This document shows positions 1 to 64,000 of a stretch of DNA of 64,000 bases, piece by piece. Position numbers and translations under genes: made by a program. The first letter of the stretch is position 1, and every line of letters begins with the position of its first letter. The notes beneath the pieces are model-generated. The model was given only the letters and a program-made list of their open reading frames with translations, was not told where the DNA came from and did not search any database. Source of the DNA: Scenedesmus sp. ARA3 (taxonomy: Eukaryota > Chlorophyta > Chlorophyceae > Sphaeropleales > Scenedesmaceae); the NCBI GenBank assembly GCA_004335835.1, contig RWJK01001720.1:5792-69791 (forward strand), written 5' to 3'.

Positions 1-65
1 GATCACAGGGTGCCACCTCATGTGATCACAGGGTGCCACCCCATGTGATCACAGGGTGCCACCCC
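1..65. repeat. 23-bp tandem repeat, about 2.8 copies
   Basis: Three consecutive near-identical units start at 1, 24 and 47, each beginning gatcacagggtgccac. The array runs off the window edge, so its full length is unknown. It lies in the 3' flank of CDC45 and has no visible coding role. Confidence 0.9.
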
Positions 66-668
66 TGCTGGCAGCACACCAAAACTACCACACAGGTGGT
101 GCACAGATATGTGCAGATCGCTTCACACTACTGGCGAGCGGCAAAGCTGTGACCATCATGCACACTACACAGCACACACATCAGAAACAGCTGTGGGAAC
201 CATCACACGCTGACGCTGTTTGAGATGCCACAGCACCACTGCCACCTACGCCTCGTTCACGTGGTATCCAACTAACAGGCGGCTTGCATGCGCTGGAGTG
301 CGCACCTATGCATCTGCTGGCTCAGACTCGTTCTATCAGAGCCACACGGCAGCTGCCTTTTATCACCACACCATGCACATACAGCTCAACCACACACATT
401 GCGGTGCTTGACAGCAACACATGCCTAAATATCACTTTGAGCACGCACACATCTCCAGAGTACGCAGCACACACCTTACTAGGCACCTCTGCTATGCTTG
501 ATGCGCTGTGGCTGCGGCAACCAGTGCTGTGATGCGCACTGCTGGCACCAAACACACGCTGCTGCTGCCGCAATCGCCGCAGCAACAGCCCACACGCTAC
601 ACTATCACATACGCAGCTAGATGTCAGCATCATCTTCCACTAATTCCACACTAACTCCACACCAACTC
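66..668. other. 3' flank of CDC45, no gene seen
   Basis: About 600 bases beyond the CDC45 stop codon without a convincing reading frame on either strand. Short open frames here are not supported by any recognisable domain or splice pattern. Confidence 0.5.
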
Positions 669-2378
669 CTACTGCTCATCGTCCTCTGCATCGCTGGCAG
701 GGACCATCTCCTCATCCCCTGCCGCCTCAGCAGGCTCGGCATCACTGCCCAGCAGCTCCTCACTTGCTGCTGCTGCTGCCGCTGCTCCCTCACTCGTGCG
801 CTGCCGCTGGCTGTCCCTGCTGCCCTCTGCCGGCCCTGCTGCTGCCGCCGCTGCGCCATCGCCAGCTGCCTGGTCGCGCGGCCGCCGCCGGCCCTGCTGC
901 TGCTCCTGCTGCTGCTGCTTTTGCTGCTGTTCCTGCTGCCGCGCCTCCTCGGCTGCGCGTGCCGCCTCACACAATGCGGAGCGGATGTCGCTGCAGAAGC
1001 CCTGCAGGCACAGCCGGACAGCCACACAAAACACACATCAATGGTCAGACATAGCAAATGATAGTACGGTGTCGATTTTGCCCGCACTTTTTGAATACAG
1101 AGCAAGCAAAGTCAGATGCTGCATTCGCCCCCGCCCAAACAGCACCCAGTCAAGCTAGGCTCTTCTACCACACCAGTGCTGCACACTCAAAAGGAACAGA
1201 AGAGCGCGCTCAGCCCTTGTGATACACGCTGTGGCGCCGCACCTGTATGCTGGCCTTGTTCACATACACCACTGCGCTGTCGAAGGCCTCCCGGCTGTCG
1301 TCCCACATGATGTTGCAGTCCGGGTGCTCCAGCACAGACCTGAAGGTGCGCCCAAAGATGTTGTACTGCAGCAGCACAGCACAGCACAGCAGCCGGCGCA
1401 GCAAATGGCTTGGCAACACAGTGCATGAACAGAGCAGTCGAGATGATCAAAAACCAGGCAGGCAGTGCTTCAGCAGAGCAAAAATCTTTCAGGCACAGTC
1501 ATTGAGCCACACCTATGCCTAACTGGCCAGCAGGTTTGCCGCACATCAGATGAAGCATACAACACGAGCAGTGCAGTGAAGATGACCAACAGTGCAACTG
1601 CTGCATGCAGCCTTTCAGCACAGCAAGCTCAAACAACCAGAAATCAGCGGCGCCGCCAGGCTGGGCTCGCCTGTGCCTTGCTGGCCAGCAGGTTTGTGGC
1701 ACACTAATTGAGACAAGCAATCAGCAGGCAGCAGCGCCGCCAGCTGCGCTCGCCTGTGCCTTGCTGGCCAGCAGGTTTGCAGCACGAGGATTGAGGCAAG
1801 CAATCAGCAGGCATAGTCATATCCAGCTGGGCTCACCTGTGCCTCGCTGGCCAGCAGGTTTGCGCGCAGGCCCAGCACCAAGCAGCAGCCCTGGCTGTCT
1901 TCCGGGCCCACCACTAGGATGGGGTAGCTGCACGGCCGCAGCCGCGCCACCTGTGCAGCACAACATGGCACAGCCAGCACACAGTGCACGTGTTGCAATG
2001 AGGAGCAGGCACCAGAGCTACACCAACCAAGGAGCAGTCCTACGCGCTAGCATTGCGGTTTCATGGGTGCAGGCACTCATAACGGCACCCAGTTACTGTG
2101 CATGCCACTGCAAACAGACACACGAACAGCTGCCTATCCTGCTCTCAGCCCAGAGCTCCCCAAGCAAAACAGCCACGACAGTGCTTGTGCAACAGCAGAT
2201 GCTGGCCGCTGCGCACCTTGGTCGCGTCGCGCACATATTGCGCCAGGCGCAGCAGCGTGAGCGGGTGCCTGAACTCGCGTGCGTTGGTGGGCGGCGAGGT
2301 GTGCAGGAACAGCTCCTGCATCTTGGCTGCTGCGTTGGTGATGAGCATGCGGTCGGTGACCATGAGTCCGCCGTCCCT

Positions 2379-2418
<40 letters not shown>

Positions 2419-5400
2419 TGGCAGTGCATAAGGAAATGAGTTCTTTGCCTGCATGATTGCGGCCAGCATCCAGGTGAGGGCTGGACTGCAAGCAACACTG
2501 GCAACCACTTGCATATTCCCTGGGCTAAGTTACATGCACACTTTGCAGGGGCGTGCCACATGCACACACCATGGTGCTGGACATGGCCCTGCCTGCGTGC
2601 CAGCCAGCATGCATGCGCGCGCTGCTGCTGTGCCACTCACTGGATGATTGCCTGCTGCATGCACTTGGCCATCTTAATGCCGTGCTGCAGCTGCTTCCAG
2701 CCCTCAGTGCTGTGCGCATCGATGGCCTCCACAGCATGCCTGCAAACACAAGCAGTAGCAGCAGCAGCAGCAGCCGTCGTTGGTGCTTTCAGCAAGGAGC
2801 CCTGCCAGCTTCAAAGCACTACAGCGGCTTGTATTTGCACACACCTTGACAGCAAAGATTGGTGGCTGAACAAGAAGCACTGTGCTGGCTATATGTGCAG
2901 CAGCTACAGGGGGATGCATGTACGCAAGATTCGCACTGCAAGCACTCACCAGAAGGCCGCAGAGCTCTGCCGGTCGCCCGCCACCTCCGCCACTGTGTGC
3001 TCCGTGAGCAGCGCTGTCACCGCGTGCACCACGTCACTCGCAGCAGTGACCTGGCGGCTGTGGTGCAGCGCAAAGCCGTCACAGGCCAGGTCGGAGAAGG
3101 CCAGCCGGCAGCGGCTCTTTTCAAGGGCCTCCTGCAGCTTTCCGTGGAAGGCCTGCAGGTCGTGCTGCTGCAGGGAGGCTGCGGTTGGAGAGAGGTGAGG
3201 AGAGGTTATGATCAGCAAAAATGGTGGAGCAGCAAGGTGAGACGGGCAGGGCTGTAGAGATATGTGCGTGTGACAGGCTGCATGCATCTCTGGCAGGCCA
3301 TTGCGTGCAAGCAAGGTTCAGCCACATCACTGTACGGCAGCTTGGCGTGCGTATGGTGTCGGATGCAAAACACAGATATGCATGCATATGACGAGTGTAT
3401 GCATGTGTGGCTAGCGCCCAAGCATATCTGCAAGGAGCAAAGGCAATGTGCATGTGCTACGCCGTTCACTGTACGGCAGCTTAGTTTGCGCCTCCTGACT
3501 GCCAATGTGCGCAAACCGTGTATCTACAAGTTCAGCAGGTTGCGCCCAAGCGCCACTGCATGCAACAGGCATGCGTGCCAGGCGATTCACAGTATGGCAG
3601 CTTGGCGTGCGTCTCGCGCCGGATGCAAAACACAGATATGATGCATATGACTAGCGCCCAAGCATCACTGCAAGGAGCAAAGGAAAAATGATTGTGCTGG
3701 GACACTCACTGTACGGCAGCTTGGCTTGTGCCTCCTTGATGCCCATGTGCACAAACAGCAGCTGCAGGGTTTCGCGCCCAGCCTGCCGCCACGTCTGCAG
3801 CCGCGGCGCTACATACGACGAGTAGGCAAAGGCGTCAAACAGGCTCCAATGCCGGTGGAGCATGATCCTGCGGGCAGGGCGTCGGTGCAACGTATCGAGT
3901 GCGCGTCAGTTGGGCAGCTACCTGGGCATGCCATGACAAGCAACACGTGCCTGCATTAGAGACACAGGCCAGTGCCCTGCCGATCCAGGGTACAGGGCTA
4001 ATGGCTGGTGCTGGCTTGAGTGGTGACAGGGTGATGAAGATGAGGCAGCCCAGACTGACTGCCAGCGTTGTATACTGCCACCCAGGTTGTGTACACAAGC
4101 AAGCGTCAGTCCAGGCAAACATAGCACTCAGCTGCATCTGGTACAGCCACCTGCACCCTGTTGCACATGCAACAGGGTTTTAAGCAGTTTGTGCAAGCTT
4201 GGTGGAACTCGCACCACCCGCGCTCGCACCTGTACTCCCGCTCTGCTTGCACCCGCGCCGTGCTGGGCGCGCGCTGGCCCGTGCTGTTGTTGTCCCGCTG
4301 CTGCTGCTGCTGCCCCTGTGCGCCTTTGTTGTCGCCAAAGTAATTGCCCACGTCGCTGCACAGCTTTGCGTACCACAGCCTGTAGTGCTCGCTGCTGACT
4401 CGCTGGTGCACCCACTGGTCAGTCAGGCCCACGCAGCACGGCCTGCAGGGGTGGTAAGAAGGCAGCAGGGCTGGATTGTCAGCACGCAGCTGTACGGTGA
4501 AATCAAAACTTTCTTGCACTGGCCAGCGCTGTCTCTACTGATGCAGCCGTCTGCAAGCACCCCTGTCATCCACTGTAGAAGTGACCATTGCTGCTGCTGC
4601 TGCATAAACAACATGCTTGCGACGTTGCGCACGCACCACAGCACGCTGAGGTCTGCGCGCCCTGCCAGCTCCTCTGCCAGCGGCTGCAGCAGCAGCGGGC
4701 TGGGCTTGCCGTAGCTGCTGCCCATGTCAAAGTAGTCGGACAGCAGCCGCTGCCGCGCCCGCAGCGCGCGCAGCTTGTCCCTGTGGAACAAGCACGTCAT
4801 GATGCACCATGTTAGCGGATGCACCATGTTATATGTGGACATCAAGCTGCACTGGCCTAAGGTACCACAACATACACGACGGTGTGTACGCACCCGTTGA
4901 GGACAGCAGCACATGGTTGCATTGTTAATTATATTGTGTGCGGTGATTGCAGACAGCACTGGAGCACATATCCGCAGTATTGCTGCTGTTGCAGCAGCTG
5001 CTGGCATTTAACGCCATCTGCACACCTAGGTGCTACTACTGCTGCTGCAGTGCGCACCTCCACTCTCTACTGACTGGCTGCCCGTCCTGCGACTGCTCCT
5101 CCTCTTCCTGGTCTTCCCGCTCCGCTCCGTCTATGATCGATTGGCGCTCTGCAGGTGCAAATACGCACAGGCAGGGACAGGAGCATGCACACACAGCAGA
5201 CAAGTGGGTGGCAATCCAACGCACGCCCCTGCTGGGCGCTTTTGACGCAATCTGCTGCATGCTGCAGCTCCACAGCAGCATGCTGCTGTCCTCGCTTAGC
5301 CCCTGCTTGCAGGACGGAAGCCGCTTCCTGCATGCGCTGAACAGTGCAGACCCGCCCGGATGCGCCAGCACCGTGCATACACAAAACGAATAACGCAGCA

Positions 5401-6603
5401 GGGAGTCAGCTGCCACTCACCCTCTTCAGTGATGCTGTCCAGACTGCTGGCTGGCGGGATCTGCTGCAGGCTGAGCGGGTCGTCATCATCCAGCAGCAGC
5501 ACACACTCTATGTCGTCCGCGTCATTGTACTTGGGGCACACCGGGCGGTGGCTGTCCACCACCACGTAGCGCACGTTCTGCGCTGAGGCCGGCTGCAGGT
5601 CGCGCACAAAGTGGCCCGCGCCGCAGTTCACCAGCACCACAGTGCGGAACTCCTGCAAGCAGCGGAGTCGACAGACATGCGGGCTGTTACGGTTTGGGTT
5701 TGGATGCTTGAGTGCCTGAATACCACTGGTTCCATGCTCGGATTGCGGCGGATTACAATGTGCTGTGCTTGGCTCGGATGGGTGCTGCATACCAAACTGC
5801 TACCTGCTTGAAGTGCCAAGCACCAGTCCTGCTGTGCCTTTTCCTGCATGCCGTTTTTAACGCAGTCAAAAACCACCAGTTGTTGTCGTTGAGCTTGCTG
5901 CTGCTTTCAATGCCGCTATAATTACTACTGCTGCTGCTGTGTCATGCTGCTCCATTGACGTCTCCTGCAGCTGCTGCCGCACCTGCGAGCCCTCCAGCAG
6001 CGCATGCAGTGTGCTGCGCAGCTCCGAGACGTTGTCCACTGGGTAGGCCGTGTAGTGCACATCCTGCATCTTCAAGCCAGCCTGCAGGAACAGAATATGC
6101 AGCCACGTCATCAGCAGTAGCGGAGCAGTGACACGGGGGCCAGGAGGATGAGGGCGGAAGTTTGACAGTACTGAGATGAGGGATCAGACCCATACACAGC
6201 TCTACAAGTGCTGTTAACCGTAAAGTATGCATCGTGGTGTGACACATTGATACTGTTGGCGCTACACCTGGCATGACTGTGCAAACGATGTGCTCAGGTG
6301 GCAGCGACAGAGGGGGCAGCAAGCTAGGGCATGCAAAACGATGCTAGCATATGCTGCTGAGAGGGACATCAGTCAGCTGCAAAAGCAAGGGTTGCTAAGG
6401 GCCAGGGAGGTGCTGGGATGCAGGCACACGGCATGATTTTCAGCAGCGTCTGCGCGTGGACGCACCAGCAGCATCTTCACTGCGCATACTGTCTCCACCT
6501 CCTGCAAGGAGAAGATGACTGACAGGCCTTTCTCCGTGCTGCCAGGGAAATCATCCGTGATAGCTTCCCAGAGCACACGCCACTGCTGGGAGGATATGAT
6601 CAT
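669..6603 (-). CDS. CDC45: CDC45 replication initiation factor
   Basis: CDC45 is the subunit of the CMG replicative helicase (Cdc45-MCM-GINS) that acts at nuclear origins and forks. Exons (sense order): 6466-6603, 5929-6081, 5421-5652, 5058-5148, 4637-4780, 4230-4442, 3710-3867, 2950-3178, 2641-2739, 2217-2376, 1837-1950, 1243-1365, 669-1001; about 728 residues. All phases agree. Family landmarks in order are VETVCAVKMLL, VLVNCGAGHFVRDL, VVDSHRPV, an acidic DQEEEEQ insert, LSDYFDMGSSYG, VGLTDQWVHQ, LHRHWSLFDAFAYSSYVA, a long middle segment, and IFGRTF near the C terminus. The human protein has about 566 residues; the excess is mainly the last exon, which completes the family C terminus (GFCSDIRSAL) and then adds a Gln/Ala-rich tail ending in acidic residues. 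That last exon is supported by phase and weak similarity only. The start is the first ATG of the exon matching the family N terminus. Confidence 0.93.
1505..1785 (-). repeat. Copies of CDC45 exon 11 3' end and donor in intron 11
   Basis: The true exon ends at 1837. Its last bases (plus strand ctggccagcaggttt) recur at about 1745-1785, 1661-1704 and 1511-1545, all downstream in the transcript. Flanking sequence (caagcaatcagcaggca) is repeated too, giving a local unit of about 84 bp for the two nearest copies. The GT survives in the nearest two copies but the rest of the donor has drifted. Confidence 0.8.
2380..2416 (-). repeat. (CTG)12 tract forming a 3' splice site
   Basis: On the sense strand an uninterrupted CTG run ends directly in the CAG acceptor of CDC45 exon 10 at 2376/2377. 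The repeat therefore occupies the position of the polypyrimidine tract. A shorter run at 2754-2775 sits just upstream of the exon 9 acceptor. Confidence 0.8.
3325..3625 (-). repeat. Copies of CDC45 exon 7 3' end and donor in intron 7
   Basis: The true exon ends at 3710 (plus strand actcactgtacggcagcttg). Near copies occur at about 3582, 3463 and 3327, and accompanying intron text (gcgcccaagcat, tgcaaggagcaaagg) is repeated as well. All lie downstream in the transcript. The copies keep GTGA but lose the full GTGAGT, so the upstream site remains the strongest. Confidence 0.82.
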
Positions 6604-7262
6604 TGTTGTGCTGCTTGCTGTTTCACTCCTGCTGCTACTCCTGCTGCTACTGGGTCGCTGCTCCTGCCAGCTGCTGATGTGCTGCGCAGGCAGCCAGCGC
6701 CCCCAAGCTCATCCCCCCGATGCTTGCAAGGTCTACAAGCTTAACATAGGCAACCTCCTGTGCATGGCTGGGTTCAGCTCCAACAGCTGGCTGTTCTTTG
6801 GTATCAGCAAAGGAAGGCGGGTACTTCCACCACCACGGCACGCTAAACGCTGAGTCAGACGGAACAAGAATTCAAATTCAAGCACTAGTACAGAAAACAG
6901 TGGGGCCAAGGCTGCGTTGTGGTGCAGTTCGGTTCAACTATGGCAACTTGCTGCCCTATATCGTCGTCAAACGGCAATGACTGATCGTCTATATCCTCAC
7001 ACGATACACAATTCTCGTTTCCCATTAGAGCGTTGACATGCAAGTTCAAACAATATTGTGCCAAAACCCCCTGCATATGGCAGTGTGATTGCAAGTTGCA
7101 CCAAGGAACGCAACCACCTTTCATGTCGTCGTAGAAGCCCAATGTGCCAACAGTAGCGGTTTGTGAGACGCACCCCTGTAGCCCGAGTGTTTTGAGAGCA
7201 TCTGCTACCAGATCTTCACACGCCAACCTGCTTATCAATTTTACTCTTTTGAAGTGAAAGAA
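6604..7262. other. Divergent intergenic region between CDC45 and the 7263 gene
   Basis: About 660 bases separate two start codons on opposite strands, so both promoters must lie here or overlap. A 117-codon open frame on the minus strand (6885-7238) has no recognisable domain and is not called. I see no clear TATA box. Confidence 0.5.
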
Positions 7263-8252
7263 ATGCAGTCGCTTACCCGCGCTGGCGTATCGTTGGGGTC
7301 ATGCACAAGCCTGCAGGCGTCCAGGCAGCCTTGCCAGGCCTCCACGAGCAGCAGGGTAAGTGTCAAACAATGACGTTGACTGTCGTCATGATGAAGACGT
7401 GTCCTGAGGCAGCGCCACAGCGTTGCATGCCCTTGGTGGTGTCTGGTCACCCAGTCACTGCAGGACACACCCCACCTCCTACTACTATCGCATGGCATCA
7501 GCAGCAAGCCCACATCCTGGCTTTCCATGCATGGGCCTAAACACACTGTGTACGTCCTGGCATGCTCAGGTGCTGCAGCTGCAGCTGGTGCTGGCTCGCC
7601 GCAGCATAGCAGCAGCACCACGCGCTGTCAAGGATGAGCAAGCAGAGCTAGATCGCATTGTCAAGGAGGCTAGTCAGGGAGACATGTGGGACAACGAGCT
7701 TGTAGGGAATGCAGTCAAGGTGTGTGTTGCGATGGTGCCTGATTCCGGCCTGGCAGTGGCAGTGTGAGATGTGGATGCCAAGATTGTGTGAGCTTGTTGG
7801 GTTGTGCATGGCGTGCTGCTGTGTTGGGTCAGCGCAACAGTGACACATCAAAGCCAAGGTTAATATTGGCAATCACGCTTCTGCAGCAAGTGGCATGTGC
7901 AGGCAGCGGAGCGCCTGCCAGCTGACAGCAGACGGCGGGTGCAGCTTGCAAGATGCTTAGCCTTGGGATGAAGCAAGGGCAATGGTGGGCGTGCCTGCAG
8001 CCTGCCTGCGTGGTTTTGCCGCCGTGGTGCAACACATGTTTGCATGCACAATGATTGCATGCACAGAGACATCCACCGGTTGCTGCTGTCCTGCTGCCCT
8101 GCTTCAACACGATCCTGCTGCAGGTTGCGCTGGTTGCTGGCATTGTGGCAGTGGCAGTGTTCATTGGCAACCTAGGCGAGCCCATTGCAGAGAATGCCAT
8201 CAAGTCATTCCCGACACCAGCTGACTATGAGGCATACGAGGAGTCAAAGTGA
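7263..8252 (+). CDS. Small chloroplast-targeted one-helix membrane protein, unknown function
   Basis: Three exons, 7263-7355, 7579-7719 and 8124-8252, all phase 0, give about 120 residues. Residues 1-40 are rich in Ser, Thr, Ala, Gln and Arg with no acidic residues (MQSLTRAGVSLGSCTSLQAS), as in a chloroplast transit peptide. A charged stretch (DEQAELDRIVKEASQGD) follows, then one hydrophobic helix (VALVAGIVAVAVFIG), then NLGEPIAENAIKSFPTP and an acidic end. A thylakoid or envelope location is inferred. I do not recognise the family. The second exon could begin at 7570 or 7585 instead, both in frame. TGTAA, the usual green-algal polyadenylation signal, occurs about 12 bases after the stop. Confidence 0.75.
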
Positions 8253-8978
8253 TCAGCTGCTGCTGTAAGTTGAGGAACCAAGCATAGTAACGCTTGTCAT
8301 CTGGTGTCAAGCATGGACTTGTGCAATGTGCGATGCAAGGCCACCACCAGAAGAAGTAGGATGTGTGGTAGGCAGCAGGTGCTGCTGCATGTGCTGCTGG
8401 CAGGCAGTGCTGCTGATGGCATCCTTGCAGTGCAATGCATGAGCGTTGTTGTTGTGTTTGGTATCATGGTCGATGGCACGTTGAGGTGGTATGTGCAGCT
8501 GTTTCATGGCTTTGCTGCCCAGCCTGTGTGTCCTGCTGGTTGCTGCAAGCGGCATGCAAATGCTGTTGCTGTGGGGAGGGTGGGCAGGCAGTTGACAGTG
8601 CCAGCACACACCAAGCATCAGACTCCAGCTCCACCGCGTGTCACAGTGCAGTTTGCTGTTCTAGAAGCAGGTTGTGGACGGTATGGCATGCATAGGCGGG
8701 TTACAAGCAGGAATGGCAGCAGTGGTTTGCAGGCACGTGCTGCCAACGAAAGTCGTTGCTATGACTGGGCAACAGTGCAGTAGCAGGTCTGCAGGCACAA
8801 GTAAGACCACTGCACTGCAATGGTTGGCCCTCTTGATTGTGCCCGCTTGAGTGGCAGCGTGGTTGCTGGCATGTGCATGACACATGCGGTGTCGCCAGTG
8901 CGACTTGCATGCAGAGCCACAACTGAGTGCGCAGCAGCTGATCATGATGTCAAGTTGGGTTCAGGCCATGCTTACTAA

Positions 8979-11773
8979 TTACTCGGAGTCAGAGAGAGGT
9001 TGTCCGGCCTCAATGTGACAGCAGGCCACCTCTCTTTGCGTATACTGTGCTTGCAGGATGTGGATCAGGGGTTCAAAGCCGTTCAAAGCCGTGAGCTGCT
9101 CCACAGCTATCATACTGCCCAGCGGCTGTGTGAACATACTTGAGCGGGAAGTGTTTGCATACGTCAAGATTGCTTTTGCAGTGAGCACTGGAGGTTGCAC
9201 AATTGTGGCTGCTACCATACCTTGCCTTCTAAGTGGGGTTTGCAGCCGCTGCATCATGCCTGATAATGTGATATGACAGTTTTAGGCATGGCATCATGTT
9301 CCGTCAACGGTGCATGTTGTGCAGCTATGGTGTTGTGGCGACTCTGAAGCAGTCCATCGGCCCTGGTTATACTACTAGCACTAGTCAGCTATGCCACTGC
9401 AATGCCATTGCATGGGTCGGACTCATGTAAGTACGACACAAGGCGGTGACACCTGAGCAAACATGAGTATACAAATTTTGTTACAATGGCAGAACTTCTT
9501 GAAGAATTCTATCCAGTCTTCCTGGCGTTATTGACAGCTCCAATGCCAATGCCTCAATGAGGTTAGCCTGACGCTGCAGCCAGTCAAGCGGCACACAAAC
9601 ACACACCACATCTACACAAGCTACTCAGGAAACCTGCAGTATAGGCATTATTCGACACAGCCGCTAGCAGCGCTGCATGCTGCATCCTGAGCATCAAATG
9701 CAGCGCTGCTGGTGCTGCCGCTGCGACAGCCGAGCTGTAATGACACACCAAATCAGTCAGCCAACCACTGTGCCCATGTTGCAGGGCAGTGACTGACATG
9801 CTTGGCGTAAGCAACAACACCAGAACAGCACTTTGGGGCACCGGGCTGTTCAACAAATATAATCAGATGTATCAGCAGAGTGCACACTGAATGCACAAGC
9901 CTTTCCTAAAAAGGCACCAGCACACTAGACCGTTCTGCACTATGCTATCACTTCACATGACGAACACTGCCAGGGGCCTGCGAGGTTGCAGACCAATCAT
10001 GGCAGTGTGATGCGATGGAATGCTGCACCAGTAAACCAGCAGCAGCAGGAGGGGGTTCAAAAGCCGGTGCCTGAACATACACCATGGCTGTAACACACAT
10101 CTAACAGTGCCTGCAGCATGCTGTGCAAGCTTTCATTACGCGCTCCCAAGCTGCAACGTTTAGAGCTGGGCACAGGGCAGCATTCAAGGACACGCAAGTC
10201 AAACCTCTCTGTTCATACATCACCAGGCAAGCCTGGCGTTATCAGCAAGTCACTTCCAGGCAAGCAAACCACGCACCGAAAGACGAACACATTAGACATA
10301 ACAACATAACAACAATCAGAGTGGCGCAACGAGCGGCACCCAATCAATCGTGGGCCTGGCATGAGGGCCCTGCCACAAACAGAGCCGCTCGCATGTAACA
10401 GTCACAACAGCAAGCAAACACAGCTTGCATGCACATCCGCAACACTCCCAGAAACGCTGCAGCTCACCCGCCGCGCATTTTAAATTCCCGAGGCACTGAT
10501 GCATGATCAGTGCAATGCTGAGCTGCTGCCCCACCCTCCCAACTCTGTTGGTGCCTGCTGTTCACACCTGATGCAATCACACTCACTCGCTGCATCTGTA
10601 CTCCACCAGACAACGCCGCCCCAAGCCATGTGCGGCAGCAACAACAACTGATTCATGAGGCAGCTCAAGAGGATGCTTCAAAATACTCACAGCAGGATGC
10701 TTCCATACCACACCACATAACATGTTGTAAAATGAACACTCTCCCTCCACAACACTAGAAGCATCCTGAGCCGCCCCACACGCCGCAACCACTCAAACAC
10801 ACTGGCCAAGGTGATCACCTCACACCAGGCAGCCAGCAGCAATCACAGCGCATGCAAAGGCCATCTGCACCTATGCACACATCACCATTGAAGTTCGCAG
10901 CAGCACTAGCAGCAGGCTCCAGCTCTTGCATGTGTATGGCACGCCTTTCGGTGCCGAGAACGGTGCATACAGCCCACATGCGCGAGCTCTGCAACACCAC
11001 CCAGCAAGCCCCACCAGGCTGCGCTGCCTCACAAGAACACATTGCACAGGAGCCCTGCTCATGGCAGTTTCTGCTGCTGCACTACGCGCTGAACTCGTGT
11101 ATGTGCGAGTGCGGTTGCTGTTGTCATGGGCGGCTGCGGGCCAAGTTTGGCGGCAGTCTGCACCAAAGGGCAACCACGCACTTTCGTAATGCAGCCAGCT
11201 GCTGCAAAGCTGTGCGTATGCGCCCAATCACAAGTAACCAGCTGCTGTTCTCAAGCTGTACTTGCATATGCATAGTGCAGTGTAGCGCTTGTGCCTGTCA
11301 ACCCACGAGCTGCACCACACCACACCACAGAACTGCTGCAGCAGCACAAGTGGAGAAGCCACATCCATGCTGCTGCCGTCTTGCAGGAAGGGTGATTGCA
11401 GCTGTCTGATGTTCATAAGTAAGGGCCCAAGCAATAAAAGCTTCCCCCAGAGTGTTGGGACACCACGTAGCAGACATGCTGCTTGTATGGTGCTGCTGCC
11501 TCAGCTCGTCAGCCAGTGGATGGTGCTGCTGAGCAGAGGACACCATGGAGCCACGGGCGTGCTTGATCCATGTAGAACGATGCCCATAGCGGCTGCTACG
11601 ACGACTGACACAATGAACTGGGCGTTGCTGTTGCTGGCCACCCATGGCGCTGCTGCTGCTGGCCACCCATGCGGGAACACGCCTTGCGACCACGAAAGCT
11701 GCTTCTGAAGGTGTTGTAAGAAGCTAAACTGGTCTTCAACTGCTGTGAACTGCTGCTGCTGAGGTTGCTCCAT
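8979..11773 (-). other. Possible unrecognised minus-strand gene, exon pieces only
   Basis: Several minus-strand segments look like coding sequence bounded by plausible splice sites. They are: an ATG at 11773 opening 90 codons (EQPQQQQFTAVEDQFSFLQ, then a hydrophobic FIVSVVVAAAMGIV); 11003-10890 (VCTVLGTERRAIHMQELEPA); 10530-10475 ending at GTGAGC; 9760-9640 (ALHLMLRMQHAALLAAV); and 9220-9030 (AVEQLTALNGFEPLIHILQ, loosely armadillo-like). I could not join them in phase, so a gene is suggested but not shown. Confidence 0.2.
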
Positions 11774-12132
11774 GGTTGCTGTGTGTGGAGCTAGCGTTGC
11801 GTGACGCACGAACCACCAAAAGACTTCGAGATGACAGCGTAAAAACAACAAAAAGAACTACAAAGATGTACAGTCGACGTGAGAATATAAAGTGTGCACC
11901 GGAGTTCATGTGTGGCCACATGTTGTGGGAGGGCTTGGTGGTGGGCTTGTGGCTTTCTGAGGTGGGACCGCGGGTGTCATACGGACCAGCACAAAGACGG
12001 TTTCAACAAGCGTAAATGTTCTTAAACGTGGTTTACAATAGTATATCCGTCGTTCCTGCTGTGTCACATCGCCCGAACACCTCAGCTGCCGACCAGTGTT
12101 TGACTGGCTGAGTTTTCAGCCACACCTAGCTC

Positions 12133-12140
12133 TATAAAAG
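12133..12140 (+). promoter_or_regulatory. TATA-like box (distal)
   Basis: TATAAAAG about 290 bases upstream of the coiled-coil start codon. It could serve that gene with a long leader, or be unused given the nearer box at 12337. Confidence 0.35.
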
Positions 12141-12336
12141 CCACTTGCTACAGTTTCTGAAGGCATCCAGGGCTTCTTTTCACCAATGCATCATATGCAG
12201 AGCCAGCAGGAGTACATGTTGTCAGCTTTGCACACTCTAGCGACTGCCATGTCATGATGACATGTAAATGTTGTGCATCACACTCTTGCAATGCATAATG
12301 CTGAGCCAATTGACACTTGTGTGAGAAAGGTGTGTT

Positions 12337-12343
12337 TATAAAG
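12337..12343 (+). promoter_or_regulatory. TATA-like box of the coiled-coil gene
   Basis: TATAAAG lies 84 bases before the ATG at 12427. A transcription start about 30 bases downstream would fall after the in-frame ATG at 12358, which favours 12427 as the start codon. Confidence 0.45.
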
Positions 12344-12426
12344 TAAAGCTGGTGCTTATGTTGTGCTTGGACACAAGGTTGACAGCATCAGGTCTGTGTG
12401 CCTGCAGCAGCCAACCCCTCCAAGTG

Positions 12427-14102
12427 ATGCATCCGCACTACGTCAGGCACAGCGACGATGCTGCACCTGCGCAGCAGCCAGATGCCACAGCCATCATAAT
12501 AGCAGATGATCCTTTCGCTTCAGCTGCTGCAATACCCACCACACAGCAAGCACAGCACTGGCTAGGCAGCATCAGCGAGCTTGTCAGCTATGTGGAAAGC
12601 AAAGCACAACATGCAGGGCTGCAGGCACAGCAAGCACACCACAGCAACGTAAACGCGCAGCTCTCGGAGTTACAGGCGCAGCTGCAGCAGCAGACAGCGC
12701 AGCTGCACAGCCAGGCCCAAGAGCTGAAGGTGCTGCGGGCTCTGCAGCCGAGCAGCGGGTCCCCAAATGGCAGCCGGGGTGGGCAGCTGTACCAAGAGCT
12801 GCAACGGCGGCAGCAGGTGCGCGACAAGCGTGCAACCCTATGTAGCAACCTAGGCAGTGTTCCTGCATGATGTACCCTGTTTAAGCCAGTAGCTATCATC
12901 ATGCAAGTTGCAGGCAGCGGGTGTGGGCCAGGAGCATGCATGCACCTCACTCCGTTCCTGCTGACAACAGTCTACAGTGTTGTCAGCCGGGGAAGCGCAG
13001 CTGCTTGCCACCAAGACATGGAGCGTTGCTTCCAACAGCAGTAGCAATCGTTGGTGCTTTGTGGCAGTGTGCGTCAGCACCTGTGCCCTGAATGCCCTGC
13101 AGGAGGCTGATGCATGGCGCAGCAAGTACCAGCTGCAGCTGCAGTGCAGGGATGTGGCCGAATCAGCACTACAAGAGACCTTGGGTGAGACGCCAGGCAG
13201 GCAGGATAGAGTGCAGTGCAGCCATGTGCAAGCACAATTGTGTTTGATGCTCGCGTCGTCAGAATGCCACACAGCCTGTAGTTGCAGCATGCAGGTGTGG
13301 CATGTAGATCACTTGCGCCTGTTCAGCTGTGCAACAGCAACACACTACCGCCTCCATGCTCATGACAGTCATGACAGTAGCCTGGCCAGGTTTTGATCAT
13401 CAACTTAAACACCAGCACTGCTGTGGGGTTGAACCTCAGAGTGACAGCAAGAGCTGAGCTGCTTGCAGCTTCCTGTTTTACCAGGTGTCTGTCGTGACGT
13501 ATGCCGCATTAACACACCGTGCAACCTCTGTGTATCTATCTAGCATTGCTGTGTTCTTCAAGCCTGCCATCATGCGCTGCATGCAGTGGTGGTGGACCAG
13601 CTGTCGGAGGACTGTGCAGCCATATGCGGCATGCTGGGGAACCTGCAGGTGCTGGAGGCTGCTGCTGCAGCTGCCGCTGCTGCAGAAGCTGGCAACAGCA
13701 CAAACAGGAAGGTACGGGGCCTCTAGCAGCGGCAGCCTGTCCTGCAAGCATAGCAGGCTGATGTCAGCAGGCCACAACAGAGGCAATGCCGTCATTGCAG
13801 TATGCCTTGTATGACACCTAGGATGTGTGCATGGTGCTTAGGCGGACTGGTAGTTGTGCATGCCAGTCTGCAGCACACCAAGTCACTGCCATGTGCTGCA
13901 CATGGGTGCTTGTAGCATCCCCCTCTGCACCTGACTGTGCCGTATAAGCAGGCCGTTCATGGCTTACCTGTGCACTAGGCTGTGCTCGCAGGCGGCCGCC
14001 TGGTGGCTTGCGGCAGAGGTTGGCATGGCGCTACTGCTGGTGGTGTGCACTGGCGTGGCAACATTCCTTATTACGCGGACAGTGCTGCTGCGCGGCAGCT
14101 GA
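12427..14102 (+). CDS. Tail-anchored coiled-coil protein
   Basis: Four exons, 12427-12816, 13103-13184, 13587-13711 and 13992-14102, are consistent in phase (0, 1, 0) and give 235 residues. Residues 1-45 are polar and probably disordered. From about 60 to 165 there is a Gln-rich coiled coil (NAQLSELQAQLQQQTAQL) that runs across the first junction without breaking the heptads (YQELQRRQQ then EADAWRSKYQLQLQ). A short Ala-rich linker follows. The last exon encodes one hydrophobic helix (MALLLVVCTGVATFLI), then basic TRTVLLRGS and the stop, the arrangement of a C-terminal membrane anchor. A role in Golgi or vesicle tethering is a guess from this layout. No specific family is recognised. Confidence 0.78.
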
Positions 14103-15307
14103 ACGCCTGCCACATTGGTGTGGTTTTGCAAGCATTGCAGCTGTGTTGTATGGTCACAATCTGGCATCCTGCAGGATAAAGCTGCCAGTGAAACAAGAGC
14201 TGTTTTTACAGAGTGTACAGAGTGTGGTTACACAATCCTTCAAACACCAGTGCCACTTTGCAGGAGATGTGGCGGCGTGTTAAGCCCGACGCAGAGTGGC
14301 TGCGTCAGGTGTTCAGGAGTTGTGAGTGGTTGCTTGTGCCTGCTTGTCGCATAATCATTGCCTGTTCTGCTGCTGGACGCGCCACAGAGCAACAATGCTG
14401 CTTGGACAGTTTCAGGCTGACCTGATGCAAGCATGTCCTGTCTTTACTTTGAGGCTGATATATGTTGTTGGTGGTCGGTCTTCCCTATGCATTGCAGCTG
14501 TGAGTCCAAGGCTAGCAGCTGGTCACACGCTAGAGAGGTGATTCCCTCCAAGCGTCGTGGGCGTCAAGCAACAGATACCGCCGGAAGCACTGATTACTCA
14601 CTGTGACCACCTTGCGAGATCATACCCATGCATATGCCATCGCATTTGGTGCTTCTCGATGCGTCCTTAGTAGAGGCTGGCAGCGTAATTAGCAGCAATG
14701 TGAAAAACGTCGCCGGCAAAGCTGTACTGCAGGTGGACCCTGCGTCAGCGGGAGCTGTAATCAAACTTATCTTGATTTCTTACAAAGCATATGAGTTGCT
14801 AGTAAGCGAAACGTACTTTATTTACCGACTTGCCAGTTGCTTTCTCTTCGCAAAGAGAGTATCGCCGACCTTGCTTGGCACGCCAGAAACATCTCCAAAC
14901 TCTCCAATTTTGCATCAATCGTTTAAATGGTGTTAGGCGGAGCATGAGAGCTGGAGAGTGAATGTTGGCCTTTGGGCGGGCCCGGGGAGCTGGCAAGCTG
15001 GAGTGCGCATGGGCCGCCCTGCACTGCACCACAAGCAGCGAAGGTTCCTTGTGGCGCTGTTACACGTTATGTTATACTGCCTCTGGAATGCGCAAGGTGC
15101 GACGAGCTGAGCTAGGCAGCAGCAGCAGCAGCAGCAGCTGCTGCTGCTGCTGCACCACAGCATCATGCTGGTGCAGGTGCTGCAGCAAAGAAGATGAGCA
15201 AGAGTAATCCAGCACATGCAAAACAGCAGATATCACAGCAGCTGCTACGCACATGGTTACTGCCAGCCACACTGCCGCTGTCTGAAAGCCATGCTTTCCC
15301 GCTGCAG
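14103..15307. other. Intergenic region, probable 5' exon of the jacalin-like gene not resolved
   Basis: The first exon of the next gene should lie here, because the exon at 15308 begins in phase 1 after a ctgcag acceptor. One candidate ends at 15090 (ATG at 15064, donor GTGCGA, phase 1), but it is only ten codons and not a signal peptide. An AT-richer open frame (14628-14936, 102 codons) has no recognisable domain. Confidence 0.4.
15115..15153. repeat. Palindromic (CAG)n(CTG)n tract
   Basis: About seven CAG units are followed directly by about six CTG units, so either strand can fold into a perfect hairpin of roughly 19 pairs. It lies upstream of the jacalin-like gene. Confidence 0.85.
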
Positions 15308-15675
15308 GATCCACTGCTGCAGCAACAGCCACAGCAGCAGCAGCAGCGACAGCTGCCGCTGCCGCCGCCGCAGCCCCCACACCATGCAAGCAGCGCGTGC
15401 GCGGGCAGTCCGTTCTTTATGGATCAAAGCCGGACAGCGGGGCGCTGTATGTTGACCAAGCCAGGTCAGCAAAGGCATCCGGCCGCATCGCAAAGATCAA
15501 TGCGTACTACTCGCCAGATGACGGCTGCATTACCGGCATTAAGCCAATCTATGGATCAATGGTGGGATCTGGGCAGCTGATGGGCCTGCAGAAAGGCATG
15601 CGGGAGAAGAGCCTGATGCTGGCGCCGCATGAGGGCATCAACCGCATCGATTTGAAGTATGACAAGAGGTGAGCC

Positions 15676-15708
<33 letters not shown>

Positions 15709-16096
15709 CCAGCAGCAGCAGCAGCAGCAGCAGGGCAAGCTATGCTGTGGTACTGATTGTGGCAGCAGCACTGTATTGTCACCAGTGCATCAGCACCGAC
15801 GCACCCTGTGCTATGTACAGCACTCTATCACAGCTGCAGCAGCACACTACTCCAGCGATCGCGGCAACACGTGTCACCGCTGACACAGTCACACTCCCCC
15901 TACCGGCCTGTGCCCTTCACATCAGCTGCAAACTTGCGCGCAGGTGCATCAAATACATGCGGCTGTACACAACGGTTGGGGCCAGTGAGACCATCGGCGC
16001 AGCAGTGACAGCCCCCAGCACCAAGATGGCTGTGGCGCTGCCCCTCAACAGCACCTGGCAGCTGCTGGCTTTCAGGGGCACGCAGCAGGACGGTGA

Positions 16097-16134
<38 letters not shown>

Positions 16135-17397
16135 CATGGATGACCATGCCGCAGACGCTGCTTTGCACCATTGCAGGCATGTAACACCAAGAGCATTACA
16201 GCTGCTTGCCTGTAGAGTCTGCAACATGTCAAGCAGCAGGCGACTAGCTGCCGACAAGGCCGCCATTGAGCTGCTCTTGTTGCATGCAAACAGTAAGCCA
16301 TGGCGCTGCATCACTATGAGTTGACTGATGCTATAAGCTGGTGCTGCTGCTTTGTCTGTTTATTGCGCAGGTGCTTTGAAGCAGCTGCAGGTTGTGTGGG
16401 GTCAGGTCTATTGTGAGGAGCCGCCCCCACCGCCACCACTGCTGTCCCCAGCACCGTCCCCGCCGACGCCGCCGCAACATCAGCAGCAGCAGCAGCAGCA
16501 TCAAGGGCAAAAGCAGCAGCAAGGGCAGCAGCATATGTTGCAACAACAAGGGCAGAAGCAGCTGCTCTCTGCGCACAAGCCCTTTCAGTCGCCCCTGCCT
16601 TCGCCCCAGCCCCAGTCCCAACAGCAGCAGCAGCAGCAGCCGGTGCCGCCACCGCAGCAGCAGCAAGCTCAGCAGCAAGCCCCAAAGCAGCCACAGCAGC
16701 AGTCACAGCAGCAGCCGCAGCAGCCACAACATGGTGCAGCAGCTACCCCAAAGGCTGCAGGGCAGGGAAAGGCAGCAGAGCAAGCCAAGCCAGCAGCACA
16801 AAAAGCAGTGGAGCAGGCAGCAGCACCAAACGCAGCAGCGCCAAAGGCAGCAGCCATGCACCCAGCAGCACCAAAGGCAGCAGGTGAGCCGGCTGCAGCA
16901 GGTGTGGCTGGAGGAGAGCATTCAGCAACAGCAGCAAAAGCCGCTGAACAAGCAGCAGTAGTGAAGAGTGCAGCGGAACAGGCAGCGATGATCAAGGCTG
17001 CTGCAGAGCAAGCAGCAGCACAGAAGCACGCAGCGGAGCAGGCAGCAACAGCCAAAGCAGCAGCAACGCATGCAGCAGCTGAGAAGACAGCAGCGGAGGC
17101 AAAGGCAGCTGCAGCAGCACAAAAAACAGCGCAGCAAGCAGCGGCGGACTCAAAGCAAAATGGGCAGCTGCTGCAGCCGCAGCAGGTGCAGCAACTGCAG
17201 CAGCAGCTGCAGGACACATACCAGCAGCAATTGCAGCAGCACGCTGCATTGCAGCAGCAGCAGCAGCAACAGCAGCAGCGGCAAGCACCTCAGTCGCTAG
17301 GGGCACTGCCGCCACCTGCTGTCCAACACAGCCCACCCAAAGCACCAGCAACAAAGGGTTACAGTAAGCCTGCAGGGCAAACTCCTCCCAAGCAGCA

Positions 17398-17435
<38 letters not shown>

Positions 17436-18891
17436 AGCCAGGCAAGCAGAAGCAGCCCCAGCAGCAGCACGGCAGCTCGCAGCAGCAACCCAAGCAGCAG
17501 TCCAAGCAGCAGCCAGGGCAGGGCAAGGCAGCTTCCCCTCCCTCTGCTAAGCCTGCAGCAGCAAGCATCCCTGCACCCAGCATAGAGATAGCTGCTGATG
17601 CCCCGACTGCAGAAGGATGCTTGGATGCAGCTTCAGGCACAGCCTCTGTCATCGGCAGCAAAAAGCCCTCTGGCAAATTCCTCGACCACACTCTGCTGAT
17701 GTCAAACGGCCCGCTGCAGTCAATATCTCTCTACTACAGCAGCAGCAGCAGCAGCAGTGGTGCGGAGGGAGGATGTCTTCGCGGTGCTAAGGCTGTGTTT
17801 GCGGAGCCGTCAGGGCCGAGTCTGGCAGGCATGGTGGGTCATTCAGTGGGCAGCAAGGAGAGTGTGCTGCGGCTGGCGGCTGGGGAGGTCGTCACAAAAG
17901 TGGAGTACAAGGCAAAAAGGTGAGTGGAGATTAGTGCAGTTTGACTGTTGCACAGGGGTGTGTTGCAAGCATTTGTGTGCCGGTTGGGCACTGTGAGCTA
18001 TGGAGAAGCGGGCAGCTGGAGTGTTGGGTATTGCAGGAATCTCAGCTGCCGCTGACGCCACAGCAGTTGCATTCGCGCGCCAGCAGGACTGCACGATTGA
18101 AAACCAACCTTGCTGGCATAGACAGAACACGTCCTTGCTTCCTGTGCGCTGCATAGCTGACGCTTGCTGCCTGCTGCTGTCTGCTGCTGTTGCTCTGCCC
18201 GCATTGGTACGCCATTCAGGTGCATTGAATACATGCGCCTGTTCACCAACAGGGGCAGGAGCATCGCAGTGGGGGCAGGCAGCTCAGCTAGCCCTACAGT
18301 GGTGGCACGCCCCAGCAGCAACAGCAGCAGCAACAGCAGCAGCAACAGCAAGGCGCACAGTGAGCACTTGGTGGCCATCCGAGGCTCACAGGACCCTGAC
18401 AGTGGTGAGCGCAGCATGGCGGCACGCAGGCAAATTAGGTGCTGAGTGCTTGATGACACGCGGACACTGCTGTAGCAGATGTTGAGACGCAGCTTTGGGC
18501 TGAATGTGTGTATCATGATGTGCATAAAAAGCATGGTGGGTTGCAAGCCATGGATTAGCTATCCTGATCTACTGCTGCCCACTCAAGCAAAAACTCACGC
18601 ACCTTTCAACACTGGCTTGCTTCTGCCCGCTCCATGCTGCTGCTGCATCCACACAGGTGGCCGGCCTGGGGCTTTGCAGCAGCTGCAGCTCGTGTGGGGC
18701 ACCCGCAGCTGCCCCTCAGATGCTGCTGCTGCTGCTGCACAGCAAGACAGTAGCACGGAGCCTCAGCAGCCCCTGGACCCCACCCACCCTGCTTGGAGCA
18801 GCTACCAGCCCTCCACCCCACAGCCGGATGACTTTGTGGCATCAACGCCGCTGCTGCAAGTGCTGTCGCCAAAGCAGCAGCAGGAGCAGAT

Positions 18892-18923
<32 letters not shown>

Positions 18924-21268
18924 TGCTGATGCCAGGTCAGCAGGGGCAGCTGCGGCTCATGCCAGGTCAGCAGGGACAGGCTGCACTGCCACTGCCAGGA
19001 GCAGTGCAGCCAACCCTGCTGCAGCCGAGTCAACTGCCGGGGGTCCTGCAGCAGCAGCAGCAGCCTGTGAGTGTAGTGGTGCCTGCAAACCTGCCAGATA
19101 GCGGCATTGTTGTTACACCAGTAAATGCAGCAGGAGCAGCAGTGCAGGCGCCACAGCAGCAGCAGCAGATGTACCAGCAGCAGCAGATGCTGCAGCCGCA
19201 GCAGCTGCAGGGGCAGCTACAGCAGGGGCAGCTACAGCAGCAGCTGCAGCAGCCGTACATGCCACCTGCACCAGCAGCAGCGGCCCCGGCAGCAACCTCT
19301 CCACAGCAGCGGCAGCAGCAGCAGCAGCAGCAGCAGCCTACGAGTGACTCAGCATCAGCAATGCGTACAGCAGCGCCCTTTAAGGCTGTGATCCCACCTG
19401 CAGTTGTGTGTCAGCCGCAAGCGGAGTCCTGCAATGTGCAGAGCCGTATGGGAGAGCCCTCCTACTGCTCTGCTGTCTCACCTTTCACAAAACCTGAGTG
19501 TGTGGGTGGTTGCTGTGTCAGCACAGGCAAGTGCAGCAGCAGCAGCTGCTCACTGAGCGGCCTAGGCAAAGACGTCCCAAACATGATGTGTTATGGTTTA
19601 AGCGGCGGCTACGGTTACGATCCGCAAGATAACACGTTATGCAAGAACCTTGGATGCCGGCTGGCGATTCCAGGCTGCTTGACCGGCGGCTTTGGCGGCA
19701 ACTGTGTTGGAAAGGTGGTGGCACTCGGGCCGTTATCTAACAGTCATCCTGAAGGTGCAAAGTTTGTGGGTTACCCCTGCCTGGATGTTATGCCGAGTGA
19801 CACAACCCTAAACCTCAATGGGAGCAGCTCGGAGCGGGGGCACTATGTGGCAAAGCTGTGGTCTGTGTGCAACTGCAATGGAGCGCCGATGATGGTGCCA
19901 CCTCCGCCCAGTAGCACAAAAATCAATGTGAGTGCTGATCCAAATAACAACACAGATGCTGTTCACGCACTGATGTCCATGTTTGGAGGGGGTGCCATTG
20001 GCAGCAGCAACCCTGCAGCAGCAGCAGCAGCAGCAGCGCCGGCGGCATCGCCAGATCCAGCAGGCAGCAGCGACAAGCAGTTCAGGAGCAGCAGCAGCAG
20101 CAACAACGGCGGCAGCAGCAGCAGCGGCGACAGCGGCAGCGCAGCAGCGGACATGGGGCTTATGGGTTTGATGAATATGATGATGCCAGGGGCAGGTGTA
20201 CCTACCAGCACCACCACCAGCAATCCAATGGCAGATGTCGGCCTCTGGATGAACCTATTGGGTGCAGTGGGCAGCAACACAGCAGCCGGCAAAACCTCGG
20301 ACCTGGGTGATCTGGCATCAAGTGCGATCACTCCCAAGTCCCCGAGCGGCAGCAGCAGCAGCGGCAGCGGCGACAGTGGCAGCAGCAGCAGCAGCAATGG
20401 CATGAGGCTGTCTGGCAGTGACTCCCAAAGCAGCAGCAGCACTGGCAACACCGGCGGCAGCAGCAGCAGCAGCACCACCAGCCCGCCAGGCCCCAGCCAG
20501 CCGAGCAATAGTAATCCCTTAGGAGGATTAGGCAACCTCTTTGGCGGCTTGTTTGGCGGCGGAGGCGGCGGGCTGGATCTGTTTGGCATGTTTGGAGGTT
20601 CAGGGTTTGGTGGGGGCGTCAATGGCTTGTCAGGCAGCAGCCAATCAAGCTCCACCCCATCAGCATCACAGCTGCTGAATGCACTTACTAATGGAGCTAG
20701 CGGAGCAGCAGCAGCAGCACAGCCGCCGCCGCCGCCGCCGCCGCCACCGCCGCCGCCATCACCCTCACCCTCACCGCCGCCGCAGAAGTTCTCTCTGGAA
20801 GGGATCATGAACCTTGTTGCAGCACTGCAGGCTAATGCGGCTCATAACGTTACTAACAGCACCAGTGCGAAGCCAGCAAAGGCGAGCAGCCCAGCAGCAG
20901 CACCAGCAGCAGCAGCACTGCCGAGCAGCACTAGCGGCTGGGAAGGTGAGGCGCAACCAGCAGGTGTCAAGGGTGCTGATGATGCTGTCAAAGCTGGCAG
21001 CAGCAGCAGCAGCAGCAAGGCAGCGCCAGTACCAGCAGAGCCAAGTGCATCAGGGGCTAGGAGGGGTGCAGGGAAGCACAGCAGCAGCAGCAGTACTGGC
21101 AGTTCTGTGGATGGCACGCAGGCTGGCAGCACAGTTGATGGCAGCAGCAGCAGCAGCGGCAGCAGCAGCAGGCGCAAGAGCATTGTTGTGGGTGCGCCTT
21201 ATGAGGAGGAAGAGCTGCAGGAGATTGAGGCCGCCCCTGTGCGGTCTGCAATTCAACCAGCAGCAGTG

Positions 21269-21300
<32 letters not shown>

Positions 21301-22876
21301 GGTGGTGCCGGCAGCAGTGCCAACAGCAGTACCTGTTGCAGTGTCAGCAGCAAAGCCAGGCGACACGCCTGACACTGTAGCGGCAGCAGTGCCAGCTGGG
21401 CCAGGAGTGCCAGCACCCGCAGCAGCACCAGCAGCACCAGCAGCACCAGCGCGAGCAGCAGGTGCACCTCCTCCAGCAAGCACACCACTGCCAGCAGTAG
21501 CAGCAGCAGGTGCACAGCTATCATCTGCACCAGCAGGACCTCAGGCGACAGCACCAGTACAGCACAAAGCTGCTGCAGCAGCAGCAGCGCCAGCGGCTAT
21601 CAACGCTGTGTCGACATCTGTGCCAAAGCAGCCGGCTGCACTCAACAAGGTAGACCATCACACACCACCACCACCAGCAGCAGCAGTAGCTGCAGCAGCC
21701 TCTTTGCAGAAGCATCCAGCTTCACCTCGACCAACGCCAGCAGCAGCAACAGCAGCAGCAGTAGGTGATGCCTCAGAGGATGAAGTGACAGCCAGTAGCC
21801 CCTCGCCTGCTGCAGTTGCAGCAAGCCGAGGCAGCTCAGGTGGCACAGCCAGCCCTCGGCAGCAGCAACAGCTGCAGCAGCAGCAGCAGCCAGCGCCGGA
21901 CTGGATCAGCGGCTTGGTGATGCCGGATGGTGAGCTGCTGCCCTTAGTGCCTCTCAGCAGCACCGAGGAATCCAGCAGCAGCGGCAGCATCAGCAGTGGC
22001 AGTGGTCATGAAGCTGCTGCTGCAGTAGCAGCACAACTGCAGCCACAGGACAGCAGCAGCAGCAGCAGCAGCAGCACCACTGGTGATCTAATACCTCTTG
22101 CTGCGGCAGGTGCAGCAGGCAACAGGAGGGTCGGCTTGGCTGATGGCAAACACAGCACATCCAGCAGCAGTGCAGCGCCTACAACCGCTGCAGCAACTGA
22201 GCGAGGCAACAGCAGCAGCCGCAGCAGTGAAGCTAGCAGCGAAGGCAGCAGCAGTAATGCCCAAAGTGCTTCTGCAGCCGTGGCAGGGGTAAAGCCTAGC
22301 AGCAGCAGCAAAACCAACAGCACTAGCAGCAGCAGCAGCACTGATGGCCCAGGCGCAGGCAGCCCTAGTATCAATGCAGCCGCCAGCAGTGCCGGCAGTG
22401 GCAACATCAACCACAGCAGCGGCAGCAGCACTGACAGCAGCAGCAGCAGCAGCAGCAGCAGCACCCCTGCAGCCTTGCAAGCTGCCAGCCTGTCATCCTC
22501 CGCCAGTGGGCCTGGCCACACCAGTCGCAGCAGCGGCAGCAGCAACGACAGCAGCAGCAGCAGCAGCAACAGCCCTGCTGTTCCGCAAGCCGCCAGCCTG
22601 TCATCCGCCTCAAGTAGGCCTGGCCACACTAGTCGCAGCAGCGGCAGCAGCAACAGCGACAGCAGCAGCAGCAGCACCCCTGTTGCTTCGCAACCTGCCA
22701 GTGTGGTGCCTCCATCAAGCAGGCCTGCCCCTGAGGCTTTCTACAGTGGAGGGGACATCCCCAGGTTCCCCTTGAGGAGGAACAAGGACAGCAGCAGCAG
22801 CAGCAGCGGCGGCGGCGGCGGCGGCAGTGGACTGCGGCGGCTGCTGCGGGGTGTGTCGCAACCACCTCACCGGTAG
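15308..22876 (+). CDS. Giant protein with two jacalin-like domains, Cys-rich region and Ser/Ala/Pro tail (5' end missing)
   Basis: Exons 15308-15668, 15944-16092, 16371-17919, 18220-18404 and 18657-22876 (phases 1, 2, 1, 2, 1) give about 2,150 residues plus an unresolved first exon. Jacalin-like domain 1 spans exons 1-3 (RIAKINAYYSPDDGCITGI, CIKYMRLYTTVGASETIG, WQLLAFRG, ALKQLQVVWG). Domain 2 repeats it (LQSISLYYSS, CIEYMRLFTNRGRSIAVG, HLVAIRG, ALQQLQLVWG) with the same intron phases, so the domain was duplicated with its introns. Between them are Gln- and Ala-rich stretches. At about 19,410-19,900 a region with some 14 Cys (ECVGGCCVSTGKC) is unrecognised. The rest is Ser/Ala low complexity with one Pro run (20,725-20,785), as in hydroxyproline-rich algal wall proteins. 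A sugar-binding wall role is inferred. No signal peptide was found, which the missing first exon may explain. Confidence 0.75.
15677..15733 (+). repeat. CAG tract just after a splice donor
   Basis: About 17 CAG units with one interruption begin eight bases after the donor of the first listed exon of the jacalin-like gene. It is intronic by the phase-consistent model. Confidence 0.8.
16098..16133 (+). repeat. (CTG)12 tract just after a splice donor
   Basis: A pure CTG run five bases downstream of the donor at 16092/16093 in the jacalin-like gene. It is intronic by the model and mirrors the CAG tract in the previous intron. Confidence 0.85.
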
Positions 22877-24676
22877 CATTGCGCCATCTGGCGCCACTGC
22901 AGCGGCAGCAGTGGCACAGCTGCTGCTGCTGCTGCCAGGCTGCCAGCAACAGGTTGGGCTGGTCAGCGGGAGGGCTCCCTTGCTGCGCTGTAGCTGCAGC
23001 CAGCATGTGTGTGCCCTCCTGCTGCTGTACAGGTGCACTGGGCTTCTTTCTGCACTGACAGCAATGCTGGTACTGCGGCACAGCACGCCGGCTGCAGGGT
23101 TGCCTGGTGCTGGCTGTATGCAGTACTGCCGCTGCATTTGCCAAATCGTTGCCGGCATAATTGTTCAATGGTGCTGCTGCTGCTGATGTGCTGGATATTT
23201 AATTAAAGCGAGCTAAAGATCTGTGAACCGGGAAGGATAGAATTGTAGATTCTACGTAGGCCGACCAGCTGCCGCGTCATGGCTGTATTCGAGCAGTAGA
23301 TTTGACTACTTGTGGCTGCTGATATCTTGAGAGGTGACAGGTTTTGATATTTGGAGCGTTGCTCAGTTGCAAGGTAGCGTTGGCTTGTTACTTATTGATT
23401 GATGCTGGCATGGCAGGACTGTTAAGTTGTCATGATGCATACTGATCCGTCAAAAGGTGCCATCACATATGCACAGGGATCAACGGTACGGAATGGCTTC
23501 TGGGGTTTAGTTGGTGTTGTATGCCACACCCCTCATAGTAGCAAGCTTGCTAGCAAGCCTTAAGGCTGCGCTGTTTCTAGGCGGCAGTCGAATCTCATCA
23601 TAGGCAGCAGCCGCATTCCAAAGGTTTCAGTTTGGCATCAGATACTCAGGTGGCTGCTGGTGCGCCTTGTGCTGTGCGCATTTGCCATGTGCCGACATGC
23701 CACAGATAGTGCACTGGCAGCACATGCTTGTCTTTTCTGCTCAGTCGAAAGGTCAAAGTCAAAAGGTTAAGCTGCTTTGGCAAGCTCATAGTATGTGTGG
23801 TGCTGCTGAGCTACAGCATGGCTAGCGCTCCGCTGCACTGCGTTTGCATCATGCATTTAGCATCATGCCTGTGCACCTCCGCAGCTGGCTAGCTTCTGGC
23901 TGTGGTTTGGGGTCCATGCCATCTGCCACAGGTTTGTGTGGTCTTCAGTATGTGCAACCTCGCCCTCTGTTGCTTGAAAATTTTCATGAGTTGGGTCATT
24001 GTCTCGTGTGCGAGTGTGTGGTTGTTGCAGCGTGCGGACAGGACAGGGAGTGTGCGCTTTGCATCTGGCAGCACCACTGCACTGCATTGCTGAGTACACA
24101 GCTGCCCTGTTATAAACAGACCACTGCGCTAGAACAAACGTAACCATTTGGACCCATCATCTTCACCCGCCTGTCGCTGAACACGCTATGCCTTGTCATG
24201 CCATGGCATGTCATGTTGGCCAACGGTCGGTATTGAACTTATTGCAGCGGCAAGCGGCACACGCTAGGTCCAGTTGGACTGATGATCATATAATAAAACC
24301 GTCCAACAGTATCATTTGGTTCAAACTAGGTTGAAAAGGATAGAATCACAGCTTAGGACGCAGTTCCGCTGCGCACCTGTACCCCGACGCCTTTTGGAGG
24401 GAACATGGTGACACCCCGTTGCAGAGGATGGGGCGTTACAAAACAACATACAAGTCGAAATCAAACTTATATTATACAAGTTTAAGTGTTGCAAGTCAGC
24501 ATCCGATACCAGCTATCGCCCGGTTGCTGCTGTATTGCCAGCCCTTCTACGCGACATCGCAGCTAGCGCTGCGATGGCATGGCATTGTTCAAGCTGATAA
24601 TAATCACAGCTTTAGGGCTATCTGTAAAGCTGCAGGAAGGCAAAGGAAGCTAGGCATTACATCGGCGATACTGCCG
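22877..24676. other. Intergenic, 1.8 kb
   Basis: Beyond the stop at 22876 the sequence loses triplet repeats and becomes AT-richer. It must hold the 3' untranslated region of the jacalin-like gene and the promoter of the next. An in-frame extension upstream of 24677 exists, but it lacks a signal peptide, so it is treated as leader. No gene is seen. Confidence 0.45.
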
Positions 24677-25303
24677 ATGTCTGTGCTCTACGACTCCAGA
24701 CGCTGGGCACCGTCATTGATTCTAGCATGGTTGATATACATAACAATTGCATCAGCTCAGCTGTTGGCTAACACGCCGGGCGGTCTAAGGCCCATCACCA
24801 GCAGCGACAGCAGCAGCGCGGGCCCTAGTTGCGTCAATGGCACCGGCTGCGCCATCCAGCGGCAAAGCAGCAGCAAAGACGGCAGTGGATCGATGACTCA
24901 CGAACTTGTTGCTTTGGGACTTGACAGCCTCGGTGAAGTGCTGTATCAAAGCCACCCTGTGGACGTTGAGGCGATCTCTGCAGCAGAAGCTGGAGCAATG
25001 GTGGCCAGCATGACCCACAACAGCACAAGCGCGGAAATTCTGACGACTGCAGCAGCAGCAGCCAGTGGCGACACTGAGAATCACAGCAGTAGCAGAAGCA
25101 GCAGCATTGGCAGCGGCAGCAGCAGCAGCATCCATGCGGGTTTCACTGATGCCTTGGCAGGCCTCCTAGGGAAGGCTGGTGCAGCAGCATCCAGCATTGC
25201 CAAAGCAGGCACAGAGACGCTGGGGAAGCTTCCAAAGGCTGTTGAGGAGTTGCTTACTGCAGAAATTGGTGCAGTAGGCCCGGCAGCTGCTAATGAAGCC
25301 ACA

Positions 25304-25347
<44 letters not shown>

Positions 25348-26254
25348 ACCGGCTGTGGCTAAGCCGGGTGATGAGGCTGTGGGTGCTGACACGCAGACTG
25401 CAGCCGCACCCGAAACTAGCAGCAGCAGCAGCAGTGGCAACTTGTCAAACCCTACAAACAGCACATCAGCTACCCAAGCCGCCCCAGCAACTCAACCCTC
25501 GTCAGACGCAGCCCCAGCGGACGCCTTCACATTCAGCAAGAATAACGTCACCCAAGTTGTTATAACGAGTTTCAAAATGAGCCCGGTGACAGTGGAGCAG
25601 CTGGCAAAGATTGCAGGGCCTGGCGCAGCAGCTGTGGCCTGGCAGGATAGCTTGCAGGACACACTCAGCAATGCAACAGCCAACGCCACTGGCGTGCAGC
25701 TGCAGCAGGTGCAGAGCAAGATCAGCAGCGTGATCAACCTGGTGAGTTTGAAATCAAACACTGGTGTCAGCAGCAGTGCAGTGCTGTCAGCAAAGTAGTC
25801 TATATATCAGGGGTTGCATTGCATGTGCAGGGGGTTTGTGTCGCCTTCAGTGTTGTGTGTTGTATGTGTCACGCATTCCAACATGCATTGCAGGCCTTGT
25901 GTTCATCCAGTTGTGGCTTATAGTGTTCCAAATGGGGCCTGGACACGCATGTAACTACCCTTGTTCACACTTACGGAGTCGCCACCATTGCTCACATGAC
26001 TTTGCTGCTGATATGTTGCAGGCACTGGAGCTTGCAGAGCCGCCGGCACAGTTTGCAGCAGCAGCAGCCACTGCCATTGCCAACAGCATTAAGGCCCTCA
26101 CTGCTGACAGCTCAGTGCTGGTGGGGGTCAGCCTGGTGAGGCTGGGCAGCAGCAGCAGCAGCAGCAGTGGTGGTGGTAGTGGCAGCAGCGGACCTATGGC
26201 AGGGTGGCTGGGAAGTGGCTCCAGCAACACCAGCAGCAGCAAACATATCAATGC

Positions 26255-26290
<36 letters not shown>

Positions 26291-26380
26291 TGGTGCCGCT
26301 GGTGGTGTCTCAGACGCAAAAGGCGCGCAGCTGGGTAGCACAGCAAGCAACAGCAGCAGCAACACCACCAGCAACACAAC

Positions 26381-26415
<35 letters not shown>

Positions 26416-26534
26416 ATGCAGTTCATGGTCGCAGCCTTGCGCATGCAACCTGGATGCTAGAAGCAGCCACAGCAGCCAAAGCCACAGCCAGCAGCAAAAG
26501 GCACAGCGCAGTCTTCATCCCAATTGGCAGTGCT

Positions 26535-26570
<36 letters not shown>

Positions 26571-28762
26571 CCAACCCGCAGTGTGCTTGCAATGCTGTCT
26601 CTGTATGGAGTGGGCTCACCTGCACATGTATTGGCAGTAGCTGATGAGATCCGTGCTAACTGCCCTGAGCTGTTTGTGTATGGCAGCATTGCCAGCAATA
26701 GCACTTGTGGCAGAGCTCTGCTCAGCAGCTACTCTGCAGCTGTGAATGAGGCAGCAGCAGCTGAAGCAACTACAGCTGTGACCAACAGCAGCAGCAGCAG
26801 CGCCATTGCTGCTGCTGGCAGTGCAGTGGCAAACAAGACAGTTGCCAGCAGCAGCAGCAGCAGCAGCATTGGTGATGTGGTGCTGCCAACACGCAGCCTG
26901 CTTCAGGTGCTGCCAGTCAGCAGCAGCGGCAGCAGCAGCAGCAGCAGCAGCAGTAGCATGCCATTTACAGCCACAACAGTCAAAGTCCGGCAGCTGCCTG
27001 AGGTGAGCCTTGCAGCTGTCAGCGGCTGCTGCCCTGTACAGTTGCAAATGCGGTTCATTGCACTTCACTGCAGTCCTTGCAAGACCTCGTGTTTAGTTGC
27101 TTGCAAATGTAACGCAAACGTGGCAGCTGCCTGAGGTGAGCTTCTGGACTGCTCAGCTGTCTGCTGCCCGTGTTAGTTGCAAGTGCAGAGCATGAAAATG
27201 ACGCAAACTGCTGAGGTGCTGCTGCAGGCAAAATTTAATGCTGGACCTTAGTACTCGCTGTATCAAATTAAGCGCACGCCTACATGCGCGGTCTGCTGTT
27301 GTTGTGCAGGTCAACATCATCATCAGCCAAGCAGTGGGTACCTCAGCTGATGCTGCACCAGGCCTTGTCACCTCCCTCAGCAGCTGGGCCCAGTCCCTGG
27401 CAGTTCAAACGATTGTAACAGTGTCAGGTTTGAAAATTGCCCAGGCAGGTCCACCCCAGGTGGTTGACCTACTGACAGCATCAACAGCAACAGCAGCAGC
27501 TGGAACTCCGTTGATTAGCAGCGCTGGACTACTGCAGGAGATACTGGTTGCTACAAGCTCTGCGGCGGCGGCTGCTGTTGCCAGCGGCAGCAGCAGCAGC
27601 AGCAGTGGTGAAGGCGGCAAGAAAGACGACAGCAGTGCAGCAGTGGTTGGTATTGCAGTGGCAGCAGCGCTGGCGGTGGTGTCTGTTTCTGCTGCTGCTG
27701 CAATCATAGTGGTGGTGAAGCAGCGGGCACGGGCTGCTGCTGCAAGGGCTGAAAATGACCAGGGGCTGCCCAAAAGGGTGAGTGCCTGCATGGTAACCAC
27801 ATGTATCAAACAGAAAAGGTCACAGGTTGATGTTGCACAATGCACGCACAGGATATGCTGATGTTTACGCTGTAGGTAGTGGCGTGATGCACACCACATG
27901 CTCACCATCAACCCTACACTCTGCTGCTCTGCTGCTCTGCTCCACCTCACCCCCTCATCAACCCTGCAGCGGCGCAAGAGCAGCCACAAGAGCAAAGTAT
28001 CTTCCAAGTACCTCCCCACCACAATGTTCACAGCAGCATCAGCAGCACCATCAGTAGATCCAGCCAGCAGCCCCTGCAGTCTTGCTGCAGTGCAGCTGCC
28101 TGGGGCATTGTCTAGCAGCTTGGCAGTGCTATCCCCTTCTTCTACTGCTTCCAGTGCACCTGGCACACTAGGGCTGCATCACAGTCCTGCAGGCACACCA
28201 GCAGCAGCAGCAGCAGTGGCGGGTTTGTCAGCGGTTGGACCTATGACTGCTGCACTGACTGCGGCTCTCATCAGCCCGGGCGGGAGAGCCAGCCGGCTGA
28301 TGAGTCCTAGGCAGAGCCCGACAATAGCAGTAGCAGCAGCTGGAGGCGCATTAGGAGCAGCAGGAGGGACAGCAGCAGCGCTGGCTGGTATGTCATCAGG
28401 GCAGGCGATTACTCGCGGTGACTCAGTTTCTAGCGCAGTGCGGTTTGATATGGAGGTAGAAGGCAGCAGCGGCAGCAGCAGCAGCAGCAGCAGCGACGGC
28501 AGCAGCAGCGGCAGGAGCAGCGATGCAGACAGCCATGCACCTGACACTGCAGCGGTGGAGGTCAGCGACAGTGGCGGCAGCAGCAGCAGTGCAAGGCTGC
28601 AGTTGATCAGCACGCACAGGACACACAGCAGAGCAGCAGCAGTAACAGGAGCAGCAGCAGTAGCAGCAGCAGCAGCTCAAAGAGGCCGCAGCAGCAGTGA
28701 CGGCATCATGAGACCGGGCAGTGCTGCTGAGCTGCGGCGATCTGACAGTGACGAACTAGGCG

Positions 28763-28795
<33 letters not shown>

Positions 28796-29112
28796 TTGGA
28801 AGAATATCGAGCAGCAGCAGCCGGCTAGGACTCCTGCAGCAGCAGGATTCGGCTGCACAGGTTACTGCACAACAACAACAACAGCAGCGCAGCACGCCTG
28901 CCAATGAGGAGGCTGTGCAGAGCAGTGGCCCCAGCAGATGTAACTTGTCTGCAGGTGGGGCTGCTGAGCTGGCAATGGCCACCCCTAGGTGGTGGGCTGG
29001 CAGCGAGGCAGCAGCAGCAGCAGCTGCTGTAGCTGCTGCAGATGCATCTGTCTGCCTCATGTCTGCTGTGGTTGGCAGCAGCAGCTGCAGCAGCAGCCAC
29101 TGCCCTGAGCAG

Positions 29113-29151
<39 letters not shown>

Positions 29152-29842
29152 TGGGCCAGCCCCAGCAGTCTGCATCAAGAGGCAGGGCAAGCATCTGGAA
29201 CAGCAGAGCTGCAGCAGCAGCTGCCATTTCTGCAGCAGCTGCAGCAGGTTGCCTCACTTGCTGAGCCAGGCACACCAGCAGCAGGCACACATGAACGTAT
29301 GCCATATCCAGCTGAGCCAGCTGCAGCCCTTGCTGGCCAGGCAGAGCATCAAGCAGCTGAGGTACCAGCATCAGTGTCACACACAGAGCAGCAGGCGATG
29401 GAGCAGCAGCCGCGTCACTCTGCTGGCTCAGCAGCCTGCTTGAGGCTGTTCAGCAGGAGCCTGTCGGCATCAGCACTGCAGGTCATTGAGTCAGCAGCAG
29501 CAGCAGCAGCAGCAGCAGCGTGTGAGCCGGCGGGTTTCAGCAATGAAGAAGCCATTCTCAGCAGCATCAGGTGCAGGGCCAGCACTGGTGCTGACTCTGT
29601 GACTGCACCCAGCACGCCATTGCTGCACTTGCCAGTGCAGCAGCAGCAGCAGCCACAGCAGCTTGTTGTGCCTCAGCCTGCTCGGACCACAGTGCAGGAT
29701 GACAGCAGCAGAAGCAGCAGCAGCAGCAGCAGCAGTAGCAGCAGTAGGGGTGGTGCTGAGGGCAAGCTGTCCCGCTGGGGCAGCTGCACCTGGGGCTCCT
29801 CGGGAGGGGCGTCTGCGGCTGGAACAGCAGCTGTGTGTGAGC

Positions 29843-29935
<93 letters not shown>

Positions 29936-30204
29936 TGAGTGAGCCAGCAGGTGTCAGCAGCTGCACCTGGGGCTCGTCAGGTGGGGCATCTGCAGACGGC
30001 TCAGCAGACAGCAGCAGCAGCAGCAGCAGCGGCTGCTGCAGTGCTGCACATGCGCCAAAGTCAACATCAGCAACAGCAAGTGCACCGGCATCACTTGTAG
30101 TGGAAGAGGGTGCTATGCTGGCAGTGCCGCAGCCGAGTGGTCGCTCGCCGCGGCGGCCGCTAGTGTCGCCATTTCAGCTTGCAGGCAACTGCCCCACAGA
30201 TTAG
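24677..30204 (+). CDS. Large Ser/Ala-rich single-pass membrane protein
   Basis: Exons 24677-25741, 26022-27002, 27310-27777 and 27970-30204, all phase 0, give about 1,582 residues. The start was chosen because it opens a signal peptide (WAPSLILAWLIYITIASAQ). The ectodomain (about 30-790) alternates poly-Ser linkers with more ordered pieces of similar type (VTQVVITSFKMSPVTVEQLA, VLAMLSLYGVGSPAHVLAVA, VNIIISQAVGTSADAA). Near residue 800 one membrane helix (VVGIAVAAALAVVSVSAAAA, then IIVVV) is followed by basic KQRARAAAAR, which fits a type I topology. The remaining 745 residues are predicted cytoplasmic, Ser/Ala/Gln-rich and without a recognisable domain. Ser runs use AGC, Ala runs GCA and Gln runs CAG, so one DNA repeat is read in all three frames in different places. 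Function is unknown; a surface receptor or wall-linked protein is possible. Confidence 0.7.
27121..27150 (+). repeat. Copy of exon 2 3' end and donor of the 24677 gene
   Basis: The true exon 2 ends at 27002 with ggcagctgcctgag followed by GTGAGC. The same text, donor included, recurs at 27123-27142, about 135 bases downstream in the intron. Confidence 0.8.
29847..29934 (+). repeat. Uninterrupted (GCA)29 coding for poly-Ala
   Basis: A pure triplet run read as about 29 alanines in the predicted cytoplasmic tail of the 24677 gene. It is long enough to be length-variable between strains. Confidence 0.9.
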
Positions 30205-30449
30205 GCTGTCTCGCTGGGGCACTTGGGGCTCGTCAAGAGGAGCATCTGCACATGGCTCAGCAGACAGCAGCAGCAGCAGCAGCAGTAGCAATGCTGCACA
30301 TGCGTCAAAATCGATACCATCAGCAGCAGCGCCGGCATCTCTTGCAGTGGCAGACGGTGCCGAGGGGCAGAGCAGCAGCCGAGTAACCGCTCGCTGCGGG
30401 GCCGTTGGTGTCGCCATTCCAGCTTGCTGGCAACTGCCCCACGGATTAG
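29945..30449 (+). repeat. About 250-bp tandem duplication including the stop codon
   Basis: The coding end of the 24677 gene (about 29945-30204) and the following sequence (30205-30449) are diverged copies of each other. Shared landmarks are the TGGGGCTCGTCA motif, an AGC tract, GCACATGCG, GTGTCGCCATT and CAACTGCCCCAC with GATTAG. The second copy sits in the 3' untranslated region and repeats the stop codon. A third partial copy of the leading motif lies at 29761-29822. Confidence 0.85.
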
Positions 30450-31779
30450 GTTGTGCACAGCTCGGCAAGCAAACATCAATATTGATTAAGCATGCCGGGC
30501 CCTGCAGTGCAGCAGCACTTAAGGATATCCTAAAGGTTGATCTGGTGGCAGGTTTTCAACACAAAAGCAGTTGCCAATGCTGTCCTGTGACGATATGCAG
30601 CTCAGGGTTTTGCGCACCAGGGTCTTGGGTACTGCAGCTGCCACGGTTTCAAGCTGGGTCCCCAAGCGATGGATTGCAGGCATAGCAGGAATGATATGTT
30701 TTCGGTTTTGCTTATAAATTCAACAAGCTGTCACGCATTTATTGTGCCTGTGTCTAGTACACTTTTGTTGAAACACAATAGCGTTTAGCGTAATGTAGAA
30801 CTCAGTGTAGCAGGGTGTGGGGCCTATGGCGGTGTTGGTGCAGAGCATTTGCATAATGATAATTTCGAATGGGTTCAAGATCTGTTCAGCAGATCAACAA
30901 TATACTTGCATATCACGAACTGCTGCTTGAGTTGTATGTTACCAGTGTTGGCGTTGGCATTGCAGTTGCTTATAAGTTTAAAAGGCATCTATCTCATGCC
31001 GTAGCTGTTGAGAATCACCATGCACAGTTGCACCTGACGTGTATGCATAACTGCTGCAACCCTGTGGTTGTGCTGTGTACAACGCTGTTGCTTTGTCAAT
31101 AGCAGTGGGCAGGGCAGACTTGGGCTGTGCTTAACTTGTCTGTACTCGGCATCGTACGCCACTACAAAACGTTTGTTAACCTAGGCCGCTTCTAGAGGCG
31201 AACATATGTCATGATTTCTGGTGGTGACGGGGCGGGCGGGGCAACTGCACTTAGTGCATCCCGGCTGCTTCTAGCCATCCTTATGATATCATGGATGGTG
31301 GCAGTGCTCAGAGGCAACTTGTTGCACAGCAGCACCATAACGCGTCCCTTCTGGCTTAAGTGAGTATACTTCAGGGCTACATTGTTTACTTTAGCTGCCG
31401 CCACTGGTCTAGCAGGTGTCTGGCCTTGTAACGGGGTTTTCGCACATTGTAATGCGTTGCTAAGCCACCAACAACTGACCTGCAGCAGAAGGCAGATTCT
31501 GCCGACTGATCTTGATACAGCCATGACTCACAACTTGTGTGTTGCAGGACATGACTCATCTGGACCTCCTCAGGAGGTGGGTGAGTCACCCAGTGGGTGA
31601 GTACCCTTAGGAGGCTAGCCGCCAGAGACGTCGGGCATGCTGCAGAGAGTGACCACTGAGAAAAAAGTTGCCTTGAAAGTTGCCTTGCAGAATTGAAGGC
31701 AGCAGCACACAGCAGAACTTGCAGAGCAGCAGCCCAGGCTATGTGACGCATCACTTCAAAGTCACACAGCAGAGCCAGT
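30450..31779. other. Intergenic between convergent genes
   Basis: This stretch lies between the 3' ends of two convergent genes. Minus-strand open frames at 31386-31787 (133 codons) and 31192-31524 (110 codons) look less repetitive than their surroundings but show no domain. They could be the untranslated end of the 31780-42877 gene or a small separate gene. Confidence 0.4.
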
Positions 31780-32185
31780 CTACGCATGCAACCTACAGGC
31801 AGGCGCGCCCGGCATCTCCCCTCGGTTGAACCTGCTAAGCACTGCCTCGGCTGCTGCTGCCTTCCTCGCCAGCTCCTTCTTCACAGTGGAGTTCTCAGTG
31901 ACCACCGAGAAGAACTTCACAGCCAGTGTCACCTGCGCCTGCCGCACATCTGGCGGCAGTGACACACCCGACAGCTGGTTCAGCTGAGCAGCCACATACG
32001 ACTGCGCAATCTTGAAAAACACACTGCTGGCCTTGCTGCTGCTGCTGCTGTCAGATAGCAGTATTGAGCCATACGTGTGCTTGGTTTGGGAGCTTTTCAG
32101 TTGAAAGAAGGGAGTGCCTGGTCCTCTGCCCCCAGGCAGGCGTTGATCAATCACCAAGCATGCTTCGTCTGCCACCACCAGAGGC

Positions 32186-32245
<60 letters not shown>

Positions 32246-32295
32246 NNNNNNNNNNNNNNNNNNNNNNNNNNNNNNNNNNNNNNNNNNNNNNNNNN

Positions 32296-32355
<60 letters not shown>

Positions 32356-35300
32356 TTGCCGCTGCTACGCAAGCCCTCCAAAAGCTCGGACCCCTCACAC
32401 ACGGCTGCCCTGGCTCAGCCTGCGCTGCTGCCCTGATCGCCACAGCCGCAGGCTTGGCTGCAGCTGCACCAGCTGCCGCACTGTTATTTTTGTTGTTATT
32501 TTCTGGGTATGCCGTGTACAGGGCTGTGCCAGGTGGCAGGAAGCTGGAGATCTGTGCAGTGGCTGCTGCCAGGCGTGCTGCATTGCAGCCCACCACGTTA
32601 ATGCGTGTGGTGTGGATGCTGTGGGTGAGTTTGCCGCTGCTGTCCCTGATGCTGCTGGCAAGCACGGCCTGCAGGACAGACAGCAGCACAAGTCATGTCA
32701 GTCAAACAGTCAAAGTAACAAAGCACTTTTGTAATGCTGTGTGTGGTGTGGATGCTGTGCGTGAGTTTGCCGCTGCTGTCCCTGATGATGCTGGCAAGCA
32801 CGGCCTGCAGGAAAGCCGGTGTCAGAAGGCATCTCAGCAAACAAGAAAGCACCAAATAATTGGCTGCGCCTACATGGCGGGGCCCTAGAAAGGTTAAAGA
32901 GAATCCTCTTCTCCGGAGTAGCAATGAAGCTTTGATTGCTACGCATCTGACGGCAGTACGGTTCTGCCGTGGCAGATGCTGCATTACAGCTCAAGCTTAT
33001 AGATCCTCGGCTATGAACTGTTTCATACCTAACGCTGTGGCCTGACCAAAGTACTTGTTTATGCTGTACGTGGCTTTACTGCATGAATCAGACGACTAAC
33101 AGAGGAAGTAACCAGTCAATTGATTACCTGTACATGACAGTGCATGCACATTGATCGCTGCTCCGTTCAGTGGATTATCGTGCCAAAGCCCACTGATTAA
33201 ATGTTCAGCCTTACGTAATGGCAATAATGCTGTATTTTGCTGTAAGATGTTGCAGTGTGTCTGACGCGGATGGCCGAACAAGGAGCAAATCTGCTCCAGA
33301 TCACTGCGGACAGTGCCAGTTGTGATTTGTGTTGAACGAGATTCTAAGAATAACATGTCTCGATAGATTGCAAGGCATTTGGAGTACGTTTTATGCTGAC
33401 CAAGTCTGACGTGGATGGTTACGCACGGAAAAATACACCCGTCCAACCGCTGTAGTCGCCAAGTACGTGCGATCAACAGAGAGCAGGATACCTAATCGAA
33501 TCGCAACATTTGTAAGGAGACATGACAGCGACACGCAGCAGTGACTGGAGTGGTCAGTCATGAAGTTTGGTTCGAAGTTTGGTTACAGGTCATTTCGATG
33601 AGATCTGCAGTGTCAAACAATATTAGATGAACATTATCAACAAATTTCAATTCGTTATTTCGTGGCTTATCGCTGCGTATTCAGAAAGTTGTCAGTCGCA
33701 CCTGCATTTCTTTCACAAATGCACGCAGCGGGCTGGCCATGATCACAGCTGCTCAAGTCGGCACGACATGGTCATCAATTGCACACATCTGAATCGTTAC
33801 GAACGGCGCATGCGGTCAACATACATCGACAGCAGTAGACAGTAGATATTGGAACGCCGGTTCAACTTCCGCGAACGTCGCATATAGTAGCCCATACGGG
33901 CCCCGCCAAAAACACAGCAACCCCACTGTGTACATGGCAGCTGACTGCGCTCAGCTGACAACACTGCATATCCATCACGAAGCATGTTGATAACAGGCTC
34001 AGCACCCTGAGTCAAGTCCTTCAGCTTGTTTGATACTTAAGCGCAACATAGCAACAGCTAGGACCTTAGCTGCAGGCATTCAGGCTTCAGTGGTCCACCC
34101 ACCTGCAGTGTGCCACATGCTTTGAAGGGTGCCTAAATCGTGCAACTTTCACACTTCAAACTTTGTAGCCTATCATGACTGTACAGGCATTGCAAAGGCA
34201 TTGCAGAGGCAGATATGATCGGTGCAATCAGCCAGTTTCTTCCGCAGGCCACCCACCTGCAGTGTGCCGCATGCTGTGAAGGGCCTGAACTTATCGAATT
34301 GCAGCAAAAAAAGCAGAATGTGTGTTCAGGCAATAAGGCTACAGCAGGCCACCCACCTGCAGTGTGCCGCATGCTTTGAAGGGCCCAAAGCTGGCAGTCA
34401 TGCTGTGGGTGCTGCTGCTGCAGATGCTGCTGCTGCTGGGCAGTGCGCCCTGCACAGCCGACCGAGCCACGAATGCATCAGAGCCGTTGATCCACTTGTG
34501 GTTAACCTGGCAAGTGGCAGCAGCAGCAGCAGCAGCAGCAGGCATATTCCAGTGTTGGCCTGATAGAGTTGTTGCTGGTTGCATTTGAAGGCTCTGCAGC
34601 TCACAGCAAGGTGGTTATACATGTGCCGTGCCACAGCTGCGCATGCAAGGTGCTGCTCTCCAATTGCTACATCACACACATTCAGCAGCAGCAGCAGCAG
34701 CAGCAGATCTCACCGTAACACAGGCACCAGGGGTATCATCCAGGCTGCCCTTAGCAGCAGCAGCAGCAGCAACAGCAGTATCAGGTGCCTGGAAGGCCAC
34801 TGGAGCAGCAGCCACCACCCTGCCGGCTGATGTCAGCATTGTTACTGCAGCAGTGCCACTTGCTGCGCAATGCAGAGGCGCCACAAAGCTGCATTTGGCT
34901 TTCCTGAAGCCCTCAACTGGCTTTCCGCTGTTGCAGCTGAAGCTGCCAACTGCTGTACGCGCTTTGCCGCCACATGTCACGTTCATAACATAGGTGGCAT
35001 GCGCCACAGCAAGAGGGACAGCTTCAAGGTTCTGCAGCTCAACTGTCACACTGAGCTTGGGATGTATGATCTGCAAACTCCGCACAAATGACACGCGATA
35101 GCTGTTGTTTCCTGCTGTGTTGATGGGCAGCTGCAGCGCAGATGCTGCTGCGTGTGTTTGAACCTCCCAAGAGTAGCTGGCATTGCCAGAAGCCTCAGCA
35201 GCAACAACTTTTGCCATCAAGGCAGGACTACAGCCATGGACCTCAATTGGAAGCTCTGTCGTGTCCTCAGTTCGAACCCTGGAGTCTGCAGTAGTCAGCG

Positions 35301-36654
35301 CAGCAGTGTTGACTGCCCGGCTGCTGCTGCTGCACGCGTCAAAAGGTCCATACCGCATGCGGTACACAAAAGTCGTCGACCTGCAGATGCGGCGAGTTGG
35401 TAGCCGGCCGGATGTCAGTGTGCCTTGTGTAGTGCCCGTGCTGCTGCCTTGCTGGTCAGACATGTCAGCACACTCATCCAGCAAGCCTTTGGGCACCACT
35501 GGGCCCAACACAGCAGGTATGTACACACTGCTGCTGTTTCTGCTGCTGCTGCTGCTGCTGCCTGGGCCCCAGGATCCAGTGTTGCTGCTACCATTACTGC
35601 TGATACTGCTGCTGCTGCTGTTGCTGGCGGTGGCGGCTGCCGCGCTGCTGCTGCTGCTGCCACTGTTACTGCTGCTGCTGTTGCTGTTGCCACTGGCAGC
35701 TGCCATGCTATTGCCACTACTGCTGATTGTGGTGATGCTGCTGCTGTTGCCAGTGGCGGCTGCCATGCTTCCACCTGCCTCTGCGCTGCCAGCAGCTGCT
35801 GCTCCTGCATCTTCAGCCGCTCCTTCACTTTCCGGTTGCTGCATCCTCATCTTACTCTGCACTGCAGAAGCAGCTGGATCCTGCATGCTGGCATTTTGAC
35901 TTGATGTAATAGCAGCTGTGGTCCACATGCTATCACTCCTTTGGGAACCTGCTCCAGAAGTAGCAGCTGCATATCCTTGACTGCTGCTGCCTGCTCCATC
36001 TGTTGCAGCTGCTGTTGATGTCCAGCTACTGCCAGCAGCAACGGGTGTCTGCCGCACTGCTTCAGTGCTGCTGCTGTGGTCTGTTGCCAGTATTGGTTGC
36101 ATGTTTTCAGCTGCAGCAGATGCAGGCAGTAGGCCTCCCATTGGAGCTGCAGTGTTAGGCACCAGCTGTGGTTGAGTAGGCAAGCGATGATGACCGTCAA
36201 CTGCAGCACCCCAAGAGGATACCTTGGCGGCGCCAGCAAAGCTTGCCTGCGGCACTGCAAAACTGCCAGCTGCTTTGGATACAGCCGTGCCAGAAGTAAG
36301 AGGAGGACCTGCTGCTGTTGCTGTCCATGCTGCTGCTGCTGCTGCTGCTGCCGCTGCTGCTGCTGATGGTGGGCTTGTCAGGAAGTCGGGTATCACTGGA
36401 GCTGCGAGTAACACTGGGGCCGGCGCTGGTGCAGCTGTGAAGCTGGCTGAAGGACGTGCTGCTGCTGCTGCTGGAGATGCTGCTGGCCCTGCTGCTGCAG
36501 CTGTCGTTGGGTGCAGAGTTGGCCTGTTCTGCGCTGTGCTGGTGCTTTGTCTGAGAGGTTTATAGCTGGCTGTTTGAGCAGCTGCATTGGATGATGCCGC
36601 AGGCTTTGAAATTGTGGCTGCTGGGGATGCAGCTGCCGATGATGCTGGCACTGG

Positions 36655-36697
<43 letters not shown>

Positions 36698-39600
36698 ACC
36701 GGCGCTGGCACTGGTGCTGCTGCTGCTGCTGCTGCTGCCGCTGGTGTATTTGTCAGGGAGCTGCTGGCTGCCCACATGCTGCTGAGGAAGCCCATGGGTT
36801 CAAACAGCAGGCGCCGATTGTGTAACAACCTGCGTGACAGCTGCATTGATGGCAATAGTGCCACTGGCTGCACTGCTGCTTGCCCTGCTGATTTTGGTAG
36901 AGTAGCACGTGCTGCAGTGAAGCCCTGCAGTATTGCTTGCTGTGGTGCCTGTGCTGCTGCCAGCATTGATCTTCTATGCCTGAATGCGCTACTGCTCCAA
37001 GCTCCTGCTGTTGCTGAGGTTGGTGCGCCGATGATAGCCGCTGCAGACGTGAAGTCCTTTTTAGAGTCGCTTTGGGGGACGCCGTTTTGGAGGCTGATGT
37101 ACCGCGCCGTGGCGAACACTTGTGCACCGGTTGGGTTGAATGGCGGCTTAGCAGTCCAACTGCAGGTCAAAGTTTGACCGGGCGCCACAGTCAACATTGG
37201 ACAATCTGCTGTAACACTGTATGGAATGGATGCAGCCGCCGGGTTGGGTATGCTGATAGTGACTGATGCTAGTGAAGCAGCAATTGGTGCTGGGTTGCTG
37301 ATGTGTACCGAGCCTGACACGTTGAAAGGGCTGACTCCCAAAGACAACTCAGGAGGAGGGATCCGGTTGTACTGCACTGTGTATGTCACTTCAGCTGTTG
37401 TCGGCTCCTGCTGCAGTTGCAGTGCTTGTATCTGCGCAGCTACTGCGCTGCTGTTGAGGCCTGCTCGGCTGTAGAGCTGCTGCTGCTGTTGCATGTAGGC
37501 TTCAGTGCCTGGGGTTGCGGCGCTGGTGTGTAATCTTAGCCTGCTGATGCTGGCTGTCTTGTTGACTGTCCATGTGTACCTGTATGCAGCATATTGGAAA
37601 TGCAAAATGCAGACCTTGTGCATGCTAGGCAAGTGCTGCAGCTCCATTACATGCATGCAGCTTTCTTTCGTCTTACAATGGCACGAATGCAGCAGCTGTT
37701 GCATATGCTCTGCTGTCCTAACCATGCTGTGAGACCAAAACACCTGCAGCGCGCTATGCCACACCTAGCAGCTGTTTGGCTACAGCTACATGGAGCCCAC
37801 CAAATGGGCTTGCGTTCAGGCAGCCTGGTAGAAAGTTGAAGTCACCAACAGGCAACTCACCTGGCTATGGATGGAGCGGCAATGAGAGAGGATAGTGACA
37901 TATGGGTCCTGGCACCAGCCATTCAATGCTATGAGCCACAACAAGTTATATATATGGTAATATGCATGGTCTGAGAACTGAGATAACTCACCTGGCTATG
38001 GATGGAGCAGCAATGTCACCCAGCCGCACTGTCAGCTCGTAGCAGTGCTGCAGCAGGCTGGCAGACGCGGCCACCTGCTGCCCCGTTGACGCCAGCAGCA
38101 GCGCCTTGTTGCGCAGCGTGCTGCTGCCAGCTGCTGCACACTGCAAGGTCAGTGCATAGCTTTGCTGCCCCGTGCCTGCAGCAGTCATGACAGGCACACA
38201 TGCATCAGGCTACCATGCAGCACGTCTTTGTCGGTTTGGTTCAAATGCACACAAGTTCAGGCAACAGCAGCGAGCATGGATGTTGGGTGAGCTGTAGAAC
38301 ACATGTGACAAGCAAAAACTGTGAACCACAGGAGAGAGGGCTGCCGCGTGCTCTGCAGTGCTCCTTACTGCCATATTGGGGGATAGACATGTGCAAGATT
38401 GGTCACCATGGTGGGCGGTGTGTGCGACATGTACGCGTCTGCATACTGGTTTGGGCAACTGAACATTGTCTCAAAGCCCGCAATCAAGAAGCAGCAGCAG
38501 CAGCAGCAGCACCAGCACCAGCAGCAGCAGCAGCACCAGCACCAGCAGCAGCAGCAGCAGCAGCACCAGCACTTGCCTTCGAAGCGCAGCGCCTGCCCGG
38601 GTAGCAGTGCGTCTGTGACAAGCGCCTGCCCATCAGGCACCTGAGGCGCGTCACTGTTCTGGCTGCTCACGACATGGCCTGCTGGCGCCTTGTCAACCTG
38701 AGGCAGCAATGCCAGCCACAGCAGCAGCAGCAGCAGCGGCAGCAGCAGCAACAGCAGTAGCAGCAGCAGCAGGCACCATGGCATGAGGTTCAGCTTACAC
38801 TAGGCACACAGTTATGCTGCTGCTGTGTGGTTAGGCTGGCCTGTTCCACAACACAGCAAGCATATGCTGCATGCTGACAGCTGCAGTGGCCCCTTCGAAC
38901 TAAGGTTTAGGGCTTAGGTTCCTGTCCCCACCCGGAGCACTGCTGTGCTTGTGGCTGAGCTGACTGTGTCTGCACCATCCAGCTGGTAGGCCACTGATGA
39001 GCTGGCAGTGAGCAGGCAACATACAAGCATGCGCTGTATGCTGAGCACTCCAAATGCTATGCAGCGGTACATACAGCATTGGTTGAAGGTGCGTGACCAT
39101 GCAATTGCTGCATACAATCATCCCTTTACTCACCTGGAGCACTGCTGTGCTTGTGGCTGAGCTGACTGTGTCTGCATCATCCAGCTGGTAGGCCACAGAT
39201 GAGCTGGCAGTGAGCAGGCCGCTGCGTGGGGGCTGCGGGAAGAAGGCACGCCAGCTGCAGGCCACACTGGCACAAGGAGGAATCTGCAAGATAGCAAGAT
39301 AGCACAACAGGCATATATGATAGTTCAGCACATTTCACTAGAACGGGCAAACTTGAAGCTTCAACCACTGCTATCTGGCCCAAGGGGGACCTGCAGGCGG
39401 CGCGACAGCCATGCAGTGGGGTGGGGGGGCTCAGCGGGGTGTCACTAGTAACTAGGGTTTAAGTTGGCAGTGAGAAGGCCGCTGTTTGGCGGCTGTGGGA
39501 AGAAGGCGCGCCAGCTGCAGGCCACACTGGCGCAGGCCGGGATCTGAAGGCAGCACACAGCACAACAGGCGTAGAAATCAGCTCATCGTACTTCAATTGG

Positions 39601-40843
39601 CAAGAAGGCGGTGTGCTAGTTTCAGCTATTGCTATCTGGCCCATGGGGAACCTGCAGGCGGCACAGCAGGCGTGTAGTGGGGTGGGCCACAGCAGGGTGT
39701 AAGCAGTAACTAGGCTGTGTCAACCGGTGCTGTTGAGTTGCTGGTGTATGAAAGATGATTATCCGCAACACAAGTGCATATGCAGCTACCGCGTCAGCTG
39801 TCTGCAACAAGCAGAGCATGTCGCTTCTCTCAAAGCCAAAGTCCACTATTTTTCTGCACCTGAAAAGGGGGTGGCTTGCCACATGCCACTTCTTCGACCG
39901 GCCCTGCCAGCACGCCATTTGCAATGCTGTACACTGCAAGCGGTGCGGAGTGACTGTTGGTGAGCAGCAGCTGCCCCTGACCCCGCCACCATGCCATGGT
40001 AGCTTCGTTGCTGCCATCCACACAACAACTGCGTATCTAAGTAATGTGCCAGCTGTCAGCAAGAAGCGCACACCAAACTATGTATACATTCAAAGCCACA
40101 AACATGATCTTGTTTGACCGAATCTCACCTGAAAGGGAGGCGGCCTGCCACATGCCACCTCTGCCACTGGTCCTGACACCACGCCAACCGCAATGCTGTA
40201 CACAGCAAGGGGTGCGGAGTGGCTGTTGGTAAGCAGCGGCTGCCCTGCCGCCAGCCCGTGGTACGCGGTGTTGCTGCCATTCACAACACAAACACATATC
40301 TAAGCACTGTGTCAGCTGTCAGCAAGAAGCACACACCCAACGACATGTCATTTGCAGCCGCAGCCTGTCATTGCTGCTTACCTGAAAGGGGGGCGGCCTG
40401 CCACATGCCACCTCTGCAACTGGCCCTGTCAGCACGCCAACCGCAATGCTGTACACAGCAAGCGGCGCTGAGTGGCTGTTGGTGAGCAGCAGCTGCCCTG
40501 CTGCCAGCCCGTGGTATGCGGTGTCGCTGCCGCTCTTGGTGGCTGACAGCGTCCAGGCAGCATCCTGGTGACACGGCAGCAGCAGCAGCAGCAGCAGATG
40601 CAGCATTTTGGACGAGGTGATGTGTTGTGCAGGTCAGCTTGTGTCTGTCCCCTGTGTGCTGCAGTGTCTGCTGTGTGTCAGCCACTGGTGTGAAGCCAGG
40701 TACGGCAGCAGCAGCAACTCTCCAACCCTGCCACTGCTTGACAGGCATGTGGCTTTTTGTATGCTGGCTGTGGTTGCTGCACAGCTCCCTTGCCCTTACC
40801 ATGGTATCTCCCATGAACATGTGCACCTCCGCAGCAGCAGCAC

Positions 40844-40928
<85 letters not shown>

Positions 40929-42877
40929 CGCTGCCACGCTCGACTGCAGTGCCCAGGTGGCATTGCCGGCAGTGATGCCGATGCTGTATGCTGCGCTCTG
41001 GCTCAGCTGCAGCGGGCTGGCCGGCTCAGCAGCCATGCACAGCTGCACCTGACTGGCCCGGCCCACAGCCACCTTGCCCTGCATGCAGATTACAATGCAA
41101 ATGCTGCCTCTTAGTAAACACTGCACATGCATTTAGTTCGTGATGCGGGCGGGCTCCTAAACCAAAGCCATGCCACAAATCCAGCTGCTGGGTGGGATTG
41201 CATGCACCTGCAAGGGGTGTTGTTTGCTTGCAGGCTGCTGCAAGGGGTGTTGTTTGCTTGCAGGCTGCTGCATGGGGTCTGCTGCTCATGCACTTTGTTG
41301 GTAATGCAAAGCATGCGGCAGCAGGTGCAGGCAGGTGCGGCTCAGCAGCCATGCAGCTGAACCTGGCTGGCACGGCCCACATCCACCTTGCCCTGCAATG
41401 CAGGCGCATGATGCACACACATATTTTGTGCAATGCAAGGTTGCTGTGCACAGCCCACGTGGGGCGGGCCCCCCAGGTGGAGCTGTGCTGCCTCACACAC
41501 AATACATGCTTGCACACCAAATCAAACATGCTATGGGTACTACAAAGGTTGCAGTTCTTCACTATGTGTGACATAGCGGAGCACTGCAAACTTTGTAGTC
41601 ATAATATAATGCTTGATTTGGTGTACAAGCATGTGCTGTGTGTGAGGCTGCACAGCTCCACCTGGGTGGCCCGGCCCACAGCAACCTTGCCCTGCATTGC
41701 AGGAGCTGAATACATACTGCTTAATAAAGGAATGCATGTCCTCTGTTTTTATGTGTGTGCGCGGGCTCACAGTCAGGGCAGCCCAAATAAAGCCCTCAAA
41801 CGAGTGTGCAAGTTATCATGGGGTATGCTGTTTACGCTGTCTGCTTGTCATGCTAAAGCATGAGGCAGTGCATGCACGCGCACTGCTGCTTGTGCTTTGT
41901 GTATGACATGCAGTGAACCCGTGCTGGCCGGAGGCGTGGCTGCTGTTTATGCCTGCTGCACCCCTGCTGCTACTCCTGCTGCTGCTGATGCTGCTGCTGT
42001 TTCTGCTACTGCTGTTGCTGCTGCTGCTGATACTGCTGCTGCTGCCTGCTTGCACACATGTCTTGCAGTACAATCCAGCCCTACCCAATCCAGCAAGTTT
42101 GCACCGCTCTGTATCGCAGATAGCCTTCAAGCTGTTACTGATTCACCGCTTGGATGAAGCAGTAAGTTCAGTACTGCCACGCACCTTGGACACACCACTG
42201 CCCAGCAGGAACGTTCTGGATGAGCCTCCCTCCCTGGCTATAACTGCCAGCACAGGAATGCTAGGTGACTCAAATAGCAGGTCACCTCCCTGCTGTAGTG
42301 ACAGCACCACCTGGCTGCTGCTGCTGCTGCTGCAGCCAACAGGCGAGCTGAAGTTGCCTGTCAATGAAGGAGGTGTGAAGGCTTGGCTTGAGCTGGGGAT
42401 GAGGTTTTGTGATGCAAGCTGCTGGCAGGTGACACTGCTGCTGTTGCTGTGCTGACAGGATGTGGTTACTTGCGTCAGCCCATCAGTCGCCCGTCTGCCA
42501 CAGGTGGAGAGGAACCTCTGGATGTCGGAGGGCGCTGCTGCTGCTGCTGCTGATGATGATGTTGCGGGAAAAGCATCCTGCACGCTGCTGTTTTTGTTGC
42601 TGTCGCGCAGAAACACTCTTTGTATGTTCCATAGTGAGCTTGTTTGGGCTGAAGCTGGGAGACACAGCAGGCCTGCAGCAGCAGCGAGCTGGGTGAGCGT
42701 CACACCCTGACCTGCAGGTTCACAACCCGAGACCGCATTCGTGAACTTGCCTGTCAGAACAAGTATCACTATACAATGATATGCTTTGGCGTTTCTTCTG
42801 GCATGCCGCATCACTAGGGCGCTTGCGAGCTCAGTGCACTTGTGGAAGTGCGCGCCATTGCACGGCCTGCGCGACAT
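31780..42877 (-). CDS. Large secreted wall-type protein with DUF11/prealbumin-like units
   Basis: Exons (sense order): 42185-42877, 40800-41078, 40382-40564, 39134-39283, 38577-38697, 37992-38175, 34714-37579, 34357-34506, 31780-32668; about 1,840 residues. Phases agree throughout, apart from an N gap of unknown true length in the last exon. A signal peptide follows the second Met, at 42811 (KAYHCIVILVLTGKFTNAVS). Repeated extracellular units follow, with marks such as YTWTVNKTAS, VTYTVQYNR, FNVSGSVHISNPAPIAASLA, LTVAPGQTLTCSW and DDTPGACVTV, as in DUF11/prealbumin-like surface proteins. A long Ala/Ser-rich linker separates units. The C terminus (QSYVAAQLNQLSGVSLPPDV, then AVLSRFNRGEMPG) resembles the end domain that often closes such bacterial and algal proteins. 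A cell-wall role is inferred. The intron after 38577 needs a GC donor. Whether a small extra exon lies in the 1.1-kb first intron is unclear. Confidence 0.7.
32187..32352. repeat. (CTG)n tract containing a 50-N assembly gap
   Basis: About 20 CTG units, 50 N (32246-32295) and about 19 more CTG units. On the minus strand both flanks are in the AGC (Ser) frame of the last exon of the 31780-42877 gene. The gap is therefore probably a poly-Ser run that could not be assembled, with a true length divisible by three. Confidence 0.85.
32739..32812 (-). repeat. Copy of last-exon 5' end and acceptor
   Basis: The last exon of the 31780-42877 gene begins at 32668 with AVLASSIRDSSGKLTHSIHT. Upstream in the transcript a near copy (AVLASIIRDSSGKLTHSIHT) with its own CTGCAG acceptor lies at about 32739-32806. 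It lacks a usable donor, so it is most likely an unused duplicate. Confidence 0.8.
33000..34060. other. AT-richer, repeat-free island inside an intron
   Basis: Within the 1.7-kb intron between exons 8 and 9 of the 31780-42877 gene, triplet repeats stop and composition shifts. A 126-codon minus-strand open frame (33096-33476) contains no recognisable domain. An old insertion is possible, but I see no terminal repeats or target duplication. Confidence 0.35.
34090..34290 (-). repeat. Two copies of exon 8 3' end and donor
   Basis: Exon 8 of the 31780-42877 gene ends at 34357 (sense FKACGTLQ then GTGGGTGG). The plus-strand text cccacctgcagtgtgcc recurs at about 34247-34263 and 34097-34113, each with the matching exon piece (catgctttgaaggg or a variant). 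Both lie in the downstream intron and keep the donor. Confidence 0.85.
37853..37893 (-). repeat. Copy of exon 6 3' end and donor
   Basis: Exon 6 of the 31780-42877 gene ends at 37992 (plus strand aactcacctggctatggatg). The identical 20 bases recur about 130 bases downstream in the intron, with an intact GTGAGT. Confidence 0.85.
38571..38577 (-). other. GC-AG intron donor
   Basis: Exon 5 of the 31780-42877 gene must end in phase 1 to join exon 6, which starts GC ACG GGG. The only fitting site is AG followed by GCAAGT, the strong form of a GC donor. The nearby GTGCTG would break the frame. Confidence 0.65.
38698..38772 (-). repeat. CTG-rich intron end before exon 5
   Basis: The sense strand is largely CTG units running into CTGCCTCAG, the acceptor of exon 5 of the 31780-42877 gene. 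Read as protein it mimics a Leu-rich signal peptide, which is rejected. Confidence 0.7.
38930..39020 (-). repeat. Copy of exon 4 3' end
   Basis: The last 26 codons of exon 4 of the 31780-42877 gene (SSSVAYQLDDADTVSSATST) recur downstream in the intron with one change (D to G). The donor region has decayed to GTGGGG. Confidence 0.85.
39462..39547 (-). repeat. Copy of exon 4 5' end and acceptor
   Basis: The first 26 codons of exon 4 (true start 39283, IPPCASVACSWRAFFPQPP) recur upstream in the transcript with a TTCAG acceptor (IPACASVACSWRAFFPQPP). Exon 4 therefore has a half copy on each side, each keeping its own splice junction. Confidence 0.87.
39845..40280 (-). repeat. Two long copies of exon 3 3' end and donor
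   Basis: Exon 3 of the 31780-42877 gene (40382-40564) ends GPVAEVACGRPPPFQ. About 50 codons of its end recur at 40130-40280 and 39855-40020, both still open in the same frame (LLLTNSHSAPLAVYSIAVGV and a variant). Their donors read GTGAGA and GTGCAG. Nearby intron text is duplicated too (gccagctgtcagcaagaag). Confidence 0.88.
40848..40926. repeat. Pure (CAG)26 tract, poly-Ala on the minus strand
   Basis: Read as GCT codons in exon 2 of the 31780-42877 gene, giving about 26 alanines in the first extracellular unit. Pure and long, so probably unstable. Confidence 0.9.
41338..41404 (-). repeat. Copy of exon 2 5' end and acceptor
   Basis: Exon 2 of the 31780-42877 gene starts at 41078 (GKVAVGRASQVQL). 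A copy (GKVDVGRASQVQL) with a TTGCAG acceptor lies about 315 bases upstream in the transcript. A further copy at 41640-41700 forms one arm of the hairpin described next. Confidence 0.85.
41430..41705. repeat. Long inverted repeat (intronic hairpin)
   Basis: Arms of about 110-125 bases (41430-41555 and 41585-41705) are reverse complements at roughly 85 percent by eye. Shared blocks include caggtggagctgtg, cctcacacaca and caccaaatcaa. The loop is about 30 bases. The right arm is a minus-strand copy of exon 2's start (GKVAVGRATQVEL) with its acceptor, so the left arm is the same piece inverted. It lies in intron 1 of the 31780-42877 gene. Confidence 0.85.
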
Positions 42878-44809
42878 TGCTGTCGTGAAGCTCCCATGCC
42901 AGCATATTTATTTTGAAAGAAATTTGAATGAAATTATTTTGGTATTAGAGGAGTCATGATGATGCTAGCTCATGTGTGGGCGATGGCAGTCGTGCTGCCG
43001 TCCTGCCATGCTGGTTTGCTGTGTCAATCGTTCCATGCGCTGAGCACTGAATTGCAACGATGCTTTAAACATTAAAATGTTGCAAACCGCGACCCTGAGT
43101 TTGTGGCAGCGTGTGAGAGTAATGTACTGCCTGTTGGGTGCAGTACATGCATACACCCTGCACAGTTTGCATTTCAAAACGCTCACGGCAAGAGCGATAC
43201 AGGCCAGCTCACAGTCTGAAAGCATATGCAGCTGATCATGTTGTGGCTAGAAAACTGTGTCATTGCCTTTTGCCCTGTTCATGATGGCAGGCGTTCTTCG
43301 GCCATGGCTGTAGCCTGGCTAGTGGCTCAGCTATGACCGGCTTTGGGCAGCTTATTACTGAACTGCCAAGTGGTGCACAACTGCCAAGGCTGCGTTACAG
43401 CGGTGAATACGTGGACATGACAACCAGGTGGATTCATACAATATAAATTTGGTACAACGTGCAAGCAGGTCAATCATTACAGGGGCAGCTGCAAAAAGAG
43501 TGTTACACACCAGTCGTATTTACTCCAGGCAATTGCCTGTGCAAAACAGCAGAACAGGTGCAGTGCACTACTGGCACCCATTTCCAGGTGAGCAGGTAAC
43601 AAGAGTAACAACTGTCTTTGCAGTGGAGTGACAGACCAACACAGATCACCATCATGATGAACGCGACTTAAATTCGGATGCATGACCGCACTTGGCAGAT
43701 GCATGACATGTGCAGCAGACATTCAACCCAGATGCACAGACTCGAAACCCGACCCATGTGTTGCCTGAGCTGCAGGATGGTGGTGCAGCACACGACAGCT
43801 GTAGTATACATGCGCACACAATTATGAATTTGAGTGCGGCTGCAGATCCTTTGCCACTCAACATCTGCAGAGTATGCATCAGCATACCTCTGCGCAATGC
43901 ATTGCACACAAGCCATGCTGAATGGCACTGCATGGCAGCTGTATGCTGTGCAAGCAATCTAGCAATGTGCAGTTTGCCTGCAAGCCAACAGCTGCGAGAA
44001 GGGATCAAGCCACAGTAAGCTGCCCCGTCACATATGTATTGCAGCATGTTGCATGCACACTCACAAACCTGGACAACACACACTCAGAGATTATTGCACA
44101 GGACAGCTGATCAGCAACTGTGCATCCATCACCCATCAGCAGAAAGTGCCCATGCAGCACCGCACGAACCCGCCAGCTGCCTCAGACCACAGCTGAAGAT
44201 GCACCCGTGCGGCATAAGCAGATTGCCGGCCTCCCTGCCTGACATCAGCTGCAGTGCCACAGCACAAGCCAAACTGGAGTCGCACGATAGAGCAACACGC
44301 AACACCATGGGCTGTGATAAGACCCATGGCTCCTCCACACCGCTGAACTGCAGGTGTGGCAGGCAAACAGCCTGACCCTTCCCCCAAAAGGCAGGCGTGC
44401 AGCATAAGTAGCAGCAGCAATGTTACGATGACACCAGACACACCGTACGATATGCCTCAAGCTGCCCACTTTGGCAGCCCAGCAAAGTAGCAGGCAAAGA
44501 AAAGTAGCAGGCAAAGGTAAGTAGCAAGGCCAAGCGCCGGCACACTTGGCAGGGAAACCAGCCTCGGCTGATAATGACCCGCAGCTGAAAATGACCCGCA
44601 GCTGATAATGACCCGCAGCTGCTGCACTCGGCAGCGCAGCACGCATCAGAGAGTGTGGTACGTATACACACAGAGTGCAAGTGTAACAGAGTCCTGCAAG
44701 CACACAACCATGCAAATCTTCAATCTTCAACCTGGGCAATCACCCAGCTTGTGGAAAGCCTACTTCAAATCGAACACATGCAGCGCAGCCCATCCTGGCG
44801 CTGCTGGTG
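42878..44809. other. Intergenic, 1.9 kb
   Basis: Between the start of the wall-type gene and the 3' end of NRT2, both on the minus strand. Open frames here (43652-44083 and 44245-44739, minus) carry no recognisable domain. Two small tandem arrays occur at its NRT2 end, near 44484-44516 and 44568-44618. Confidence 0.45.
44568..44618. repeat. 17-bp tandem repeat, three copies
   Basis: Three consecutive copies of ctgataatgacccgcag, the middle one with one change, in the 3' flank of NRT2. A shorter pair (aaagtagcaggcaaag) precedes it at 44484-44516. Confidence 0.9.
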
Positions 44810-46505
44810 TTACACGTTGATGGACTTGACGCTATCATTGATAGCGCCTGCTGCTGCTGCCTCCTTTGACTCATTGAGGGCGGCCTGCTTCACCCAGCCC
44901 CGCTGGCTGCGGGACTCGTAGGCAAACTTGATGCTGGCAGAGTGCAGGCCCTGCAGCATGGAAATGACAATACATTGGCAGGCGGCAGCGGCAGCAGCAT
45001 GATGTCAGCATTGATGCCATTGCTTCATGCATGTGCAGTAACAGTAGCTTCTGCGGCAGCGCTGTGCACGCAAGGCTTGTTGCAGCGCACTGATCTGAAC
45101 ACAAAGCTGCACATAGCTGCTGCACTGCAAACAATCGCACCGCTGCGTGTTGTGCTCAAAAGGCTGTCATATCCCAAGCAAGCAGCTTCCCAACATTGCT
45201 GAGTCAGACCATCACCCTGGTCAACATGCAACACAGACTAACATGTCATATAACATGTTACTTTTCACCAGCCACCCACCTCTGCCCGCTCCTCTGGCGT
45301 CCACTCCGCGAGGTAGTAATCCTCCTCGCTCACTCCCTCCTTGGCAGCAGCAAAGCAGCCTCCCCACATGGGGAAGTACATTGTGAGGTACAGCAGCGTA
45401 ATCCCCATCGTCATAACGCCCATCCACAAAAACCCTTGGGCCGTCGAGATCGGCAGATACGTGAAGAACAGCGCCTGCGTGACGGCCCCGCCGACGTTTC
45501 CGCCGGATCCGACGAATCCGGACACGAGTCCGGTCGATCGCTTGCTGATGAAGGGCACGATTCCGAAGGACAATCCGCAGCTCTGCTGGCAGAAGATCGA
45601 GAAAATGACAAGGATGGCCATTGTGGCTCCGAGGCTTCCGGAGGTGAGGCCCAGCAGCAGGCAGAAGAGGCCTCCCAGTGATTGGATGATCCACATCGCC
45701 CACAGCCTGCCCCGCATGCCCCACTTGCGGGCCACCAGGTCTGAGATGTAGCCGCCGGAGGGGCGGGAGAACAGGTTCATCATGCCTGCAGGCAGGGAGT
45801 GGAAGTGTGCAGTGTGCAGTGAGCAGCGCAGCTTGATTAGGAGGTGTCCGTAGTTTGAGCAGATATTCAAAGATCCAAGATTGGTGCTGCAGATCTAGAT
45901 CTGCACTGTTGTGCAGCCAGCAGGCTGCTGTCCGAACAACACAGCCCCGCACTAGCAGTACAGTGAAAGTTGTAAGCAGCTGGCACGCACGGGGAAGGAT
46001 TCCAGAATGTTGACCATGCCAGTTGTTGCCTGCTACATATGTCAGCGCCATCAGCAGCCATCATTGTGTCCGCGCCTTACGAAGGATGGCTGCCAGCAGC
46101 CTGCGATGTGCAGGCTCAACCTGCAGCGACACTAACTGTAGCTGTAGCTGCAGCATTGCACTGCATTGCAATGTGAGCAGCTTGTTATAATCAAAGCTGC
46201 CGCACTCACCGAAGATGGCTGCCAGCAGCCCTGCGATGTGCAGGTCAAGGTGGAAGTTGTCATACATGTACTGCGGCAGCACGTTGTCCACGGTAAGCTC
46301 CACACCTGGCAGCAGCAGCAGCAGCAGCAGGAGCAGGTTAGGGTGTCAGGCAGCTGCCGCAGAACGACGCGACAGATAACACCAAGCAGCACTTGCACTC
46401 AGTAGCGGCTACTTGTTCAAGAGCAGCATCAGACCGGGTGACCTCCCTGCTTGGCAAGCCGCCGCAAATGCAGCCACCTCCAGCTTACTACATGCTGAGT
46501 CACAT

Positions 46506-46544
<39 letters not shown>

Positions 46545-49500
46545 CTGATTGAACCCAACACCAAGCCCAGCGCCACTCACCAAAGCAGTAGCCGTAGGTG
46601 AGGGTCATCACCCATGTGCGGTAGTTGGTGATGGCCGCCTTCCATGTGCCCCAGGCGCTGCTCTTGCGCATGGCACTGCTCTTCTTCAGCGCCGCGTAGT
46701 TGCCATCTGGCATGTCTTGAGTGAAGGCCATGATGCAGATGGTGAGCAGCACCTGCAAGGCAGCAGAAAGCCAGGAAGGCCTGTTCAGGTAATTTTGCAA
46801 GGCTGCATGTCTTGCGTGATGGCCATGATGCAGATGGTGAGCAGCACCTGCAAGCCGGCCAGACAGGCGTGTAAGAAAGGTATTCTTGGTGTCGTCAGCA
46901 TCAGCTGGCTGCACGATGTTCAGCAGTTGGTAGTGCAGATGGACTTGCGCCATCTGGCGGGGAAGCTACAAGCTTCAGGTGTTACAGTGAAGCGACATGC
47001 TTGGTAACAGGCAGTAGACCCCTACTGCACAAGCCCAAATTATAAATTCATATATTAACTTAAAACAAATATTTTTCAACTTTGAAACAATGAGTATTCC
47101 TGGAAACAGCTGGGGCCGGAGCTCACACCTGGAAGGAGGCTGGAACGAAGAAGGCCCAGCGCCGTGCCAGGAAGGCGTGCACGTGTGGTTTTGGGTCTTA
47201 TCAACGGGCTGTTGACTGCGCAACACTGTCTAGCTCCATGAAGCATGTGCCAGCAGGCGCAGTACAACCTAGCACTCATCAGTGCAGATGCGGACGAAAG
47301 CACCATCAGGTCATTCAAAAATGGCCACAGCGCCGAACAGCCGAAGGCTTACACACCTGGAAGGAGGCTGGCACGAAGAAGGCCCAGCGCCATGCCTGGA
47401 ATGCGGGGGAGCTTGATGCCTTGATGCCGTCAAAGACCAGCGGCATGAGGAAGTGCGTGAAGCCGCCACCCATGTTGCCCTGCATTTGAAATGCATGGCA
47501 GAGAGGAAGTGTGCAGCAGAGTGAGCAAGATGATTTGCAGCAAAGAATAAGGCTCTTGAGAAAGCAGCTGATAGCTTGCAGCAGCGGCATGAGGAAGTGC
47601 GTGAAGCCGCCACCAATGTTGCCCTGCAGCGTGGGGAGGTAGCAGAACAACAGGCATATGTCACATGCATGTGGCATGTTAGGAGATGAGGGTCGAGAGT
47701 GCCCACCACCCAGGTACAGAGCAACATTCAATCACCACAACACTGACTCCAAAGTGTCAGGTGCCAGGCATGTGCACGGCATATTTGAGCCAACTCACCC
47801 AGCCTGCGGCCAGTGCGTTGGCCGTGTTCACCACCTTGGTGTTGAACATGGAGGTGACACCACACATAACAGCCACCACAGCTCGCAAGGTTCTGCGTAA
47901 TGTTGAGCCAACAACTCACCCAGCCTGCGGCTAGTGCGTTGGCCGTGCCCACGACCTTGGTGTTGAACATGGAGGTGCACCAAACAGTCGCTACAATGCC
48001 AAGACCCTCCCACAATGGTGCAGTATCAGCCGATAGCCAACAATTCGCCCAGCCTACGGCCAGCGCGTTGGCTGTGCCCACCACCTTGGTGTTAAACATG
48101 GAGGTGATACCACAAACAACAGCCGCCACAACTCGCAAGCTTCTGCGCAATGTTGACCCAGACACTCACCCAGCCTGCGGCCAGTGCGTTGGCCGTGCCG
48201 ACCACCTTGGCCTTGCAAATGCAGGTGCACAATACCATAACAACTGCCACAACCGACACATCTCATATCTGCATTGTATAGAGCCAAATACTCACCCAGC
48301 CTGCGGCCAGTGCATTGGCAGTGCCGACCACCTTGGTGTTGAACATGGAGGTGCACCAGAACTGGCAGGCCACAAAGGTAGCCAGGGAAAAGCCGATGAA
48401 CAGCCGGCTGATGATGAAGCCGGCCGCATTGGTGCACAGCGCGATGCAGTACACGGCCGGGGCGGTGAGGCCAATACAGAGGCCGATGCCAAAGCGGGGG
48501 CCGTAGGTGTCTGCAGGGGGTGAGGAGCAGGGAGGGGAGGGAGGCAGGGAGGGCAGAGCAAGCAGCAGGAGCGGCTGTGTTGTAACAAACCGCAGTTGGC
48601 GAGAAGAGGGGCAAACGGGCTTGTCTGGTTGTGTGCGCAGCCATGTGCGCAGGTTTAATTGAGTTGAAGCAAAATGCCCCCGCAACAGTGATGCATGCGA
48701 CAGAAGGCCGGTGAGACTGCTGCAGTGTCAATGCAGGTAGCAAGGCCAAGCATGCCGCCAGCTGCCATGCTGTTGCTTCTCATTTCTGCTCACCAACGAA
48801 ATTGCCCATGGCCACACGCGCAGCAATGGCTCCGCAAACTGCGGCAATGCCAGCATTGCTGCATACACACAGCAGACCAGCAGCAGTTGCAGTGTGAGCG
48901 CTGGTGCTGGTTGTTGTTCAGGACGTATGCGTGTCCAACAGTGTTTGCAAAGGGATTGCATGTGGATGCATGCAAGGAGAACATGTTGTGCTTAAAAATT
49001 GCAGCACTGACGTGGCCGTTCTGCGTTCTAACTGGCTACTGCATTGATCCAGTGCCGCACAGCTCTCAGTGCTGCAAAGGGCTGCAGCACTGCGAGCAGC
49101 GCTGCTGTAGCTGTTATCACTGCAGTGCAGCAGGGTACACTGTTACATACACCCAGCCATTGCAGTCAGCCTCATGGGCTACTGAGGCGCTGCTGGCATG
49201 CTGTGCATTGCTGTTGTTGCTTCTGCTTCTGCTGCTCACCCTAGGTCTGTCTTGGTGAGGTCGATGTTGTCGCGGATGACTGGCAGCAGCGCTGCTGGCG
49301 CAAAGGTGCTCACGAAAGCTGTGAGCAGCAGCAGGACATGGGCCAGAAGCAAGCAGCAACCGGAAACTTGAGAGATTGACCACAAATAAGTGACTGATAT
49401 GTTAAAGGCAGGCTCCATGTTGCTGTCACATGTGCAGTTGCCATAGCATGTGCCTGCCCACATGGGCACCATGTGATGCACGCCTGCATGCAGTGCTGGC

Positions 49501-49906
49501 ACTGCTGATCCCTGCCTGACTGACAGTGCATTAGTTCGCTGCATGCTTCAGCTATGAAACGGCATCGTTTCTAGGTCTTTTCAGTCGTCTGCCCAGTGCT
49601 CACCGGCAAAGAAGGCCAGCCATGACAGATGGAACGCTGGCATATGAGGGCGAGCGAAGTACCTGCAACGCACGGGATACAGCAACATCGATGAACCAGC
49701 TTGTTTGAAGCCAAAAACTCTGCATGAACAGGCGACACTCTTCGAAGGCACTGCGGCACCAGCAAAGGGTCCTGCTGTTGTCGCAGCATTGAAGGCGCTG
49801 CTTGCACTCACCAAGGCCGCATAATAGTGGCCTTGTGCTCTGTATCGACTGGCAGGGCGAACGAAGGGAAGTCGTCCTGCACTGCATCTTTGCCCATGAC
49901 GCCCAT
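44810..49906 (-). CDS. NRT2: High-affinity nitrate transporter, NRT2/NNP family
   Basis: Plasma-membrane proton/nitrate symporter of the major facilitator superfamily; in plants and algae NRT2 proteins usually need an NAR2 partner. Exons (sense order): 49812-49906, 49604-49662, 49240-49318, 48794-48858, 48296-48510, 47357-47479, 46581-46752, 46210-46305, 45280-45785, 44810-44950; all phases fit and give 516 residues, the usual NRT2 size. Landmarks: [12 protein letters not shown] and [12 protein letters not shown] at the N terminus, [35 protein letters not shown], first nitrate signature [30 protein letters not shown], second signature [12 protein letters not shown], and the typical end [12 protein letters not shown]. 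The conserved Arg in AARVAMG and in RPSGG, linked to nitrate binding in the family, are present. The start lies in an ACCATGG context. Nitrate and ammonium control is expected from the family, not seen in the sequence. Confidence 0.96.
46071..46120 (-). repeat. Copy of NRT2 exon 8 3' end and donor
   Basis: The exon 8 end (true end 46210; plus strand gatggctgccagcagcc) recurs about 130 bases downstream in the intron. The donor there reads GTAAGG. Confidence 0.8.
46508..46544. repeat. (CAG)12 tract in NRT2 intron 7
   Basis: A pure triplet run, CTG on the sense strand, inside the intron between NRT2 exons 7 and 8. A shorter run (46311-46329) abuts the exon 8 acceptor. Confidence 0.9.
46806..46856 (-). 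repeat. Copy of NRT2 exon 7 5' end and acceptor
   Basis: Exon 7 begins at 46752 with [15 protein letters not shown]. The same start ([14 protein letters not shown]) with a TTGCAG acceptor lies about 100 bases upstream in the transcript. Confidence 0.85.
47121..47172 (-). repeat. Copy of NRT2 exon 6 3' end and donor
   Basis: The exon 6 end (true end 47357; sense [10 protein letters not shown] then GTGTGT) recurs about 235 bases downstream, with GTGTGA as donor. Confidence 0.85.
47580..47636 (-). repeat. Copy of NRT2 exon 6 5' end and acceptor
   Basis: Exon 6 starts at 47479 with [15 protein letters not shown] copy ([14 protein letters not shown]) with a CTGCAG acceptor lies about 155 bases upstream in the transcript. 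It would encode part of the nitrate signature if spliced in. Confidence 0.87.
47795..48235 (-). repeat. Four tandem copies of NRT2 exon 5 3' end and donor
   Basis: The true exon 5 ends at 48296 (sense NALAAGW then GTGAGT). Copies of about 65 bases (plus strand cagcctgcggccagtgcgtt and variants) lie at 48170-48235, 48050-48110, 47917-47985 and 47800-47860, spaced roughly 120 bases apart. Three keep GTGAGT; the one at 48050 has lost the GT. A similar spacer is repeated with them. Confidence 0.92.
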
Positions 49907-51056
49907 GGTGGCTGTGTCTGCAGCAAGCTTCCTTGAAAAGGTTTAGGAAAGGAAAGTGGCTCGACGATCTATACAATGGCGGGCTTGCAAGTACAGATAT
50001 AGGAGCCATGTGATGTAGTGGAGCGATCATGTGACCCATGTGCCCGTGTTACTCCAAGAGTCCAGCACTCAAGGGGCACGCCGACAGTTGACTTTCAGGA
50101 CTTGAACAGCCATTTTATGTGTAATAAATTATAAAAACATGTTGGGTGGCTGATGCGAAGCCAGTGCGGGTTATGGGTTCAGCGCCTGTGCAAGGGGGCG
50201 GTCCCTGCCACGACATTCAACCACAGGCCCTAGCATTGAGGCATCTATTCAGTAGCAACAAGGAATATCTGATGTCATCTGTTGAGCGACGAAAAAGCAA
50301 TCATTTCAATGTGACACGACCCTGAAGAGAGTGACTGCCAACTGGCAGTATTGCGGCATTATAGCCACAAAAAAGCCGCTCTGCTGTGTTCAAACAGCAT
50401 GAAAGGGCCGAAAAGGTCTTGAAAAACCGATGTGTTGCATTCCTGCAAGCTGGCATTGCAAACACTGCTCCGGGAGCATCCATCTGCAACTGTATGAATT
50501 TGTTCCCTTTACAGATGCTGCTGCTAATTTGGCTCTTGTATCTTACTATTGCGGAACATACCCAAGAACCAGTAGCAATTGCGTCCGATCCTGCGGCACA
50601 AGTTGGATCGCAAGCGCTGATGAGACGTGCACGTTGACTGCAAGCAGTGGTCAGTAACCTATTCGCTGATTACAGCCGGCGATAGCAGTTATATAGTAGA
50701 GAAAAGTCTTCAATTCTCTGAGAATATATCCACATATAATCATTTCTGTTCAAATCAGTCGACCTGCTCGAGCCGTAACGACGGGCGTCAGTTTTTAACG
50801 TACTGCCTGACTGCCGCAAGAACCACTGGGGGCTGTGATACTCTGATACAGCTATTGTTCAATTTCAGATGTAACCTCGATCGTTTTCTGAGTCAGTTTG
50901 TTGCTCGGACGGGCGAACAAAGTGTGAAAATACCTTGCAGCATTGTCTGTCTTGGAACAGTGGCTGCAGTTGGATAAACTCAAGCAGACAAAACTCGAAG
51001 TGCTGCTTTGTAGTTTGCAAGCGCCAGAGTTGTCCAATATCGCAGCAGCAACAGCC
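49907..51056. promoter_or_regulatory. Divergent promoter region between NRT2 and amylase
   Basis: About 1.15 kb separates the two start codons. On the minus strand a TATAATT lies at 50127-50133, 221 bases before the NRT2 start. On the plus strand TATATAG lies near 50690, about 365 bases before the amylase start. No gene is seen between them. Confidence 0.45.
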
Positions 51057-54000
51057 ATGAGGGCTGCTATCGCCTGCCTGCTGGTGCTGGCGGGACTGCA
51101 GGCCACAGTTCTGGCTGCAGATGCAGATGCATGGAAGTCGCAGGTCATTTATTTCTTGCTCACGGATCGCTTCGCCCAGACACCAGGCACCACTCCTGGT
51201 GGACCATGCAGACTGACCAACTGGAACAACGGTGAGGACGGCCTGCAGGCTTCCGTTTACATCTAATGGCATCCAAATGTTAAACAGAAAGCAATCGCTC
51301 CTAGTTGTTTGGCGGAGGGCGTACTTCAGCAGTGTACTGTCCACCGGCCGAAGAGTTCGTTGAGTGATACTGATCGATTCGCAGCACCCAGAGCAGCAAT
51401 GTTGCATTGACTCAACACTTTAGGTTTTAAATAGCAACCAATTGCTGGCCAGTGGGAAGGACAACGAGTTCGCAAGGCATGCCAACACCGTACTGCTACA
51501 CTCTGCTGCTGCTTCAGCTACCTGCGTTCTCACACAAAGTCCTGTTGTTGCTGCTGTTTCACATTGCTACAGGTACCTGGTAAGTTTAGGTAGCAACTCG
51601 AGTCAGCCAACAACCGCAATTGCAGCTGCTGTCACGCCAGCTCTGCCATGCTCAGCATTGCTGAGGTGCAGCAAGCTCAAAATCCAGTGCAGGAGGCCGC
51701 CTTCAGTCAACTCTATTCCGCAGTAGCACCAGCAAATCCTTCCCTCCCGACTTAACACTGACGTTACACCTGTACTTAACAAGCACAGCAGAAGGCGCAG
51801 CTGACCGCCAGCAACTGTTCTCTGCTGCAGGGCTGGCATCACCAGCAAGCTTGACTACCTGAAAGACATGGGCATGACAGCGGTGCGTGTGTCAACCCTT
51901 GGTTTCATTGAACACATGTGAAGGTGCACTGGTTTCAGACCTTATTGCGCTGCAGCAGCATAGAACCTCCTGTCTTGGTGTGGATCAGCGCCCTGGCGGC
52001 TGCTGCAGCCACAGCAGTGGTGGCAGCAGCAGCAGTTGAAGCTGGTGTTCCAACACGACAACAATCAAGCAATGCTGCACTGCACATGTATGCATGCTGC
52101 TGCTGCAGATCTGGATCACGCCCATCCCTGTGCAAGTGGATGGCGAATTCTTCGGGGAGACTGGCTACCACGGTGCGTGGCAGCAGCAGGCAGCCTGGCA
52201 GCAGCAGCAGCAGCAGCAGCCTGGCGGCAACTGGCCCTTTGCATATTTTGAAGGCAGCAGGCACAGCCAGCCAGCTGCGCAGCACTTCGATTTATCAGCA
52301 TCGATGTACTGGTGTGCCGGGCCCTGCTGTAGCGCGAAGGTCGTGCATGTGGCTACCATTGGCGCTAGGCTGGAGCTGCACCAGCTGCTGCTGGTGGTTA
52401 ACTTGGTGTGTGGTTTGCCGATCTTGCTGGGAAAATGTGTGTTTGTGATTGATTGATTGGTTAATTTATTGCTGCTGCAGGCTACTGGGCGAAGGACCTG
52501 TCCAGCACTGATGTGGACCCACACTTTGGATCTGAGCAGGACCTGAAGACCCTCATCGCCACAGCACGCAAGAAGGGTGAGTGAAGTGACAGATGAGCTG
52601 CTACAGACAGGCACAGCCGCTGGTTTGGCAAACCTTCTTTGGTTAGAGGGGCAGTCAGTGGTTCACCTACCACAAGTCTTCGCAACCTTCTTCAGCATGC
52701 AGTGCATACTGCTGTTGCTGATCTTGGGGTAGCCGCATATGCTGTCAATACAACACATCACCTTGCACTTTGCGAATGTCTTTGCTTGACACTGTAACAA
52801 GCAATCTTATGCTTACACCCTCACCTTGCCAACTCCCGCACGCATCATGACCATGCTTGATGTGGTGGGCAACCTCGTGGGCCACTCCTTGTGTTGAGCA
52901 CATGCTGTCATGTGTTACATAACATGTGTTACATGCTGCTACGTGTCCTGCACGCAACATGACCATGCTCAATGTGGTGGGCAACCACGTCGGCCGCTCC
53001 TTGTGTTGAGCACATGCTGTCGTGTGTTACATAACATGTGTTACATGCTGCTACGTGTCCTGCAGGCATCATGACCATGCTGGATGTGGTGGGAAACCAC
53101 GTGGGCCACTCCCGCAGCAACAGCTTCGCCGACATAACACCATTCAACAAGCCCGAGCACTACCACAAATGCATCCCCGGCTGCGACCAGTGGTGCAGCA
53201 TCCCGCAGCACGCCTACGAGTCGCGGCCGCAGAACCAGACGCTGATCGAGCAGTGCCGGCTGCAGAGCCTGCCGGATCTGAACCAGAGCGTGCCGTTTGT
53301 GAGGGAGCAGCTGCTGAGCTGGTTGGACCGCACGCTGCAGAAGTATGACTTTGATGGGCTGCGCGTGGACACTGTGAAGCACGTGGGCGTGGTGAGTTGC
53401 GGGTGCAAATGGGGGTGCCGTTGAAGGGCTTGGAGGGTGCAGCAGCCTGTCACGCTGCAGAGTATGACTTGACAGGCTACTCGTCGACACTTTCAAGCAC
53501 GTGGGCATGGTGAGTGTGGGGCCTACCTGGGGGTGTAGGGTTTGGGGGTTGGCACACCAGACAATAGCATGTCAGCTAGGCTTGAAGGATTGGCGCACTG
53601 TGTCCAGGTGGCTGCAGCTGCTTGATACCCTAACGAGGCAGCTGTTGCCTAAGACACAGCAAGTTGAGCGCCGCCTCCCTACTGCATAGATTTGCCGCAA
53701 ACGGCACAATGCTGTCGCTGCACTATCAGCTGGACTTCAGTGCCGTGCTGTGTGGTATCTCTGTGCCCGCCTTCATCGTTTGCAGGACTTCTGGCGCGAG
53801 TGGACCAAAGTGGGCAAGCGCTTCACGCTAGGCGAGGTGCTGAATGGCGATGCGTCCACGCTGATCAAGTACGTGCAGGGCCCGGAGCCGGCCATGAACA
53901 GCTTGCTCAACTTCCCGCTCTACTACGCGCTGGCCAACGTGTTTGTGCACAAGCAGGGCATGGAGCAGTGAGTATGACTCGTACTGTATGAGGGGCTGGG

Positions 54001-56385
54001 GTGGGGAGAGGGCGGTTATGTGCACTACTGCACAGTACTGTGCAGACAATTGCGCGCAGCAGTGTGCCAACGTGTTTCGTGCACAAGCGGGGCTTGGAGC
54101 AGTGAGTGCAGATTGCTGGGAAGACTGTTCACCTGTGTTGCATTTGAGATGATGCGGCGGTGTTGGTAGCCGGCGGCTCGTGTGCCCAGTGTGAAATGGC
54201 TGGGTAACGCGTTGGTGCGCAAGCAGGGCGTGGAACAATGAGTATGCGGGCCTGGGGTTGGGTGGGGTGGGGGGTGTGTGCATCGTGCAGCATGGCTAGC
54301 AGCAGCATGCCAGCTTGTTCATGCGCAAGCAGGGCGTGCAGCAGTGAGTGCGGAACGAGCGTGCCGCTGCATTCTTTCCAGAGACATATGCTCATTTTGA
54401 CATGCCACCACCTCCTGCAACTCAGCCCCCACCTAACCCACACCCCTGCCCTGCCTGGTGTGCCTCTTCTGTCTACATACAGGCTGGCCACTGAGCGTGC
54501 AGCAGAGTACAAGCTGCTGGGCCCAGAGGTTGTTTCCACGATGGGCAACTTCATTGACAACCACGACGTGCCCCGCTTCCTCACGCAGCAGCCCGACGAC
54601 GCACTCCTGCGTAACGCGCTGACGTGGATTTTGCTGGCGGACGGCATGCCGGTAATCTACTACGGGACCGGCTCGGAAATGACCGGCAGCGTGCAGCACG
54701 GCGGCAACCGGAACTGCCTGTGGGAGCAGGGCTATAACGAATCCAACCCTACTTTTCAGACAATTAGCAGGCTGGCCAAGTGAGTAGCAGCAGCATGGGC
54801 TGGCAGGCATGGTTTGGCTGCTGAGTGTTGTTTGATTGGTTTGTGCACCTGCTTAGTGGTGCAGAGGCTGCATATATTCCTTCTGCACTTCCCTGTATCA
54901 TTCTGCACCTCCCCTAAACTGTGTCTTGTGTTATCGTGTTGTGCTGTTTGTGTCCTGCCACAACAGCTTCCGCCTCAGCCACAAGCTTTGGAAGCAGCCC
55001 GAGCAGACGCTAGCAGCCACGCCCGACTGCTATGTGTACTCGCGCGGACCCAACATGCTCGTCGTGACCACCAACGGCGGCAGCGGCAGCGCCAACACCT
55101 GCAGCGTGCAGCTGCCGGCCAGCTCTATGCTGATGGATAATGGTGTGTCTGCTGTGCACGACCTGCTGGCGATGAGCACGGTGAGTGGCGTGCAGCAGCA
55201 GCAGCGTATGAGACTGGCCTGTGCACACGCTGTATACACCACAGCAATAGATGATGATGATGGCGGCGCGCCGGCTGTGCACAACCTGCTGGCGATGAGC
55301 ACGGTAAGTGGTGTGCAAGAACGGCAGCAGCAGGCTTTGAGATTAGCCCAGGCACGTGCTGTCCATAGCGCAGCGATAGATAATGATGGCGGCGTGTCTG
55401 CTGTGCACGACCTGCTAGCAATGAGCACGGTAATGGTGTGCAGCAGCAGCAGCCTTTGAATTCAGCCTATACACATATGTGTGGGACAAGAATGTTTCAG
55501 CAACAGTGTGAACAGGTGAAGCCTCTGCAGCGCTGCCGAACGACAAACGTATCATCCTTAATGTCAACGTTTTTCTTTGCTTGCATGTGGCATGCCGGTG
55601 TTGGTTGCTGCTGCAGGGCCACAACAGCGGCCTCGTGTTGTACCCCACCACGCGCCGCCATACCATTCAAATGCCGGGTGGCAGCCCCCGCGTGCTGTCC
55701 AGCTCATACTGTATATTTAACCCACAGTTCTGTCCTGTTTTTGTCGTGTGACCGCGGCTGTAGCTGCTGCAGGGCCATGAGAGCAGCCTGGTGTGGTACA
55801 GCAGTCACACAGCATACTGCAATTCAGTGAAAACATACATACTCATCATGCTGCTGCTGCTGATTTACAAATTGTTGGTTGCTGCTGCAGGGCCACGAAA
55901 GCGGGCTCGTGTGGTACCCCACCTCGCGACGCCTCACAATCCATATGCCAGGCGGCAGCCCCCGCGTGTTGTCCAGCTCATACTGTATGTATAACCCACT
56001 GTTTTGTCATGTTGTTGTCGTGCCACTGCCGCTAGATGCTGCAGGGCCATGAGAGCAGCCTGGTGTGATTCAACAGTCACAAAGTATGCTGCAACTCTGT
56101 GAAACGTACATACTCATCATGCTGCTGCTGCTGCTGCTTCAAACGCTGCAGGGCCACGACAGCGGGCTCGTGTGGTACCCAACCACGCGCCGCCTCACAA
56201 TCCACATGCCAGGCGGCAGCCCCCGAGTGCTGTCCAGCTCGCCAGCCAGCCCAACCAGCCTAGAGCAGTCCGCAGCAGCACAGCACAGCATCAGTGCCGC
56301 ACCACCCACCAGTGCGGCGAGCGCCGGCACGATCTCTGGAGTGCTGGCCGCGCTCGCGCTGTTTGTGGCGATGCTGCTGCTGTGA
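51057..56385 (+). CDS. Secreted GH13 alpha-amylase (fungal type) with GPI-type C terminus
   Basis: Hydrolyses internal alpha-1,4 bonds of starch. Exons 51057-51231, 51573-51579, 51831-51882, 52109-52172, 52481-52576, 53066-53391, 53786-53967, 54483-54779, 54967-55180 and 56152-56385 give 548 residues, with all phases consistent. A signal peptide (MRAAIACLLVLAGLQATVLA) leads into SQVIYFLLTDRFAQ. The four GH13 regions are present: DVVGNHV, GLRVDTVKH (nucleophile Asp), LGEVLNGD (acid/base Glu) and FIDNHDVPRF (third acidic residue). The order resembles Taka-amylase-like enzymes (ITSKLDYLKDMGMTAIWITP, GYWAKDL). After the barrel a short beta domain ends in a Ser/Ala/Pro linker and a hydrophobic tail with no basic residue after it (SGVLAALALFVAMLLL), as in GPI-anchored proteins. 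The family YCGGTW motif is shortened to GTW. A role on external polysaccharide is inferred. Confidence 0.93.
51573..51579 (+). other. 7-nt microexon of the amylase
   Basis: GTACCTG lies between acceptor ctacag and donor gtaagt. It takes phase 1 to phase 2 and supplies the GT and part of W in the conserved GTW motif. Without it exons 1 and 3 are out of frame. Confidence 0.8.
52836..53010 (+). repeat. Two copies of amylase exon 6 5' end
   Basis: Exon 6 starts at 53066 (IMTMLDVVGNHVGHS). Copies of its first 50 bases begin near 52843 and 52955, each followed by ccttgtgttgagcacatgctgt. Both lack the AG acceptor (gcacgc instead of gcaggc), so they are probably dead. Confidence 0.87.
53448..53516 (+). 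repeat. Copy of amylase exon 6 3' end and donor
   Basis: The exon 6 end, including the nucleophile motif DNA, recurs as cacgctgcagagtatgactt onward with small deletions, then gtgggcatg followed by GTGAGT. It is 125 bases downstream of the true end at 53391. Confidence 0.85.
54060..54352 (+). repeat. Three copies of amylase exon 7 3' end and donor
   Basis: The true end at 53967 reads cacaagcagggcatggagca then GTGAGT. Copies at about 54081-54108, 54211-54247 and 54318-54352 keep caagcggggcttggagca, caagcagggcgtggaaca and caagcagggcgtgcagca. The first and third retain GTGAGT; the second reads ATGAGT. Confidence 0.88.
55264..55436 (+). repeat. Two copies of amylase exon 9 3' end and donor
   Basis: The true exon 9 ends at 55180 (AVHDLLAMST then GTGAGT). 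Copies at 55270-55308 and 55396-55436 keep the same codons (AVHNLLAMST and AVHDLLAMST) with donors GTAAGT and GTAATG. Spacing is about 125 bases. Confidence 0.88.
55617..56070 (+). repeat. Four copies of amylase last-exon 5' end and acceptor
   Basis: The true last exon begins at 56152 (GHDSGLVWYPTTRRLTIHMP). Upstream acceptors open similar pieces at 55617 and 55891 (long copies, about 100 bases) and at 55773 and 56045 (short copies, GHESSLVW). Long and short copies alternate, so the unit is a dimer of about 270 bases. All four keep CTGCAG. Confidence 0.92.
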
Positions 56386-59199
56386 GCAGAGCGTTGCATG
56401 CCGTTGCAGCAAAGGAACAGCTAATGTTTCTGTTTGTTGCGGAGCTGGCGCTATGGGCTTTTGCAACGGCCCAGGGGTGACTTGCTTGCAGCTGCTTTGC
56501 TATGCCATTCTGGGCTACACATGTATGTCCTGTGCGCTGGCCCTCGCAGCTACTGTGCAGCACGCTTTGGGCCACTGAGTTTGTGATGCTCGCAAGTCGG
56601 GCAGCGGTTGAGGGTCACCAGCAGCGCCGTGTGGCCTTGCTGTTTCCCATTTGCATGCTGCAGTGTGCACGTGAGTTGGCTGCTATTGGGCAGCGGCAGT
56701 TGCTGCTGGCAGCCGAGGCAGCGAGCAGCAGGAGTAGCAGTGAGCGGCCACTGTGCTATGTGTGCATGCATTGCATTGGTACAGGGCCATTTGGGTGCCT
56801 GATAAAGAAGCCCATGCGGCTGATGGAGCTCGGCACTGTCTGTGCTAGCATGTGCTGGCGCTGCATTTTGTCAAAGGATGTCATGTGATTGCTGTGAATG
56901 CGTTGATCGCCCCACACACTGTTGAGTTGCTTGTAGATCGCTACACACTGATGGAGATATAACAGCGGCTGTTGTTGCCACAGCAGTAACATGGGATGCC
57001 GCCGCGGCCACCTCTTGATGCTTTACCTATTTGCAGCATGCGCGTCTGCTTGCCTGCTGTGCGGAGGATTGCTGCCGTGATTGTTATGTGTTTGGCTGCC
57101 TGTGTAGGGACTGACTGAGCAGCTGCCTTCTGCTTTCGTCAAGGTTTGGGCCTGTGCAGAGAGTGTTGCTTCCACATTGTGTGTGTCTGTGTGCGCGCCA
57201 GCATTTGCCGGAGTTGGCCCAGTTGTTTTGTCCAACGTCCATCAGCAATTCGTGCTGTGCTGGTGGCGGCTATAACACTTACGCAGTGCTCATCTTCCGC
57301 CTACTGTGTGTAAGCGAGGCATCACGTGCCCAGCTATGCCACGCTGCCATATGTTTGTATGCCGCTGCCGTGATTTTGTGGTTCTTTCTCGCCCTGGCAG
57401 TGCTGTTAGGGGCTGCAGTTTCATGCCGTGCCTGGGCAGACTATATTTCATTTGCGCTGTGTTGCTGACAGCATGTGCGCTGGAGTAGTGTAGATGTAGC
57501 AGTAGTGGATAGTGCTCAATAGGTAGTGCCGTACTTGCCAGTAGTCCAGTGTTTGAGTAGAGAACAGCAGCAACATCGCACCTTGAAGGTGCGCTAAGTG
57601 CTGTGCAGGCTGCTTGTTTGCTGCTAACCAGACCAGCGGCAAAGCTGGTTCATTCTGCTAGGGCGGGATGTGCTATTGAAGCACGAGTGCCTACCTGTGC
57701 TCGCAGGTTGTTACAAACAAATTGGGTCAACAACGTGCATGCATCAACATCGCTTTGTGCTATGCTCACAAAATGAGCCGGCTCTGCAGGTGCTGGCACG
57801 CATTGATTGGCGGAGGCATTGTGTTGTGCTGCAGGCTGACGACGCGTGATGCTGGGATTCAAAATCACTGAATGCCTTGTGACGCGCGCGTGGGAGCAGG
57901 TGGTTTAGCTAGTCTGGGGATTTACACAGCTTGCATGGGAGGAGAGTGCTATCAGTCAAAGCAGAGTCAGGTCTGGTATGCTGGCCGAGTGTTGAGCAGC
58001 GTGACCTGCCGCAGGCAGCAGCTGGCCACCGTGTGCTAGCTAGCATCCAGCTGCAGATGCAGCATGCATGCTAACATGAACAGCACACTGGTGTGCTTTG
58101 CCGCTGCCTGTGTATCTGCTGTGTGCCAGGTTTCTGGTCGTTGGTTGACCTGCTGACGTGCGGCACATGTGTTGGCTTGATGCGCTGGTCTGCGTGCATG
58201 ATTGTGGCGCGCCGGCCACCGTGTCAAGTTGAACGTCATCAGGCTTGCAAGGGTAACGTCACAAAGGCAGAACATGGTTACTACGTGTGACCGACTACAT
58301 GCAGAGGATACAACGAAGGTCTCGTGATGACAGCAAGCTGCATTACAAAAGGCCCGGCTGTGCCTCAAGCAGCAGCAGCACAGGCCTCAGAACAGATACA
58401 TACACGGCTGTGTTGCCAGCATCACCATCACTGAGCACCCCATCCTGCCGCCGTGACAGCGCACAAGTCTGCAAGTCACAGGCCTATTAGTATGGCGTTG
58501 ATGCTATGGCTTGATGGGTAACATGATGATGATGAGGCCTACTAGTAGGAGTACTCTGTTTGCAGGCAAACACACAAACCAAGATGGCTGACACCTACCT
58601 ACACTTGACATGACCAATGGTGCCGCTGCATGGCTACCTCAGGTATTGCAGTGCAGTGAACCCACAAGTACACTTGCTGCCTGCAGGATGCGCCTTGACA
58701 TAATGCCTAAGCTGGCAGACGCAACACGTTCTGCAGGTCTTGCACAGTGCACTTCATTGCAACCAACATACAAGCGTGCATCCTCAAAACTCCACTGCTG
58801 TACAGTACAACCAAAGCACTACACCAACTTGGAGCAGCAGTGCTGAATCAGCATCATGATGACAAAGGACATGCTTTCCAACTGCAGCATTTGACTGGAC
58901 TACTTACGACATTGACTGACCTACTCAGTAGGCTTGAGGCCTTGACCAACCTACTTGAAGCACTGACTGATCTACAGCATAAGCAAGCCCCAAGCAACAA
59001 CCCCGTGCAGCACAGTCTGGTGATAATGGCACCCTCAACAAACTGTGTGTCCCACAAGCTGCAAGTTGCAGCTTATCGCTCCAGCCACAGCCGCCAGCCA
59101 GCTGCAGCCATCACGCGCAGCTCAAAATCCACCAGGCAGCCCACTTTATGGAGGCGCTCAGTAACACCTTACTTACTACAGATTTGCAGTGGCAGCTGA
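56386..59199. other. Intergenic, 2.8 kb
   Basis: Between the amylase stop and the cyclin-like stop (convergent genes). Frames such as 57154-57468 (plus) and 58036-58368 (minus) show no domain. At 58905-58975 a degenerate repeat around ctacttgaagcactgac reads as Leu-rich heptads on the plus strand, but it has no ATG in its frame. No gene called. Confidence 0.45.
59080..59124 (-). repeat. Copy of the cyclin-like gene's coding end
   Basis: The last 14 codons (ELRVMAAAGWRLWLE) at 59205-59250 recur about 125 bases downstream at 59080-59124. In the copy the stop TGA has become CGA. Confidence 0.85.
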
Positions 59200-59523
59200 T
59201 CACTCCAGCCACAGCCGCCAGCCAGCTGCAGCCATCACGCGCAGCTCGGCATCCATCAGGCAGCAGCACTCACCAGCCGCGCCCGCGCGCCGCATGCAGC
59301 GCGCAAACACGCGGCCAGCGTGCACCTTCTCCTGTGTTAGCACCCATTTGTAGCCGAGCACCACGCAGGCGGCCTGCAGCGCAGCAGTGCTGCTGTAACT
59401 CTCCCGTGCCATGTTGATGGATGTGCAAACCTTACTGAAGAGCTGCTCGGCATAGGCCTGGACGCCAGGAGGTGCTGACTGCATCCATGAGCTTGGAATG
59501 CTGCTGCATGACAGGGCAGAATG

Positions 59524-59569
<46 letters not shown>

Positions 59570-60168
59570 GTGGCGGCGGCAGCAGCTGCTGCCAGCACGC
59601 CTGCCCTGCCGCTGCCGGTCCTGGAGAGCCTGCGGCTGTTGGCGCGCACGAGAGCAATGACAGCAACTGCTGAGGCCTGCCGCTGCAAGCTGTGCTGGTG
59701 CAGCAAGCTGTTGGCAGCAGCGGGAGGGTATGCAGCACTGGCCTGTTGCTGGTGTGGGGCTTTAGGGGCGCTGCTGCTGCTGCTGCTGTTGCCAGCAGGG
59801 TGGTTGCAGTGGCCATGGCTGCTGCGGCGTTGCCGGGTGTTGCGTGTGTGCTTCCAGCCAGGCTGCAGCTGCAGCTGTAGCTGAGCGTCCCAGATGCGCC
59901 GCCGCTTGCTCTGCTGTTGTTCTTGGAGGTGCTGCTGCTGTTGGTGGTGTTGGTGCGGATGCTGGTGACAGTCCTGCAGGCTGTGTTGTTGCCATTGCTG
60001 CTCTGGAAGGTCTTCATGCTTTCGCTTGTTGGCATGCTGTTGCCCCTGCAGCTGCCCATCCCAGATGCCAGCGTAGTATTCTTGGTAGTGGTGATGCTGG
60101 TGGTAGTGGTGATGCTCAGCATGGAGGGTTTGGTGGTAGCGCCTGCTGCGTGTCTTGTGATGAGTCAT
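59200..60168 (-). CDS. Cyclin-like protein with His/Gln-rich N terminus
   Basis: A single open exon of 322 residues from the ATG at 60168. Residues 1-60 are basic and His/Tyr/Gln-rich (AEHHHYHQHHHYQEYY). A basic patch SKRRR near 90 could be a nuclear signal. A poly-Ala run precedes the C-terminal 95 residues, which fit a cyclin N-domain: YAEQLFSKVCTSINMARESY, LQAACVVLGYKWVLTQEKVH, then MDAELRVMAAAGWRLWLE, that is, the conserved Lys helix and the E-x9-W-x-L end. Cyclins activate a cyclin-dependent kinase; which kinase cannot be told. The protein stops right after the box, so a further spliced exon is possible. Upstream, a 5' untranslated exon joins at 60194 in a way that leaves 60168 as the first usable ATG. 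Confidence 0.55.
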
Positions 60169-60194
60169 TTGAGTCGTTGTGCTTGTGGCAGATC

Positions 60195-60290
60195 CTGCAA
60201 GCAGCGGGAAGTGGAAGGAGAAATGTTATTATCGTATATCATTTGGTGCCTGCGCCTAAACCTGCGACTAGAGAGGGCGTAAGCACTTAC
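60195..60290 (-). other. Predicted 5' UTR intron of the cyclin-like gene
   Basis: Donor GTAAGT at 60290 and acceptor TTGCAG at 60195 bound about 96 bases. The upstream exon has no ATG in the frame of 60168, so the intron is probably in the leader. Confidence 0.5.
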
Positions 60291-60402
60291 CAGTGGCCAC
60301 AGCTATGCAGAACAACCCTCTAAAGACGACAGATGCAGGTTTATTGGCCCACTCTCAGTTTGTAAATTGCAATGCTCCATCGACTGTACTCATACTTGCA
60401 TG

Positions 60403-60409
60403 TTATATA
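60403..60409 (-). promoter_or_regulatory. TATA box of the cyclin-like gene
   Basis: TATATAA on the minus strand, about 110 bases upstream of the predicted leader donor. The distance suits a start near 60375. Confidence 0.5.
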
Positions 60410-61227
60410 GTGTCCGGTCCGGTGCAGCAGCCGCGCGCGGAAGGTAACACGCAGTTTCCCGCCGTGTGCCAGGCACAGCGATTTGCTGCAGCATCAGCAT
60501 GAAATGTTTTTCATCCAACTTGTTATAGATAGCAATTGTTTTTATCTTTGACTAGCTCCAGGCCAGCGAGTGCAGCACAAGGCTGCATGGCAAGTGCCGG
60601 GCCGGCTGCAGGCTCTAGCTCCTCTTGGACGTCCACCACTGAAGCCCTTGTATGAAAGATGACTTCCGGTGGTTCAAAACAGTTTGTAAACGCTAAATCA
60701 GCTGGCATCCAGCTCGATGTCCCAGCAAGCGGGCAGTGTTGAAGGACAGCCCAAAACCCTGCGGTGCCAGACTCCAGTGAACCATTACACTGACAGAACA
60801 CATTGGACCACATATTCCGCCGCCGCATGCGTGTGGGGAGCTTAATTTCGTTCAAATAACCTCTGTTGCCACGCCCCGCTCTCACAAGAGCCAGCATAGC
60901 TGTGTCAGCTGCCATGTAGCGCGCTGGCAATAACCACCATGTGCCACAGCACAACGGCAAGTGTGTCATGGCATGTCAGTGGCCTCACAGCGCAGGCAGC
61001 TACACCATCTCAGATCCTATTTTATGTCATCCGAACAGTCAAGTGCAAACTGCACTTGCAGCCTAGGTTACTCCGCACAGCAGACAAGCCAACCGAGCAC
61101 CTCCTCAGCCTGCTTTGCTAGCAGCGCCAAATTCATCATCACACACAGCGACAACGCCAGCAACGCAACAGCACCCCACATAGACCTTAGCAAAGCACCA
61201 GCCATCACATATGCTGCGACCAATCGC
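60410..61227. other. Intergenic between UTP20 and the cyclin-like gene
   Basis: Contains the 3' end of UTP20 and the promoter of the cyclin-like gene. A 148-codon ATG-started minus-strand frame (60523-60969) has ordinary composition but no domain and no splice support. It could be a small gene and is left uncalled. Confidence 0.4.
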
Positions 61228-61928
61228 TTATCGCCTACCGCCGCCTCTGCCGCCTGCTGCCCCGCCGCCCCTCCCTTTCCCACCAGCACCACCACCCCGC
61301 TTTGCCTTATACCCAAAACCGCCAGAGCCCCGCGCAGCCCGCTGCCGCCGTGCCTGCTCCGCCTTGCGCTGCCTTGCCTCGCTCTTTTTCCGGCCCTTCT
61401 TCAGCTTCAGCCGTGAAGCTGCTTCCGGATCTAACAGCACACGCCGCGCCGCAGCCGTCTTGCGCGCTGCGCGTGCGGCCCGCACTGCCTCGCGCGCTGC
61501 CGTGTACGCCGCAAGCATCTGCTCGGCGCCGAACAAGGTGCGCAGATGCGCCAGGACCTGCTCAGACAGCGCACGGACCTCCTCAGGGGTGACCCCAGCA
61601 GCAGCAGCAGCACCAGCACCAGCATCAACTTGCTGGCGGGCCTGCGATGGCCCAGTTGCCTCTGCAATGCGGTACAGCGGCCGCAGCAGCAGCGGCAGGT
61701 GTGGCAGCAGCGGCCCCGTGCCGACGGCTGCTGCTGCTGCTGCGATCCAGCGCAGCGCGGCCAGGCGCTGCAGCTGCCGCGCGTGGCGGGTGTCTTCGGC
61801 AAGCCTCACCATGCGCACGATGAGGCCTTGCAGGGACACCTCTGCCTTGCGCTGCTGCCGCTGCTGCTGCTGCTGCTCGTGGTCTGCCACATCATCGTCC
61901 TCAGCATCTTCATCATGGTGGTGGCCGT

Positions 61929-61964
<36 letters not shown>

Positions 61965-62026
61965 CCTCATCGCTTTCACTGCTGGCTGCTCCCTCATCAT
62001 CTGCATCTTCCTCATCCTCGCTGCCA

Positions 62027-62065
<39 letters not shown>

Positions 62066-62251
62066 GCAGGCCCCTGCTGCTGCTGCTGCTGTGCTGCCAG
62101 GTGCTTTGCCAGCGCCACGAGGCACTTCACTGCCTGCGTGCACAGCCCCTCATCTACCACCTCTGCCTCTAACTGCCTGTACACAAACAGCGCCAAAGCC
62201 CCAGCACTCACACTGCAGCTGCTGCTGCCATCTTCACTACTGCCAGCACCC

Positions 62252-62290
<39 letters not shown>

Positions 62291-62585
62291 TCATCAGCAC
62301 CGCTGCCAGCAGCAGCAACCTGAATCAGGCCGTCTGTAACAGCAGGCGCAGCCAAGCCAAGCCCCAGCAGCCGCGCAGCCACCTTGCGCACCCACAAGTG
62401 CGGATGCAGCAGCAGCCGATGCACCAGCAGCCGCCACAGCTGCTGCACCTGCTGGCCCTGCTGCCAGCTCAGCGCTGCTATCCCCTGAGGCCCACTGGCA
62501 GCCTTCTCTAGCATCAGCAGCACATGGTACACCTCCTGCCAGCGAGGCACCCCTCCAGACAATCCTGCAAGACCAGCTTCCTCAC

Positions 62586-62625
<40 letters not shown>

Positions 62626-64000
62626 GGCGTCAGCATCATCCGCAGCAAAGCTTGCTGCCAGTGCTGCATCTGCTGCTGCCGCCGCGCCATCCAGCAGCAG
62701 CACCAGCCAACCCACGAACTCCGGACTCAGCCGCCGCTGGCCAAACCTCGGACCTTCTGCTTCAGCCAGCAGCCCTAGCGCATGTGCTGCTGCAGCGCGC
62801 AGCAGCAGCAGCTGCTGCTGATGTGGCGCGTCTGCGCCCTTGAAGAGCCACTGCTGAGCAAAACCAGCCAGCTGGTCATTCTGCTGCGCCTGCAGCTGCT
62901 TGTGCAGCAGCTTGACCGTGGCTGCTACTGCTGTGCGGGCTTTGGGGCTGGTCTCGTTTGCCAGGCGTGTCACTAGCGGCAGGTATGCTGTGGCTGCCAG
63001 GTTGGCAGTGACTTCCGGCGGGAACTTCAGCAGCACCTGCAGCAGCACAGCAGCACCAAAGCAGCAAGCAGCGAGTTCAATATGTAGTTCAGGTTTGCGG
63101 TGACTTCTGGCGGGAACTTCAGCAGCACCTGCAGCAGGCGGAGCAGTACCACAGCAGACAGCAGCAGGTTTACAGGTTTACCATGTAATTTAGCTCATGA
63201 CAGCCAGGTGAGGCAAGATTGCTGGCACCACCTGGGTCAGTCGTGAAGGAGGTGCACAAGACAAACCCTCGCCAGCTGTGCCAGCCGTCACACACCTTAC
63301 GTACGCCACGGCATGCGTGCAAAGCACATGCAGCAGCAGCGCAGTTTGGCGTCCCTGCTGCAGCATATCCAGTACAACAACTGTCTTCACAACACAGTAC
63401 CAACATATTCAAACATGTGCCACGCGCCAGCAAAGACTGTACACATGCACAGCCCCCGCACCTGCTGCAGCATCTCCAGCGCCGCCAGCCGGCCGCTCTC
63501 GTGCTCATAGCCGGCATTGGACAGCAGGAAGGCCACGTGGCCCTGCAGCCTGCTGGGGCTGAGCGGGTAGTCCAGCAGGAACTGCAGCAGCGACGCGGCA
63601 GCAGTGGCGCGGCCGGGAGGCGAGTGGCTCCTGCAGTAAGAGGGTCAGTGGCGGCAGCAGCAGCAGCAGCAGCAGCAGCGTCAGTTGAATGTGGTGCGGC
63701 GTGTGGTTGCTGCAGGGAATAAAAGCAGGCAGTCTGCCACATACCACAGCCGAATCCAACACATCATATCATCAACCTTCCAGCAAAAGCGGCTGCACTG
63801 CAGCTGACGTGAAGCCCCAGCAGCTGCTGTGAGGCCACGAATGCACTCACGTGATCATCTGCTTCTGCACGATGTCCATCACGTCATACACCTCAGGCAC
63901 CAGCAGCCGCCGCGCCAGCACAGCACGCAGCAGCCCATAGCCGCTCACGCGCTCGCCGCTGCTGCTGCTGCTGCCGCCGCCGCTGGTGCCTGCCAGTGCT
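61228..64000 (-). CDS. UTP20: UTP20, small-subunit processome component (C-terminal part)
   Basis: UTP20 is a very large HEAT-repeat protein of the nucleolar U3 processome that matures 18S rRNA. Three exons are in the window: 63851-64000 (cut by the edge), 63462-63630 and 61228-63036, phases 2 and 0; about 710 residues in all. Matches to the family are RRLLVPEVYDVMDIVQKQMI, LLQFLLDYPLSPSRLQGHV, NAGYEHESGRLAALEML, YLPLVTRLANE, LLLHPHLWVRKVAARLLG and the basic end LDPEAASRLKLKKGRKKSEA then GFGYKAKR. Acidic and Ala/Gln runs encoded by triplet repeats (61930-62080, 62260-62290, 62590-62625) interrupt the repeats where other species have a loop. The stop follows a Gly/Arg-rich tail that many homologues lack. 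Confidence 0.93.
63092..63135 (-). repeat. Copy of UTP20 last-exon 5' end and acceptor
   Basis: The last exon starts at 63036 (VLLKFPPEVTANL). The same 13 codons with a CTGCAG acceptor lie about 92 bases upstream in the transcript. Confidence 0.87.

Follow-up and report, generated by a model that had tools for sequence, protein, structure and literature searches.

In the window, the whole 64-kb stretch of Scenedesmus sp. ARA3 DNA that was analysed, pieces of exon ends carrying one splice junction recur in the intron that adjoins that same junction. We confirm that these copies, here called echoes, are real and extend beyond the window, with the same pattern in other sampled loci. Copies of a 3′ exon end with its donor site (donor echoes) lie downstream of the exon and copies of a 5′ exon end with its acceptor site (acceptor echoes) lie upstream, a side rule that is very strong, though not absolute. 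Of the sampled splice junctions, a share of roughly 1/7 to 2/5 has an echo in the adjoining intron. The explanation towards which we lean, if only slightly, is a founding tandem duplication that spanned the junction, followed by later recombination among the exon-like blocks, the exon itself included.

Exon-end copies and the side rule

The sample comprised 257 kb of an 87.3-Mb genome (1567 contigs) and was non-random, consisting mainly of chaperonin loci, the 64-kb window and stretches of one large contig; only L051 and L052 came from randomly drawn contigs. Exons were called with a self-made gene finder, except where a profile or protein supported them. The finder was self-trained on 58 of 59 matches to the chaperonin family PF00118 of Pfam, some of the 58 being echoes themselves, and was then retrained on 241 kb. 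Its output had the donor AG|GTG(A/C)G, the acceptor CTGCAG|G, a median exon of ~128 bp and a median intron of ~281 bp, and the predicted internal exons matched two named Tetradesmus obliquus proteins wherever tblastn aligned them. The nitrate transporter of the window had T. obliquus protein P0001 as its best match (98%). Outside the window, a chaperonin of the plastid type matched T. obliquus protein P0121, also at 98%, so the alga belongs to that species or lies near it. The finder fused neighboring genes and set gene ends wrongly; nine residues and the true last exon of the nitrate transporter escaped it. It also took some echoes for exons, and any echo predicted as an exon is thereby dropped from the counts of intronic partners.

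A masked self-comparison of the 257 kb yielded 147 clusters of local direct repeats, from which 214 pairs were obtained. One copy overlapped a predicted splice junction in 176 of these pairs; the others were intron-only (17), intergenic-only (3) or of other kinds (18), in unmasked sequence with 145 kb of intron, 57 kb of exon and 30 kb of intergenic DNA. An earlier note on the window had proposed a genome-wide comparison with shuffled positions. In the sample, the end of the best pair fell at a junction, 0-12 bp into the intron, for 58 of the 147 clusters, as against 10.2 ± 3.1 (maximum 21) in 1000 circular shifts. Where a good exon (score of at least 18) was paired with an intronic partner, the side rule was obeyed in 111 of 114 pairs.

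Probing of exon ends, which is independent of the repeat finder, gave the same result. For chaperonin exons supported by the profile (n = 55, each at least 80 bp), donor-end copies were found downstream of 22 and upstream of none, and acceptor-end copies upstream of 23 and downstream of none, so that 45 exon ends had copies on the right side and 0 on the wrong one. Across all sampled loci (exons of at least 90 bp), donor ends had copies downstream in 54/208 cases vs 4/207 upstream, and acceptor ends upstream in 59/213 vs 6/213 downstream; mid-exon probes scored 18/210 downstream and 8/209 upstream, and inverted copies were found for none of the probes. The rule, which the earlier note had reported as holding everywhere it looked, thus stands as a strong one with exceptions. 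In the window alone (exons of at least 80 bp), the figures were 9/57 downstream and 0/57 upstream for donor ends, and 7/53 upstream and 1/53 downstream for acceptor ends. The seven loci outside the chaperonin genes (L046-L052) had copies on the rule side of 11/53 donor and 10/58 acceptor ends, and on the wrong side of 1/53 and 0/58. Echoes are not present everywhere: L033 and L034 gave no repeat cluster in the masked self-comparison, L034 being a locus that holds a chaperonin gene with 18 good exons. L045 was masked whole in that comparison.

Copies in the window were located by aligning exon-end probes of up to 60 bp locally, at an identity of at least 0.75, with an exon score of at least 18 and the partner outside predicted exons:

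1754..1810, minus strand: donor echo of exon 1837-1950, identity 0.79, 83 bp downstream, GT changed to GC
1513..1557, minus strand: second donor echo of exon 1837-1950, identity 0.78
3470..3516, minus strand: donor echo of exon 3710-3867, identity 0.85
38934..38991, minus strand: donor echo of exon 39134-39232, identity 0.98
39134..39232, minus strand: exon with an echo on either side, from gene model and probe alignment
39462..39492, minus strand: acceptor echo of exon 39134-39232, identity 0.84, 260 bp upstream
39860..40188, minus strand: two donor echoes of exon 40382-40564 (39860-39917 and 40129-40188), tandem array with a period of ~253-269 bp
41338..41392, minus strand: acceptor echo of exon 40800-41078, identity 0.89
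41649..41691, minus strand: second acceptor echo of exon 40800-41078, identity 0.91
46080..46119, minus strand: donor echo of nitrate-transporter exon 46210-46305, identity 0.93, no GT retained in register
46795..46847, minus strand: acceptor echo of exon 46581-46752, identity 0.89
47129..47177, minus strand: donor echo of exon 47357-47479, identity 0.92, also a tblastn match to the T. obliquus protein
47357..47479, minus strand: exon with an echo on either side, matching residues 172-213 of T. obliquus P0001
47582..47623, minus strand: acceptor echo of exon 47357-47479, identity 0.98; no relation between the spacer and the echo's flank was detected
47799..48229, minus strand: array with four donor echoes of exon 48296-48510 at a spacing of 121-129 bp, identities 0.88-0.92
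52842..53000, plus strand: two acceptor echoes of alpha-amylase exon 53066-53391 (52842-52888 and 52954-53000), units of 112 bp, AC in place of AG in both
53452..53509, plus strand: donor echo of exon 53066-53391, identity 0.83
54053..54343, plus strand: three donor echoes of exon 53786-53967 (54053-54101, 54199-54237 and 54309-54343), identities 0.80-0.82
55251..55429, plus strand: two donor echoes of exon 54967-55180 (55251-55303 and 55375-55429), units of ~123-126 bp
55617..55950, plus strand: two acceptor echoes of exon 56152-56381 (55617-55675 and 55891-55950), 274 bp units
63083..63128, minus strand: acceptor echo of exon 62586-63036, identity 0.85, 92 bp upstream

The earlier note had counted about 35 copies by eye in seven genes. 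The pattern is real, and 28 copies were re-found at 17 junctions; the filters exclude further repeats such as 32602-32843 and 34073-34385. The copies sit in five of the gene stretches named there (0.7-6.6, 31.8-42.9, 44.2-49.9, 51.1-58.6 and 59-64 kb), and the figure of seven was left unconfirmed since the CAG-rich 12-30 kb is not reliably modelled and 29.4-49.9 kb was fused into one gene. One echo of each kind, as described for an exon of the 31.8-42.9 kb gene, is indeed present at 39134-39232, and likewise at 47357-47479 and 53066-53391. A 77 bp copy at 59064-59140 and 59188-59264, 124 bp apart, seems to take in the closing part of a last exon, stop codon included, and is perhaps an echo without a splice site.

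Anatomy of the copies

Probing the 102 junctions with an echo re-found 186 copies (one copy at 46 junctions, two at 29, three at 14, four at 6, five at 2, six at 1 and none at 4), and 174 of the 186 came within 3 bp of the exon end. The exon part had a median of 47 bp (5-95%: 29-87; 158 copies), with 6 of 158 copies extending through to the other end of the exon stretch compared (at most 130 bp). Spacings (n = 174) were concentrated at 80-174 bp (136, mean 123, SD 19), followed by 175-289 bp (30, mean 225), with 1 below 80 bp and 7 at 290 bp or more. In the 114 unselected pairs, the alignment ran into the intron for at most 12 bp in 58, for 13-40 bp in 13 and for more than 40 bp in 43.

The boundary was profiled in 57 clean pairs, whose sharpness is partly due to selection as they were chosen for an intron part of at most 12 bp. 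Identity in the 31 donor pairs was mostly 0.74-0.97 over the final 20 bases of the exon. In the intron it stood at 0.81-0.87 over bases one to three, 0.58 at base four, 0.84 at base five, 0.48 at base six and 0.29 at base nine; in the 26 acceptor pairs it dropped to background ~12 bp before the exon. Homology therefore stops at the junction or just past it, and what is shared just past the junction looks partly like the common splice consensus.

Such a boundary (exon identity mostly 0.7-0.97, background from ~9 bp past the donor and ~12 bp past the acceptor in the 57 selected pairs) would be expected if a copying process recognized splice junctions and wrote exon ends into the nearby intron, for example by template switching at CAG|GTG and CTGCAG|G motifs or with splicing intermediates as templates. 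The approach of nearly all copies to the exon end, the narrow spacing, and spacers that had no relatives elsewhere in the searches made agree with this as well. However, the inner breakpoint, and often the inner flank, tends to be common to the copies at one junction, which points to a founder and its amplification; some spacers were clearly duplicated together with the block; and RNA or cDNA templates would not predict the absence of inverted copies. We regard junction copying as unlikely, and a shade less likely still its extended form, in which the process repeatedly writes junction-cut exon ends ~120 bp into the intron and grows introns genome-wide. The suggestion in the earlier note of a process aimed at junctions is unsupported, since the exon-like blocks may be merely the recognizable remnant of older duplications.

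Spacers, breakpoints and flanks

The geometry had been ascribed to tandem duplication across an exon-intron border with the outer copy kept, and this does account for the direct orientation and the side. If ordinary neutral decay were all that followed, spacers would be expected to be about as related as the exon parts, given that a tandem duplication also doubles the spacer. Yet spacers were clearly homologous in only 49 of 150 exon-copy pairs and without clear homology in 101, and even at an exon-part identity of at least 0.95 they were homologous in only 10/33, compared with 39/117 at lower identity (10/33, 21/54, 12/39 and 6/24 in order of falling exon-part identity). Unrelated spacers are thus not explained by plain duplication, and the stop of homology within 12 bp of the junction in 58 of the 114 pairs also speaks against it. 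Gradual decay as the sole cause of lost spacer homology is disfavored because this homology does not track exon-part identity in exon-copy pairs.

Several observations nonetheless favor plain duplication and decay. Long array alignments extend into the intron in 43 of the 114 pairs, and spacer 53001-53065 is a clear case of a duplicated spacer, 98% identical. In 10 pairs of intronic copies in which both parts align, substitution rates were about equal (0.125 in the spacer vs 0.112 in the exon-like block) and the spacer carried more gaps per site (0.079 vs 0.011); where spacers did not align (22 intronic pairs), the block was no more diverged (0.124). Spacer homology was also commoner at higher identity in intronic-intronic pairs, at 19/39 for identities of at least 0.90 and 15/58 below (3/7, 16/32, 5/25 and 10/33 from most to least similar). 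Pairs without strong spacer homology retained a weak in-register similarity (mean rank 0.68, n = 61), whereas at an identity of at least 0.95 no residual similarity was detected (mean rank 0.52, n = 10 of 16), both ranks being computed with trimmed spacers and same-locus controls. Pooled spacer divergence combines spacers that are homologous with others that are unrelated (null 0.218 substitutions per site) and was not relied on. On balance we think it improbable that plain duplication followed by neutral decay is the whole account.

Breakpoints and flanks were compared among copies at one junction. Inner breakpoints agreed within 3 bp in 52% of 66 pairs in which spacers were not clearly homologous and in 36% of those with homologous spacers (n = 33), against a null of 13% in 3956 cross-junction pairs. 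The flank beyond the inner breakpoint was homologous in 31 of 97 copy pairs; both flanks were homologous in 11, the inner only in 20, the junction side only in 18 and neither in 48, and in these 48 the inner flank still had a mean rank of 0.70 against the cross-junction null. The two flanks assort independently (Fisher p 0.48, with pairs at one junction not being independent of each other), as expected if exchange falls inside the block. Shared inner breakpoints together with independent flanks fit a duplication that founded the array and exchange that later took place within the exon-like block.

The founding event at many junctions would be a tandem duplication across the exon-intron border, with a unit of ~120 bp made up of ~47 bp of exon end and ~70 bp of intron. 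Splicing would continue to use the outer junction, so the inner copy would lie in the intron and drift, and amplification of the unit would give one to six recognizable copies. Unequal exchange or slippage could then recombine the exon-like blocks, among which the real exon would act as the constrained master; this would reshuffle and replace spacers and renew the blocks. Recognizable homology would consequently stop at two points, the junction and, across the block, the founding breakpoint. The likely outcome would be longer introns with scattered non-coding exon ends that retain splice-site motifs. Some observations speak against founding duplication with later recombination. A fresh junction-bounded copy would likewise leave no residual spacer similarity at an identity of at least 0.95; where spacers are homologous, the agreement of inner breakpoints is lower rather than higher; and the identity-linked spacer homology of intronic pairs is what simple decay gives. 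In echo 47129-47177, the codon for NRT2 residue 199 encodes L, as in the T. obliquus protein, where the exon has Q, and to judge by this site recent renewal of the echo seems doubtful. The constancy of the ~120 bp unit (123 ± 19 bp within the 80-174 bp class) lies outside what the mechanism explains.

Searches for relatives of the spacers bear on a mobile origin. In an all-against-all comparison of 57 spacers, cross-gene matches were short and weak only (E 8e-5 or worse). Another match was found for 34 of 81 exon-next spacers, and those at E < 1e-4 were in the same gene or an adjoining locus, bar one weak inverted match elsewhere. In whole-genome searches, an L035 spacer matched itself only, and a window spacer with its echo matched itself and its exon only. 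The absence of a spacer family in the searches made rules against a transposon or introner origin. With 46.0-49.9 kb as query, no second haplotype by which events could be polarized was found among the 40 of 167 candidates scored, which were diverged paralogs and short repeats.

Coding and splicing status of the copies

Differences between exon and copy were 0.082/0.063/0.149 by codon position and those between copies were 0.119/0.096/0.180, a pattern expected when a copy of a coding template drifts; the third-position excess between copies is as expected if they were taken from an exon still changing synonymously. The copies drift about neutrally and are therefore probably not exons.

That copies serve as alternative or decoy splice sites or as small cassette exons would agree with their splice-site scores, which reach at least the lower quartile of real sites in 51/85 donor and 43/74 acceptor copies, and with the prediction of some as small exons, including echo-derived pieces that entered the L044 chaperonin gene model. 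Against this, in-frame stops occur in 8 of 170 copies and frameshifting gaps in 50 of 170, and GT is retained in 75/85 and AG in 61/74, about the values predicted from the overall divergence of the copies. The two named T. obliquus proteins (516 and 579 aa) have lengths that leave no space for echoes, these lengths being annotations that may lack RNA support, and all eight of their secondary tblastn matches (one in the window and seven in L044) were echoes on the rule side. Functional exons are disfavored by the stops, the frameshifts and the near-neutral loss of splice dinucleotides, and we consider a function of this kind very improbable. Seeding of alternative splice sites, as the earlier note put it, draws on the good scores of many copies and is a possibility only, as GT and AG are kept about as divergence predicts.

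Many of the small exons are predictions, so we also considered an artefact of assembly or gene prediction. The copies show 0-25% difference from their exons, their spacers are not alike and they are spread over many contigs, which makes a collapsed or chimeric assembly unlikely, and the pattern is strongest on profile-supported exons and present on exons mapped by independent proteins. An artefact therefore strikes us as scarcely credible.

Comparison with known systems

The pattern was not described in any of the titles and abstracts listed in searches of the open-licence literature. Minisatellite arrays consist of head-to-tail units in variable number that undergo unequal exchange and concerted evolution. 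Echoes resemble them in their head-to-tail copies, 0 to 6 per junction, and apparently reassorted units, and the flank counts of 11/20/18/48 are consistent with exchange among units in this one genome; they differ in that a coding exon end anchors the array and that mainly the exon-derived half stays alike. Exon duplication, as in mutually exclusive exons, places an extra exon copy within an intron. Duplicated exons are whole, open and have both splice sites, whereas here usually one exon end is copied, with frameshifting gaps in 50 of 170 copies.

Tandem genomic duplication as a route of intron gain is reportedly described by Rogers and by Hellsten (2011). Tandem duplication within genes is connected with intron gain in a potato RdRp case (PMC4974935) and a review (PMC3443670), and in the potato case the duplicated unit spans the border between intron and exon and passes on splice signals (PMC4974935). 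Echoes too are direct repeats on the own side of the junction, with none inverted. In contrast to such gains, in which a new intron arises with its length set by the unit, the copies lie inside existing introns (main spacing class 123 bp vs a median of 435 bp for echo introns, an aggregate rather than a per-intron comparison), at ~120 bp or a few such units from the source, and recur up to six times. The spacer is clearly shared in about one third of pairs, and only the exon part is duplicated in pairs without a shared spacer. The examples in these papers are single cases or gains, whereas here a large share of junctions is affected.

Introners are mobile intron-making elements that act genome-wide, also in algae (PMC9860276), and the likeness lies in a genome-wide effect on introns that includes algae. 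They put similar sequence into introns of unrelated genes, whereas echoes derive from the neighboring exon, and a dispersed spacer family of that kind was found neither in the comparison of 57 spacers nor in the two whole-genome spacer searches. Introners also have a 3-9 bp target-site duplication or terminal inverted repeats; the repeated block of the echoes is ~47 bp of exon. The words Tetradesmus and Scenedesmus do not occur in the main text of PMC9860276.

Intron length and uses of the echoes

Introns with echoes were longer (median 435 bp, n = 50) than those without (254 bp, n = 172; one-sided p 6e-10). This agrees with the intron growth proposed in the earlier note as an association only, because longer introns give copies more room. 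The mean intron of T. obliquus UTEX393 is 462 bp compared with 230-302 bp in four other green algae (PMC5966456), and echoes are one concrete candidate source of this excess.

A sizeable share of junctions holds its own fossil record of local duplication, in which each echo duplicates an exon end, seems to have lost its coding role and lies beside the living exon; the neutral rate, the exchange rate and the decay of splice sites could therefore be measured within one genome. Echoes also provide a natural set of good-looking splice sites near real ones, on which spliceosome choice can be tested, and they call for caution with gene predictors, as with the finder used here.

Other features

A nitrate-transporter paralog on another contig (G000:C1223:35448-35690) matches window exons 48296-48510 and 47357-47479 back to back, and thus seems to lack an intron between those two exons. 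At L036:1555-2412, predicted exons of 90-102 bp are repeated about five times with starts 175-201 bp apart, a tandem whole-exon repeat unlike the one-ended echoes. The predicted protein of window 669-6603 looks like a putative CDC45, and that of 59073-63967 like a putative UTP20-type protein. Window 15.3-30.3 kb is a long CAG-rich stretch, hard to model, whose predicted protein contains runs of glutamine, serine and alanine, and CAG or CTG runs are found near 35.5-36.7, 59.5 and 61.9-62.6 kb. The 5.8 kb to the left of the window (L045:1-5791) were masked almost entirely as short-period repeat, and the window itself starts with a 23-bp tandem repeat (1-65). At 32246-32295, 50 N between TGC repeats are probably a scaffold gap.
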